64,000 bases of DNA from Asterochloris sp. CNOR1 (lineage: Eukaryota; Chlorophyta; Trebouxiophyceae; Trebouxiales; Trebouxiaceae). Position 1 is the stretch's first letter. Every line of letters begins with the position of its first letter. The stretch spans positions 496,001 to 560,000 of the forward strand of contig OZ017752.1 of NCBI GenBank assembly GCA_963969365.1, given 5' to 3'. Both the position numbers and the translations under genes were made by a program. This document shows positions 1-64,000 of this stretch, in pieces. The notes under the pieces were generated by a model. The model was given only the letters and a program-made list of their open reading frames with translations, had not been told where the DNA came from and did no database searches.

Positions 1-3000
1 TCGCCTTTCATCACTGAATAGCAGGCCGCCCTTGATGAGTGGGCATCAGAAAGCCCTTGACCCATGGCCGCGTTTGACCCTCGCCAAGGACCCTGTTGGC
101 ACTGCCTTGCTCAACTGCTCACAGTCTGTGACTACTATGCGGCTGCCTCACGTGCGAGGGATGGGCCCGCCAGGCATGGTAGGAATCATGATGATGTTGC
201 CACCCCGCAGCGCCTCCCGCAGCGCATCCGACACTTCGCGCTGCACCTTTTGTGCATGTGCCAGCTCCTCTCGCCCCACTGACAGGTCCTCATTGTCTGT
301 AGGGTGGGCAAGGAGGCAATATTGCTTGTTGGGCCAGGCATCCTCACATACAGGACACTGGCATGACGGCGGCATTGCAGCAGACTGGCCCATGCAGGCG
401 CTGCAGCTTCCTGCACAGCTGTGCACCATGCAGCTGATGTGGCTGGTCAGACAGAGAGGAGGCACAGGCAACTGTGCGAAAATCAGAATTGAGCAGCTAA
501 GCAAGGGCTCCTTTAGTCTGGGTCTCACCAGCTACTGATTCCGTGTCAGCCCCATTGGCCCTGCCACCATTGTGCTTCAGCTCAGGCCGCCGCTGCAGGT
601 ACTCGTGCCGCTGGATGGTGCTGGCTGCAGTGCCAATGGCCGCCAGAATGTGGTCCCCACCCTCACCCTCCTGCACAAGTGTCAGAGTGCGCCAGTCAGG
701 GACGGCAATGAGCTCTGCTGGAAGGTGCTTGCTGCAGTGCCAGTGTATGCCACAATTGAATGTATCCACCTTCGCCCTCCTGCAGGCGAAGCAAGGTCCG
801 CCAGTCAGGCACGGCAGTGAGCTCTGCTAGAGGGTGCTGACTGTAGGTCCCCACCGATGGGCCCGAGCAATGTGCCAAAGCTGGAGAGTGGCAGGTAGAA
901 AGTGACAGTAAGCATGCCTTCCCGCAGCGTGAAAATATCAAGCACTGAGTGAGCTCTCCAATGGCAGTAGGATCGTGTCTCCACCCTTGTCCTTCTGCAA
1001 AGGAGCCAGGGTGAACTAACCAGGCACAGGTGTGCCAGGCAACCTTTTCATGGAACGGCCGCGCGGGCACACTGCAAGACTCACCCTCCACTTAGGGACT
1101 CTAGTGTGCAACACTCAGCAAACAATAGCTGTCCTCTTGTGAGAGTGCAATCGTGTAGTACCTACACGGGTGCACCCAGCAGCAAGCTGTGATCCTACAC
1201 TACAGCTGGTGCGACTGAACTGACAGAAACTGGGGGAGCGCCCCAGCAGGACAAACAGCACACAGCAGCCAACCAGCCAGACTGGTGCCAGTCTCTGCCA
1301 GCTTTGGTAAGGCATCCTCCTGCCTGTGCTGCTGTTGGACTGTGTAGCTCATCAGCACCAGCCCAGGACCTCTTTGTAGCAAGCCAGCAGCAGCCTCAGA
1401 ACCACTGCCTGCCCCAGGATGTAGGGGATGTCCAGGTGGCCCTGAAACCAAGCCTTACACCCTGCGTGGCTCACCATGAGCGCGTCCAGAGAGGGCACAG
1501 CCTGCCCCAGGAATTTGGTCAGGGCCACTGGGTGCGCCTCCTCCCCTGCAAATGTGCGTGCGGCGTGCACGGCGGCCACGTACGTCCCACGCATCTGCTC
1601 TCCGCACATGGCGAACAGGTCCTGCGCAAGGATGAAGGTAGAGATGTCGCCCTTAGAGGTGCCTGCAGATGTCGTGAGCTGAGTCTGAAACACAGGTCGA
1701 CCTTGAGCAGAGCTGGAGAGGCTGAGAGTGCTGGCAGGGAAGGGGCTGACAAGTGCAGACAGGAGCAGCACTGCCTGACGGCGCCTGCACGCTGAGCACA
1801 AGATGGATGCTGTACGGATGCCATATATGTTGCACATACAAAACGGCGGAGATGTCGCCCTTTGGAGGTGTCTGCAGGCCAAAACACGGGGTTCAAGTAT
1901 GACTCTCATGTCACTAGGAGATGGCAAGCCAGAGCAAGGGGCTGGAAGGCAGCCACTGGGCCACAAAATGGTTTTGAGGGGTGACAGCATGCATGAAGCT
2001 GAGCTGCATCTCACCCAAACACCTTTGAGCAGGCCACACTGCACAGGACCCACAAACATAGTCTCGCTGCAGGACCCAGACACTGCAGGCAGCGCCACAG
2101 GCTGCCAGACAGGCCCCAATGCACAGGACCAGCTTCCAGGCAGTCCATAGGCTGCGCCGACGTGCTGCAGCCGCAGCAGTGCATGGCAGGCTATCCTGTA
2201 CCGTGCAGCCCAGAGAACAACGACAGCGCCCACCTCCAGGCAGGGCATATCAGCAGCACCACCACCCATGCGCAGCAGCAGCATGCAAGCCTGCACCTCC
2301 TGCAGAGCGGCCCAGGATACATATGGACAGCAGCCCATGCAGAGGGCCTAGATACCCACCTCCAGGCAGGCCATAGGCTGCGCCAACCCGCTGCAGCAGC
2401 AGCGCATCCCGCGTTGTCCACCCCAGGGTGTCGATGAGCCCCAGCACGGTCTGCACGCCGTCCAGCTGCACCATGCCGGGGGTACTGCGGAAGCCAAACA
2501 GCCCGCAGCACGCTGCTACTGTCTGCAGCAGAGACGCGGAAGGCTGTCAGGCAGCACTGCAAAAGGCAGGCACCCCAAAGCAGGCTGACACCCAGCAGAG
2601 ATGAGGAGGGGTGCCAAGTAGCAGCAGGGGCATGCCACTGAATGCAAACTTCCCACAGCAGGCTGCCCCTGCATGCAGTACAGAGGAGAAGGGCCGTCAG
2701 GGAGCAGCAGATCATGCCCGTGGAAGCCAGGCAGTCCTAACAGGCTGAAAGTGCCTGTGCTGCAGATAGGACGCAAGTGTAGCAGCAGCACTAGGTAGCC
2801 GCTGCAGCACCTGACATTGCTTGCTGAACTGCTCTGCATCAGGCCCAGCACATGCTCTGCACCCACAGACCAGGCAGGCGCATTGTCTGCATGCCTCAAA
2901 TGCTGCTAGCACCTCAGCACAAGCAGCACTTGCGCAGCCGTTATCACACTTTGACCGCATGATCTAGCCTCCCATGCCATAATTGCCTGGTGAGCGTGCA

Positions 3001-3703
3001 CCCTCAGCATGGCAAAGAACGTGAGAACCCTGGCTGCTGTGCTAACAACCACCAGCAGGCATGCAGCATTGGCATGGTCTGGCAAACCATCCGACTCCTG
3101 TGCTCTAGTCCACCAGCAGGCACACAACCAGCAAGCAACTCACCCGTGCTCCAGTGAGGTGGTCCAGCAGCAAGCCAAAGTCTGCCACCCGTGACCTGAC
3201 CAACAAGCCCACTGCAGCACCCGGCCCGCCAGCAATCCTTCCCTCATCTGCCTCCTCATTCAGCTCTGTGTCTAGCACCCTGCAGGCAGAATCAAGCGTT
3301 TGTGGGGGGGTGTGAATGGCTGTAGCTCTTCCCCTGAGTTGGTTTTAGTTAGTCCTCCTGGTGTGCAGCAAGCCGTTCCACAAGGTGGGGGACTTTGAGG
3401 GATGTCTGAGCAGCAGCAAGACTGCACAGCATTTCACATTGCTGGCTGCTGCCACAGATGGCCGCTGAGTATGTGACGGTGAGAGGGTCTGAGTCCTGCA
3501 TTTGATGAGTCCACCAGTCACGTACGTCCTGTGCACAGGAAAGCGCCCACCCTAGCAGCATGTCATGGCCGCGACTCCTGCCCAAACACGTCGCGCCAGC
3601 CTTGACTGCCTGCTGAATGCAGGCTGCTGCCTGGAAGCCTGTGCCGGCCTCGGCGCCATGCTGCTTCACTGCATTCTCCTCAGAGAGGTCCTCAATCTCA
3701 AAG
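1..3703 (-). CDS. AMI1/Toc64-type amidase-fold protein, 3' end off the window
   Basis: Amidase-signature family. Exons in coding order with closing phases: 3551-3703, 3144-3279, 2360-2522, 1475-1662, 529-670, 152-296, then a less certain part at 1-86. Family landmarks in order: a segment matching the FAVKD region (FEIEDL), AGAT-C-G (KAGATCLGR), the glycine-rich loop (IAGGPGAAVG), GLFGFRSTPG followed by LDTLGW-RD, FLGQAVPSL, AASTIQRHEY and finally NIIMIPTMPGGP. Plant AMI1 (indole-3-acetamide hydrolase) and the outer-envelope Toc64 receptor share this order. The catalytic Lys, Ser and Ser appear replaced by Glu, by Gly/Ala and by Ala, so a non-catalytic Toc64-like role is an inference; the TPR domain that would decide it lies off the window. 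The start codon was not found; the first exon probably lies in 3704-4440. Confidence 0.75.
650..1010 (-). repeat. Acceptor echoes of the amidase exon 529-670
   Basis: The true exon begins at 670 after GTGCAG and reads EGEGGDHILAAIG. Upstream in the intron the same boundary recurs at about 779 (AVPDWRTLLRLQ, then EGEGG) and more weakly at about 994. The spacing is about 109 and 215 bases, the second close to twice the first. The intronic side (VPDWRTL) is duplicated together with the exon side. Confidence 0.75.
2125..2415 (-). repeat. Donor echoes of the amidase exon 2360-2522
   Basis: The exon end reads RVGAAYGLPG and is followed by a GTGGGT donor at 2359. The same boundary recurs downstream in the intron near 2229 and 2129; the last copy still reads HVGAAYGLPG. 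Copies are about 127 and 100 bases apart. Confidence 0.75.
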
Positions 3704-4440
3704 CTGCAGGTTTGAATTCCAAGTCTCAGTGGCCACATATTTGTCCAGTCAAGGACACGAAAGCCAAGTCTGCATTACACTTGCCACAGCAATGAGGCAG
3801 TGGCTGTGACAGCTCCGACATTCTTGGGCTGCAGGGCAGGCAGGGCACAGAGTGAATATGACAGGGGACGGTGCCTCCCATGATGAGATTGAACAGTGCA
3901 CGCTCTTTCCAGCTGCAGGACAGGCAGTTACAGCAGTTGGTCAGGCTAATCTGCAAATGGTAGATGTGCAAATGGTAGATGCCACTTAAGAGGCGCTCTG
4001 CAGACTTTACATGGCAGACCATTGGTCTGGAAACTGAAGGCAGACAGTCAAGAAGGCAACAATTGCTCCGTATAGGGTATAACCCCACATGTGCAGGTAT
4101 GCTGACAGCCTTGGTTTGCCTTTGAGATCAGTGGCCAAAGCTTGCGCCATCAGAGCCAGTCTGATTGCTGAGCTTACCATTCTTGCCATCTACCGGGTCT
4201 GCCAACTTAGCAGGTGCAAGTCCGAAAGTGACACACACAAGTGATGCTGTTGTGCCAAGTGCAAACAGGACCCGATGCTGTCAGGCGACTGGACAGTGCA
4301 GAGTTTGAGTGCTCATCTGCTGGCGCAGACAGACTCTGCTGCAGCAGGGGCAGCGGGGGCTCAGTCTGTGCAGCACCCAAGTTGGCAAGGCTGCATGACC
4401 AGCACAAACAGCAAAATCTAGTACATTGGAATGGCAGGGC
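3704..4440. other. Unassigned stretch between amidase and membrane-protein gene
   Basis: No exon is supported with confidence. On the minus strand a short hydrophobic reading frame at 4007-4189 (MARMVSSAIRLALMAQ) could be the N-terminal exon of the amidase-fold gene, but I could not join it by phase. Confidence 0.3.
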
Positions 4441-5245
4441 TCACTTGCTGGCGCAGATAAACGTGCGCTGCAGCAGGGGCGGCGTCGGCTGCCCGGACTG
4501 CGCAGCATCTGAGGGCTCCAGCAGGCAGCTCTCCATCAGGTGCTCTGTGTCGACCCGCCCCTTCTTCTTGAGGCGCCGCCGCCGAGCCTTGCGCAGCATC
4601 CAGACAGCTCCGCCAAGTGCGACTGCGACCGCAACCCCTGCCAAGGCTGGCACCACCCCGCCGTTCCCATGCATGGTCTTGTCTGCGGTCCGTCTGACCT
4701 TGTGCTTTAGCTTGCTAGCTGCGGTGGTGGGCTTGGAGGCCCAGGGAGTGGCCACCGAAGACTCCTGATCCTCCACTCCCTGCACACAGAGCAACCTGTC
4801 AGCAAAGACTGACTGGCGAGTAGCCTGTACTCAGCCATGCAGCACGTCTTGCAGACATGGCAGCTTGATGCACTGAAGCATGCAACTGGGTGAGGCAGGC
4901 TCAGCCTGCTCTGGAAGCTTGCTCCTGCAATCGCAACAGCACAGTACTGCTGATGGGGCAGCACACGCCCCACGCCGTCTGGCCTGAAGTACACTGTGTA
5001 CGGCCCACCAGGCAGCATAAGCTGCTCTGAGAAACTTGCTTGCAGCTGCACTGTGCAAGCTGCCTCACTGCACAAGCTGTGCTTGCCTTCCTGATGAGCC
5101 TGACAATGTCCCCCTCGCCATCTGCGTCACCGATGTCCTCAATGCTGCTTGTCTCATCCACTGCAGCAGTCACGTCCTTCTCGATCTTGTGAACCCGCCT
5201 CTCAGTCTCTGGATCAGCTTCCTGCTGGCCTGGCATCCTTGACAT
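4441..5245 (-). CDS. Small single-pass membrane protein, unknown family
   Basis: Two exons, 5087-5245 and 4441-4779, give about 165 residues. The first starts MSRMPGQQEADPETERR and is charged and acidic. It ends at a GC donor (AAG, then GCAAGC) in phase 0 and joins GVEDQESS. The second exon holds one clear hydrophobic helix (VVPALAGVAVAVALGGAVWM), then a strongly basic stretch (RKARRRRLKKKG) and a C-terminal tail of about 40 residues. That pattern fits an integral membrane protein with the tail on the positive side; the organelle is unknown. The chosen ATG lies just after a possible acceptor, so an upstream exon cannot be excluded. I do not recognise the family. Confidence 0.6.
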
Positions 5246-5595
5246 CTTCTGAAAACGTTCGCAAGCTTGCTCAAAACAGGCTGCAGGTGTCAGTTAGGAT
5301 CAGTGAGATGGTCGCGACCCTAACCACTATGCGATCACTGACTTCAGCCCGGCATGAGTGTTTCTCTTCAAGCAGCTCAGCCATGTCTCTGTGACCCCCT
5401 GGACAAGGCTTCCGCTTGACACCGTTTTGCCTGGGTGAGCCCACCCTGCGCAGTCTCAGAGCACGCTGCTGTAACAGGGCCTGCAGGACAATTAGGGGGA
5501 GTATCCCTGATAGGCTATTTCTGGATTTGCGAAACCGATTTGCTGTAGGTTCAGCTTCATACACAGCACAAACACCTTCTGAGACATGGTGCTGA

Positions 5596-6814
5596 CTACT
5601 CGAATGAAAGCAGCTCCATATCGACAATCAGGTCTGCAGGACATAGAGCAGAGGCTTGTGAGTACGATTTGAGGGACAGGCTTGAAAGACGGGTGAGGTG
5701 CAGCAGGACAGGCCAGATGCATTACGCGCTTACCTGAGTTAGGTGGGACAAGACCCTGCAGGCAGCATGTAGGACATCAGCATGCAGTTATCATCTTGCG
5801 TTTCCAAAAGGAGGCAGGCAAAAGCCGCAAGACCCCTCACCCACACGCACCCATAAGGCAGCCTGCCACGAAAGTAGTGACGCTGAACCCCTGGGATCAG
5901 GCACACATGAGCATATTTAAACAGTACAGGAAATACTTAGATATTCGGCTCACCCCATTAACATACTGTGAGCCCAAAGCATAATCGCTGGTAATCTTGA
6001 GTATGGCTCGCTCTCCTTGCTCATCTGTGAGACTCCCACGTCCCAGCCCTGCAGGAGGGGCATGCAGCTGAGCCAAAGACTTGAGGGCAGCAGGAGACTG
6101 TTACAGCAAGCATCTGCAGCACGTCAGAAGCATCAGGAAAAGCACTGCCTACAGGGGCTGCTGCACGTGTTGGCGTGCACGCAACAAGGACATGGTACCG
6201 CATCAGAAGGTGGCAGTGGTATCAGGATGTCACAAGGGGCCACTGCAACTCTGTGCTGCAAATTCCTGAGCCTGCCTCACCTTGATAGCCACCTGGCCCA
6301 TGCCCAGAGTGAAGGAGTGAGGCTACAGCGGGAGGGCAGCATCCTTAGGTCAGGCATGAGCTCGTTTGCTGGCAAAGCAAGACTGCACAGCATCAAGGCC
6401 AGACTGCTGGCTGGCTGCAGGCGTGCACAGCCCAAAGTAGGGCCCTTGCCAACACCCTGGCTCAAGCATGAAAATCGCTTGTTGGCAAGTCCCAAGAAGG
6501 CACAGCAAAAGCATTGCTCCCCCATGGCCCGCCCGTTGGCAGAGTCCAAGGCCAAGGGTCCCTTCGCAAGGGCATACCTGGCCCCTGTCGCGGCTGCTGT
6601 CAACGTGCTTGCCGTTGCTGGCCAAAGTGCAGATGTAGTGCACTTGCACACGCTGGCCTGCGGGCATGAAGCCACGTTGCCGAGTCGCATGCTGGACACA
6701 GGGGTGCCTGCCTGTGGCAATGGACTGTGTGCAAGCTCCTTGTATTGCCATCGTCTGGTCTACACTTGCACCTTTGATGGGCTTCTCGCCGTTGCCCGGG
6801 GTGATCACTTCTAT
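5596..6814 (-). CDS. FKBP12-type peptidyl-prolyl cis-trans isomerase
   Basis: Single FKBP domain. Exons in coding order: 6772-6814, 6578-6657, 6281-6322, 5954-6048, 5734-5755 (22 bases) and 5596-5633. Landmarks: IEVITPGNGEKPIKG; QRVQVHY; DSSRDRG; SFTLGMGQV; GWDVGVSQM; GERAILKITSDYALG; GLVPPNSDLIVDMELLSFE then stop. This is the FKBP12 order (VHYTG, FDSSRDR, VI-GW, GWEEGV, DYAYG, IIPP, FDVELL). FKBPs catalyse proline isomerisation and bind FK506/rapamycin. Exon 5954-6048 is 95 bases where the flanking phases and the protein match both call for 96, so the frame slips within it. VAIK stands where VI normally leads into the active-site GW. The first exon and start codon, upstream of 6814, were not identified. 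Confidence 0.85.
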
Positions 6815-7584
6815 CTGCAGACAGGCGTGCTTGTGCATGCATCCTGGTGTGTCAAACCAAATTCTGGGCAGGATCACGTCATATCACTGGTGGAAGGTGG
6901 CAGCAGAAGAGCCTCTGCTCCAAAGATCAGATCAGCCTCACACCTCTACTCCCATTGCGTGATCAGGCTTGCAGACTTGGTCTGGGTGACACCTTGACTA
7001 TCAGACAAGGCTGCTTCTAGGCTTGCGCACCTAGCGAACGGCCTCTGCCGTAATGCTATAATTTCGTCCAGTCCAAGCGCCACACCTAACCACGTGATTC
7101 TGCTGTGATGCGAGCCAGCCATTCCCGAGTTCACTCACTGCAGTCAGTGCCCATCCTGTTGGAGGAGCTGCTGAAATGTGAATGGGCGTTTTCGAGACCA
7201 GCAAGGGATGGTGGAATCATATAAGGTAGTATAGGTCACCTGCAAAGTTTTGTCTCGTTCACGACAACACGTCTTGTGATGTTCTCAAGGGAGCACCTTG
7301 TGTGCAAGTTGATGCAGCAATCCTTCAACCTGTTTGCGCCAAAACGGAGATCTGGTTGAACATGCAATCAGCCGGCAACGTCTTGTTGGAGTCTGCCAGA
7401 GAGTCTGCGGAGAGAGACTGAGCAGGGCCCGTAATATTGTGTAACCTGGCATGGACTGTAACAATGACCAGGCTCAAGCAAACCAGCCACTACTGAGGTG
7501 AGAGGACATCACAGGAAGCTCTGCCTGCATATCCATTTTCACACCTGCCATGTGCCGCCATGTGATCTGACAGGCTGTCTGCAG
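6815..7584. other. Divergent region between FKBP and transporter genes
   Basis: This should hold the first exons of both genes and their promoters, since the genes run apart from here. No coding exon is supported. A long plus-strand frame covering 6017-6997 runs antisense to FKBP exons and is rejected. Confidence 0.4.
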
Positions 7585-10500
7585 AGATGTCAGGGAGCCA
7601 CACTTGAGTGTGCTGGTCGAGGACAGCCAGTCAGAGGGGGATGCACCACAGCGCAGGGGAGCCAGCATTGCTCAGTCTGTGTTTAATGTAGTAAGTACCA
7701 CAGCTACAACGACATGTTTTGGCTGGAAGTGCACAGGGTCACGCCTACTAGTGGAGTTGCTGCAGTCTACTCATGTCTGCACCTTGCTCCCGCACCTGCA
7801 CGTTACTGTTGCCTGCTGGCGTCAGCCTTGCCTGATCATCTGTCATGACAGAGTTGCCACGGCCAATAGGCAACTCCTCCCTGCTTGTTGCGGTGATGCT
7901 GGAGCCTGCTCTGCATGTGTCCACTTTTGCATGTATGTGTCTGCGGGTGCTTCTGTCTGCCGCGTGCTGGCTTCATGCGGCCAACAGCATGCAGTAGCAC
8001 TCCCCTGCACAAAACACCCAGGTGGGCCAGCTCTCCTGTGTTACAGTGTCAGCCGGCCGGACTAAGGTTGTGATGCGCCTTGCTGACTGCATCTGGGCTA
8101 ACCTGCAAAGGACAACTGGCCTCAGGCCCGCTGCTGACTGTAGGACAACAGGTTTTAAGTGGTCAGGGCTGTTTGCAATGCCGTATTCCTGGTGTCTCTG
8201 GGCTTGGAAGCTTTGATGTCATTGCCAAACGAGGAGTCTTTGACCCCTCACCCAATGGTTGCAGGTCGGCAGCTGTCATAGGCCTGGGACCGCTACTTCT
8301 CCTCCACACCATATACACAGATAGCTGCACAGGCCGGCTCTTCATGGCCTGGGAAGCTTCAACCTCATTACAAGACATGGTTGGCGGCCAAATACCTCCA
8401 CTCTGTGCCTGCAGGCAAACATCTTCATGGGCTTAGGACTGCTCTCGATGCCCTATGCAATGCGCCTCAGCGGCTGGGCAGGCCTGGGCGCCCTGGCGGT
8501 GGCCTCTGCACTCTTCTGCCTCAGTGGCAGGCTGCTGGTGGGGGCTTTTGACCAGATCCCAGCGCACATGTCGCACACCTACCCCGCCCTAGGTGAGAGC
8601 CAGCGCAGCCTCTGCTTGATTGCCTTGATCTGCTGGCAGCATCACAGGCCGGGAGGCCAGCGCCTGCTGATCGTCCCCCAAATCGCCTGCAGGTGTGGCT
8701 GCCCTGGGATCTAATGGGAAGTACCTGGTGGCTAGCGTGGCTCTGGCAGAGTTCTTTGGGGGCTCCTGCATGATGCTCATCGTGGAGTGGCGCATCCTGG
8801 CCGAGCTGCTGCCCATGGATAGTGAGTCACCTCCTTGCACGTGCTGCATGCACCACCCAGTAAGTGAACAGGCAGCTGCAGCAGGCAGGGCAGTCGCGAC
8901 TCCAGGGCATGCTGCTGCCTTCATGCCTGGCACAGCAGCTTGTGCTCCAATGTGGCAGAGCAGCCTGAGCCTCAGTGCCGTGGGTGCAGAGTGCATCCAT
9001 GCCTCCCACACTTACAGAGACAGCTGCAGCAGAGCAGGGAAGCGTCTCCCAACATGTGTTGCTGCCTACACGCCTGGCCTGCCACCTGATACTGCAGCAG
9101 GGTACATTCTGCCAGTCATTCTGGGGTATGCATGCAGTGACAAGTGTAGGACTGCCCGCCCCGCTGTCTCATGCAGGATATGCAATCAAGCGTGTCTCTG
9201 CATGTATGCCATGTCAGACTGATATCTGAGGCCCCTTGGGGATAAAAGACTCCTTGTGTCAGCCGGCAGAGTCCTAAGCTGTGGACTTAGTTGTGATCAA
9301 GAAGCTGAATGGGGCTCGGCCCTGGCCAGCAAGGCCCCTGCTTACCTCCTTGTTGCCTTGTCTTACGCTTACACTTCCTGATAACATGGTGGCCTCGGCT
9401 GGCCTGCAGGCTTGTGGGGTCTCAACACCCGCCACATAACCGAACATGACTGCCTCACTGCCAGCAACATGGTGTCGGCTGCTCTGCAGGCTTGTGGGGC
9501 CTCAGCACCTTCCACGTGGCCGCTGGCCTGTCCCTGGCAGTCACTCTGCCCATGCTGCTGATCCCCACCTTCCAGAAGCTGAGCTGGCTGAACCTGATGG
9601 GCTTCCTGTCCACGGCGCTCGTCACTGCCACCGTCATGGCAGCTGCAGTGAGCGACCCAGGCCGGAGCAAGCAGCATCAGGTGCCAGCCCGTCTAGTGTA
9701 TCAATGGTCTGCTGTTGACTCATACAGCAGCAGCTGGCATGGCTAGTCGCTGCAGCCAGGGATAGGGCCGGTGAGGGAGGCGCCCTGGTGCTGCAGTGGC
9801 ATACGCCAGCAGTGTGGCGTGCCTGCACTGGTGCCAGCACCCGGCAAAGCAGTGCTGCGGTGTGCCGCTGGCCACAATGCACTGTGTACTGCGCCTACTG
9901 CAGCTTCAATGCACAGCAGTGCAGGTTGTATGTGGCGTTGGGTGCTGCTCCTGTGTGCCTGGGAGCTGTCAGGTTCATTGCTCCAAGCTCCATTTCAGTG
10001 TTGCTTGCGTTGCACGTGCCTATCTTTACAGTGCAATTAACAGCCTTTCACTGTGCACTTTGCGGGCTGCTTGCTTGTGCCTGACTCTATTGTGTGTGCG
10101 CTGCAGCCACCAGCTGGGCATGACGTCTTCGAATGGAGCATCATCCAGGCCTTTGGCATCTTTGCTGTCAGCGTGTCAGGCCACTCCAGTCTCCCTGTGT
10201 TGCGCAACAGCATGGCGAAGCCTCAGGTGAGTGTGTCCACCTAGGAGACAATTTTCATATCAAGGACGCCTTTTTATTTGCCTGCCTGCCTGCCTGCCAG
10301 CCAGGTTCTGGCGCCATCCAAGACACTTTGTGGCAGATGCCATCCTGGCACCAAGGCCTTCACAGCAAGCAGAACACGTCAGGGGTTCAGGTAGCCAGAG
10401 CGCTCTCAGCACAGCAGCTTTGGGGCCGTGCAGCTGTGAAGTGATGCCATGCACGGCTTCCCTAAAGTGTCAATCCTGTCTTGCGCCATGCTATGCCTGC

Positions 10501-12995
10501 TGCAGAACTTCCTCCGATTGCTGACTGTGAGGTTAGCAGGCAGATGGTCTGCAGTACAGCTGCTTGACAGGTCTCATCGCTCATTGACCTCATGGGCAGG
10601 CAAGGTCCCCCTACGGCCACATGGCCACCCTGTAGGGCTCTGTCTCATATTGCTGCAGGACTTTGAGTGCTTGCCATGGTCTACCACCTAAAGGCCCTGT
10701 TCACGCAATGAACCTGTGCGCATAGCACAGTTGCTGCAGGCCTGCTTCTCTGTCTCAGCACCCATGGCAGCCAAGCTGCCGCCTCACCTCTTCTACTTAT
10801 CAACAACCTGCAGGGGTATTCCCACAACTGTCAGTCCTGGCTTTTACGGGTAATGGCCCTGTTGCACAGCCGCGTGACAAGTCTCACAAAGCTGTGGGTT
10901 TGCGGGCAGGCAGAGCGGCTGAACCCCATGACTTCATGGCCATCCTGTTAACCTGTGACTCACCCTGGTGCAGGACTTTTCCCGTGTGCTGGCCCTGGCG
11001 TTCTCTGCGATGGCCCTGCTGTGTGGCTGCGTCAGTGCTGAACCCCGAGACTTCATGGCCATCCTATTAATCTGTGCCTCACCCTGCTGCAGGACTTCCC
11101 CCGAGTGGTGACTCTGGCATTCTCTGCGATGGCCCTGCTGTATGGCTGCGTCAGCGCGGCTGGCTACTACTATTGGGGGAATGGGGCTCTGACTTTGGTC
11201 ACCTCAGACCTGGCTCTGCACTCCCCCTTTGCACGCAACGGGCGCCTGCCAGTGGACAAGCTGGTGGACGCCTGCATCCTGGTCAACGTGTTCACCACCT
11301 ACCCCAGCCTGGTGCTGGTCATGCAGGTGCGGCGCTGCTGGTCATGCAATTTTGGGCAGGGGGGGGGGGGGGGGGGGGGTTACGTGTGCTTGCAGCCTCC
11401 TGCGGCATGGCACTGTGCTGACTTGGGAGGTTCCTGATCTGTAAGGCGGACTTGTATGTGCAGCTAGTCCAACGTTTCGAGGCGCCATGTGGGTTTGGGC
11501 AAGCTTTCAGCCTAACCCAGCCTGGTAGGTGGTGGTCATACAGGTCAGGAACACTCGGCGTTGGATTAAGCTTTGACACAGTTGCGCACTGCTTCAAACA
11601 CCACACAAGGTGAAGGGTGTCACAAGCTTCAAGGTCACGTGAAACTGAAATGTGTCTGCTCATAGCTTTGACTGCCGGCCAGTGTGGTGCTGGTCATGCA
11701 GGGGAGCAGCGGTGGCGTCACCTATCTCAGTAGGGTGCTGGTCATTCGACTGGGAACAACTCAGGGTTCATTGCTGTTCTGTGACTCTGGTAAGGGTCGC
11801 ATGCATCCTGGTCAAAGTGTTGCTGATCATGCATTCCAGGCCGTGACCGGCAGGCAATGGCGTATTGCCCTGCTGTGGCGTTGTGTGATGCTGAGGCCCA
11901 GGCCTGAAGCTGAACACAGAGGCCAGCAGTCTTATGTGCGTTTAATTGGAGATGCACATCTGCAGGTGCAAAAGCAGTGTAAGGGTGACTGCAACTGTGC
12001 TGCCCGCCCCTTGATGCTGGACACGCCACCCTTGAGCATCTCCCTGGCAGCTGTCTTCTTGGCAGCTGCATCATTACCAGCTGACGAGCTGCAAGCCAGG
12101 TGCATTGTCCAGGCTTGCTCTCAGGCAGCCTGGCCAGCAGGCTCACAGGGCCCACTTTCGAGTAAGGTGTTGTTCGTCCAGACATCACGCAGCAGGCAGC
12201 AGCCAAGCTGATGTTTGCCGTCACTGCTGTATGCAGGACATGGTGGTCAGCGTACTTCCCTGGTCAGGGCCAGAGAATGGGTGGCGCCAGCCACGCAGGC
12301 GTGTTGTCTACAGCCTGCGGCTCACCATCTTCGCCCTCAGCGTCCTGCTGGCGGTTGTGGTGAGTGCGTCCTCAGACGAGCTGGCAGCTGCCTGGCTGAG
12401 AGGCATTGCGTCCCTCGTCTGTCTGCCTGGGGGCCCCATCAGACAGCTGCTGCAGCCTGGGGCCACAATGCGAGGCTGGGCAGGCAACATGTGCTTCGTG
12501 TTCTGCTCCCTCCCCGAGCTGTTGCAGCGAGGCACTGTCATGCTGGAGCGACTCCACCACCTTTGATGCCGTGCAGGGGTACTCAGCGCTGGGCAATGTG
12601 ATGAGTCTGGTTGGCGGCCTGTGCTCGATGTGCTGCTCGCTTCTGATGCCAGCAACCTTCTACCTCATCCTCCACAAGGACTTGAGGCTCTGGCAGCGCC
12701 TCAGTCTGATGTGCATCGTAGTCAGCGGCATAGGACTTGTCATCCTGGTGGTGGGTCAGAATGCCATGGACTTGGTCAGGGCTGGGCGGGCCAGCAGACA
12801 TTCTCAGAATCCCCTCACAGGTGATGCGCGTTATGGTTGCAGCCCCTGTGGCGTTCTTGACATGCGACAGACTCTGAACGCCTGTCTGTTTGCTGCGCAG
12901 GACCCTCCGCATTTTCAGACCTCATACAGCCACAGCAACAAAGATCAAGCCACACGAGGCCTTCTTGGCAGAGAGGAGACTTGGTTCTCAGCTGA
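7585..12995 (+). CDS. AAAP-family amino acid transporter (AVT1-like)
   Basis: Exons with closing phases: 7585-7690, 8415-8592, 8693-8821, 9490-9680, 10107-10226, 11093-11326, 12237-12359, 12577-12820, 12901-12995, about 470 residues. The family opening is clear: SIAQSVFNV joins ANIFMGLGLLSMPYA, as in SVFNVxNIFMGLGLLSLPYA of vacuolar AAAP carriers. Hydrophobic segments follow: LGALAVASALFCLSG; VALAEFFGGSCMMLIVEW; GFLSTALVTATVMAAAV; AFGIFAVSVSGHSSLPV; VTLAFSAMALLYGCVSAAGY; LTIFALSVLLAVV; and LMCIVVSGIGLVILVVG. About ten membrane spans fit the family norm. Likely proton-coupled amino acid movement across the vacuolar or plasma membrane; substrate unknown. The N-terminal exon may begin further upstream. 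Confidence 0.9.
10480..11158 (+). repeat. Five-copy acceptor ladder of transporter exon 6
   Basis: The true exon 6 starts at 11093. The preceding intron carries the same boundary, with its intronic leader, ending at about 10505, 10658, 10813 and 10973. The last copy (10921-11039) is a clean 119-base duplication of 11040-11158 including most of the exon start; it reads DFSRVLALAFSAMALLCG against DFPRVVTLAFSAMALLYG. Older copies are progressively decayed. Spacings are about 153, 155, 160 and 119. Confidence 0.85.
11359..11379 (+). repeat. Run of 21 G in transporter intron 6
   Basis: An uninterrupted G tract 32 bases after the exon 6 donor, a potential G-quadruplex in DNA or pre-mRNA and a likely sequencing-length artefact site. 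Confidence 0.95.
11640..11840 (+). repeat. Donor-side echoes of transporter exon 6
   Basis: Exon 6 ends LVLVMQ at 11326. Intron 6 contains decayed copies of this end near 11685 (GTGCTGGTCATGCAGG) and 11735, and a wider copy at about 11800-11840 that resembles the CILVNVF...LVMQ end. None is needed for the reading frame. Confidence 0.6.
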
Positions 12996-13062
12996 GCCCG
13001 AATTCATTTGCACTGTCTGAGTGGTCGTGTGCGCACACCACGAACACATTTCAACCGCATTT

Positions 13063-16000
13063 TCACACTGCAATGCCATAATTATGCAGCAGGCTTCTGA
13101 GCAGCTTCTCGTACAAGTCTACATTGTGAAAGAGGGGGCAGTTGTTGGCACAGGTGCTGGGGTACTCTGGATTCAGCGGGTCCCTGTCTGGGCAGCTGCA
13201 CAATGGTGGCAGCGTGACCTTCTTTGCACGGACCTGCACCAAAGTGTTGGGCTGTGAATTTGCCATCTGGCCTGAGAATGGCACTGAGCACTGCAGACTT
13301 GGGTGACCCCACCAGGGATGTTACACATCCACATTCAAAGGTGTTGCAAACTGGAGACAGACCTTGTCCTGCAGAGCTGCCAGGCGTGCGTTGTGCGCCC
13401 GGGCCTTGTGCACCTGCAGGGGGACAGGCTGATCTCTGGCACGTAGGTGCCGCCAAGATGTGGTGACACCAGGATGACTGAGAGGTGAGCTATGCATGCT
13501 GCGAGGCGACGAGACGCAAGCAGGCACACCGATGGGCAGGCATACTGACTCCCCAGCAGGTGTGCTGTGCATGCTGTTTGGCAGCCGGAACTGCACAGAC
13601 CGTGCAGTTCCTGACAGAAGCGCTTCAACCATGCTGTGTGACACCGAAGACAGGTCAAGCCCCTGATGGACACTGTTGGAAGCTTTGACGCGGTGGGATG
13701 TATGCACACATGTGAATGCTCTAAGTATGCGGTGTTGTGACTTCCACGGGGCACTCCCTCCTACCTGAGCCCTGCCGGCCAGCGACTCGGCCACAGTGTC
13801 CTGCAGCCAGGAATGCAAAGGCTCGGAGTCCGCACTGAACAGGGTTCCACGCACAAGTGCTGGAGAGACAGCTCCAGTGTCTGCGCAAAAAGTAGCTGAT
13901 GCCTCAGCAGTCATGTTCTCCTGCCAGGCCCTCCATTTCGTGCCCATGCCCGTTTCTACACACGCCAGTCAGCTGCTGGGCTTTTGTGGCCCAATCCCTG
14001 CACAGGCCCTTCTGAAGTATGCATCAGCCATCAGGCCGCCTGCACACACTTTTCCTGTGCGCCTTTCCTGAAAGGCACAGCATTGGCAACTCAGCAGACC
14101 TGCAAGGAATGACCCTGCCAGGCCCTGATGCCCTGCAGATACACTTTTGCCGCATGCACAGGCATCTAACCAGCGCCCCTGCAGCTGGAAGCCGTTGCAT
14201 GCCTGCAGAAAGTGATGCCTCAGCTGCCCATTGTTGTCCTGATGCATCCAAGGCCACCCATGTGGTCCTTGCTGCTGATGTCTGATGATGGAAATGTCCT
14301 ACGACAAAGACAGGCACCACTTCCCACAGCAGGCCCTGCATCCCACAGCATCCTCCACCCCTGGCCACCCAGCACACCTGCAAGGCCAGGGGCCTCAGCT
14401 GCCCCTGCCTGCTCTGCTGCACCATGCACATATCCAGTGCAGGTGTGACACCCGCCCCTCCCCTGAGTGCCCACTGCCGATGCCCCAGCTCACCTGCGAG
14501 GCCTGAGGCCTCAGCTGCCCCTCGCTCTCCTGCTGCGCCAGCCCCTCCACAGGCAGCACCGTCTGCACATTCTCCGGCGCGTGCCGCTGCACCAGCGGGG
14601 TGCGAGCACCCCCCCCCCTCCCTGTGCGGGCGCCCGCTGGCAGGGGCTGGCTGGGCTCAGCTGGCAGCTGGGCTGTCACCCCTTCTGCTGCTGCAGCTGC
14701 ATGGCGGCTGCATCCCAGAAGGCACCCTTTGCCCCTCACCATGCCAGGCCAACAGCAGGCTTTGACATGTTTGACAAGGGCACGTCAGGCAGGTCGCAGT
14801 ATGCCAAGAGTGTGAGCCCCGGCCAATGCCAAGTGGTGCAAGCCTTGCTGTTGCCATGCCAGTGACATGAGACAAAAGACATGCACGCACTGCCACTGCC
14901 AACCTGAGGAGGCTGTTGGCGGCAGGCAGCGGGGCTGCAGGCCGCCTCAGGCGCCGGGCATTCTCCTGCTCCACCTGCTGGTTGAAGCGCTGCAGGGCTT
15001 CAGCTCGCTGCTTCAGCTGGCGCTGCCGCTTCTGCAGTCACACAGAGTTGCAGGCTGAGGCAAGTCTGGCTCACTGCCTGTTGCTGAGGATGCGGCAGGG
15101 CCACTGCCTGGGGCTAGTTCTGCAAGCACACAGGCTCAGCATCACGATTCGGCGCGAACGGGTGGCCCCTGCACACACAACAGCAACCTGAGGCGCATGT
15201 CTGGTGGTTGAAGCGCTGCAAAGCCTCTGCTTGCTGCTTGAGCTGGTGCCGCTGCCTCTGCAGGCACACAGCGAAGCAGCCCGCGGGCGTGTATGGCTGA
15301 CCACCTGCTGGCTGCAGCGCTGCAGGGCCTTGGTCTGCTGCGTGAGCTGGCGCAGCTGCTTCTGTTGGCACAGATGGTGTACAGTGGCTGAGGGAGCTTG
15401 CCTGGCTCCAACGACAACGGTAGCAAGCGGGGGGCAAAGAGGCTCACAATGCAGCAGGGAAGGCTGCCTGACCAGAGGCATGCCTTAGGGAGCATTCTTG
15501 ACAGCTGAAGACTGGCACACTCCTCATGCAGTGCGAGCAGGACTCCTGTCAACTGCTTGAGCTGGCCTGCAGGTACGCAGAGGTGCAGAGGAGTGCAGCT
15601 GGCATCCCGTGCTAGACTTGGAGGCAGAGCTGAGACGGCAGCATCCCTCAATGGTGTCGTCAATTGGCATCACAACAGCTGTGCAGCACTTTCTTGGCCT
15701 GAAGTCCCAGCAAAGTGATTGTTAGGGCACTGCACTGCTGGAGCCTGCATGCTCCTGATCTGCGTCACAGTCAAGCCACATCAGGTGCAGTGTCACGCTG
15801 AAGTCAATCTCCAGGTGGTACCCACGCCAGATGTTCATGCTTCCAGAGAGCAATGTGCTCAGAGAGCAATGTCTGGCCTGAGAACGGGGGACTGGTTGCT
15901 ATACCGGAAGCCACAACATCCTCGACAGGGAGCACCTGTTTGACAGCTTGCATGACACAGCAGGGCAGCTGGCGGTAGTCTGCCTTTCGGTGCAGTTATC

Positions 16001-16139
16001 ATTGGAAAAGAGGGCTTACATCTGCAGCGGTGTCTGCCAAGGTCACAGCATCATGCTGAATTCGATTGTGGATGCGCTGCCGCACCGCACGCCTGCTCTG
16101 CAGCAGGGCCAACCGCTTGGTCACCCTCTTTGCCTCAGC
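13063..16139 (-). CDS. Coiled-coil protein with conserved-looking Cys-rich C terminus
   Basis: Supported exons: 16047-16139 (EAKRVTKRLALLQSRRAVRQ), 14904-15031 (QRQLKQRAEALQRFNQQVEQ), 14494-14696, 13765-13947 (GTKWRAWQENMTAEAS), 13363-13413 and 13063-13233. The upper exons are basic, Gln/Arg-rich heptad-like coiled coil. The last exon begins VRAKKVTLPPLCSC and has a compact Cys motif: CSC, then CANNCPLF, then LYEKLLRSLL. The tail looks like a small metal-binding or disulphide module and was probably what selection kept. I cannot name the family with confidence. Exons joining 14696 to 14904 and the 5' end (possibly up to 16.6 kb) are unresolved. Confidence 0.55.
14365..14560 (-). repeat. Donor echo of exon 14494-14696
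   Basis: The exon end (EGQLRPQASQ, donor at 14493) is repeated about 115 bases downstream near 14378 with a GT still in place after CTTGCAG. Confidence 0.65.
14941..15572 (-). repeat. Four-copy acceptor ladder of the coiled-coil exon
   Basis: The true exon starts at 15031. Copies of its first part, each preceded by an AG acceptor, start at about 15257, 15361 and 15566. They read RHQLKQQAEALQRFNHQ, QLRQLTQQTKALQRCSQQ and a shorter QLKQLTGVLLAL, against QRQLKQRAEALQRFNQQ. Spacings are about 226, 104 and 205. Confidence 0.8.
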
Positions 16140-16947
16140 CTGCAGGAGATCAGCAGGGCAGCCTCAATCAGCAGTGGGTTCTGAAGCCTGCAGGCTTCAG
16201 CAGAGGAGCCTGGCTCAGATGTATGGGCTGCAGTGTGAGTTACTGCAAGACGTAATGCTCTGCCACAGAGATAGGCACTGCTCTGCATTGCTGCCAGGCA
16301 GGTTTGCGTCACAAGATTGCAAAGAGCGCAGGGTGCGGACCTCCTCATATGCTGCTTGGGTGTCGCCTGTGGTGCTGCCATAGAGCTTTTGATGCTGATC
16401 ATGCCTCTGCAGGCGAGACCCAGCATGTCAAAGGTGTCTCCAGCATCAGCTGGAAGCCTGACACTGTGTGCGGCCTCACCTCCACCCAAGAATCTACTGC
16501 ACCGATGGGTGCATTGTGCTCTGTCTCAAGTTTTGGAGCTCTGGTGGTGATCCTCAAACTTATGATCCCAGTCTGCATGCATCCTTCACCACAGTGACAT
16601 GGGCGTTTCAAAAGCAGTGGAGCTCCAGGACTATATGGGGCTATTTATACCGGTTGAGCTTGCCGCCCGAGCTGTTGCATTCTCTCCATGGCGTCCTTCC
16701 TTGCGGGTGTTGTTGACCTTTGACCTCGCAGCTCAGCTCACATGTGCAGCTTGCGTGCATGCAACTTCATCTTCTCAGGCACTTTGTCGATGCTGCTAAG
16801 ATCATAGACCGTTGACTACCCATGCCGAGCAGCACAGACAAGCTGCGCAAAGCAAACTTCCTGGAGATGTCTCCAGGTGGTCCTCTCCAGGCAAGGCCCC
16901 AAAATGACTAGGCACATGACTAGGTTGTTGCAGCAGCAGCTTAACGG
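16140..16947. other. Unresolved 5' part of the coiled-coil gene and gene boundary
   Basis: A minus-strand frame at about 16490-16580 (MQTGIISLRITTRAPKLE) ending at a GTGAGG donor could be the first exon of the 13063-16139 gene. The rest up to 16947 shows no exon I can support. It separates this gene's 5' end from the 3' end of the next minus-strand gene. Confidence 0.35.
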
Positions 16948-19900
16948 CTAGGCCAGCATGTCTGCCAGGAGATACGCATCCTCTTGCTCCTGCTGCTGCT
17001 CTGGCTCGACCTGCTGCAGGAGATAGCCAATGGTGGCCACAGTGCAGAAGCTGAGGCTGCTAGATGCCAGTGTGGTGTGCATGCGCTCAGCTTTGGCTGC
17101 GCAATCAGGTGTAATTGAGGAGGCTCTTCCTTACTGCCTCTCATGCATCATCAAGCCATCCCTGTGACATTTCACATGACTGCGGATGCTGCCAGCAAGC
17201 TATGCAAGACCTACCTCCTCAGGATACAAGCTGAGCACCAGCTTCTGTGGCTTGGCTTTTGGCTTGCTGGCAGGTTGGCAAGCTTGTGAAGGAGCTCTCC
17301 TAGCACCAGGAGCACCAGCCTGCTCAAGGCACTGCTTGCCAGACTGCCTCTTCCTCCGCTTGCGGCCAGGCTCACCGCAACTGCTTGCTGGCTGCCCAAG
17401 CTGCTGCGCAGTCAGCCCTGCAGGATCCAGGACTGCGCTTGGCATGCAGCCTGGTGGTAGCCCTGACTGCAGGCTACAGTTTGACCATGAGTAACAGTAC
17501 CTCAGCGAGTTGTGCAGCATGCGGCACTATGACAGACCTGAGTTGAACAGCGTAAAGAAGTCTGCGCTGCCTGTCGAGCCAATGGTGGTCGAATTGCTGT
17601 GCTGCTGCACAGAAGCCCTGCATGTGCACCAGTGCATGCCAACATCAGCGGTGGGCAGCACGCATGCAGGGAATGAGCGCTGTGAGACAGCAGCACAGAT
17701 TGAACTGGTGCAGTTCTGAGAGCGTGCTCGTAGCACGCCAGATGTCATGGCTATGGGACACCAGGATAGCAAGCCCTCACCACGTCAGACATACACCTTG
17801 CAGCACAAGGTAAAGCCGTGCAAATTTGACCACAAAGGCGGTCAGCTGCAGGCTCACACTGGCGGCATGAGTGGCAGCTGGCTCTGCGCAGGCCGCATGC
17901 CAAACGGGGTGGGACAGGCCGCCTTGATGAAAGCGTCGGTGGGCTCCTGGCCAGACCTGGGGCCCTGAGGTGGCAGCTTGGTCCGTGCTGCTGCCTGCTG
18001 CATAGCCCCACAGTGGGGGACCTCGGTGGTTGTCTGGCCCTGGGAGGTCCGCTGCACCACAGTGGCTGCAGGCACACAGCTCTTGGAGTCAGATGTGTTG
18101 CCATGTGCTTTCTGTGTCCAGCATGGCTGGCCGTGTAATGACAAACAGGGAAGGCAGTTGAGGGCCATGCGAGCCCAGATTGGGACTGGATGACAGCAGA
18201 CTGTCGCGTCGCCTCCTCAAGTTCTCGTGCAGCAGCTGCAAGGTCATGCACACAGCTGAGCTTCACTAGCAGCAGCTCACTTGAGCAGAGCAGCGCCGTC
18301 CAGCATGCTGCTGCAGTGCCTCCTCCCTAGCTTGAAAGGCAACAGCTCTAAGGCTAGGCACAGATCCAGTCTTGGACAGCTCACCTGAGCAGACGCCTGC
18401 GCACTCAGCATGCTGCTGCAGTGCCTCTGCCTCTGGCCACCTTTGACTGATGCCACAGCTGTTAAGGCCAGGCGCAAAGCCACTCTCAGACGGCTCACCT
18501 GAGCAGACCACTGGGTGCCCAGCATGCTGCTGCAGCGCCTCTGCCTCGGATCTCCCGACAGCCTTGAACTGCCGCATGACCACCTGCTCCGAGCGCTGCA
18601 TGCCAGAGGGCACTCCCTGCTTGAAGGGGGTTACTGTCCTCGTGACTGCAGACATGCAGCACGTCCTCTATTCAGGATGCTGGCATCTTTGTTACTGCAT
18701 GGCACAAAGTGAGAATTGGTTAGAGGGGACAGCACGACATGCATCAAGAGGGGCGTGGCCCAGCATGGCTGCAGCCTGCACATAGTCTGCTCAGTTCAAG
18801 CATGGCCCATTGCAGCTGCTGTTGGGAGAATTGGCGGCGTGGGTGGAAATGCAGTGCAGAAGTAGGAACAGGAAGCAGATGAGCATGCTGGCAGGTCATG
18901 TCTCAAGGTGGCGGCATGCAGCAATGTTGGAGGTGCATGCCAGCGCCAGGCAAGCGCTGCACCTGTGGTCTCCTGCAGCAGGCAGCCTGCTATGGGACTC
19001 TTCAACGGCACAGTCTGGCAGCCCTCTACCCCCTGTGGCGAAAGCCTGCTGTGTGGGGCTGTGGGGCTGTCAGGCTCCTCCACAGTGTATGCACTGGTCA
19101 CATGCTGGGGGATGGCCGGGGCGTCCTGGCGCTGGCTGGCGGCTGCGAGGGGCGGCTGCAGCACATCACCCTCTGAGGAGGTGTGCAAAGGTGCTGTTGG
19201 CCGCTGCTGCAGCTGTGCGGCTGCCTTTTGCTTGGCCTGCCCCTGCAACCTCGCTGGCTGGCGCTGAGGAGTCTGCGCTGCCTCCACAGCTGCCCGCAGA
19301 CTGGGAGCAGGAGCACACCTGCTGGGGTGGGGCGGCAGACCAGCAGGGCAAGGCGGCTGCATGGGCGCTAGGTGTGGCTGGGACGTAGGGTCCTGCATGG
19401 GCGCTAGGTGTGGCTGGGATGTAGGGTCCTGCCCTGAGCTGCATACCGTCAGTCCGCGCCCGCTAGAGCTCTGTTGCAAGCCTGGAATTGCATCTGATTG
19501 TCCTGCAGCTCTGTAGTTGCCTTGTGGGCGGCTGTTGCTGGCATGAAGTGGCTCGATGCTCTGCAGCCCAGGCTGCGTGTTGCCAGAGCCCTTACGTCTG
19601 CTCTTGGGCAGTCTACAAGAAGGGGCTGCAGGGGGCTGGGCTGCTGCAGCACTACCTGCCCTGTCAGGAGCAGGGGCCTCCTCGCTGCCTGCTGCACCCT
19701 CCTCGTTGCCTGCCAGGGCCTGCAGAGCCTGCTGCAGCTTTGCCAGCTCTGACAGCTGCAAGGGACACAGATGACTCCAAAATCAGAGGAACATTCCCAC
19801 CACTGCATGTCAATGCTGCTGCACATGCAGGGCAACCAAGGAGCCCTGCAAAACAAGCTCAGCCCAGTTAAGCTGCTCAGCGCCCAGCAATTGCTTTGCT

Positions 19901-21411
19901 ATATACAGATCAACCCTGCAGAACTACCTGAGCCTTAACTTTTGTCTCAAGCTGCCTGTGGCACTCCTCTGTCCTCAAGGCCTCCCTCTCTTGTGAAACA
20001 GCACTGCAAAACAAGACTGCATGGTGCTGAGGGTCAAGCCATTGCATGCACCCCGGCGAGGGACAGCTGCTGGCTGCATCTGCAAGTACGCTGGGCACCA
20101 CAGGAGGCATCATGATCTCCAGCAGCATACCGTGCAGCGTCTTGCCACACCACAAGCATTGACCCCAGCCAGCTCAGCATGCAGAGCATTGCACGATTTG
20201 TTGCCACCCTTAGCAGCTTTACGCATGCAGCTGAGATGAGCACATCCAAGCTGTTGGCCATGCACTCACCAGATGGTCATCTCCTCAGCCTCCCCCTGCA
20301 AGCGCAGCAACTGCGCCCTTTGAGCAGTCAGATGCTGCTGCCTGGCGGGCTCTGCCTTGGCGTAGGCTGATGCGCCTGTTTGGAGAGCCACCTGCTGCTG
20401 AGTCTGTTGCCCCACAATGCTCTGTGCCTCTGCAGACCAGACATAAAAGGCCAACTGTCACCCAGTCTGCCTGCAGGCAGGCTGGCCATCAGCACTGGCT
20501 CCACACAAGGGGCTCCCCGTAATGTGACAGTACAGATCAAAAGGAGATGCAGTTGCTTGAGCTGAAAGCACATGACCGCCCCCCCACCTTTCAGTTGGCT
20601 TTGCAGCTCTGCCACCTCTCCCTCCAAGGACTGGTGGGCTTTCAGGAGCTCACAAGTCTCCTGCTGTCTCTTGCTCAACTCCATGCGAACCTGCAGCAGA
20701 TGCCAAGATCAGGTGCAGATGAAGTCGAGGGGCAAGGCCGTGAGACATCACAAGGCATGAGCTGCCCCAGAGACAATCTCAGTGGCCGTCAGGCCAGCCA
20801 GAAACATTGCAGACAACATCCCAACAAGCATTACATGTCTCTTGAGCGAATGCAAAGAGGCATGCTGCTGGCAGCGCTGGCTGGTCTACCTCATGCAGGT
20901 CTGTGCTCAGCTGAGAGTTGTGTACAGACTGTGCGGCTGCAGCCTCCTGGGCCTTCTCTACAGTGTTGTTCTCTCTGAACAGAGCAGCGCGCTCTGCAAA
21001 GGCTGAAGTCCCCTTGCGGAGCTGCTTCCTGAGGCGATCCTTCTGCTTCTGCACAGACAGGACCGGGCAGCTCAGCAGTCAGGCCGCAGGAGGGTCAAGC
21101 AAATCAGTGCACCACCTGCTGCACATGTTTACCTGCAGCTGGGCAATAGCAGCGCGCTGTGCAGTGCCACGCTGCTGGCGCAGCTGCTGCAGCACCTGCA
21201 GATCCCGCTGCCTGCCTTCCAGGTTGCAGATGTTCTGCAGGCAAGCTGCCACCTGACCAGCAGCCTGCGCGCTGAGTGCAGAGGCCTGCGCATGCTGCTC
21301 CTGCAGAGAGCAGCTCTCTGCGGCAGCATCCCTGATCTGCCGGTCGAGCCTGTCTACTTCCTGCTGCACCACGGCAACCTTGGCAGGCAATTCTGCAAGA
21401 GCTAAGTCCAT
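16948..21411 (-). CDS. Coiled-coil protein with basic C-terminal region, unknown family
   Basis: Exons: 21133-21411, 20890-21048, 20588-20690, 20270-20429, 19928-20003, 18963-19755, 18499-18645, a short exon near 18190-18265, 17215-17466 and 16948-17013. Phases close except around the short exon. The N-terminal half is coiled coil (AVVQQEVDRLDRQIRD; KDRLRKQLRKGTSAFAE; LLKAHQSLEGEVAELQSQL). The large exon is disordered, Pro/Gln-rich, with a perfect twelve-residue tandem repeat (DPTSQPHLAPMQ twice). The C terminus has a basic patch (GRKRRKRQSGK) and ends EDAYLLADMLA. The architecture suggests a structural or chromosome/centrosome-type protein, but that is only inference. The start could be the ATG at 21411 or one near 21685 (MADPQPTRWAALPS). 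Confidence 0.6.
18276..18560 (-). repeat. Three-copy donor ladder of exon 18499-18645
   Basis: The exon end AEALQQHAGHPVVCS with its GTGAGC donor (18498) is repeated downstream with GTGAGC at 18384 (AEALQQHAECAGVCS) and a decayed copy at 18280 (EEALQQHAG). Spacings are 114 and 104. Confidence 0.85.
19376..19445 (-). repeat. Exonic 36-base tandem duplication
   Basis: Two near-identical units encode DPTSQPHLAPMQ twice, in frame, inside the long disordered exon. Confidence 0.85.
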
Positions 21412-21685
21412 CGATACCTGACTGTAGCACGTCCCTATATGGATCTATAACAACATCTAGACCTACAATGGCAGATTGTAGCCACAAGATCCATCACGGT
21501 GTTTAAGTGATTCGTGAGGCTGCAACTATTTTCCTTCCTATCATGTGAAGAGCCCATTGGTGGTAGTGTCTGAGGATCTCCTGCATGTCTGAGCTGGTGG
21601 GCTGCACCGAGCTGCAGGCTCTCAGTGACCGAGGTGCGCTTGGCGACGGCAGAGCGGCCCATCTTGTTGGTTGTGGATCTGCCAT

Positions 21686-22848
21686 GTCCAAGACCTCTTC
21701 AACTGCATGCAGGCCACAATTGGGAAGCCGAGCAGTGGCAGTGGGATGCACAGGGCTTCAAGGCAGAGCCTGCTGGTGAGCCAGTGGCATCCTCAACGTC
21801 TGGCAGCGGGAGGGCTTCCAAAGAGGCAGACACCACCACAGGGAGCGGGCACCAATCAGGATCTGTGGATGCTGGCAGGGCCAAGGTGTGCGCTATTAGT
21901 TGGCTTTATGCATCCTCGCTGGTACAAAGGTGCATGCAACATTTTTATTGTTCAGGGACCATCATGTATGCTGCCACTTGCAACATCTGGTGTCCTGGCA
22001 CCGCTGCAAGCGACAATCATATCAAGTGCTGAGTGATGGGCCCATGCGGCAACACAACTGAGCCTGGTGTCATGCTCTTGATGAGTAACCCCGGAGGTAG
22101 GCAATGCTTGTGAAGAGGTGGGGGGAAGAACTTGACACCTGGCCATGGCTTCCCTGGGCATTACGACACCTTCACCTGAAGGGCTGAACCCTTCCTCATG
22201 CAAGATGCACAGTCTTGGCTTGTGCAAGTTGATAAGGCATTCAAATGGCAGCAACTCTGAGTTCTGAGATCTCTTCATGCATCATCCAGAGGAGCATGAT
22301 GTGACGTGCGTACTAAACATTTCAAACCGCTTTGGAATGTGACTGCGTGGCAAAGTTGCTTTCGTTATCCTCGTCCTTCCTGTGATCAGCATTAGTTGTC
22401 ATGTGGGGCATCTCTGCATGGGTGTCGCCCTGCTGTCCGGAAGCACGCCATAGCAGAGAAGAGGCAGCTGTCACACATCCTTCCAGAGCTTGCTTGGCGA
22501 GGCTTCATTGGCATCGGCCCTGTCTCACCATAACACAATCACTATTGCAGCAAAGCTTGCTGACTTGCAGGCCATGACACAGTCATCAGCCACACCGTCG
22601 CAGGGCAAGCTGCCTGTGTGGCAGTGGCGCTGACCCCTGTGTGGGCAGGGCGTATGGGGAGGGATATGCAGCGTCAAGGCTCTGGCAGCTACTGCCATGC
22701 AGGCCTCCAGGCTTGATGGCTCTGTTTGCCATTTAGTGCGTCTCTGCAGGTTTTAGAGGCTTCTGGCAAGGGCTGCAGCGGCAGGCCACAGGCAGCTGCT
22801 GCCATGCACATGTCAGGTCTTGACGGGTCTGGGTCACTTTGCTTGCAG
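21686..22848. other. Divergent region between coiled-coil and SBP genes
   Basis: Should contain both promoters and the N-terminal exon or exons of the SBP gene. The only structure I see is an echo at about 22767-22810 of the SBP exon start, sharing CGGCAGGCCACAGG. No coding exon is supported. Confidence 0.4.
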
Positions 22849-25800
22849 GGACGGAGGCCTGCAAGGGGCAAGCGGCGGCAGGCCACAGGAAGCTGCCAGG
22901 CAGATGACTGCAGCGCGGACCTGAGCAACAGCAGCTGGCACGAGCGCAAGCGCATCTGCCCCCAGCATGCCCAGGCCAAAGAGTTCCTGAAAAAGGCACG
23001 CCCCAGCCGCTTCTGCCAGCAGTGCTCGCGCGTGCACCTGATCGAAGCCTTTGAGAAGGACAGGCGCAGCTGCAAGGAGCAACTTGCCAAGCATGCGGCC
23101 AGGTAGGTTTTCGAGCTGGCAATACCCTGCAGGAACATCGACTTGCCATGCTGCAATTATAGTCAGCTGTGCTGTGCATGGTAGTCTGACACTTGATGTA
23201 GAGGATTTCACATCTGGGACAAGCAGCAAATCGCCCAGAGTGTACAGAGAGGTTCGAAGCACTCCAGCTGTCACTAGCTTGTAGCAAAAGGCGGCAGTCA
23301 CATGCTGAGGTGCTGCCAGGAGTGCTCCCTTGGCAGTGTAGGGTGTGCAGGTAAGTGCTGTCAGGCTGACCAGGTTTTTGGAGACTGGGAGGTAACATGT
23401 CAGCCTGCACGACCAGCCTGCAGGACATCGTCCCGTTGTGCGAGTCCCACTTCAGAAACTGCGGCAGCTGCCCCAAAGCTTGCAGTTCTGGAATCTCTCT
23501 GGCTGCAGGCGTCGGGCCCGCAATACGACAGGGAAGAAGGCTGGCAAAGGGGAGGCAGGGAGGGGCGCTGCTGCGGCAGCTGCTGCGGAGGGTGGAGACA
23601 GCTCCAGCGGTGAAGGCAACCAGCAAACGGCAAGTTGGCAGAGTGGACTGCCTATGACGCAATGCTGCAATTCCTTGTGAGCAGCAGCTTGGCTTCCCTG
23701 CCGTGAACCGGTGTGGATCAGCTGCACGTCTGATGGCAGTCTATATCGACCTCCAACACTGCACTTGTGTGGTGTTGCCATCAGCTCCAGATGCCACTGC
23801 GCCCTGTTGTATGCAAGGGGACAGCAGCGAGGCAGTAGCCTGACCTCGTCATTAGGGCTTGGCCTGCTCCAAAGCCCAGGTGTCCCTGCAAATGTTTCAG
23901 GTCAGCCAGGATGAGGCTTTGGTGTGGTTGTGCTGCAGACATCCCCCTTGCGGCCGGCTCAGCTGCAGCTCACAGGCCATGCTGCGCTAACAGGCCCGCC
24001 CATGGCTGCCCCAGCAGCTGAGCAGCTGCTAGGCAGCATGGGGCAGCAGCTGCACCAGCGCCTAGACAGACAGGAGCAGGCTGCGGACTTGGCGATGCTG
24101 CGCAGCATCCTGTTCTCGTCCATCGGCCCAGAGGTGGGCGCAGCACTGGCTTGGGGACATGCTCTTCATCAGCCTCCCCCTGTGGGCCTTGGCTGGCAGT
24201 GCAGTTTGATCGCTGCATGCAGCCGCCACTGCGCACCAGCGCGGCTCACTTTGTCTTTGAACGAAATTGAGAGATAATGATGAGTGTCTCTGCTTCTGCC
24301 CATGATGCATGCACACCTGCAACGCGCTCACAGTCCGACCCACCCCCACCGCAGGTTGCGCCCAGCAGCAGCAGCAGCCACACAGAGCTGCTGCCGGAGC
24401 ACCAGCTGCGGCTACTGTCGAGGTCCGTGCACCCCAGCCCCTTCCGTCACGAGGCTGCGCCGGTCAGGCTGCCCACCGGCGGCAGCGCCACCGACTCTGC
24501 CTCGGGCTCAGCAGCCACCACGGCCGCCCAGCGCATGGACGAGTGGATGGACGCCACTCAGCTGATGACCATGAACGTGCCCCTGGGGGAGCCACTTTAC
24601 TCAGCTGTGGGGGATGCAGAAGCGCTGCAAGGGCTGCTGCCCGGCCCTGGTCCTCTCGCCAGGGACAGCCTGGCTCTGCCCACCCGGCAGTCGGACTCGT
24701 CTCTGCCTGCTCGCGGCTCAGGTGAGCACGCTCTCTGGACCAACTGCGGGCACCTCGGTGCAGAGACCCATTTGTGAGCACACATGAGGGGTCACTCTGC
24801 CGGCTCAGGGTCACAGCAGCACTGCCTTGCATCCAGCTTGCCCTGCGTACATGTGTCCAGCAGCACTGCAGACCTGTGCATTGATTGCAGAAATTAATGT
24901 CATAGGCAGTGGGGTAGGACCTACACGGGAGCACAGGCCCATTCTTGGGATGCACTTCTTCATGCTGCAAAGGTCTGCACGGCGTCATGCTGCACAGGCC
25001 TGTTCAGGCTAAAGTGACAGACACTGGCATTGCCTGCAGGCACCTCCCAGTCCCTCTCCCAGGATGAGCCAGGCGAGGCTGCAGCTGCCTCCCAGCAGCC
25101 ACAGCTCCAGCAGCGGCTGCCGGGGACTGTTGGTCACCCGACAGGACAAGCTCTCGGGCCCTCCCACCAGCAGCAGCAGCCCCTCCAGCCGCAACTGGTG
25201 ATGGCTGCAATGACAGCCGCAGGGCAGGCTGCAGGCCCCTCCCACCAGCAGCAGCTGCCAGGCCAGCAGCAGGGGCAGGAGCGTCAGACGCAGGCCGCGC
25301 AGGACCAGTTGCTGGGCCTGCTGCAGGGGCAGCGGCTGCAGGGGCAGCTGCTGCAACAGCAGCAGCAGGAGGGCCTGCAGCAGCAGATGGGGGGCCTGGC
25401 AGCCAGCCAGGGCCAGCAGCAGTCTGCTGCGGCAGCCCACCCGTCTGAGGGGGCCCTGGAGACTGCCCTGCACCTGTACCATGCCATGAATGTGGTGCAC
25501 CGCCTGTCGCTCAAGCTGTTCAACTGCACGCCAGACCAGCTGCCGGCGGGCATGAGGGAGACGCTCACAGGGTGGCTGCACCACTCGCCGGCATTCGTTG
25601 AGGGGTACATGCGCCCCGGCTGCGTGCAGATCACCATGCAGGTCAGCCCCTGTGTGCCGGCCATGCGTCACGTCGGCATGCACATCGCCGTGCAGGTCGG
25701 TCTGCGTGTGCTGGCCGCTTATGTATGAGGCAGCTGCATGTAGACCGCCATGCAGGTTTTTCTTGTTTTTGGTGGCTGGTCTTGCATGAGGCAGCTGCAT

Positions 25801-28447
25801 GCAGACAAGCATGCAGGTCAGTCCTCGTATGCTGGCTTATCATGCGAGGTAGCTGCGTGCAGATCACCTTGCAGGTCAGTCTCTGTGCCCTGGCTGGTCC
25901 TGCGTGAGGCAGCTGCATGCAGATCACCATGCAGGGCAGCTTGCTGGAGGCAAGAGTGTGCATCAGGCCACACAGAGCAGCAGGATGCAGGCTGGCTCAT
26001 GTGTGCACGGTAAGTGGCTCAAGGACACGTCAGAGCAGCAGCCTGCCTGGACTGCAGAAGTGACCACCATCCTCCTGCCAGGGTGGCAACTGCTTCTGTT
26101 TTTGTTCGAGCCATCTGGTCACCTGTCAGGATGTGAGCATGGCAATGCCGCAAACATCTCTTGCCCTGCTGTGCAGGCGACCTTGGACGCAAGGCAGCAG
26201 GGGCAGCTGCCCGCCATTGAGCAGGTGGTAGAGCACCTGCTGAGGCCTGAGCAGGAAGGCCACGACCTGTGGCATGGCAAGACCATGCTGTTGCAGTGTG
26301 GCCCTGCAGCAGCCCTCATCACACATGGACGCCTGCTCAGGGTGTTCCAACAGCAGCAGGGCACTGCTGTGCCTGCTGCTTGCTGCGGTCCTGCCACAGC
26401 TGGCCAGCACGCTGAGCAGAGCAGCAGGAGCTCAGCCTGGGAGACGGACTCGGAGCTCACCGACCTGTCAGATCTGGCCGATCTGGAGCTCACGGACTCC
26501 CTCAGCAGCGGCAGCAGCAGCATCAAAAGAGCCGGTGCTGCCTGCTGTGACTCTGCTGGGCTGTATGATGCCTCTGAGCTTCGTGCCAGAGGCGGAACAG
26601 GTGTCTCAATGACAGGGAATGAACATCAGTGCAACACTGCTGCGGGTGGACTCATACTCAACTGTTTAGATGATGCTGCTGCAGCCACAGCCCGTGGCTG
26701 CAGCATGGCAGATGCAAACAGTGCACCTGAACACCCACCCCAGCAAGCAGTCCTCAAAGCCTCTCACCCTATGCCCTGCTACTCAGCGCTGCAAGGCCGC
26801 AGCATGGCAGAGGCAAGTAGGAGCGCCGCTTCACCGCCATCTCACACAGTGGCCACCCCAGCTGCCAAGCAGCAGACAGCAGGCTGCCGTCCAGCTGCTG
26901 CTAACACACCAAAAGTGCCAGACCAGTCGGCAGCCTTTCGCGCTGTGCTGAGCTGCTGCCCACAGCCTCTGAGGCTGCCCAGGATCTTTGCGACAGAGCC
27001 GCAAGTTTTGGAGCCCTGTAGTCAGGGCATCACGATCAATCTGCGGGGGCACGGCATCGCCCACGGCAAGAGCACTCTGGTGGCTCGCTCGCAGGGGCGG
27101 CACATTCCAGTCACTGTCCTCGCCAAGCAGCCGGTTGACAGTGGGCAGGACACAGATGTCCTTCAGGTGGGGCCTCATTGCCAGCTGGGAGTAGTGATTT
27201 AGGGGTGGGCTGGCTCACAGGGAGGATGGCCTATGTGCAAGGCCCTGCTTGCCCTCAGCTGATATGTGCATTGTTGTTACAGTCATGGTGATGGGCAGGC
27301 AGAGGCATGAGGCTCACATCAGGCACTGCTGCAGGTCTGCCTGTCGTGCGACCTGCCAGCAGGCCTCCCACTCATGAGGGTTGAGCGGGCTGCTGCCTGT
27401 GTCACACATGAAGCCGCTTGCTGCCTCCTGCTGCAGGTCCGCCTGCCGTGCGTTCTGCCGCCGGGCCTGCTCTTCTTTGAGGTGCAGCTGGGAGCCCTGC
27501 TGGGGCAGGAGCACCCCCTGCTGGTGCTGCCAGCCAGCGTCAGCAGGGGGGAGGTGGAGGCCCTACTCGGCGGGCTGGTCCCCAGCAGCAGGCAGGCGTT
27601 CATTGTCGACCTGGGCAGCGTCCTGCAGTGGGCTCAGGAGCTGCACAGCAGCCTCAGCCGGCAGGCTGCCCCGGTGGCCGCCAAGACACACAGCGAGGAG
27701 CAGACCGAGGGGACCCCTCCCGTCAGGATGCCGGCCAGCCTGGCAGCTGCAGCGCAGTACATCTTCCGCCTGGCTGTGGGAGCGCAGGCGCTGCAGCTCG
27801 CGATGTGCATGTCGGTGCTGCTGCAGCTGGCAGGCGTGTTTCCTGTGATGCTGGCAGTGGGGAAGCACCAGGACGACATTGTGGTGAGCATGCTGCCTGT
27901 CCAGGCCCCAGCTGCTGCTTGCCATGCTGCCTGAGTGCCTGTGCTGGTGTGTGGGCAGGTGTGTGGCCATGCCAGGACTGCCTAAGCAGCCTAGCTGTGG
28001 GGGACACTGTGCCAGGGAAGCAAACTGTGAGAGAACCTATCAGGAGCGGATGCGCTGCAGCATTGCCTGCACAATGCTGTCATGTTGATCCTGTGCTGAC
28101 AGGCAGCAGGATTGCGCATGCAGGCTGACTGCAAGGTCATCAGCCCAACTGAGTGGGGTGCTTCACTCGGGCACCCGCTGTCATCCAGACCCTGTCAGCC
28201 CCCAGATGCAGTTCTTTGTCAATGAAGGTGCCGCTGTCTGTCCCTGCAGGAGCTTGTCAGCTCGACGCCAGAATGCGAGGACCAGCACCTTCCCGCTCTC
28301 ATCAGCGGGAGCCTGACCGGTGGCAGCAGCGCGCCAGGAAGCTGCACATCTCTGGCGCGTGTCAGCTGCAACTCTCTGGCACGGGTCAGCTGCAACTCTC
28401 TCGCGCGGGTCAGCTGCAACTCTCTGGCACGCTGCACTGGGCAGTGA
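22849..28447 (+). CDS. SBP-box transcription factor, CRR1/SPL7/SPL1-like
   Basis: Exons: 22849-23102, 23509-23609, a tentative 23791-23834, 23939-24133, 24355-24721, 25040-25641, 26177-27166, 27437-27883, 28250-28447; about 1066 residues without the N terminus. SBP domain: C-x4-C (CQADDC), WHERKRICPQH, then CQQCSRVH and a last Cys 11 residues on, followed by the nuclear signal KHAARRRARNTTGKK across the splice. Zinc finger 1 is one residue shorter than usual between its second and third Cys. Further on, LSLKLFNCTPDQLPAGM and GYMRPGCVQITMQ match the block shared by SPL1, SPL7, SPL12 and Chlamydomonas CRR1 (FKLF-xP-x-LP, IRPGC). CRR1 controls copper and hypoxia responses; that role here is inferred. 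I see no ankyrin repeats. The last exon ends in a Cys-bearing tandem repeat. Confidence 0.85.
25622..25945 (+). repeat. Six-copy donor ladder after SBP exon 25040-25641
   Basis: The exon end plus donor (GCAGATCACCATGCAG then GTCAG) recurs with GT at 25642, 25696, 25756, 25817 and 25875; in a sixth copy at 25935 the GT has become GG. Spacings are 54, 60, 61, 58 and 60. Only the first two donors are in frame without a stop; using the second would add 18 residues. Confidence 0.9.
27320..27470 (+). repeat. Acceptor echo of SBP exon 27437-27883
   Basis: CTGCTGCAGGTCCGCCTG at the true acceptor (27436) is repeated 102 bases upstream at 27334 with few changes (GTCTGCCTGTCGTGCG), keeping the AG. Confidence 0.75.
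28349..28435 (+). repeat. Exonic 24-base tandem repeat, SBP gene C terminus
   Basis: Three full units and a partial one encode SLARVSCN repeats, so Cys residues recur every eight positions. The unit is in frame and ends 12 bases before the stop codon at 28445-28447. Confidence 0.9.
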
Positions 28448-29456
28448 CACAGCAGCTGCAAGTCATTCGCTATACCCCCTTATCCCAAGCTCCCACTGGA
28501 TGCCTGGTGAGGTGGCAGTCAGCCTGCTGCAGCCTGTTGCCGTCATGATCTGCAAATCATGCGGCATCAGGAGTGCGCCCCGTTCATAGCTAGCAGCAGG
28601 CTGCTCCTTGGATCTACATGTGTTTAAACCGGTTGACAGCGCCAGCCCCTGCCTGACACTCGTGCCCTTCGCCGCCCAGTCACAGCATCAGTCGCAGCAC
28701 CGCTCCATATGTGAACAAGCCCCCATACACATGTCTGTCATGCACCCTGCTTCCCTTTCACTGTTTCTGGTCTGGCTTCACATGGCTCTGAATGTGCTTG
28801 CCATTTTTTTGAGAGAGTTGCAAATGTTACCACCTGCTGTAATGATGCCTCTTTGAGTGCTTTGGGAGGGATTGCTGCCTGGAATGGTGACCCCGCTCTC
28901 AACTCATCGGCAGGCCTACAACTTGCTACATGTTGGAGGATACACTTCATAACTTACATAGGCTGAGCTGACACTGCTTTTGAAGGGAGGCATAGTTTCT
29001 ATTGGGGTTTGGGGTACACTGCAGTGCAGCTGCGAAGTCCGCTTAGCATGAAGTCTGATGTTTGCAGCCTGTAGGGCAGCTGTGCCCACATTGTCAGTTT
29101 TGCACGTCTTCCCCACACTCTTCCTAGAGATTCAAAGCAAAGCTTGCAAGCTGCATATGGCCATGCAGCACATGGTGGTGGTGCAGCTTTATAAAAGAGG
29201 AGGGAAATTTTGTACCTCACGCTGCAGTGGTGTGATCTTTGAAAACCCCTCGGATACCTTTTTCGACTGCAACATCGGGGTGTGGCATAGGTACAGCTCT
29301 GAATCAGGTCAACATGTCCTGCACAGTCTGTCCTGCACAATGTGCTCTGCATCAAATGGAGCCAGCTCGACGAGGCAGCAGCTCCTTATCAGGTCTGTAT
29401 AACAGCAATCTATATGGCAGAGATCAGCATATTCTTCCATCCAGTGCTTTCTGCAG
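28448..29456. other. Intergenic/5' region of RING gene
   Basis: Lies between two plus-strand genes. It has no supported exon, though the first exon and promoter of the RING gene should lie here. Confidence 0.4.
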
Positions 29457-32078
29457 GCAGGCTACCTGGTTTGCCCAGCGCGCAGCACAGGCTCAGCGTG
29501 TGGAGGTTGTGGCGGAGCTGCAGGCAGCTCACAATGAAGCACAAGTCTCCCAGCCAAACAGTCCTCCGCAGCCTGAGCACATTCTTGATCAACTCACTCA
29601 GAGGATCACAGGCAAGCAGCCCTTGCTGCGGCATGCCCAGTGAGTGTCTCCCTGGACAATCTGCACAGAGGTGAATGGGCCCTTGGCAGGGCCTTACGTT
29701 CGTGGTGCCAATGTACAGCCCTGCTCGTCGAGCAGCACACCGTCTTGCATGTGCGACACACTGAGCAGATGTGACGGCAGCAGAGCAAGCTTGAACAAAC
29801 TTAACCCCACCCCCCGCACTCAATTGAGAGCCAGCATGTGCCCTGTAGAACGCATCACGAAGGAGCTGCAGGCCGGCCTGCAGGAGAGGCGCCAGCAGTC
29901 CCATGTCCACCAACAGAAGCAGGCTGCTGCCCTGGAAGGGTTCCTGGCCGACGAGATCTCCAGCCACACCTGCCCCATCTGCTATGAGCTGATGCTTGCT
30001 CCCCAGAGGGCGCCCACCCTGCTCTTCCCCTGTGGTGAGGCCTGCACTGCTCAATGGCTGGGGCACTCAGTGGGGTGCAGTGTCAGGCACTCGGCAGCCC
30101 TCCCCAGCTGATGCAATGCTGCCGCCTGCCCTGCTGTTGCCCATCAGCGCTGGCAGCTGCTGAGTACCTTGTTGCACCTGGGGTCGGGCTTGCAGCACCT
30201 GCAGTGTGGCGCTGGCAGCGGCAGGCAGGCAGCACACACTCTGCATGCCGCCACAGCCCAGCGCAGGAGTGAGGCAGTCATGAAGCTTGGTGCTGCCTCC
30301 ACCAGCAGCACTGCGGGGCAATCAAGCCCGCTCGCGGACTCAAGCTGGCCTTGGGACTGACTGCTGTCATTCTGCATGCATGCAGGCCACACCTTCTGCC
30401 GCGCCTGCCTGGCCACGCACCAGCGCAGCCGGGGCCGCACGCAGTGCCCCTGCTGCCGCGAGCCCATCCAGTCCCAGGCAAGCCCTTCGCCCACTGCACC
30501 CATGGGGTCCACTGCATCCTGCTGTTGTCGGCTGGGTGCCGTCAAGTCGCAGCTGCCATTCAGTGCAGCCACAATGCTCGCCGCTCATTGCAACCACAGT
30601 GCCTACCGGCCTTGTGCCAGAGGTTGGCGATGCACAAGCATCCTGCCTCACATGCAAATGCAAGAGTCCTGCAACACAAGCGTCAAGGGATGTACTCGCA
30701 AAACCTGAAGGTGGCTGCATGAGGACAGCCCTCTCACAGAGTGACCTGGATTGCGCAGTTCAGCTTGCCTGCAGCCATTGATTGCTAATGTACTGCAGCA
30801 CTGCATGCAAGTCCCATCACAGCAGCCAGCTTCTCGAGCTGTCAGCACTCAAGAGCATTGTTGTCTGCCCTGGCGTCGACAGGTCACAAGACCTGCAGCA
30901 CTTGCACACACTGCCCAGCCTGTGCTGAAGACGTGCTGGATGGAGCAAGCGCGGGTGCCCAATTCAGCCGCCTGGTGCGACCTGCAGGCTGCCAACATCT
31001 CCCTGCAGCAACTCATACAGAGCATGGACGCCCGCATGCGCAGTGGGCGCACTGCTGCCCCATGTATGACTGGAGGATGTGGGGCGGTGGGGCCTCCAGG
31101 GACTGCGGCTTCGGAGGCAGTTCCGCACCCAGACCCCTCCACAGATGCTGACAGGTGCTGCTATTGGCAGCATTGCTGGCAGCAGGCTCTGCAACTGATG
31201 ACAGCATCACCTTGTGCTGCCGACTGTTCCCCTGGCAGCCATTCTGACAGCCATGTCATGACATCTCTTGGGAGGGAGTCTGCTGGGCAGTAATCTGCCC
31301 CTGTACTTCTGGCAGCCTTCCTGACATGCCATGCAGCGATGTCTGTTGGGAGGGAGTCTGCTGGACACTGGTAGGAGGAACTGTAGGTCAATGTGTCCTA
31401 GGCACTGCGCAGCGCCGGCGGGCTGTTCTCATCTTGGTTGCTGATGGGGCTCTCACGCTGTCTGACACCAACATCTCCCTGGGACACAGCGACATGGCCT
31501 ATGACTGCTGCGGCAGGGTCAGCTGCCAGGCCCCGCAGACACGCTCAGCCTGCTCTGTGCTGACAGGCAGGACGGGCTGGGTGGGGTGGCGCTCTCACCT
31601 GTGTTTGACTTCCCTGGCACCTGCAGGGTCAGGCGCCATGTGGACACGCTGTCCATGCGCTGCCGCGTTCTGGCCACTGAGCTGCAGAGCGCAGAGCAGG
31701 AGGAGGTGCAGGCAGCGGCGGCCCACTTCAGTGCCCAGCAGCAACTGCAGGAGCTGACTGCTGCGGCACAGGCCGCCAAGCGGAGGTGAGGCATGGCAGC
31801 GGGGCAGCCTAGCTGCTGGTGGGCCTGGAGCCACGCTGGCTGCGCTGCTCTGGCCGATTGCTGATGGCACCCTTTCACAGCTGCTCTGCAGACTGGCAGA
31901 AGCACAGGAGCTGGCAGATGCAGCTGCTGCAGCCGTGCAGATGAAGCAGGCCCATATTGCAGCCCTGGAGGCCACTCAGAGGACCGCTGCTGCCCGGAGG
32001 GTCATGCTGCAGCAGACACTGCCAGAGTTGCAGCGGGAGCAAGACAAGTACCAGCTGCTGGCTCAGCATGCCCTATGA
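29457..32078 (+). CDS. RING-finger/coiled-coil protein, likely E3 ubiquitin ligase
   Basis: Exons: 29457-29611 (GC donor), 29849-30034, 30386-30477 (GC donor), 30988 onward (end unresolved), 31627-31785 and 31892-32078. RING core: CPICYELMLAPQRAP, then FPCGHTFCRAC across a splice, then CPCCREPI, a C3HC4 arrangement with the CGH step at the exon junction. It is preceded by coiled coil (QRAAQAQRVEVVAELQ; ERITKELQAGL) and followed by NISLQQLIQ and a long C-terminal coiled coil (QKLAEAQELADAA-type heptads) ending LLAQHAL. RING proteins recruit E2 enzymes; the flanking coils suggest oligomerisation or substrate binding. The target is unknown. The N terminus is open. Confidence 0.75.
31235..31375 (+). 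repeat. Intronic 75-base tandem duplication in RING gene
   Basis: A unit carrying TTGGGAGGGAGTCTGCTGG occurs near 31270 and again near 31345. A further weak echo of the NISL exon sits near 31470 (ACCAACATCTCCCTGGG). Confidence 0.65.
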
Positions 32079-32531
32079 GCTCCAGGCATGCCAGAAGGGG
32101 CAGCACGGTAGCCATCTTGAGTCCAGGGCAGGCTGTACAGATCACGCAGCCCACTAGGCCAGGCTTATGCGTTTGCCATCGTCCCTTCTGTATGCAGTAT
32201 ATTTGTGCACATGGATGTCAGCCTTGGATTGTTGATGAAGTGGCCTCAATTTTGTGGGATCTTCTGCTGAGCCTGCAGGCTTCTACAGCCTTTCGTAAGT
32301 ATACCGGGTCTCTTGAGAGAGAACCTTCATGGCACGTTCAGAACGGTGCTGCCATTGCCACATGTGCATATGTTGCAGCTGCAGGATGGATGACTGCCTG
32401 CACCCAAGGGGTTTGAAGTGACTAATCAGCTTGTTCTGGGTGGCATTCTGCACGCATTCAGGATTGTTTGGGACACAATTGTACTCACACGAAAAGAATT
32501 CATCCAAGCTGAACAGAAAACACTGCATGGG
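32079..32531. other. Convergent intergenic region
   Basis: The RING gene (+) and the armadillo gene (-) end towards each other here. I see no gene; it should hold both 3' UTRs. Confidence 0.5.
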
Positions 32532-35508
32532 TCACAGCAATTTCAAATTGCCACTGCTCAGGGGAGTCTGGAGGGGAGACACGATAGGGCTGGCCTTGCG
32601 GCTAGCTTGCTGGGAGCTGCGCTCAGACAGGCTGCTATCGCTCAGAGCAAAAGAAATAATGGACTGGTTGTCATCCTGGTCTGCTATTAGTGCTATGCTA
32701 CTAGGATTGCTGTCAGCCGCCAGCCGACTGTGGCCTGGTAGTGCGCTGCGGGCGGGGCCGTGCCGCCTGGGGCTGCCATCTGCAGGCGTATGCAGAGGAG
32801 TGAGGTGTGGTGCCAATGAAAAGCCAGCAGGGCACTGGGGCGCATGGAACAGAGTGCAGGTTTTCTAACTGGCAGGGTTGCAATCAGAGAGAACCGCTCT
32901 GTCCTGAGGCCAAAGGCAGTCGCTCTCTACCTGCAAAGCCTGTGGCAACTCAGGCTGCCCTGAGGATGGCAGTGCTGCTTCCCGAAATTGACAGCACGAC
33001 TCAAGTTTATTGGTAAGTCCGAAGGCAATTGCTCCCTGCAGCGACTGTGGCCAGACAGGGACGGAAACGCTGCCAGGCCACTCAGGCAGGTCTTGTCTGC
33101 TGTGCAAGCCTCCTGCACCTACCTGCATGCAAGACACCGCTGCCGGCTGCCGACAGCTGCCCAGTTGTCAGCTGGGCCAACCCCAGGCTGCTGGCCAGGT
33201 CCGCAGAGGGCAGCTGTGAGGTTGATGACCTCCAAGACTCCAGGCTGGATGCTCGGCTGGCAGGCAGGCTGTCGTTGAGCACGCTTGCCCGCTGCTGCGC
33301 ACCAAGGTGCCCTAAGCTTGAGGCCCTGCTCGCGGGTGAAGCGTCGCTCGGCCCGACCACCTGCTGCTGTGACTTATGGTGTGCTAATAAGCCATTTTCA
33401 GCCGGGGCGCCTCCCTGGGGCAGTCTGCCGCCTGAAGCGGATGCCTCACTGCCTGCGGCCGTAGCAGATGACCCAGCAGGAGACTGGTGGAGCACTGGCC
33501 GCTCGAAGACTGAGGGAGGAAATGCAACTTGCTGCTGGAGGGCACCAGCAGGGGACTGCTGCTGCCTGGGCTGCTCTAAGGGAGCCACCAGGCTGTCCAA
33601 CTCTCGCGCCGAGGGTATCTGGGTCTCCAAACCTTGCAGAGGCTGCTCTGCCGCAGTCTCTACCATTGCTGGCACTGCAGCCACAAAAATTCAAGTTGAG
33701 GCATGGACTAGCAGGCTGGGCACTGCTTGCCTGATGCAGCTGCATGCTCCATCTGAAAGCCCAAAGTGCATGGTGCCCACGTCTCAGTGTTGTGTGTCTA
33801 ATCCACGATTGCTAGTCTCTAAAGGGCAAGGTAACTAGCATGAGTGATCAGATGCAGCTAGGAGCGCCTTGCCTGTGGTCACCGCCTTCACTGCCTGCAA
33901 CACTGGCACTAGTGACCTGTGTCCAGCAAGCAGCAGCTGACCATGGCACCAGCATTCCCCAATCACAGAGTTTGTCCAGAAGGGTACTGTAGATGTGCTG
34001 CCAGCCAGCACTAAAGGCCGCCCTACAGGCGCCCAGCGTTACAGAACAGCAGAGCGTCAGGATGAGGTGGTTGACGTGCATCTAGAAGCCCGCGGCTGAT
34101 CCTTCAACCAGCTTCCCCAGGGCGCAGCGCACCGCCCTGCTGGCTTGAGGACCTGGCCAGTGCTCAGCAGTCTGCTGTGGACATCAGCAGACCTCTCCCC
34201 CCTGATCACATCCCTCCCCCACCCGCCCCCAGCACAGACATACGACTGACCTGTGTCTAGCAGGCAGCACAAAAGCTTCCACCAGGTTCCCCTGATCTCA
34301 GGTTTTGTTTCAACGAGGCGAGGTGGCTGAGCTCCTGATCAGCATCTACCCTGCCCAGCAGCAAAACACCAAAAACTTCTCCTGGCCCCTAGATACATGA
34401 ACGATCATACTGACCTGTGTCTGGCAGGCGCTGGCTGCCGCTGGCCCCAGCCTCACTGGGGCGGTGAGTGTCGTCCAGAGATGCGCTGTGGCTGCGGTCC
34501 CCCATGCTGCGGCGCCCGCCCACACTGCTGTGTCGCGTGGTGCCCAGCGACACCTCTGCTGGGTCAGGTAAGGCTGTGGGGGACTGGGGAAAGTCTGTGA
34601 CCACCCCATCGCTGGAGCGCGCCCGCCTGTGCCGGCTGCCTGCAGGAAGTTAGAGGCAGTGAGCGACATGGCAGGGCCCTTGCCTGGACCCCATCGAAGT
34701 GGCTTCCAGCATCAGCAGCAAAGTGTTCTAGCATCAGCAGCCGCCTTAAAAGCCGACGTGTGCATGTCAGCATGCATGCGCAACATAGCGGCGGCTGCTG
34801 CGCCCACAGTCACAGTGCAAGCAGACTCACCTCGCTCCCCCGCCCCACTGGTGGAGTTGGACCCCCGCACCATCTGCCTCAGCCTGTGCAGGGCCTGGCT
34901 GCTGACCGAGGGGCTGGTGCTGCGCGGCGTGTCCCCTGCCGCCTGCTCCGGCTTGCCAGGCGTGACTGGCGTGATGCCAGAGGTGGGCCCATCGATGCTA
35001 GGCACGATCTGCACCGCCCCTGCCCGGGCAGCTGCAGAGGCGGAGGAGCTGCTGGTCTGCACCCCTGCTGGCCGCCGCTGACGGAACTCGACCTGCACTG
35101 CCGCGCCGCCAGGCGGAGCCTGGCGCTCTGCAGGGCAAAGACGGCTTTGGGTGTGAATGCAGGGCACCACTGGGGCTGTGAAACCTTGAGGTGCATGGGC
35201 ACTCAGGGCGCTCTGCAGGGGAACAGACAGTTGAGGCACCATTGGAGCTGCCAGACCTTAGAGTCCCATGGACACCCATGGCGGGGCATGGCGCTCCGCA
35301 GGACACAGAAAGACAAATGACAGTCTGCCAAGTGAAGATGTGCAGTTACAGGATAGCACTGTCCAGGACAGTGTGGGGTGGCACAGAGCTGCTGTAATGG
35401 AGCCAGGAGCTGCCAGCTAGAATGCCACTTGCTGTGCACCCTGTAAGCCTCACCCAAGTCAACACATGCATCATTGACACCCAGCAGCAAGGGAATGGGG
35501 GCTCACAT

Positions 35509-35572
<64 letters not shown>

Positions 35573-38500
35573 GGCTGCTAGGCAGCCAAAGCAAGGAGCG
35601 CACCCTGTGATAACTGGACTGTGAGCCCAGCCTCAGAAGCGGACGGCTCAGAGGCGAGCTCGTCAGCCGCCTGTGCCCTTTCCCTTTGCTGTGCCTCCTG
35701 CTGAATGCGGGCTTGCACCTGCATGGCGACAAGGATGTCGCCACAGCAATGCTGCCCAACATGTTCTTGCAGGGTGAGCCAGCAGCACCAAGCAGCTCCT
35801 GCGCCCTATGGCACATGGTGTCACTCACGTGTCTGCCTGTCAGCAAAGTCTCACGGCAGCCCGGCAACATGCACCCTAACCAACATTTGCAAGGTTGCAC
35901 TTTGAATTGTTGATGGAGCCATGTCGGGCCCTGCCTACCTGAGGATCATCTGCCAAGCGCTTGAGCGCCTGCTGTGCCAGGGACTTGCCCTGCACACTCT
36001 TGGTGGCCATGCGCGACAGGTGCAGCAGGGCGCCAACGCCGTCAGCAGCCAGGAACTGCTTGCGTGAGGCTGAGATGGCCACCAGGTGCCAGTAGGCTCT
36101 CGCAGCATGCCTCTGCATGTCAGAGCAAGGATGCAGTAGGAGACATTGACAGCAGAAGATTCTTGATCTCTGTGGGCGGCTACTGCACAAGTTCATAGCA
36201 CCAAGCCGAGCCCCAGCAGCAGGGAGCTTTCCCTGGTGGCAGGGGGTGCAGAGGCAGCAGGGAATCATGCTGAACTCACCTGCACATCCCGATCCCTAGA
36301 CTGGGCCAGCCCCACCAGCGCAGGTAGGCTGCCAGGCTCAGCCACCACCCTCTGCAGCAGGGCCGGCTCGCTGCACAAGTTGGCCAGCGCGGCCGCTGCT
36401 GCACGCTGCTGCCCTGCTGACTGGCTGCCTGCTGCCTGGAGCAGAAGGGGGATGCCGCCGCAGTCCTGCACATCAGCAGGTGCCGTTCCACGTCAGGCCT
36501 TCATGTTGCTGGCCTTCACTCCTGCTAGTGAGGCTTTGGACAACAGAAATGATTGGAAAGCTCAAGGCACAAGGGATCACACTCTGGCTTTGATGGGTGA
36601 CTGCAAGATGCAGGCAATGCTTTATCCTGCTAGAGGGCTGTTGAGGCGCATGTTGACCCCAGGGACTCCGGACAGCATTAACTTCTGAGCGGTCATGCCC
36701 AGCAGCAGGTTCCCTCTCACTGCAATGGGCGCCTTCACTCTGTCATGCATGGACAGCGTGGTCAGGCACTGCAGGCCGGCCAGCTGCAGCTCCCGTTGCA
36801 GGCTCCTCTGAGGCGTCTCGGCACACAGCTTGGCCAGCTCTGGCACCACCCCCAGCTCCAGTGCCTGCAGAGTGTCAGATGAGCATACTAGAGGATCATG
36901 AAAGAGCCACAGCAATGCAGCTTGGCTAATCTTGGCACCAGCATGAGGATCAGAGCCTGCAGGCTTTCAGATAAGATCTTGAAGCAGGGTCACAGGCAGA
37001 CGAGGAGCCAGCGATGCATAGTTCAGATGTCTCTGTAGCTCCAAGCAAGTTCAGCGCCTGCACGGTGGTGGGCAACCGTGAGACAGCATGGTGGGCAGAG
37101 GGAAGCGTGCGGGCATGACCAGCTCTGAAATCATTTCGCAACTCCGCTTGCACAGCGACACAAGGGGCGTCAAAGCCCTGCGCAGAGTGGGAGCATGGCA
37201 CCTAAACAGCTTTGGCAGTCACAACAGCCCCCAGTCAAGGACTTGGGATGACTGCTGGGCAGAGATGACAGGAGCTGGCATCAAGCCAGCTTGAATGGCC
37301 TGCAGGGCCCTCAATACGCTCCACACTCAGTGACATATCATCAGCTGCAGATGATATGATGGATGCCTCCCAGACGACAGAGAGGAGACCCTGCCAAGCC
37401 TGTGCAACCTGTTTCATGACACGGCTACTACATGGCAACAAAATGCTCTCTTTAGCCGAGCTCGAGCCCCTCCACGTGTCACATGCCTCTTGCTGGCAGC
37501 AGCACCCACCTCCTGCTTGCTCTGGTCCTCTGCCAGCAGCCTTGAGAGCGCACGCAGAGCCTCCAGCCTCAGGCTCAGACCATCTCCACTGCCCAGAGCC
37601 ATCTGAGTCCCAATGGCCTGGCCAGAGGCAGTGGACGTGCCTGAGCCATTACGGCTGCTGTCGGGCACCACTTGGCGGCTCCCCACGGGCAGCGGACTCT
37701 GGATCTGCTCGGCGTCGCTGTCGGGCGGGACTGAGGCCAGGCTCTGGCTGCCCAGGTCGCCCAGCTGGGCCTGCGGCAGGCTGCCTGCTGGAGAGGGGCT
37801 CCTCAGGTCTGCACCTGCAGGCATATCCAAGGTCAGGGATGAAGCAGCTGAGGCCGTGTTCAGCTGCCCAGGTCGCCGAGCGGTGGCAGGCTGCACTGTA
37901 AAGAAGGGCTCCCCATGTCTGTCCTGCACGCATGGCCCAGTGCCACGCTGCACACTACTGCCAACAAGCATTTTTCTGGACAGCTGGATACACGCTCCCA
38001 CAGCTTGACTGAGTCAAGGCACAAAGTTGCATCTGGTGGCGTGGTCGCACCTGGTGCTGGTCTCTGCACCTCACGAGAAGCTTGCCTGTGTCGGAATCGC
38101 CCTGGCCACCAGCTTCTTCGGTGTCCCAGAAACCCGGTGCAGCCGCAGGCAGTTGCACGTCCAGGCTGCCGCTGCTCAGGCGCATGCGCTCTGTTGTGAT
38201 GACAGACAGCAGGACCTTCATGCCGCCCAGCTTTGCGATGGCAGCTCTGCAGTGGCATGAAGGCAGAGGCAGCAATAATAATCTTGCTCAGGCGAAGATG
38301 CACTGCGTACTGCTGCCAGGCACACATGCAATCAGCAGAACTCTGACAGCAAGCTGTCAGGGCTGGTCAGGACTACCCCATGATGAGACAAGCAACAGCA
38401 GCAGACCAATGGAGGACATGACGGACCTACAGGAAAGGTGCAGGACAGGCAACAGATGTGCACCCAGAGCAGTGAAGGAGGTGCAGCTGTGGGGGCTGAG

Positions 38501-40809
38501 AGCAGGGTGTAGAACAGGCGGCAGTACAGGACGGCTGCTGTTCAAGTCAGGACAGTACAAGGCATGCACCTGTTGGCAGGCGTCCTTGCCAGGTTGCCCA
38601 GCGTGATGGCTGCCAGGCAGTTCTGCTGGGGCATGGCTGCCCCGGCGGGCTGCACCTGCCCCAGCAGCTGCCGCAGGCCAGCAGGCTGGAAGCTGCTCAG
38701 GCGCGGGTCATCGTCCCTGGACAGCACACACACCACCTGCACACACACAGGAGTAAGGCCTCTGGCCCTGTGTGTAAGGTTAGGAACCAGTGTAGGACCT
38801 CCATGACTGTCTGCATGGCTCAAGATGTGCTCCAGCCAGCCATGACAGGTAGGAGCATGGACGCAGCCCTTGCCAGGCAACCCCTCGATCCACAGCAGGC
38901 CCTCAGGCCCTGACTCGCACCTTAGCAGCATCGAGTCAAGGTCAGGCTTGGGCTGTTACATGCGCATCAGCAAGCACATGACAAGCATAGCACCTTATGA
39001 GGCTTCAGGCCCACATGGGCAGCCCCCATGTCCAAACCGGGCGGGTCACAGGCCATGATCCCCAGCAATGAGTACAGCGCACCCAGCGCGAAGACTTTGT
39101 CCTATCTGAACAGCCCCAGGGCCACACCTGATCTCACAGTAGCTCATCAGCCCACCTCAGGCCATCAGGCCACCTCAGCGGAATCCAGGACAATGTGTGC
39201 TTAGATGATCTCTGCCTGAGCAGCCCCAGCTAGGTCAGGCTAGGCATTGAGCCATGGCTTCCAGCAACGAGTTTGGAACACCAGCAATGCAAGGACCTCT
39301 CAGCAACTTTGATGCAGCCCAGGGAGCTGGACCATTGACCTCAGAATGCCTCAGCAGCCTGCAGAGCTGATCACCAGCCGTGACATCCAGGTGCCTCCCA
39401 GGGCACCCCTCAGCTCATTTCACGCAGCCTCAACGGGACAGACCATGAGGCAATAGCCCCTCAGGCCCACCTGAGCAGCCCCCAGAGCCAGGTCAGGCTG
39501 GTCGCCAGCCATGACCTCCAGCAACAATTCCAGCACCCCCACATCCAGCATGTACACCCGATTCTTGGGGGCCACCCCCAGGGCTGTCAGAGCCCTGACC
39601 AGCACGAAGGGCGGGGAGACCAGGCGCTTCTTGTTGTGCAGCTCAGAAGCGGAGGGGGCGGGTGCCCCAGCCTCAAGCACAGAGTCAGTGCGACCTGCAG
39701 GCAGTTGGTGGCACTGGGTGGGCTGCACTTCAGCTTTGGCTGTGAAGAAACCAGCCATGCTCCGGGAATAGCATGGGTCTGACCAATTGTCAATGTGAAA
39801 AGGAGAGGCACCTTGCAGCTCAGAGGGGCTGAAGTACACTTGTACCTGCCACTGTTGTCTCCCGAGCTCCCCAAAGCACAGTTATACCTGCCATGGTATC
39901 TTTCCAGGATCCCCCAAGTGCTCTTGTACCTGCCACTGCTGTCTCCCCGAGGTCCCCTCCCCTTCTGGCAGCGCCCAGGCTGGCTCTCCCCAGCTGCAGG
40001 CTGCTGCCAGCCCTGTTCGCAGCTGCCACTGCGAGAGCCTCAGACTTAGCATGCCGGTGCCCTGGGCTGCCCAGCGCATCCGTCATGCCATCACTGCTGG
40101 AGGCTGCTGCCGCCTTGTCTGTGGACCGTGTCGACAGCCTGCTTTTCAGGTAGGCTTTGGCTGTGGCAGTGGCTGTGGCCAGGCTGGACTCATTCTGCAG
40201 GTGGCCATTGGTGGCAGCAGCCTCAAGGGCCTCGCGCGCTGCCTGCAGGCGGCATTAGCATCACTGTCGAAGTTCATTCTGCAGCCCTGCTTCTGGGAAA
40301 CACTCATGCCACTGCAAGACACATACCAGACCACAGGGGTAGAGCCTGCTGGGGCTGGGCGATCAGTCTGCCTGAGCTGCTTGCTGCAACACACCCCTGC
40401 TGCAGCCCTGGCTGCAGAACACTCAGAGCATGGCGCAAGGGCTGGTGCATGCAGCCGAGACCATTGTGTGCATGCACACTGGCAGGGACAGCTGGGCCCA
40501 CCTGCATAACGCGCAACAGCTTGGTGTGAGACCTGAGCTGCATGGCAGCCCTCAGAGCATTGTGCAAGGGCTGGTCTGTGACCCACAGGCCATTTATGTG
40601 CATGCGTACTGGCAGCAGCAGCTGTGCCCACCTGCACGATGGGCAGCAGCTCTGTGTGGGACCTGAGCTGCATGGCATCAGGCTCCCTGGACCTGGCTGC
40701 CTGCTCCAGCCAGGCCAGTGTGTCTCGCCGGATGCTGCTCTTCTTGGAGGTCAGGCGCATCACTGCCCTGCTGACCGGGGACACGTGCTTCTTGCTGGGC
40801 CGCGCCGGC
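32532..40809 (-). CDS. Armadillo-repeat protein with disordered Ser-rich tail
   Basis: Fourteen exons whose phases all close: 40632-40809, 39930-40242, 39471-39739, 38570-38736, 38086-38246 (GC donor), 37510-37808, 36658-36864, 36280-36465, 35939-36112, 35604-35718, 34831-35127, 34415-34639, 33123-33674, 32532-32779; about 1130 residues plus an unfound start. ARM-type helices: SSIRRDTLAWLEQAARS; VLELLLEVMAGDQPDLALGA; NCLAAITLGNLAR; AAIAKLGGMKVLLSVI; RALSRLLAEDQSK; VVPELAKLCAETP; GIPLLLQAAGSQSA with AAAAALANLCSEP; ARAYWHLVAISASRKQF. The second half, from about 35.7 kb down, is disordered and Ser/Pro/Gln-rich, with a duplicated PASRASSL motif. ARM proteins are binding scaffolds; the partner is unknown. 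Confidence 0.75.
33900..34440 (-). repeat. Donor echoes of ARM-gene exon 34415-34639
   Basis: The exon ends LPDT with a GTCAGT donor at 34414. The intron repeats this boundary near 34252 (LLDT, GTCAGT kept) and 33912 (CCTGTGTCCAGC on the plus strand). Flanking sequence is partly shared. Confidence 0.65.
35512..35571 (+). repeat. (GT)30 microsatellite in an ARM-gene intron
   Basis: Sixty bases of perfect GT dinucleotide repeat on the plus strand, CA on the coding strand. Confidence 0.98.
39838..39960 (-). repeat. Three in-frame donors exactly 42 bases apart
   Basis: The exon end (ETAVAG) with its GTACAA donor at 39929 is followed by equivalent donors at 39887 (GTATAA) and 39845 (GTACAA). The units are 42 bases, 14 codons, and stay open: TRALGGSWKDTMAG and ITVLWGARETTVAG. 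All three donors are phase 1. Confidence 0.85.
40420..40700 (-). repeat. Donor-side 130-base duplication in ARM gene
   Basis: The exon end MQLRSHTELLPIVQ (donor at 40631) is repeated about 130 bases downstream as MQLRSHTKLLRVMQ with GT retained at 40501. The following intron segment is duplicated too. Confidence 0.8.
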
Positions 40810-41218
40810 CTGCACAGGCAGGTTGACAATGCTCTGGTGAGTCAGTCCTAAGGGCCTGGCTGGCAGGCAAAACAATTTCTGCTGCCAGTGTAAGTGAGAT
40901 TGAAGCTAAATCTCTTGCTGGGCCACAACGGCCTGCACAGGCAGGTTGAGAAGGATGGAAAGCACCCAGAGGTGGACCTCAGCCCTTGTTTGCTGTCGTA
41001 GTCGTCTCATCACATGGTGTGCCTCACCACGTGGTGTGCTGGAGGCTGCAGCCTGCCTCTGCCCCCATGAACTGGTGAGGGGTGCAACACACCTTTACAA
41101 CTGCTCTGGTGAGTCAGTTCACAAGCCTAGCTGGCAGGCAAACAAAGACCTGCTGCCAGCATGCCTGGGGCCATAGCTAAAACTCTTGACAGGACACCTG
41201 TTCAGGACAAAGTGCATC
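40810..41218. other. Gap between FAN-like and ARM genes
   Basis: Should contain the first ARM-gene exon and promoter. An acceptor echo of the ARM exon start (AACCTGCCTGTGCAGGCCG on the minus strand) lies about 126 bases upstream near 40935. No exon is supported. Confidence 0.45.
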
Positions 41219-44200
41219 TCAGGGGATGCCCTTCCAGGAGGCCAGCTGCATGCCTCTTGCTGAGCTAGTTTGCACTGATCTGTGACAATCAAGCCGGTCA
41301 GAAACCACCAGGAACACGCCGACAGTCAGCAGTAGCACAGACACTGACACAGCCGGCTCTCCAGTGGCCTCATTCGCTGGTGGGTGAATTCTGGAGACGA
41401 CGGGGACAGGTGGTGGGCTGCAGCTCAAACTGCCCAGCAGAATGACCCCACAAGGCTGGCTCACTTGACTGCTCCCAGAAGATTGGATGGAGGCTGGTCC
41501 AGCCGCGCCCGGTGCGGCTTCACGCAGCACAGGATGCCCCGCCTGCGAAACCCGCGCCGCTGCAGGTGAGGCTGGGTGAACAGCTGCTTGGGAGTGCGCC
41601 CAAACTCCATCATCTGGGCACGCAGGGCATCCCGCATGGCAGGGCTGCGTTCCTGCTCCAGCACGTCCAGAGCTCTGCAAGGCAGCAGCTGCATTGTGGG
41701 AGCTGGCAAGTGGGGGGGCAGCGAGTCCCCTGAGCATTCATACCAGCACTGAAAAATGGGAGAGGCGGCAGTTGCTCCTGCTGCAACTATCTGGGCACGT
41801 GAGGCGTCCTACATGGCAGGCCTCCCTTCCTGCTGCAGTAGGTCCACTGGTCTGCAGGCAGCAGGTAAGTTGTTGGATCGGCAAGTGGGGTGGCAGGGCG
41901 GCTGCCGCCTCCAGCGTGGTGCTCTGCAGGTTGAAGCTGGGCATAACCAGGGTTTGGAGCGTTCCAGCATGTCAAGAGCTCTGCGGCGCAGCAGCATGCG
42001 GACTGGAATGGCGTCATGCAGTCTGTGTCCTGCACACATGCACACCTGCATGGTAGAGGCGCGCTCTTGATCCGGTCTGTCCAGAGCTCTGCAAGGCAGC
42101 ATATGCAGCTGCAGGAAGGTGATTAAGAGAGCACAGCGCCGCTTGAGCGTCCTTCGACCTGTATGGATATTGAACCTATGCTGTACTAGCAGCCCTGCTG
42201 CAACAGGTTTCTTCTGGCACCACATGCAGGCGGACTGGCAGGATGGGCAGCCACAACCGCTGCAGGTGGCTTGACAGGATTAGCGGCGGGACTGATGCAG
42301 CCTCCAGCAGTCGCAGGCAACACCCGACGGCTGGCTCACAAGGTCAGCAGGGCTGCTGCGGCACACTTTATGAGTGGCTCTACCAGAGTGGGCACATGAC
42401 GTGCTGCAGCAGGTCCAAAGTTCTGCTCAAGTGGCCGAGGTGCACACAACACAAGCATGAAGCAGCAGCAACAGTGACAGCTGCCAGCAGCCTGCAACCT
42501 TTTGCAGTCTTCAAAACAACATCTTCCACCTTGGCGGCTGCCGGCTGATGCTTAGCCAAGAGTCACACAGTTTGGAACATGAATGGCGGCTTACATGTCA
42601 TCGTAGGTGAGGTAGTGGAAGACGTTGTCCGCCTTCTCAGCCATCTTGCCAGAGGACTTGAACCCAAAGATGAGGTCAATCCACTTGTGCAAGTTGGCTG
42701 AGACAAAGTCGCTCTCCAAGGCAGCAGCTAGCTTCTGCACAAAGTCTTGAGCGTCTGTGGCCCAAGGGGGCAGCTCTGCATCCTGCACACTGGCGCCTGC
42801 ACATTGGGCCTTTGGTGTTTGAGTGACACTGAAGCCCAGACACACTGTGCAGCATGTGGGTACTGCAGTGGCCTATGCCAGCTGCAATGCCACAGACTGA
42901 ATTGTGAGTGGCTTGCTACTGAGCAGCAATGCTTGAGCCTTAGCCAGCAGCACGGCCCTGCGCACAGCATGTTGTCTGAGAGCTTGTGGAGGAAAACATG
43001 TCGACTCCTTTCTAAGGGCTAATGATGCACAGTCACCCCTATGGATTGCAAAGCCTCTGCAGAGGCAGGGACAGCTGCTAGCAAGGCACTTATCCAGTTG
43101 AACGAGGAGTTGAAAGCTTTTCCGGTTCATCTTGAGCTGAGCTCAGCAACAGCCCCCATGAAGGCAGGTTCAGCCAGCCCTCACCACTGGCACGACACCC
43201 GAAGTCAATCTGCTCAATGTTCAGCAGGAATGTTGGATCCGTTGAATAGAACTCAGGAATGAGCTCCTTCACATCTGTGGGCAGGCTGGTGACTGAGCGC
43301 CAGGTGTCGTTGACAGACCAGAAAAGGCGGTCTGGTGCGTCAAAGCGCCCATTCTGGAGGCGCAGCATGAGCTGGGGGTGCGCCCGCATCAGGTAGTAGA
43401 CGACATAGCCTGGGGAGGAGTAGTGGCATCCTGCAGGGCAGGGATGTGTGGGGTCATGCTGAGGACCATGCACAATGACAGAACCGCATGGGCAGCTGCA
43501 GGCTGCGTAGCGTGTTTCCGGAGGCAACAGTCCTCCTGTGAGCATGAATTTGAGACCATGGCTAACCCATGCGTGTCCAGGTGAGAAAGGCGACCCCAGG
43601 CTCACCATACAGAAAAGGGGGGTCAGTCAGTGGGGGAGGAGCGCCTGGAAGCTTTGACGGCTCAGCCATTTTCTGCATGCACAGCAGCTCAACTGCTTGA
43701 GAGGGAAGCCTCCTAAGCTTTGCGTGTGTGCCAGGCCACAACATCAGTTACAAACACACCGCCACATGGACAGTGTTGAAGAACAGAGCCTCACCCGCAG
43801 CTCCACAAAGCGCTCCCGGAACTGACGCAAGCGCTTAGGGTTGAGGGCGCCCACTGGCTTGGAGAGGTCCCTGCACCATCACAGGTTGCTCACGCACACA
43901 CAGCAGCAGGCCCTCCTGAGGACTGACAAACCCTCAGCAAAGTTGGCATCTTTGGCCAAAAGGGCATCACATGCCTTGCTGCAGTGCATGTTGGGCTGCC
44001 AGTAAGGAAGACACTCCTCTGCTCAAAGTCCTGCAGAAACACAAGGTGTCTATGCAGACAGCCAGACCCTGAGGCATACCCTCCCAGGCTGTCTGAGCCC
44101 TGCACTGCGGCCTGATCACTTCACCACTTGGGGCCTTGCCTGAAGACGGCGTGGTCTGTCAGATCCAAATTTGGCGACTCATAGTCCTGAATGACCCAGG

Positions 44201-47200
44201 GGAAGACAGGGTACTGGGTCAGGTCATTGAAACTGCGCCCAGCTTCCCGATTGAGGAACATGAGGTATTCAAAATTGGAGACCTGCACACGAGCAGGGAC
44301 AGGGTGATACCTAGGGCATTGTTCACAGAGACAAATGTTCCTGAAGGTTGGACCGCCTGATGTGTCTCAGGTCCTGTATGCCGCACTCTGCATGGGCACG
44401 TCCTCACCGGCAGCGCCAGTGCAGCACAGCGGTGGCCTGTACTATTCTTTTCAGCAATCAGCAGACCTGTTTGCGGAAGCGTTTCACCTAGCATATCACC
44501 TCAGCTTTGCTGACACACAACAACACGTCAGATGCGCGTCAGGGGTCATCACATGCGTCGTTGAGCGGGAAGCAGCAGTCCTGAGCAAGCATACAGCTGC
44601 TTGCACATTCAGAAAGGGCCCAGCCCCATCCAATCAGCCCACCCTTGATAAAGGGATGTCATTACTGTTCCCCATCAGAAACCCTGCACAGGCCCCCACC
44701 TTTCCCTCCACCCAGTCCCGTGTCCACTTCTGCCGAGTCCTGGCCAGCTCCAGGCGCATCTCGGGCTGCTGCTCCAGCACCAACAGGCACTTGTCCCGCT
44801 CCTGCAGTTAAAAGGAGCAGAGTTTATATGGCCTGATGTATTGCTGCCCAGGCCTGCATCTCAGAATGTTGCTGCAGCATTTTCCCGGCAGCTCTCCCAT
44901 GCAATGCTGTAGACAATTGACTTGATACCTAAGCAAGCTGGCCTTGGAAACATTGCTGCCAAGCCATGGTGCTCAGCTTGCATGTTGGCATGCATGTTGG
45001 CATGTGCAGCATGGTTGGGCACCTTGGCTGCCAGCATGATTACCTGCTGGGCCAGGACAGCACTCCAACCTTGTCAAGCGACAGTAGGGCTTTGGCCGCT
45101 AAAGAGTGCGCTTTCACATAGGCTGCTCTATGCTAGACTCGGCACTGCATGTGCTCAAGGAGCACTGCATGCAGATCAAAGTCAAACTTGAAGTTACGCT
45201 GGCAATGCAGAATCGCTGACCTGTCTGGTGCTGAACGTCAGGTACAGGCTGCTGCGCTGCTGGAAAAAGATCTCCAAGCCCACATCCTGCAGCTGGTAGG
45301 TGCGGGCCATGATGGCCACAGCCTGCAGAAGACAGGTCAGGTGTGCTCAAGACATGTGCCAAGCCATCATAACACGGCCAACCTGCAGCTTATAACCTCA
45401 GCTGTGCAGCTGCAAGGTGCCAGCCAGTATGGCAAACGAAGCCCGCAATACAGGCAAATGCACTCTGTTTGCATGCATAGAGCTTAAAGATCAGGATCAG
45501 GGCCTGGTTCAGCAGCAGCCGCTGCAGGTTGCTTAAGACGCTGGCAGATACGCACTTGTCCTGGCTCCGCGGGGCCCAAGCTGAAGCAAACATGTTATGT
45601 GGACCTTTCTGCGCCAAGATCAACTGTCCTGCACATCCAGCCAGGGCTCACCTTTCACAGCCTGCAGAATGCGTCAGGCCAGCAGGCAAGGTAGGAGTAT
45701 GCTGCAGGAGGTCGCCCCAACCTGCCTCGCAGGAGAAAGTGCTACGATACAGGCACCCACACCCTTGAGAGGGACACTCTCAGCTACATTTCAAAACTAA
45801 ATAGGGTCAGAGCCCCTGCACCATCCTCCCAGAGGACCTAGCTGCAGGCCCTCAATTTGGCTCACCTTGGACAGCCTGTAGGACTGCGTGGGGCTGGCAG
45901 GTGAGGCGTGGAAGGGCTGGAAGTAGATGCGGCAGAAGGTGACGACCACCCGACCTGGCTGGCGGCACAGGGGTGTGATGCAGGCGCCCACGCACTCAAA
46001 GAGGATGCGCTCCTCGTCGTCTTCCAGCCACCCAGGGTTGAAGCGCTCGTGATCCTCGTGCTCCTGGCGGGGCAACTGGCATTGTCAGAGGGTATGCAGG
46101 TCATGTGCACTCCAGCAGATCACAGGTGGCACAAGCGGCTTGCTTCTCAGTGCCGGGGCTGCTGGTACACTCAGAGACACTGCCTATGGCTCCCTGTCCT
46201 GCTGGGGAGGGCACTTGGCTGTGTTCAAGGAGAGCCTGGAGAGATGCAGCTGTCAGTGCCAGCTGCAGCCTGCCACCGGTCTCTCAGCCACTGGTCTCTC
46301 AAAGTCAACAGGGCTTCCCTGCGTGGTGTGTTCAAGGCTGCAAACGCATGCTCCCCGCAGCATGCCCGCTGTCAGGGACTGTGCAATGCGACGGTGGGCC
46401 TGCTCGTGCTCAGCATGTCATTGCTTGGGTGACAGTGTGCTCCAACCATGCGAGCCTGCTGCTCAAGCGCAATGATCTGTTGCGTCTTCTTGACGTGCAG
46501 GTAATCACTAGTGCTGACCTGTACAACGCTCAGGTCGGAAGGCACAGGCATGGTGATGACAGAGTGCAGATGGCTACCACTGACCTTGATGACCTGTGCA
46601 ATACGCTGGTGGGCCTGCTCGCGCCCAACTTTGGTGTCGTCCAGGCGCGCAATCTGCCACAGCTCCTGCACCCTGGGCATGACCTCGTCGATGGCACTGT
46701 AGACCAGGCTGAAGTGATAGGTCTCCTGGGCCTGCAGGGGTAGAGTAATCTGAGGGGCCCAGGTCTGGATGACTCTCTCTGAAGTGACGTAGGCTGCAAC
46801 GGTCAAGCGGGTGAGAGTCAGAAGGCCGGCTGTGCCCAAGGACCTCCAGTCTGGGCACCGTCTGTTGGTGGGCACAAGGTTCCTGTGCGCATGGCCGCAG
46901 TTCTCAGCCTGCAGGGGTGGCAGGTGCACCAAGGAGAGGCTCAGACCAATGGGGCAGGCAACTGCTGTCTGCCCTGACTTGAAGAGGCCTGCTGCATCTG
47001 GACAGCAGCCCATCTCGTTCCCTGCCTGACCTCTGGAGGAGAGGCAGGCAGGCCATTGAAGCTCCTAAGCAACAGGGCGGTCGGAGAATGGAAGCTCCTC
47101 AGCAGCGGGCGCCGGTCAGAGAGGGCAGCACAGAGACAGCCAGTCCGCACCAACCTTGTGCTTCCGGTAGGGAGCTGGCTTGTTGTCCACTAGAACGTCC

Positions 47201-48151
47201 ACATGCTCTGTAGAGGTCACACTAAGCATGTCCTGATTGGCGTGCAGCTCATGCTGGGGACCTGGCCTGCACACCGCAATGCACAGTGAGCGCTGCTAGG
47301 CTTGCCCTGATGGCAGACCACCTCTTCATGGAGTGGCGGCATAAAAGGTAGCACTATGAGACAGTCAACAGACTGCAAGGGCGGCCAGCAGCAGATTGAC
47401 AGCAATGGGACTGCACATTGGATGCGCGACATGGGGGCCATGCTGATTTCATATGTACAGTATCTGCTATGACTGCCACCCCAGACAAGGCTAAGGCCAG
47501 GCAGACAGACATGCAGGGCTGACCTGAAAACGGCTGTGATGCATCTGTAAGACAGGCGTACAATGGGCTGGTGCACGTCGCGTGGCACAAAGTACAGCGA
47601 GGCGCTGCAGACCTTGAGGAGGCCCACAGACCTGCAGCCGTAGGCGCAGCCGTCTCAGCAAGCCACACACTGCTGCAAGCTGGCATATGCCGTGGCAGGC
47701 ATGCTGCTGGTATCTCCTCTGGAAATGCTCTGGGATCGATTGCAGCACATCTGGTACTGTAACAGTGTGGACAAGCCAGATATTGGCAGCCTTGTGCTGG
47801 CAAGCCCAATGGGGTCCTAGTTGATGCTGCCCTCGTCCTCAGCAAACAGCATCATGGCCAGCTGTATGCCTGAGCCCAGAGGTACATGCTGCTGCAGCAA
47901 GACCAGCCCCTTCTTGCAGCACAGGGGCTGTGCAGAATGCATAAAGGACGAAGGGTGCCCCCACCACACTGGCCAAAATTTGACACTGAATCTAAGCTGC
48001 TGAGCTGCGCAGAGAGACAGAGCTGAGAGGCATACCTGGTGCCCCCTGGCTCCAGAAGCTGGCAATTGTGGTCACGAAAGTGATACTCCCCATCCTCCAG
48101 GAGCAGCAGGCTGAAACGCTCCTCGATTTCGCCGCCATCCCAGACGTTCAT
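41219..48151 (-). CDS. FAN/NSMAF-like GRAM-BEACH protein
   Basis: Fourteen exons, all phases closing, 669 residues: 48036-48151, 47524-47631, 47155-47266, 46594-46731, 45866-46075, 45221-45322, 44700-44801, 44140-44282 (GC donor), 43795-43870, 43606-43672, 43185-43430, 42595-42775, 41465-41674, 41219-41417. N terminus: [18 protein letters not shown] and [16 protein letters not shown], the FAN start. [29 protein letters not shown] and [118 protein letters not shown] and [12 protein letters not shown] proteins link TNF-receptor signalling to neutral sphingomyelinase in animals; BEACH proteins act in membrane traffic. No WD40 repeats follow; the last exon instead has a hydrophobic stretch ([15 protein letters not shown]). 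Confidence 0.9.
41660..42430 (-). repeat. Five-copy acceptor ladder of BEACH exon 41465-41674
   Basis: The true exon starts at 41674 and reads [13 protein letters not shown]. Intronic copies, each after an AG, start at about 41851 ([13 protein letters not shown]), 41980 (ALDMLER), 42088 ([13 protein letters not shown]) and 42422 (TLDLLQH). Spacings are 177, 129, 108 and 334. Copies also share the CTGCTG leader before the acceptor. Confidence 0.9.
46370..46640 (-). repeat. Donor-side echo of FAN exon 46594-46731
   Basis: The exon end [10 protein letters not shown] is echoed about 212 bases downstream ([11 protein letters not shown]-like coding at about 46378-46415). The echo has lost its GT. 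Confidence 0.65.
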
Positions 48152-48807
48152 TGAGAGCCCCTGAGTCTCTGATGGATCAAATGGAAGTGGCTGTGGGCAA
48201 TGCGCAATGCTGTGCCAGTCCTGGCCAGCTCAGTGTCCCTCCTGTGGACTCATGCTGGCGCTGCCTGCCTTGCGCTTTAGTGTGCAGCCGTTGTCTGCAG
48301 ATCTGGTTGCACCTCTCTGTGCAGTACTGTTCTGCAGTCAAGATGTAGGAAATGGCCAGCATGCCAGAGGGATGTGTCAAGGCCAGTTTTGTGCGTGACT
48401 AGCATATAAATGCCCGGGTTGATCCAACTCAGGCTTGCGACTGGCTGAATACGGGATATCTGATTGCATCCTGGTAGCAGAGGGTACCATGCATCTTTTT
48501 CCATGCAGCTCGAGTGAAGACAGAAAATCGCCCCGTTAGCCCTTCAACTGCCCCGAATGTGCAACTGTGGGCTGTGTCTCTGTTTGGATGGAATGTGAAA
48601 CGGAAGTGTCGCTGACTCCTGAGGGCCTTGATGTCGACTTCACCTTGACCACCTCAATGGGCTGAGGTGTTTTAGTGAGGTTAAAGAATTCAGATTCAGA
48701 CCTCAGCTGCTCAATACCATTCTCTGCTCTCACCGGCATGCAATTGGGGCAACATGAACAATGTTTCAACACAAGTCAGGCTGGATATGCATGCAGAATG
48801 AAAACAC
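48152..48807. other. Intergenic between PP2C 3' end and FAN-like start
   Basis: Both flanking genes are on the minus strand. No exon seen; it should hold the FAN promoter and the PP2C 3' UTR. Confidence 0.5.
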
Positions 48808-51800
48808 CTAAGCTGCAAGACGGGCTGAGCTGAAGCGCTTTCTGAGGTGTGCAGGCCTACTGTCAGGGGCAGCCACCCTGGGCATCTCTGCCAGCTGCAC
48901 AACGATGGCAGTCAGATTGTCTGGAGAGACAGCTGCAGCCTCCCGCACAAGCTGATCTGCAGCAGAACCAGCAGAAGAGGGCCTGCGCAGCCTCTGCCTC
49001 ACTAGCCTGACGCAGGTGTCACTGGTCATGCCATCCCAGATGCCTGCAGTGAACAGATGGACTTGATGAGAACAATCATGCCGCAGGCAGGGTGCACGGC
49101 TCTCTTCACAAGGTTACAAAACGAACAGTGTGCAGCAGGGCATGCCCTGTCATAGTGATGTCAACATCAAACATCATGTGCCTCAGTATAGACCATGGGA
49201 AACGTGGCTTCAGGCGAAAGCTGGGCGCTCACCATCGCAGGCTAGGACAAAGAACTCGTCCTCTGACGTCAGCTCCATGCAGCTGATGTCAGGCACTGCA
49301 GACAGTGGACCGGTCCAGGATGGGCTGCGGGCATGACAGGCAGGACTGCCTTGGGGTACCTTGAGATCTGCAGCCAAAACATAGCACAGGTACATTTTGT
49401 TCCACGCTGCAGCAGTGGAAGGAACAGCACTTGTTCATGCCACTGCAGACACAAGCAGACCTTTGCATGAAGCAAAGCACTCTTCATCATTGTTCAGGTG
49501 TGCAAACCCCTGACAGTGCATGGTATTGCCTTCTTTGTGGCCCTCCTGCACCATCTACTCCTAAATCTGCCCAGCCGGCTGAGGAATCCACCGCGCTTTC
49601 TCACCTGTCAGGTTGAAATCTGCAAGAGCCCTGGATACGCCCAGCGCGACCTGGGAGCGGGCGCCAAAGGACGGGCCCAGGTAGCCATCGCAGACCACGC
49701 TGCCGCCCAGAAGGGGAGCCATGCGCTGCAGCTCTGAGGCTAGTGAAGGTTTGTGGTCTGCAGACAGGTCCAGGGAAGAGGCCTGCCCTGTCTGGGTGCG
49801 CCGGCAGAGCACTGCGCGGCTGTCCCCAGCGTTGGCCACGTACAGCTGCTGGTCCCACAGCACCGCTGCAGCAGAGAGGACAGCCAGTTACAGGCCATGT
49901 GAAATTGAAGCAGGTCGCTGTGCCACAGGCAGAGCAGGCATGTCAAGCAAGTCAGTCCAGTGCTGCCTGGGCAATGTAGGTGGCTCTCAGCCACCTGGAA
50001 TACCAGCAGCACATCCTCCGATGGTCAGGCAGGCAGCCAGCATGAGCATGCAGGGCAGCTGAGGTGCGGAAGCACCCATGCAGGATCCCCCACGCACCTG
50101 CCAGAGCAGTGGTGCCGCCAAAAGTCTCAGGATCAGACATCGTGATGTATTGCTGGTACAGCTGCAGCTCAGTGGCAGCAAAGCTCTGAACCTGCAGCAG
50201 GGGTTAGCTGTGTAAACATGGAGTGCACAATCTACACAAAGCTGGCTGCAGAGAAAGTCTGGAAAGGGAGCAAGCTGCCACTCATGTGGCTGACATAGCC
50301 GGCGAGGCTGGCACACATGAACCAACTCATCTGCCCCGGTGGTCACCCCCACACAGGACGCAAAGTCCGAGTGCCCGAAGTTGGGGCTCACCAGTGCATC
50401 CTCCACAGAGGTAGCCTGACTTGAGACCAGGCAGCGCTGCAGGTTGCTCAGCATGTAGTTGCTAGCAAGCTCCCCAGCCATGCGTCCGTTGTGCCCATCA
50501 AACACCTGCAGGATACTTTGACAGGCTGATATGCCAGTCACAGCATGTCTGGAGGCCCAGTGCTCAGTGATGTGGCAGGAACAAGACATGTCCTGATGCC
50601 ACGCTCACATGGAGGAGTGTGCTGCGCAAACTCCAGAAGCACCACTACCAAGGGCTGCAAGGTGCCTCACGCACCGCAAAGAAACCCCGCTGCGCAGGCA
50701 GCTGAGCTGCAGGGATCGCCTCCTGCAGCTCTGCCAGGTCACTGATGCAGTGGAAGTCCTCCATGTAGGTCCTGCGATTCTGGAATGCGGAGGTCCCCAC
50801 CTGCGGCCACCTGCCTGCAACAGCCTGCACCCCAGCAACCAGCATGCATCAGCACAATGTCAGCACCAGGCAGACTGCAACCCTCAGCTGCAGGCTTTCA
50901 CACACCATACGACGTGGTCATGAAGCCCTGCCTGTAAAATGCACACAACTCAAGTGCAGAGCAGCCTCCTCCCCTCTTGCAGGGAAAATCTACGAAAAGG
51001 AAGAATGCAGAGGGGAGGAGAGGGCACTGCTTTGCTTTTCATGGCGTGTTTGCTCACCCCGCCAGCGTCTGCCAGGTCACCCAAGCTGCTCCCACTGCTA
51101 CTTCCCCCAGGCCCAGTGAAGAGGGTCTCCACCTGGCGCTCTTTGGCCCTGAAGCCTGCGCTTTGCGGCACGGGTTGGGACTTGAGCGCAGCCAGCCGCG
51201 GGGTGGGCAGGATCGTCTCCGAGGCTGTCAGGCGCACTGCCGCAGCATGCTTGGGGGCTCCTGTGGCCACCAGCGAGGCTGCCTCATCTGAGGTGAGCCG
51301 CGGCGACAGCACCGCACTTGAGCCCACAGCCATCTTGCTGCCACGGCTGAATGAAGTTGGCTGGGCCCCCACGCTCCAGCTGCTGGAGGCCCGCACAGAG
51401 CCAGTCTGACTGGGCTCTCCGCTGGCGTCCCAGGGCAGGGCCAGGGGCTCCTGGTTCTGACTCTGGCTTGCAGCTGGCATGTCAGGCATGGCAGGCGTCT
51501 GCCAGCATGATGAGATGGAGCCGCCAGGGAACATGAGCCCTCCAGGTGGATGCCGCAGCTGCGGAGGGGCCAGTGGCAGAAGGCCTGATTGGCAGACGGC
51601 GTCTGTCATACGCCCAGTGGCCTCCCAGCTGGGGTTGCTGTGGTCCGTGTCCAGGCTGCTGAAACCGCCAGCAGCCTGTGACAGGGCGGTACCCTGCAGT
51701 GGGTTGCTGGGCGCAGTGCTGCCTCGGCCAGCAGCGCTGAACGCCCCAGGGGAGGCCTGTGTGTCTGAGTCCGGTGCTGCTGACTGCACTGCCACTGCAG

Positions 51801-53062
51801 GGGGCGTCCAGCTGAACTCCTTGACGGTGGGCAGCCTGCACAGACAGCGGCAGCACGTCGTACATCACACAGCAGAGAAGCTAGTGGGCGCACACAGGGC
51901 ATGCAAGATGACATGGCTTGACATGAGAGCTGCTGCTGCAGAAGGCCAGAGCTCATGACCGCAACAACCCAGTGCCAAGCCTTTGCTGCAATCAGACAGC
52001 CAAAAATCTCTCCATGTTTGGAGACACACACGCTTGAGTGCAGAATGGACGCACTTCAGGAGTGCCCTGCAATCTTGGCAAGATCCTGCACCTCGCCTCG
52101 GTCACGCAGTTCTCTTGATACAAGGGGCTGCAGGCAAGGCTTGTGCCCTGGCCATCACATGCCAGCCTGGGGCTACTCACCGCTCAAGTGCAGAGTAGGT
52201 GCGCTTGGCAGGCAGCTGCTGGCTCAGCAGCTCCTCCTCAACAATTGAGCCCTGGACCGTCTGGAAAGGTGACATAAGGCGTCCCTGTGAGGCGATATCT
52301 GCCGCCTGCGGCCCTGCACGGAAAGCCCCCGAGGCCGCTGCGTGGGGCGGGAATGCTGCCACTGCCGAGACTGGTGGCGAGTGGGCCTGCTGGGCTGCCT
52401 CCTGCCTGAGCACGGCCAGTTCACTTGCATCACTGCAGACTGAGCTGCTGCTGGTGGCAGCTGCGCCGCTGCCAGGGCTGGGCTGGACTCCTGGCACTCT
52501 GGTGATAGGGCGATGTGGCACGGCGATGCCATTGCTGTGGCTGTTGCTTCTGCCGCTGTGGTTGGCAATAGCGGGCTGGCTGTCACCGTTGGTGAAGCAG
52601 GCCTGCAGGCCAGCACCGCAGCCATGGGCATGTTAGCAATTGGCACAGGCTGCTGAATCCCGTTTTGCAAGCAGGATTGATCCTTGCGCTTCATGGTGCT
52701 GGACGTTCAAACCAACCAGGCAGCCACAGGAGCAATGCAATGAGGTCACACCACCTGGCAGAATGGGACACAAAATGACACGCAGATCCGCAAGCATCTC
52801 TTGCATCAATGAGCCAGATGTACATTTCTGGATGCCAGCATCTGTGCAGAACTGGCATGGGACACCTCACTTTGATGTCGCTGATTGCTGCCAAATCACT
52901 GCCATTGTCCTCTGGTGCATCCTGCCCTGGCCTAGCCTTGCTGGCAGGCCAGTCGTGGCTCTCCTCTTGCACATGAGGGCGTGTGAAGCAACACAATCTT
53001 CTGAGAAAGGCTCTCTGACGAGAAGAAGGTTCAGAACTGTTATTTTTGCGTGGGCGCCTCAT
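48808..53062 (-). CDS. PP2C (PPM) serine/threonine phosphatase with long N-terminal extension
   Basis: Nine exons with closing phases, 793 residues: 52871-53062, 52181-52602, 51058-51835, 50675-50824, 50392-50505, 50098-50191, 49605-49865, 49233-49367, 48808-49043. Catalytic-domain motifs in order: VGTSAFQNRRTYMEDF, FFAVFDGHNG (splice inside FAV), GGTTALAGAVLWDQQLYVAN, AGDSRAVLC, DHKPSL, VALGVSRALADF, EDEFFVLACDGIWDGM and SPDNLTAIVV. Metal-binding acidic residues (MED, DGH, ACDG, DN) are all present, so the enzyme should be active on phospho-Ser/Thr. The first about 460 residues are Ser/Ala/Pro-rich and disordered, begin MRRPRKNNSSEPSSRQR and have no domain I recognise. The start ATG at 53062 opens an exon with a good GTGAGG donor. 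Confidence 0.9.
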
Positions 53063-53334
53063 CCAACGTTCTCCATGGCATCCTGATGGACTGGCATTCT
53101 CGGTTGCGCTGTGTGAGACTGTGAGAAGCTACTGCTTGTCTCCCTGCTGCAATTCCCGTAAACTTTTTGTTTGACACAGCAGAGCTGCATGGCGATCATG
53201 CCGGGCCGGCTTCGAATGGTCTGAGCGGCATCAGTTCCTGAGACACCCTGGGGACGGCCTCTATATGACCATCAACCACAGGGTGTGTCAAGCTCAACCT
53301 GATCTGCTGCCCCGGGTAGCTCAGGTTGCTGAAA
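53063..53334. promoter_or_regulatory. Compact divergent promoter region
   Basis: Only about 270 bases separate the PP2C start (minus) from the proposed CFAP20-domain gene start (plus). It must serve both, if both starts are right. No motif is claimed. Confidence 0.4.
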
Positions 53335-56300
53335 ATGTTGGAGCCAGCGTTCCCCCAGGATTGGCAGGCTGTCCAAGCTCACATTGAGCTGCTGTCCCCT
53401 CAGGCAGGCCTGGTCTTTGTTGCTGATCAAGACTGTTGCCACCACAGAAGGGAGCCTGAGCAGCTAGCCTCCCATGCAGGGCAGCAACCCGCTCAAGCAC
53501 TGGAGAGTGACGCAGCAGAAGGCACTCAAGAGGGTGACTCATGCCGCCGTGCTCTTTGCAAGCCACACCAGGACTCCTGGGGCACAGCTGACGTTGTGTG
53601 GCAATGCAGGTGTATGACAAAGGTGTCAAGGGGCACATATTTGCCTGCTCTTGCCACCATGGCTGCCGGGTTCAGTTTCCAGGGGATGAGCGCAGATCAA
53701 GTGAGACTTGCACAATGCTGCAAGTTCAGCCTGCTGTGTGCTGCAGAACCACTGCTGCTGACAAGCATTCCTCTTCAGTGCAGTTGCGCTGGTGCATCCC
53801 TGGGTTGTCATGCAGATCAATGTTGGCGCTGATCAGGCCTTTTCTCTGGAGCTGAGGTGTGCTACTGCCTCAGCAACAAGGCAGTCTGCTTGCACAATGA
53901 TAGCACAGCAGCTAAAACTATGCCTCTGCCCCTGCAGTGTCGTTGCAGTGGATGGCAGTCGGCGGAAAATGCTGATGTCCACCGCCTTTCATGAGGCAAA
54001 GCCAACCCCCCTGCACTGCCAGCTGCCGCTGGCTGGGGTCCAGCAAGGGACGTGGCAGAACCTGTTGCTGGACATGGCAGGGCTGACTCGGGCCTGCTTC
54101 AAGGGCAGCATGTTCCAGGCCGTAGACTTGATCTGCCTGAGCTCGGCCTTCAAGGTGTGCCTCTTCCAGACACACCTTCTTTCTTCTCAATGGCTGCTGC
54201 TGCTTGTCCTTGGGTTGAGTGAGACGCAATCCTGTGCAGACGCAGCAGGTGGCCAAGTGATCAGGTGTTGTTGCAGGTTCGGCGCATCTTTACTTTGAGG
54301 GATGCCCCTGCTGGAGTGCCAGCAGGAGAGGTGGGCTGCTGCTGCTGCTTCTGATCTGGCAGCAGCAACACCAAGCTCGAGATTTGGCCATGCTGAGCTT
54401 CGCTGCACCATTGGCCTGGCTCTTACAATGCCAGGCCTGCTCATGCAGAGTGCGGCTCCGTCTGGCCTGCCAATTCCGGCCAGCCTCGACTTCCCTGCGT
54501 CAGTTCCGGCTAGCCTGGTTGTGGTGGACCCTCAGAGTGTAGGACTGCAGCCTCCAGCGGCGCCCAGGGCGGCAGGCGCTTCCAGCCTGCAAACACCTGC
54601 AGGTAAACACCCAGCCTGCCCTGCAAGTTGCACAGGCCCCTGGCAAGACAATGCCTGAAGGCTGCCTGATGTTGCCCTATACCTGCTGCCGCCCGCCCTC
54701 ACATGGCCATCATGCCCCGTGCCTCTGCGGGGCTGAGCATGCTTGCTGCGTCTCTTGCAGGGCGCCTGCGACCCACAGTGCAGATCCCTGCTCCCAGCCC
54801 GCTGGCAGGTGGAGACCTCCAGCTGCAGGGCCACCCCGTCCAGCTGCAAGCACCCAAACCAGCAGCTGAGAGTGCAGCCCTGGCATGTGTTCAGCATCAG
54901 CCTCAAGATGGGAGCTCATCTGAGGCATCCCCCAAAATGCTGACCTCCACCAGCAGGCAGTATGACGGCCCCATGCACCTGGCCTTTGGGACCCGCTTCC
55001 CTGCGCCGGCTTCGCCTGGGCAGGCTTCACCGGCTGGGAAGCGCAGGTGTGGACCTGATGCATGGCTGTGGCTGGCGAGGGCAGGCATCCTTGTGATGCA
55101 GGGCTGCGGCCAGCAAGCGCAAACATGCTGCTGAGGCGCCTGGCAAATACACAGCACTCCTGCTGTCCCTGCTGACTGCATGAGGCACCTGGAGGCACAG
55201 CACACTGGACTGCGCATGTGTGCCTCTCATGCATGGCGAGGGCAAGCATGCTGCTGATGCATGTCTGTGACTTGCAAAGGCAGGCGTGCTCCTGAGGCGG
55301 CTGGCAAGGGCACAATCCTGCTGTCTCTGCTCATTGCACGAGGCATGCTGCTGGGGCAATTGGCAAATGCACGCGTGGTCGTGGTGTTTCTGCTCATTGC
55401 TTGAGGCGCGTTGAGGCACAGCCAGCAGGAGAGACCAGCCTCTTTTGGGAGATGTGGAAAATGATGCACGTCGCACATAGGCTCTGTCTTGCACAACCTG
55501 GCAACTACAAGTCCGGCCAGCAAGAGCACTGGCTGACGCCTCCGTATCTGCAGGCGTCCCTCCACAACACAGGCAGTGCCAGGTCATGAGTGGCTGGGGG
55601 CAGAGGGGCTGGCTTTCCAGACAGGCCAGGGGGATGGCGGCCAGCCCACCAGCAGACGGGCAGTCTCAGCTGCAGTCCCCGTGCGGCCCGTGAGCGCTGC
55701 TGTGTCCTCTCAGCAGCCTGTGCTGTGCCGCCTGGTGCCCGGCCACTCTAGCTGTGTGGGATCATCATGTGCTTTGCCGGCCCCTGAGCCCGGTAGCCAC
55801 TTGAGTTCGCCTGTCAGAGCCCCCTGTGCTTGCCAAGTTCATCTATGGCAAAGCCTGCCGACATCACGGACTGAAAAGGTTGCTAGGCATATCTGCTCAG
55901 CTGCGGTGCCCTGCACTTGCATTAGCAGGTAGTCAGCGTCTAAGACTCCAGCAGCCTCAGAATCTGAGGGGTACCTGTGGACCAGACCTGGCTTTTGCGA
56001 GCCACCACTAAGGAATGTTGGACACCTGCAGGGCTCAATGGGCAGCCCCAGCATGAAGCGGCCTACTGGGCACGCAATGCAGGCATCCTCTTCTCTGGCT
56101 GTGTCAGAGACTGAGGCTTGTCATTTGTCCAGCAAACCCAGCTCAGCAGAGGCGGCAGCCAGCCGGGAGCCGTCTGGCAGCGAGCTGGCTGCTAGCCCAG
56201 GCATTGCCACTTGGCCGGCCGCCCGAAGCCCTCCTAGGGATGCTGTGGCAGCTCTGCTGGCGGAGGCAGCGTCAGGCGAGCGGTCCACGCTCGGCTGAGG

Positions 56301-59300
56301 CTGTCTGGCCGCCTCAACTCCATATGGCTCCTGTTCCTGCATGCTGTGCTGCAGTTTCTGCAAGGCCTTGGCTATACTTTGCACCACATCTGATGGCTTT
56401 CTGCTCAGGCATCCTGTCAGGATGGTCATTGCTGCACTTGCTGGGGCAGACTCAGAACCAGCACCTAAAGATCCCCTCCTGCTGCAGGCAAGCTGCAAGG
56501 GACCACGTCCCTGGTCGCAGCTGGAGGGACACTGCCACAGCTGCACAGTCCCACATCCCCTGTCAGTGCATCGTCTGGCTGCTGTGGAGGCAGCTTCACA
56601 GGTGAGCCCCAGCCCAACATCTCATGGGCTAGTCAGATTGTTTTGTGTTTTGAGGCAATCGCGCCATATCACCACTTGCCCCTGCTGCATGCCTTGCAGG
56701 CCTCACAGGGGTGGCTGGCCTGCAGCAGCGCCTGCCTATCATTTCAGCTCACTCCGGAGGCCCAGGCCCAGAGGCAAACCTGTCAACTGTGGCGGGCAGC
56801 AGCGGCGATGACGTGGAGGGGCAGGCGGCAGGTGGGTCGAGCCCCTGCTGATCCCTGCTAGCCCTGGTGGACTGAGCGCCCAACCTAGCCAGGTCACACT
56901 CTGCTTTGGCTGGCATGTGGTGGTGAGTTGGGCTCTGACTTGCTGTGTATGCAGTTGCTAGACAGCTGACACAGGCAGAAGTGCATCCCTGCACCAGATA
57001 CTGGCCAGTCACCAGGTTGCACAGTTGTGCGCCTAAGTCGCATCGGTTTATTGTGTGCAGATACTGGCCGGCGAGCAGGCAGCAAGCTGGGGTGCAGGAG
57101 GCAAATGCCGGCTCGCCGCGTGTCCTGGCACGATGAGGAGCAGGGAAAGCAGCTGCCCTCCCTGGCGCAGAGGCCTGCAGGGCTGGGGAGGCTGGCAGAG
57201 GGGCTGGTGGCTGTGACAGGTGGGCAGTTACAGGACAGAGCTGCCTGAGCCGTGGGTGAACTGCACAATGGCAAGGGGGCAAAATGGCAAGGGGCCAAGA
57301 CAGTCCTTGTGCAAGGCATGCCATGAGTGCTTGTCCTCTTGTCGCAACTAACTCATGAAAGCAGACATCGTGGCTGTCCCGGCACTGCCAAGCTATCGAG
57401 CGAGTCCCTACACGCACATTGCCAAGCAGCACAGCCTCAGGACCAAGAAGCTCTGTCCAAAGTGTGCGACGTGGGAAAAGTAGGGTATCACAAGCCCAAG
57501 GTCTCACCAAGTCCCATTCGACTTGCTGGCTTTACATGAGTCTCTAATTAAGCACTAGCTGGCGTGCATCTTGTTGCCTGCTCTGACTCAGCATGCATCA
57601 GTCTGGCATTGTTTGCATCAGCAGCGCCTGATCCACGTTCAGTGCAACCAGATGGATGTTCATGCGGTTGCAGGCACGTCCCTGGAGGGCCCGTCCCTGG
57701 CTGACAGCGTGCAGCTGTGGGACAGCAAGGCCGCCAACAGGCGCTACTCTGAGCTGGGGGAGGGCATGCTGGACAGGCAGGGGGGTGCGGTGGTGTCCAC
57801 AGCTGTGGCCGGCATTGAGAACAGAGTGGCCCCTGAGGACTTGCCCCTCAGCAGGCTGCCCAGCAGGGCAGCGAGGTGCCTGGCTGGGCGCCGACCTCTG
57901 GAGCCTGTGGCAGAAGTGCCCCAGGGACAGGTGCACTCCCAACAGCCACGCCTTTACCCAGGCATTGAACGTGACTGCTGCTGCGGCCTTTTTTAGAAAA
58001 TGGCTTCAAGTGTTGGTGCTGCAGGGCGCTCGCAATTTTCATTGTGAGTGCTCCAATGCAGCAGCGTTGAGAAGGGAGCTCTTGTGCATCAGAAAGGGCA
58101 GTGATGGGAACCTTCGAGATGCATACCCGTGCAGCTGTCAGTGAGCAGCTGAACAGAGAGGGTGGTCCAGGGACGCCTGCTGGGTCACCTCTTAGCACCG
58201 CCTGTCAGAAGCGGCCTGAGCTCACAAGAGGTGGCAGGGCATGGTCTTGACCTCTGTACTGCAGTGCAGGGGGAGCAGCAGACCATCTGCTGGAATGTGA
58301 GCTATGCACTGAGACCAGGTGGGGTGTTGGTGCTGCCCTGCAGGGAAGCAGCCAGCTGAATTGTAAACTTCTGAACAGAGGCCAACAGGAAAGCAGTTGT
58401 GCCCTGAAGAGCCCCCGGCATCCAAGTGCTGCACTGCAGGAGAGTAGCCGCTCGTCGAGCACCTCCCCCGAGCAGAGCCTGGGCGGCTCCAGTGGGCTGC
58501 ACCTGCCGGGGGAGGCAGCTGCCTCCGCCCAGCAGGCAGCTGCCCACCTGCAGCAAAGCCTGCTCTCCAGCGCCAACATGCTGCGCCGCAGCCGCAGCAG
58601 CGCGGCCGCAGTGGGGCGCCTGCGTGCGGCCAAGGGGCGGCCCCTGAAGCGATCGCTGACCGCTCTGCCTGGCCTGGAGGCGCCAGCTGTAGGGCTGCCT
58701 GCTAGCATTGCAGCAGATGGCACTTGGGTCAGGGCAGAGAGCTCCGATGAGCTACAACTGGGAGTCGTGTTGGGCGTCAGCGCACTTGCACGCCATGATA
58801 TCAGGGAGGCACGCCACCAGAGGGCTGGCCCGCTGCCACCTGTCATGCTGGCCCCAGGTGCTGGCCGGCCAGACCAGCCAGTGCCAGCAGCCCTGGCGAC
58901 TGGCCAGGCTCAGGCGGCGCCTGCCAAGCCAGCCCTCACGACCCCTGCCGCCGCTGAGTGGAGTGATGCTGATGGCGCGCCCGTGGGAGGCAGCAAGGAC
59001 GTCAGAGCTGCTTCACCTGCTGCTAGCCCTGGCTTACAGGCCCTGCAGCGGGCTGCCAGCATCCATACAGTCCAGGCAAGCGCAGAGCTGCAGCCCCAGC
59101 ACTCTCCCAGCCGCCCCTCTGTCAGCCGCCGCCTGTCCAAGTGCCGGGGGGGCCTGCATCCTGCAGCCGCGCTACAGCTGCCTGGGCATGCCGGCCTCGC
59201 CCTGCGGCCCCTCACAGAGGCAGATGGGCCCCTGGGGCAGGTAATGCCACCTAAGTCCGCAGTGAATCCTAGTGCTCTGCCAGCCACCCCAAAGAATCAG

Positions 59301-60404
59301 GGCCAGGGGGCCCAGGCTGCCACCAGCAGCCGCCACAACACATTTGCAGCCCGTGCAGAGCTCCTGAGCCAGCTGATTGCCCAGGTGGGGGTGCCCAAGA
59401 GTCGGGCGCAGTTTCCAGGCAACCCCATGCTGCCACGCCTGGCCCAGCTGCACGAAGGGGAAGCCCAGGCAGCGGCAGGCAAGCAGGGTCTACCGCCCCG
59501 GGAGGGCTCTAGTGCCGAGGCAGCAGCGCCAGCCCAGCAGGCAGATCAGGTGCCTGACCCGGAGTCAGCCTGGCTGGCCGGCGCGCTCAACAGCCTGAGT
59601 CCTGCTGCCAATCCTCTGGCCACCCCTGGCAGCCAGGGGCATGCCAGCCCACCAAATGATACCAGGGATTCTGTTGGGAGCAGGCCCTCTCAGGGCGCGC
59701 AAGGCGGCAGGCACATCAGCCCCATTTCCCAGTGTGCTGGCAGTGGGGGCAGCCCACTGAGTGAGACAGATGATGATGTGGTGCTGGCCTGCGTGCCCAG
59801 CACCAACACATCAAGGTGCACCACGCCTGGCCCCCCCATTCTGGACTTCACTCCCCCCCACACTGCCGCATACCCCAAGGGCAAGGGGGGTCTGCCATAT
59901 GACCCTAGCCGCTACCAGGCTAGCCCTGATGCCACCAGGTGGGACGTGTTTAGCACAGTGAGTTACTGCCGTAAGGCGAGGTGCTTCACTCTGCACAGCC
60001 TCACTGGGCTGCTTGTGCAAGCTGAAGAGTCATGCCGTAAACTCATCAATGGAGGTTGTCACCTGTGGCTTGAGCAGCGTGTTGTCATCAGGACTTGTCA
60101 TCAGGACTATTTGAAAGCTGGAGGGATCCTGCTCTTTGCAGAGCTGCTTTCCAGTTGTCAAGTTCCAAGTCGCCTGCCCACCATCGCCAGAACCTCCTCA
60201 AAGTGTCACACAAGAAAGATGCCGGATTCCACTTGGCCAAGTGAGCCTTTGAATGTGCCCAATGCGTGCCAGTCAGCCATGCAGCCTTCTGGAATGCTGC
60301 ATACCTGTGCTTTCAGCGGAGGCTTCGCCTGCAGGAGCCAGGTCGCCCTCAGCCAGAACAAACACACACTCAGCCCTAGCAGCTGTCTGTTAAACGCCAG
60401 GTGA
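53335..60404 (+). CDS. CFAP20-domain protein (CFAP20DC/C3orf67-like)
   Basis: The N-terminal CFAP20/DUF667 domain is built from exons 53610-53700 (VYDKGVKGHIFAC, VQFPGDERRSS), 53784-53856 (VVMQINVGADQAFSLEL), 53938-54154 (SRRKMLMSTAFHE, TPLHCQLPL, TWQNLLLDMAGLT, MFQAVDLICLSS) and 54277-54330 (VRRIFTLRDAP). Phases close from 53610 on. This order (FDKxVKxxxF, QFPG, TPLHA, NL-D, LD-I, LRKIFTLR) is diagnostic of CFAP20DC. Long disordered exons follow: 54449-54602, 54761-55046, about 55554-55790, one in 57.6-57.9 kb and 58440-60404. CFAP20 itself binds the inner junction of doublet microtubules; the role of the DC branch is less known. The first exon (ATG 53335, MLEPAFPQDWQAV) and the middle exons at 55.8-58.4 kb are uncertain. 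Confidence 0.8.
55040..55440 (+). repeat. Intronic minisatellite in CFAP20-domain gene
   Basis: Diverged units carry GAGGC..CTGGCAA and TGCTGTC(C/T)CTGCT. Longer blocks recur at about 55118-55195 and 55267-55420. The array starts at the 55046 donor, as boundary echoes do. Confidence 0.6.
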
Positions 60405-60489
60405 AACGCCTTAATTATTTGCTCAGCTGGCAACCAACTGGACTTGACAGGTTTCTGCTGCAGAAATTAAGTAATGGAGCCAATATATG

Positions 60490-63129
60490 CTATGATCTGG
60501 GGTCGTACAGGAGTTTTGATGTTTCATTACGCAATTTTTTCAGTTTGTCAAAGCGTTCTTGGACCTGCCTGCTAGGGCACTGCACCTGCTGCCCCACTCT
60601 TGCAATGCTATCAGGCTGTAGACCATGACTGCCTGTTTGCTGGCCAGAAATGACAGCACATGATGCCTTACTTGCTCCTGAGGCTGAAGCCGCTGAAGAT
60701 CTCTGCTGCACCTGCATGTATGCAGCGTCACATCATGACACTTCAGCCAAAGCAAAGGGCATGCATCATTTGAACGCAGTCGCAAGCATCTTCTAGCTGT
60801 CAAACATAGCAAACAACCCATCTCTCTGAGCAGTGGGAAGTGTCTTGAGCAATGAGACAACAGTCCTAGGGGCAGCAGGCCAAGACAGTCTCTTCGCAGC
60901 AGCCCCGGTCACAGCAAAGCTGCATCTGCTCACTCACCTTGGGCAGCAGGCTTGCAGCCTCTCTGCGCAGATCTCCCAGCCGCTGCAGTGCCTTCTGAGC
61001 TGCCATCCGATCTGCAGGCCACTGCAGTCTGCTGTGGTCACTTAGATGTGCTGGGACCGAACACATGGGGTGGAGAGGGGCTAGACCTGCCTCCACCTGC
61101 AGGCGCTGGACACTGCCTCGCAGCTGAAATAAGGGCCCTGCTGCAGCCTCTGAGCCAGCGACACGGGCGCTCTCTGCCTCGGCAGCTGCATGCAGAGGCC
61201 TGCAGCTCTGGGCCTCTGCCGCTGGGTCTTGGCTGGCAGTGGCTGCCTGCTGCCTGCCCGCCCCAAACAAACCTGCAGGTGCAGAGTCCGTTTTTGCAGT
61301 TGAACAGCAGCAGCAGCAGTGAAGTGGTACATCATGCAGCACTGTCAGAAGGCAGCACTGCAGGACACTGTGGTGGCCTGAGTGCTACGCAGCACTATGA
61401 GAAGGCCGCACAGCAGCAGCAGTGGGGGTTCAGTGTCACCAGCGCAGCCAGAAGGCAAAACAGCAGCATGCCGAGATGAACAACATCAGGTGCACTCACG
61501 ATTCCTGAGCGCCGCAGCATCTGCCTTGGCAGCCATGGCCATTAGCACAGCCTGCTGTTTTGCTTTGAGTCGCAGCTCCCCGCTGGCCGCCAGCACCATG
61601 CGCTGGGTGTCGCCGTCTGGCTGGCACAGCTGGGTGCTGCCCAGAGGGCGCTGCAGCGCATCCATGTTGGCCTCAGCCCTGAGCCTCCAGTCCAGGGGCA
61701 AAGACTCGAATGGGGCGCCTGCAGAGCAGTGCCAGAGCTGCCCGCAGACTTGCAAGGGCCACCCGCAGAACTGCCATGGCGGCCCCCCCCTATGCCTCTG
61801 GTCCAAGACAGAGGCTGGAATGCAATGCCTCCAGAGCAGTGTCAGAGCCCTGATGAGGTTGATGGGCAGGGATTGGGGTGCACTATCTGCACACCAGTAG
61901 AAGTAGACTTCTGCCTAGAAGCTCACCAGGGCCACCTGCAGACTTTCAAGATGTGTTCTGTGCAACAGGTAACAGCTCATTAGGGCAATGTGACATGGTG
62001 CCCTCAGCTCTTTGCCTGTGTCTATCTGAAGAGGCTGGAGCGCGCTCCACAGCATGGCCAGAGCTGCGTGCAAGCTTGCCAGAACGCAGAGCATTGACAA
62101 GTCACAGCCAGCACACTGCCAGATCTGTCTGCAAGCTCCAAAATAGCCCTCCCAAGGCGGCAGGCCCAGTCAGACAGAGGCCCAACCTGCTCGTGGTGGG
62201 GAGCTGGGCGTGCCTGAGCCCTGCAAGAGCACCTGTGGCGAGGGCAGCTTGGCGCTGTCGGCCCTCACTGAGGCAGCTGGGCTGCTCTGGGAGTCATCGA
62301 GCTCCATTGCAGCGCCATCCTGGCCTGTGCTGGAGGGCGTGCTGGTCGCCGTTGATGTGCATGTCTGCAGAGCCTGGGCCGGGGTAGGCTCTGCAGATGC
62401 ACATTGCTCAAGAGTAAGCCGTTTGGAGTGTGCTGCAGTAGTACTGTCTACTGAGCCCTGTATCCTGGTATAGAGATCGCTCTGCACACACAGCAACCTC
62501 ACGTCAGCGATCAAGGGCCAGTGGAACATACTGGAACGCCATGTCCTGTTGAGCTCTGCATTGAGAACAGGGGTCCGTGGCTTTCGACAGCAATGCCGAG
62601 GAGGGCTCTTGCTTGAGGGATACAAGCAGAGCCCACAGCAGTCTCTCTGTTTCAAGGGGGGCCAGTGTTGCCTGCAGGCTCACCAGCCTGCTGTGCAGCC
62701 CGGCGCTTAGCGCTCTGCCAGGTCACTGGGGTGCGCTGCTTGCTCTTGCCACCTGGGAGCCTGAACACGCCAGGGGCTGGCAGGGTGACCTTCCCGAGTG
62801 GGGTAGACGGAGCCTCCTCAGCATCTGGTTCCCTGTCATGCAGCAGGTGCAGAGTTGAGGAGCTGGCAAGCACCCGGAGGCTTCCAGTGTGATCAAACTG
62901 ATCAGAGCTAGGCCCCGGCAACATGTTGATCAAGGAGCACAGCTTGCCTGGGACCGCCATCAGTGCTGACCGGAGATGTTTTGATAAGGCCGGTCGGTCT
63001 TGCCTTGCGAGAGCCAGCTGGGGTGTGGAATGAGGATCTGGCAGGAGGCATGGCCGTCTGCACAATGCGAACTTGCGAGTCAAAGTTCTTCTGCTGCCTC
63101 CTTCCTCTGGAAAAGTATCTAGGCTTCAT
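60490..63129 (-). CDS. Unknown basic/coiled-coil protein
   Basis: Supported exon blocks: about 62971-63129 (MKPRYFSRGRRQQKNFDSQV), 62680-62950 (KLCSLINMLPGPSSDQFD; KQRTPVTWQSAKRR), about 62230-62480, about 61500-61720 (SLPLDWRLRAEANMDAL; ELRLKAKQQAVLMAMAAK), 60940-61070 (AQKALQRLGDLRREAASLL) and 60490-60717, ending VQERFDKLKKLRNETSKLL. The start is very basic, the middle disordered, and the end short Leu/Lys/Arg helices. I do not recognise it. The junction between the first two exons is unresolved, as is the exact number of exons. Confidence 0.45.
61710..62135 (-). repeat. Acceptor-side echoes in the 60490-63129 gene
   Basis: The segment around the exon start near 61718 (plus strand GCAGAGCAGTGCCAGAGCTG) recurs in weaker form near 61830, 62050 and 62108, each with a CCAGAGC/CCAGATC core next to a CTGC or CTCC leader. 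Confidence 0.55.
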
Positions 63130-63637
63130 GCAGGCCGTCAAGCAAGTCCAATCGCCAGTAGGCAGCCAGCCGGGTGGCTACATCAGGGCTCCCAGAGGCA
63201 GCAGGCCAGCCGCGCATAAGAGGTTGCCAGGCAGACTTTGCTGCAGCCAAGACAGTCAGCAAAGTCGAGACTGGGGCACCAGCGAGTGGGATGCAGAGGT
63301 CCCTGACTGGGGAGCAGATGTGTTCCAGGGCCCCGCGTATGCTGAGGGCGAGGAGCCCTGGTTTGAGGTAAAGATGCTGTGCAGGTGCCGGCACCCCCTG
63401 CTGGTGCCCTGCCTGTGCGCTGCACACAAGCCTGTCCGCACCATGCAGGGCGAGGCTCTGGGGGACAACCCGGCCTTCAATGCCATTGCAGCCATCCTAG
63501 CGCTGTTTCTGGCCTGGGCCTTTGGCAACGTGCTGATGAGGCTGGGGGTGGTGGCCTTTGCGCTGGTGTCAGCAGCCTTCAGATACTCGTTTGTGGCCAT
63601 CTTCCTCATCATTTTCGTGGTCTTTCTGGCTGGCTGA
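63128..63637 (+). CDS. Small membrane protein, possibly plastid targeted
   Basis: Two exons, 63128-63367 and 63449-63637, with an 80-base GTAAAG...ATGCAG intron in phase 0; 142 residues. The N terminus (MQAVKQVQSPVGSQPGGYIR) is basic and poor in acidic residues, like a transit peptide. A charged segment (WGTSEWDAEVPDWGADVF) follows. After the splice come two adjacent hydrophobic helices (FNAIAAILALFLAWAFGNVL; SFVAIFLIIFVVFLAG), the last running to the stop. It probably inserts as a helical hairpin. Chloroplast location is inference. The ATG is the nearest in frame; an upstream start is possible. Confidence 0.6.
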   Translation: MQAVKQVQSPVGSQPGGYIRAPRGSRPAAHKRLPGRLCCSQDSQQSRDWGTSEWDAEVPDWGADVFQGPAYAEGEEPWFEVKMLCRCRHPLLVPCLCAAHKPVRTMQGEALGDNPAFNAIAAILALFLAWAFGNVLMRLGVVAFALVSAAFRYSFVAIFLIIFVVFLAG

Positions 63638-64000
63638 GAGCACGTGCCTGGGTGAGCATCCCGACCTGAATAGTTGTCATTTCATTGCATACGGCTCTGC
63701 CTCAGCCAGGCAATTGTTGCTGCTGCACTGGGTTACTGGCTCTGCTGCTTAACGCCTTATCTGAGTCATGCAATGCTGCAGGCTGGCATGCAGGGCATGT
63801 CAAAGTTGGAGCTGAACACCTCCAAGTGTGTTGAGAGGGCGGGCGAACATTCCCTTCAGTCTCCACACCAGTCCAAGCAGAGCAATTGCAGCAGCATATG
63901 GGATGAAAAGCAGAGCGGGGCTTTCTACACGTCATGGCCTGGCATAAGGCGATACAAGCACTGGAGGCCTTCTGCTGAAGTGGAGGCGGCAGCAGCCTGA
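63638..64000. other. Right-edge region with no supported gene
   Basis: A plus-strand frame (63674-64000) stays open but shows no domain, splice logic or composition that convinces me. Confidence 0.4.

Follow-up and report, generated by a model that had tools for sequence, protein, structure and literature searches.

Splice junctions of the green alga Asterochloris sp. CNOR1 are frequently accompanied by diverged copies of themselves inside the adjacent intron. We consider these junction echoes to be, most likely, remnants of old, untargeted head-to-tail tandem duplications, of which the junction-spanning ones were tolerated and have stayed recognisable longest. Their apparent anchoring on splice sites would then mostly reflect which duplications remain detectable. 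Our analysis extended a sequence-only reading of a 64,000-nt stretch (the window; contig OZ017752.1) to 314 kb of the 56.4-Mb genome, sampled in four blocks. Exons were taken from our own gene finder, without an RNA check, and divided into a confident set (479 of 700) and the remaining 221.

Local direct repeats are abundant and head-to-tail

Ungapped self-comparison revealed a strong enrichment of local direct repeats at spacings of 40-350 bp, relative to both control spacings and inverted repeats. At a score of at least 36, 149 direct segments had lags of 40-399, followed by six at 400-499, two at 500-599, none at 600-799 and one at 800-999. In control ranges 200 lags wide that began at 2,000, 5,000 and 10,000, two, zero and zero direct segments were counted, and a single inverted pair was found at 100-600 bp. 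Raising the score to at least 44 left 77 direct segments at lags of 40-399 and three at 400-499, with none at 500-999, none in the three control ranges and no inverted pair. The boundary repeats reported for the window are thus real.

When each of the four blocks was searched against itself with BLAST, 61 of 62 direct matches lay no more than 600 bp apart, the exception having a spacing of 1,209 bp. The same search returned 13 inverted matches, a count that includes self-palindromes, nine of them within 2 kb. An introner or transposon origin was rejected, as these within-block searches did not find the same sequence at many loci, and a microsatellite origin was likewise discarded, since low-complexity segments had been filtered out and the remaining matches were still local. 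Rare dispersed families with members in different blocks may exist.

The geometry of the pairs is that of tandem duplication. In seven well-kept pairs (identity of at least 0.82, preselected for a length/lag ratio of 0.85-1.4), length minus lag ranged from -4 to +11 bp, while many older pairs had a copy length below the lag. Most copies were 10-35% divergent.

Nearly all echoes lie in one order relative to the junction

Overlapping pairs were clustered into loci, with 138 of 175 aligned pairs reaching the locus cut-off (score 44). In 49 of the resulting 95 loci, a confident splice junction was paired with a copy in the intron (junction/intron class). The others comprised 15 intron-only, nine exon-exon, seven exon/intron, seven junction/other and seven weak-junction/other loci, and one further locus. 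With intron-only and exon-exon loci present, the sequence-only reading goes too far in tying the repeats to a splice site in every case. Its estimate of at least nine in fourteen genes holds up well: of the 16 genes predicted in the window, nine carry one or more confident junction echoes, and such echoes occur on both strands. Some loci hold three or more copies (14971-15408, 10496-11157 and 25608-25944). Representative loci are listed in Table 1.

Table 1 Selected tandem-duplication loci in the window (positions in nt, lags in bp).
Position	Strand	Type	Junction	Lag	Remarks
610..846	-	Tandem pair over acceptor	714	107	76%; not among the 49 junction loci, as a weakly predicted exon overlaps the second copy
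2490..2706	-	Acceptor echo	2522	150	
4308..4507	-	Donor echo	4444	128	
9372..9522	+	Acceptor echo	after 9489	84	77%
10918..11157	+	Acceptor echo, best case	after 11092 (downstream copy)	119	121 bp, 88% identical; echo acceptor after 10973 (upstream copy)
14971..15408	-	Acceptor ladder	15031	226, 330	Two echoes 104 apart
18194..18547	-	Donor ladder	18498	107, 223	
22649..22896	+	Acceptor echo	22848	109	
25608..25944	+	Multi-copy array			Exon end and weakly predicted short exon; not among the 49
27326..27491	+	Acceptor echo	27436	102	
28340..28431	+	Exon-exon tandem pair		48	Multiple of three
31217..31367	.	Intron-only tandem pair		78	Same process without a junction
33893..34308	.	Intron-only pair		332	
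39832..39957	-	Donor echo	39929	84	
40790..41197	-	Acceptor echo	40809	123	Overlapping intron-intron pair, lag 271
41612..42107	-	Acceptor ladder	41674	177, 306, 414	Two echoes overlap weakly predicted exons
55034..55529	+	Donor ladder	55046	171, 199	Also intron-intron pairs
61336..61468	.	Intron-only pair		53	
61653..61848	-	Acceptor echo	61718	112	

At a score of at least 32, the echo lay upstream, in the preceding intron, in all 43 acceptor pairs (none reversed) and downstream in 21 donor pairs (two reversed), compared with 8.3 and 8.5 pairs expected from random placement. Donor ladders thus do run into the following intron and acceptor ladders into the preceding one, as had been described. 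A tandem duplication must give such an order, and the order is also the one that preserves the protein. Echoed acceptors (26) and donors (23) were nearly balanced, and the introns that carry echoes number 48.

Lags modulo 3 were distributed 6/2/1 among the exon-exon loci (n = 9) and 20/15/14 among the junction/intron loci (n = 49), both small numbers; exonic units thus mostly preserve the reading frame, and junction units need not. Furthermore, mismatch rates on the exon side were 0.222, 0.215 and 0.287 at codon positions 1, 2 and 3. This near-even decay indicates that the copied part of the exon is not maintained as coding sequence.

Proposed differential survival of duplicates

These observations suggest a simple scenario, in which short head-to-tail tandem duplications of tens to a few hundred base pairs would arise in genes. 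Within exons, mostly in-frame duplications would survive, whereas within introns they would be harmless. Across a junction they would be harmless as well, provided that splicing chose the donor lying upstream or the acceptor lying downstream; the mRNA would then be unaltered and the surplus copy would turn into intron. The exon copy would then be under purifying selection while the echo, presumably ignored by splicing, drifts. Because only the intronic copy decays in a junction-spanning pair and both copies decay in an intron-intron pair, the former would diverge about half as fast and be recognisable for longer. Visible pairs would be mainly junction-spanning because most surviving pairs are old. 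Replication slippage or microhomology-mediated duplication may be the molecular origin. The locus classes, together with the direct orientation, short lags and copy order, support a tandem-duplication process, as the sequence-only reading proposed, with products that are tolerated both inside introns and over their borders. These products also lengthen introns, in line with the route of intron growth suggested there.

The survivorship effect appeared in simulations, which covered duplications over at most one junction and allowed intergenic placement. The expected ratio of junction/intron plus exon/intron loci to intron-only loci rose with echo divergence, being about 0.8 at 2% and 2.1-8.2 at 22-26%; the observed ratio was 56/15. 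With ages fitted, a neutral simulation predicted 20-28 intron-only loci per 49 junction loci, compared with the 15 found (P of 15 or fewer: 0.006-0.17). Since these junction loci had themselves served to fit the ages, the model is tested only by the numbers of intron-only and exon/intron loci, and the settings nearest to the data gave too many exon/intron loci (13-16 predicted vs 7).

A constant duplication rate was rejected: it predicted 41-45 intron-only loci and fitted the identity histogram poorly (chi-square 26.7-35.0, 6 df). Consequently, one has to postulate a deficit of young copies for which the model offers no reason. A neutral model with uniform ages, without the fitting, failed too, yielding a ratio of acceptor plus donor to non-coding pairs of 0.53-0.69 against the observed 64/41 (score of at least 32).

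Alternative explanations

The shortfall of intron-only loci is what would be expected if duplication were targeted to exon-intron boundaries, through chromatin, R-loops or motif-dependent slippage, with mutational hot spots acting on top of survivorship. A junction excess of 1.3-1.9-fold beyond survivorship is possible, and intron-only loci are also scarce among the best-kept ones: 3 of the 15 reach an identity of at least 0.82, as against 10 of the 49 junction loci. High identity may, however, reflect a short alignment rather than youth, and the residual lies inside the uncertainty of the gene models, with seven more loci depending on weakly predicted exons. Moreover, the model permits intergenic duplications, yet all 15 intron-only loci lie inside introns. 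We therefore regard targeting as unlikely, and find it similarly doubtful that boundaries are moderate hot spots whose boundary-crossing, absorbed copies were one of the major ways in which introns grew during a past burst. If this were true, the echoes would be datable fossils, with each exon preserving the original copy.

Selection might also retain echoes because they serve as redundant or alternative splice sites; selection for redundant sites was proposed in the sequence-only reading, which described AG or GT as usually kept. Of the 26 acceptor echoes, 21 preserve AG, not significantly more than in simulation (P = 0.08), and GT in donor echoes (13 of 23) is kept no better than neutral (P = 0.91; score P = 0.72). 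In favour of selection, the acceptor echoes have an acceptor score of 5.90 (0.94 simulated) that was reached by none of 5,000 resamples, seven of 26 equalled or exceeded the score of the real site, and the identity of the acceptor motif was 0.889 (SE 0.023). The same motif, CTGCAG, is nearly as well conserved outside junctions (identity 0.848 vs 0.728 at other positions), which removes most, not all, of the force of these scores. Intron-side identity was not lower than exon-side identity at acceptors (0.758 vs 0.749), unlike at donors (0.698 vs 0.774); like the acceptor scores, this speaks against our preferred reading. With donor echoes behaving neutrally and the copied exon part not kept as coding, selection for redundant sites is very improbable.

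Still less credible here is the Rogers/Hellsten model, in which duplicating an AGGT segment within an exon creates a new intron; PMC3443670 and PMC4974935 treat this as a recognised route of intron gain. None of the 138 aligned pairs was in register on both intron ends with a lag equal to the intron length (within 6 bp); the repeat instead comprises the boundary plus its intron side, inside an existing intron. This route could still account for single introns elsewhere. An assembly or gene-prediction artefact, conceivable given our own gene models without RNA support and the 221 exons outside the confident set, is the least plausible option. The 10-35% divergence of most copies is unlike assembly error, and a JGI Asterochloris gene model contains the echo 10971-11030 at 100% identity, though that assembly may not be independent of the present one. 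In addition, homologs from other genera confirm two echoed acceptors: an exon starts near 11090-11096 in 8/8 proteins tested, supporting the acceptor after 11092, and the match begins at 9468-9498 in 7/8, supporting that after 9489.

Implications and comparison with known systems

Under our preferred reading of untargeted duplication, repeats apparently tied to splice sites can result from untargeted mutation plus selective survival of the evidence. With the original copy preserved in the exon, junction echoes could act as a clock of intron growth. Gene prediction may mistake an echo for an exon. This seems to have happened in a public gene model, P0001, by its name an fgenesh prediction, which takes the echo 10971-11030 as an exon.

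The literature offers several parallels. Intragenic tandem duplications covering exon and intron (PMC3443670, PMC4974935) include both kinds of sequence, as do the echoes; unlike in those cases, the extra algal copy remains part of an intron that was already there, apparently without giving rise to a new exon or intron. The potato RdRp gene is reported to have gained an intron by tandem duplication, with a new intron and a piece of exon, and one of its introns contains a further tandem duplication of 83 bp (PMC4974935). The duplicated unit, the 3' part of an intron and the start of the next exon, resembles that of the algal acceptor echoes; in potato the duplication created an intron, whereas the upstream algal copy seems to have been merely absorbed. 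Intron gain from exonic AGGT segments (Rogers 1989; Hellsten et al. 2011), as outlined in these sources, involves the same type of mutation, but requires copies in register with both the donor and the acceptor of a single intron, an arrangement that no algal pair shows. In Drosophila, novel intron positions are described as arising through sliding or tandem duplication (PMC2891723). Both there and in the alga, duplications near splice sites alter intron structure; the Drosophila cases shift the intron position, while for the alga no such shift is proposed.

Short-range direct repeats and gene models

We analysed 314 kb of the 56.4-Mb genome (21 contigs), comprising the window (C7, 496001–560000) and blocks from three other contigs: 100 kb each from C1 and C3, and 50 kb from C9. 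Their GC content of 59% agrees with published values for A. glomerata (a 56-Mb genome, 98% of it with a GC of 56–62%, and 9 introns per gene; PMC6652019). In an ungapped self-comparison by lag, the spacing between two copies, direct matches were strongly over-represented at lags of 40–350. Segments with a score of at least 44 numbered 77 at lags 40–399, 3 at 400–499 and 0 at 500–999; there were none in control ranges of 200 lags each starting at 2,000, 5,000 and 10,000, and no inverted segment reached this score. A BLAST self-search returned 62 direct matches, 61 of them within 600 bp, and 13 inverted matches.

A purpose-written generalised hidden Markov gene finder, trained on the 314 kb, predicted 91 genes with 700 exons and 609 introns (medians: internal exon 136 bp, intron 237 bp) and the splice consensus CAG/GTGAGC at donors and CTGCAG/G at acceptors. 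A Pfam search with seven window proteins, four of them in part, identified domains in five (FKBP, BEACH with PH_FAN, SBP, PP2C and Arm) and none in the other two. For an amino-acid transporter predicted in the window, the best hit was a public gene model from Asterochloris, jgi Astpho2/9030, with 91% identity along 70% of the query. By tblastn this model aligned to the window in 10 pieces, five with 100% identity, which points to a green alga of the Asterochloris group. For this gene, 9 of the 26 homologous proteins found were used, one from Asterochloris and eight from other genera. Where the latter begin to match is in line with two predicted acceptors that are echoed, meaning that the sequence across the exon-intron junction recurs within the intron. 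The Asterochloris model (fgenesh by name) carries one echo as protein sequence, probably an annotation error due to the echo.

Positions of individual features in the window
Feature	Position	Observation
Echoed predicted acceptor	11092	Other-genus homolog matches start at 11090–11096 in 8/8
Echoed predicted acceptor	9489	Other-genus homolog matches start at 9468–9498 in 7/8
Echo	10971–11030	In the Asterochloris model as a 20-residue stretch ahead of the real exon
Repeat inside a predicted exon	28340–28428	24-bp unit, 3.7 copies, in frame
(GT)30 microsatellite	35512–35571	Perfect

Placement of repeats at splice junctions

Among 180 repeat pairs, 66 joined a junction to non-coding sequence, versus 25.5 expected with random placement; non-coding pairs numbered 41 (63.8 expected) and coding-coding pairs 19 (17.5 expected). 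The order was that of a tandem duplication for 43 acceptor pairs (0 reversed) and 21 donor pairs (2 reversed). Clustering overlapping pairs at a gapped score of at least 44 (maximum among 2,000 control windows, 37) gave 95 loci: 49 confident junction/intron, 15 intron-only, 9 exon-exon, 7 exon/intron, 7 junction/other, 7 weak-junction/other and 1 other. The window alone contributed 13 confident junction/intron loci out of 25.

The 49 distinct echoed junctions (26 acceptors, 23 donors) lay in 9 of 16 genes in the window, where the sequence-only reading had counted at least nine of fourteen, and in 4/35, 13/26 and 4/14 genes of the C1, C3 and C9 blocks. Echoes occurred in 48 of 609 introns, unequally among blocks (window 13/116, C1 5/203, C3 24/193, C9 6/97; P = 0.0012). 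Echo-bearing introns had a median length of 554 bp versus 227 bp otherwise, and recognisable duplicated sequence made up about 5.6% of summed intron length.

Tandem duplication and probable survivorship

In the best-kept pairs copy length was close to the lag, the mark of tandem duplication; the difference, −4 to +11 bp in seven well-kept pairs, is compatible with short microhomology. The lag was a multiple of three in 6/9 exon-exon and 20/49 junction loci. Exon-side mismatches at codon positions 1, 2 and 3 (0.222, 0.215 and 0.287) fit, as expected, an intronic copy drifting freely beside a little-changed exon. Most simply, the extra copy would be an inert part of the intron.

If selection holds the exon copy, junction-spanning pairs should stay recognisable longest. 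A neutral model with uniform ages yielded too few of them, 0.53–0.69 per non-coding pair against 64/41 observed. The expected ratio of junction/intron plus exon/intron loci to intron-only loci was, however, strongly age-dependent, reaching 2.1–8.2 at 22–26% echo divergence because intron-intron pairs have by then mostly faded while junction pairs persist. When ages were fitted so as to match the identities observed at the 49 junction loci, the neutral model predicted 21–28 intron-only loci, or 20–28 under other settings, versus 15 seen, so that in this model survivorship accounts for most of the anchoring. The leftover 1.3–1.9-fold gap (P = 0.006–0.17, depending on settings) might be closed by the seven loci that involve weakly predicted exons. 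Those settings that left the smallest gap over-predicted exon/intron loci (13–16 versus 7 seen). A constant duplication rate was rejected (chi-square 26.7 and 35.0, 6 df) because young copies are scarce, only 6 of 49 junction/intron loci having at least 88% identity. Either duplication was formerly more active, a hint of a past burst, or fresh copies diverge quickly.

Selection on redundant splice sites, another possibility raised from sequence alone, was compared with simulated echoes of a constrained true site. Acceptor echoes retained AG in 21/26 cases (66% simulated, P = 0.08) and donor echoes GT in 13/23 (67% simulated, P = 0.91). Acceptor echoes scored 5.90 as acceptors versus 0.94 simulated, equalled in 0 of 5,000 resamples; donor echoes scored no higher than simulation (1.47 versus 1.98). 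Splice-motif identity in acceptor echoes was 0.889 (SE 0.023), yet CTGCAG was also well kept between copies off junctions (0.848 versus 0.728 at other positions), which argues that this identity is mostly a property of the motif or its detection rather than of the splice site. Across aligned pairs of all loci, off splice sites too, CTGCAG and GCTGC/GCAGC reached 0.83–0.85 versus about 0.72–0.73 elsewhere, which may partly be detection bias. There may be a weak splice-site effect in acceptor echoes. Donor echoes were less conserved on the intron side than on the exon side (0.698 versus 0.774); in acceptors the intron side was not lower (0.758 versus 0.749), which does not fit the survivorship reading.

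Comparison with known duplications

A limited literature search by paper title found no description of junction echoes as a genome-wide pattern, from which we claim no absence. Intragenic tandem duplications, some across an intron end and exon start, are documented as single cases (PMC3443670, PMC4974935, PMC2891723).
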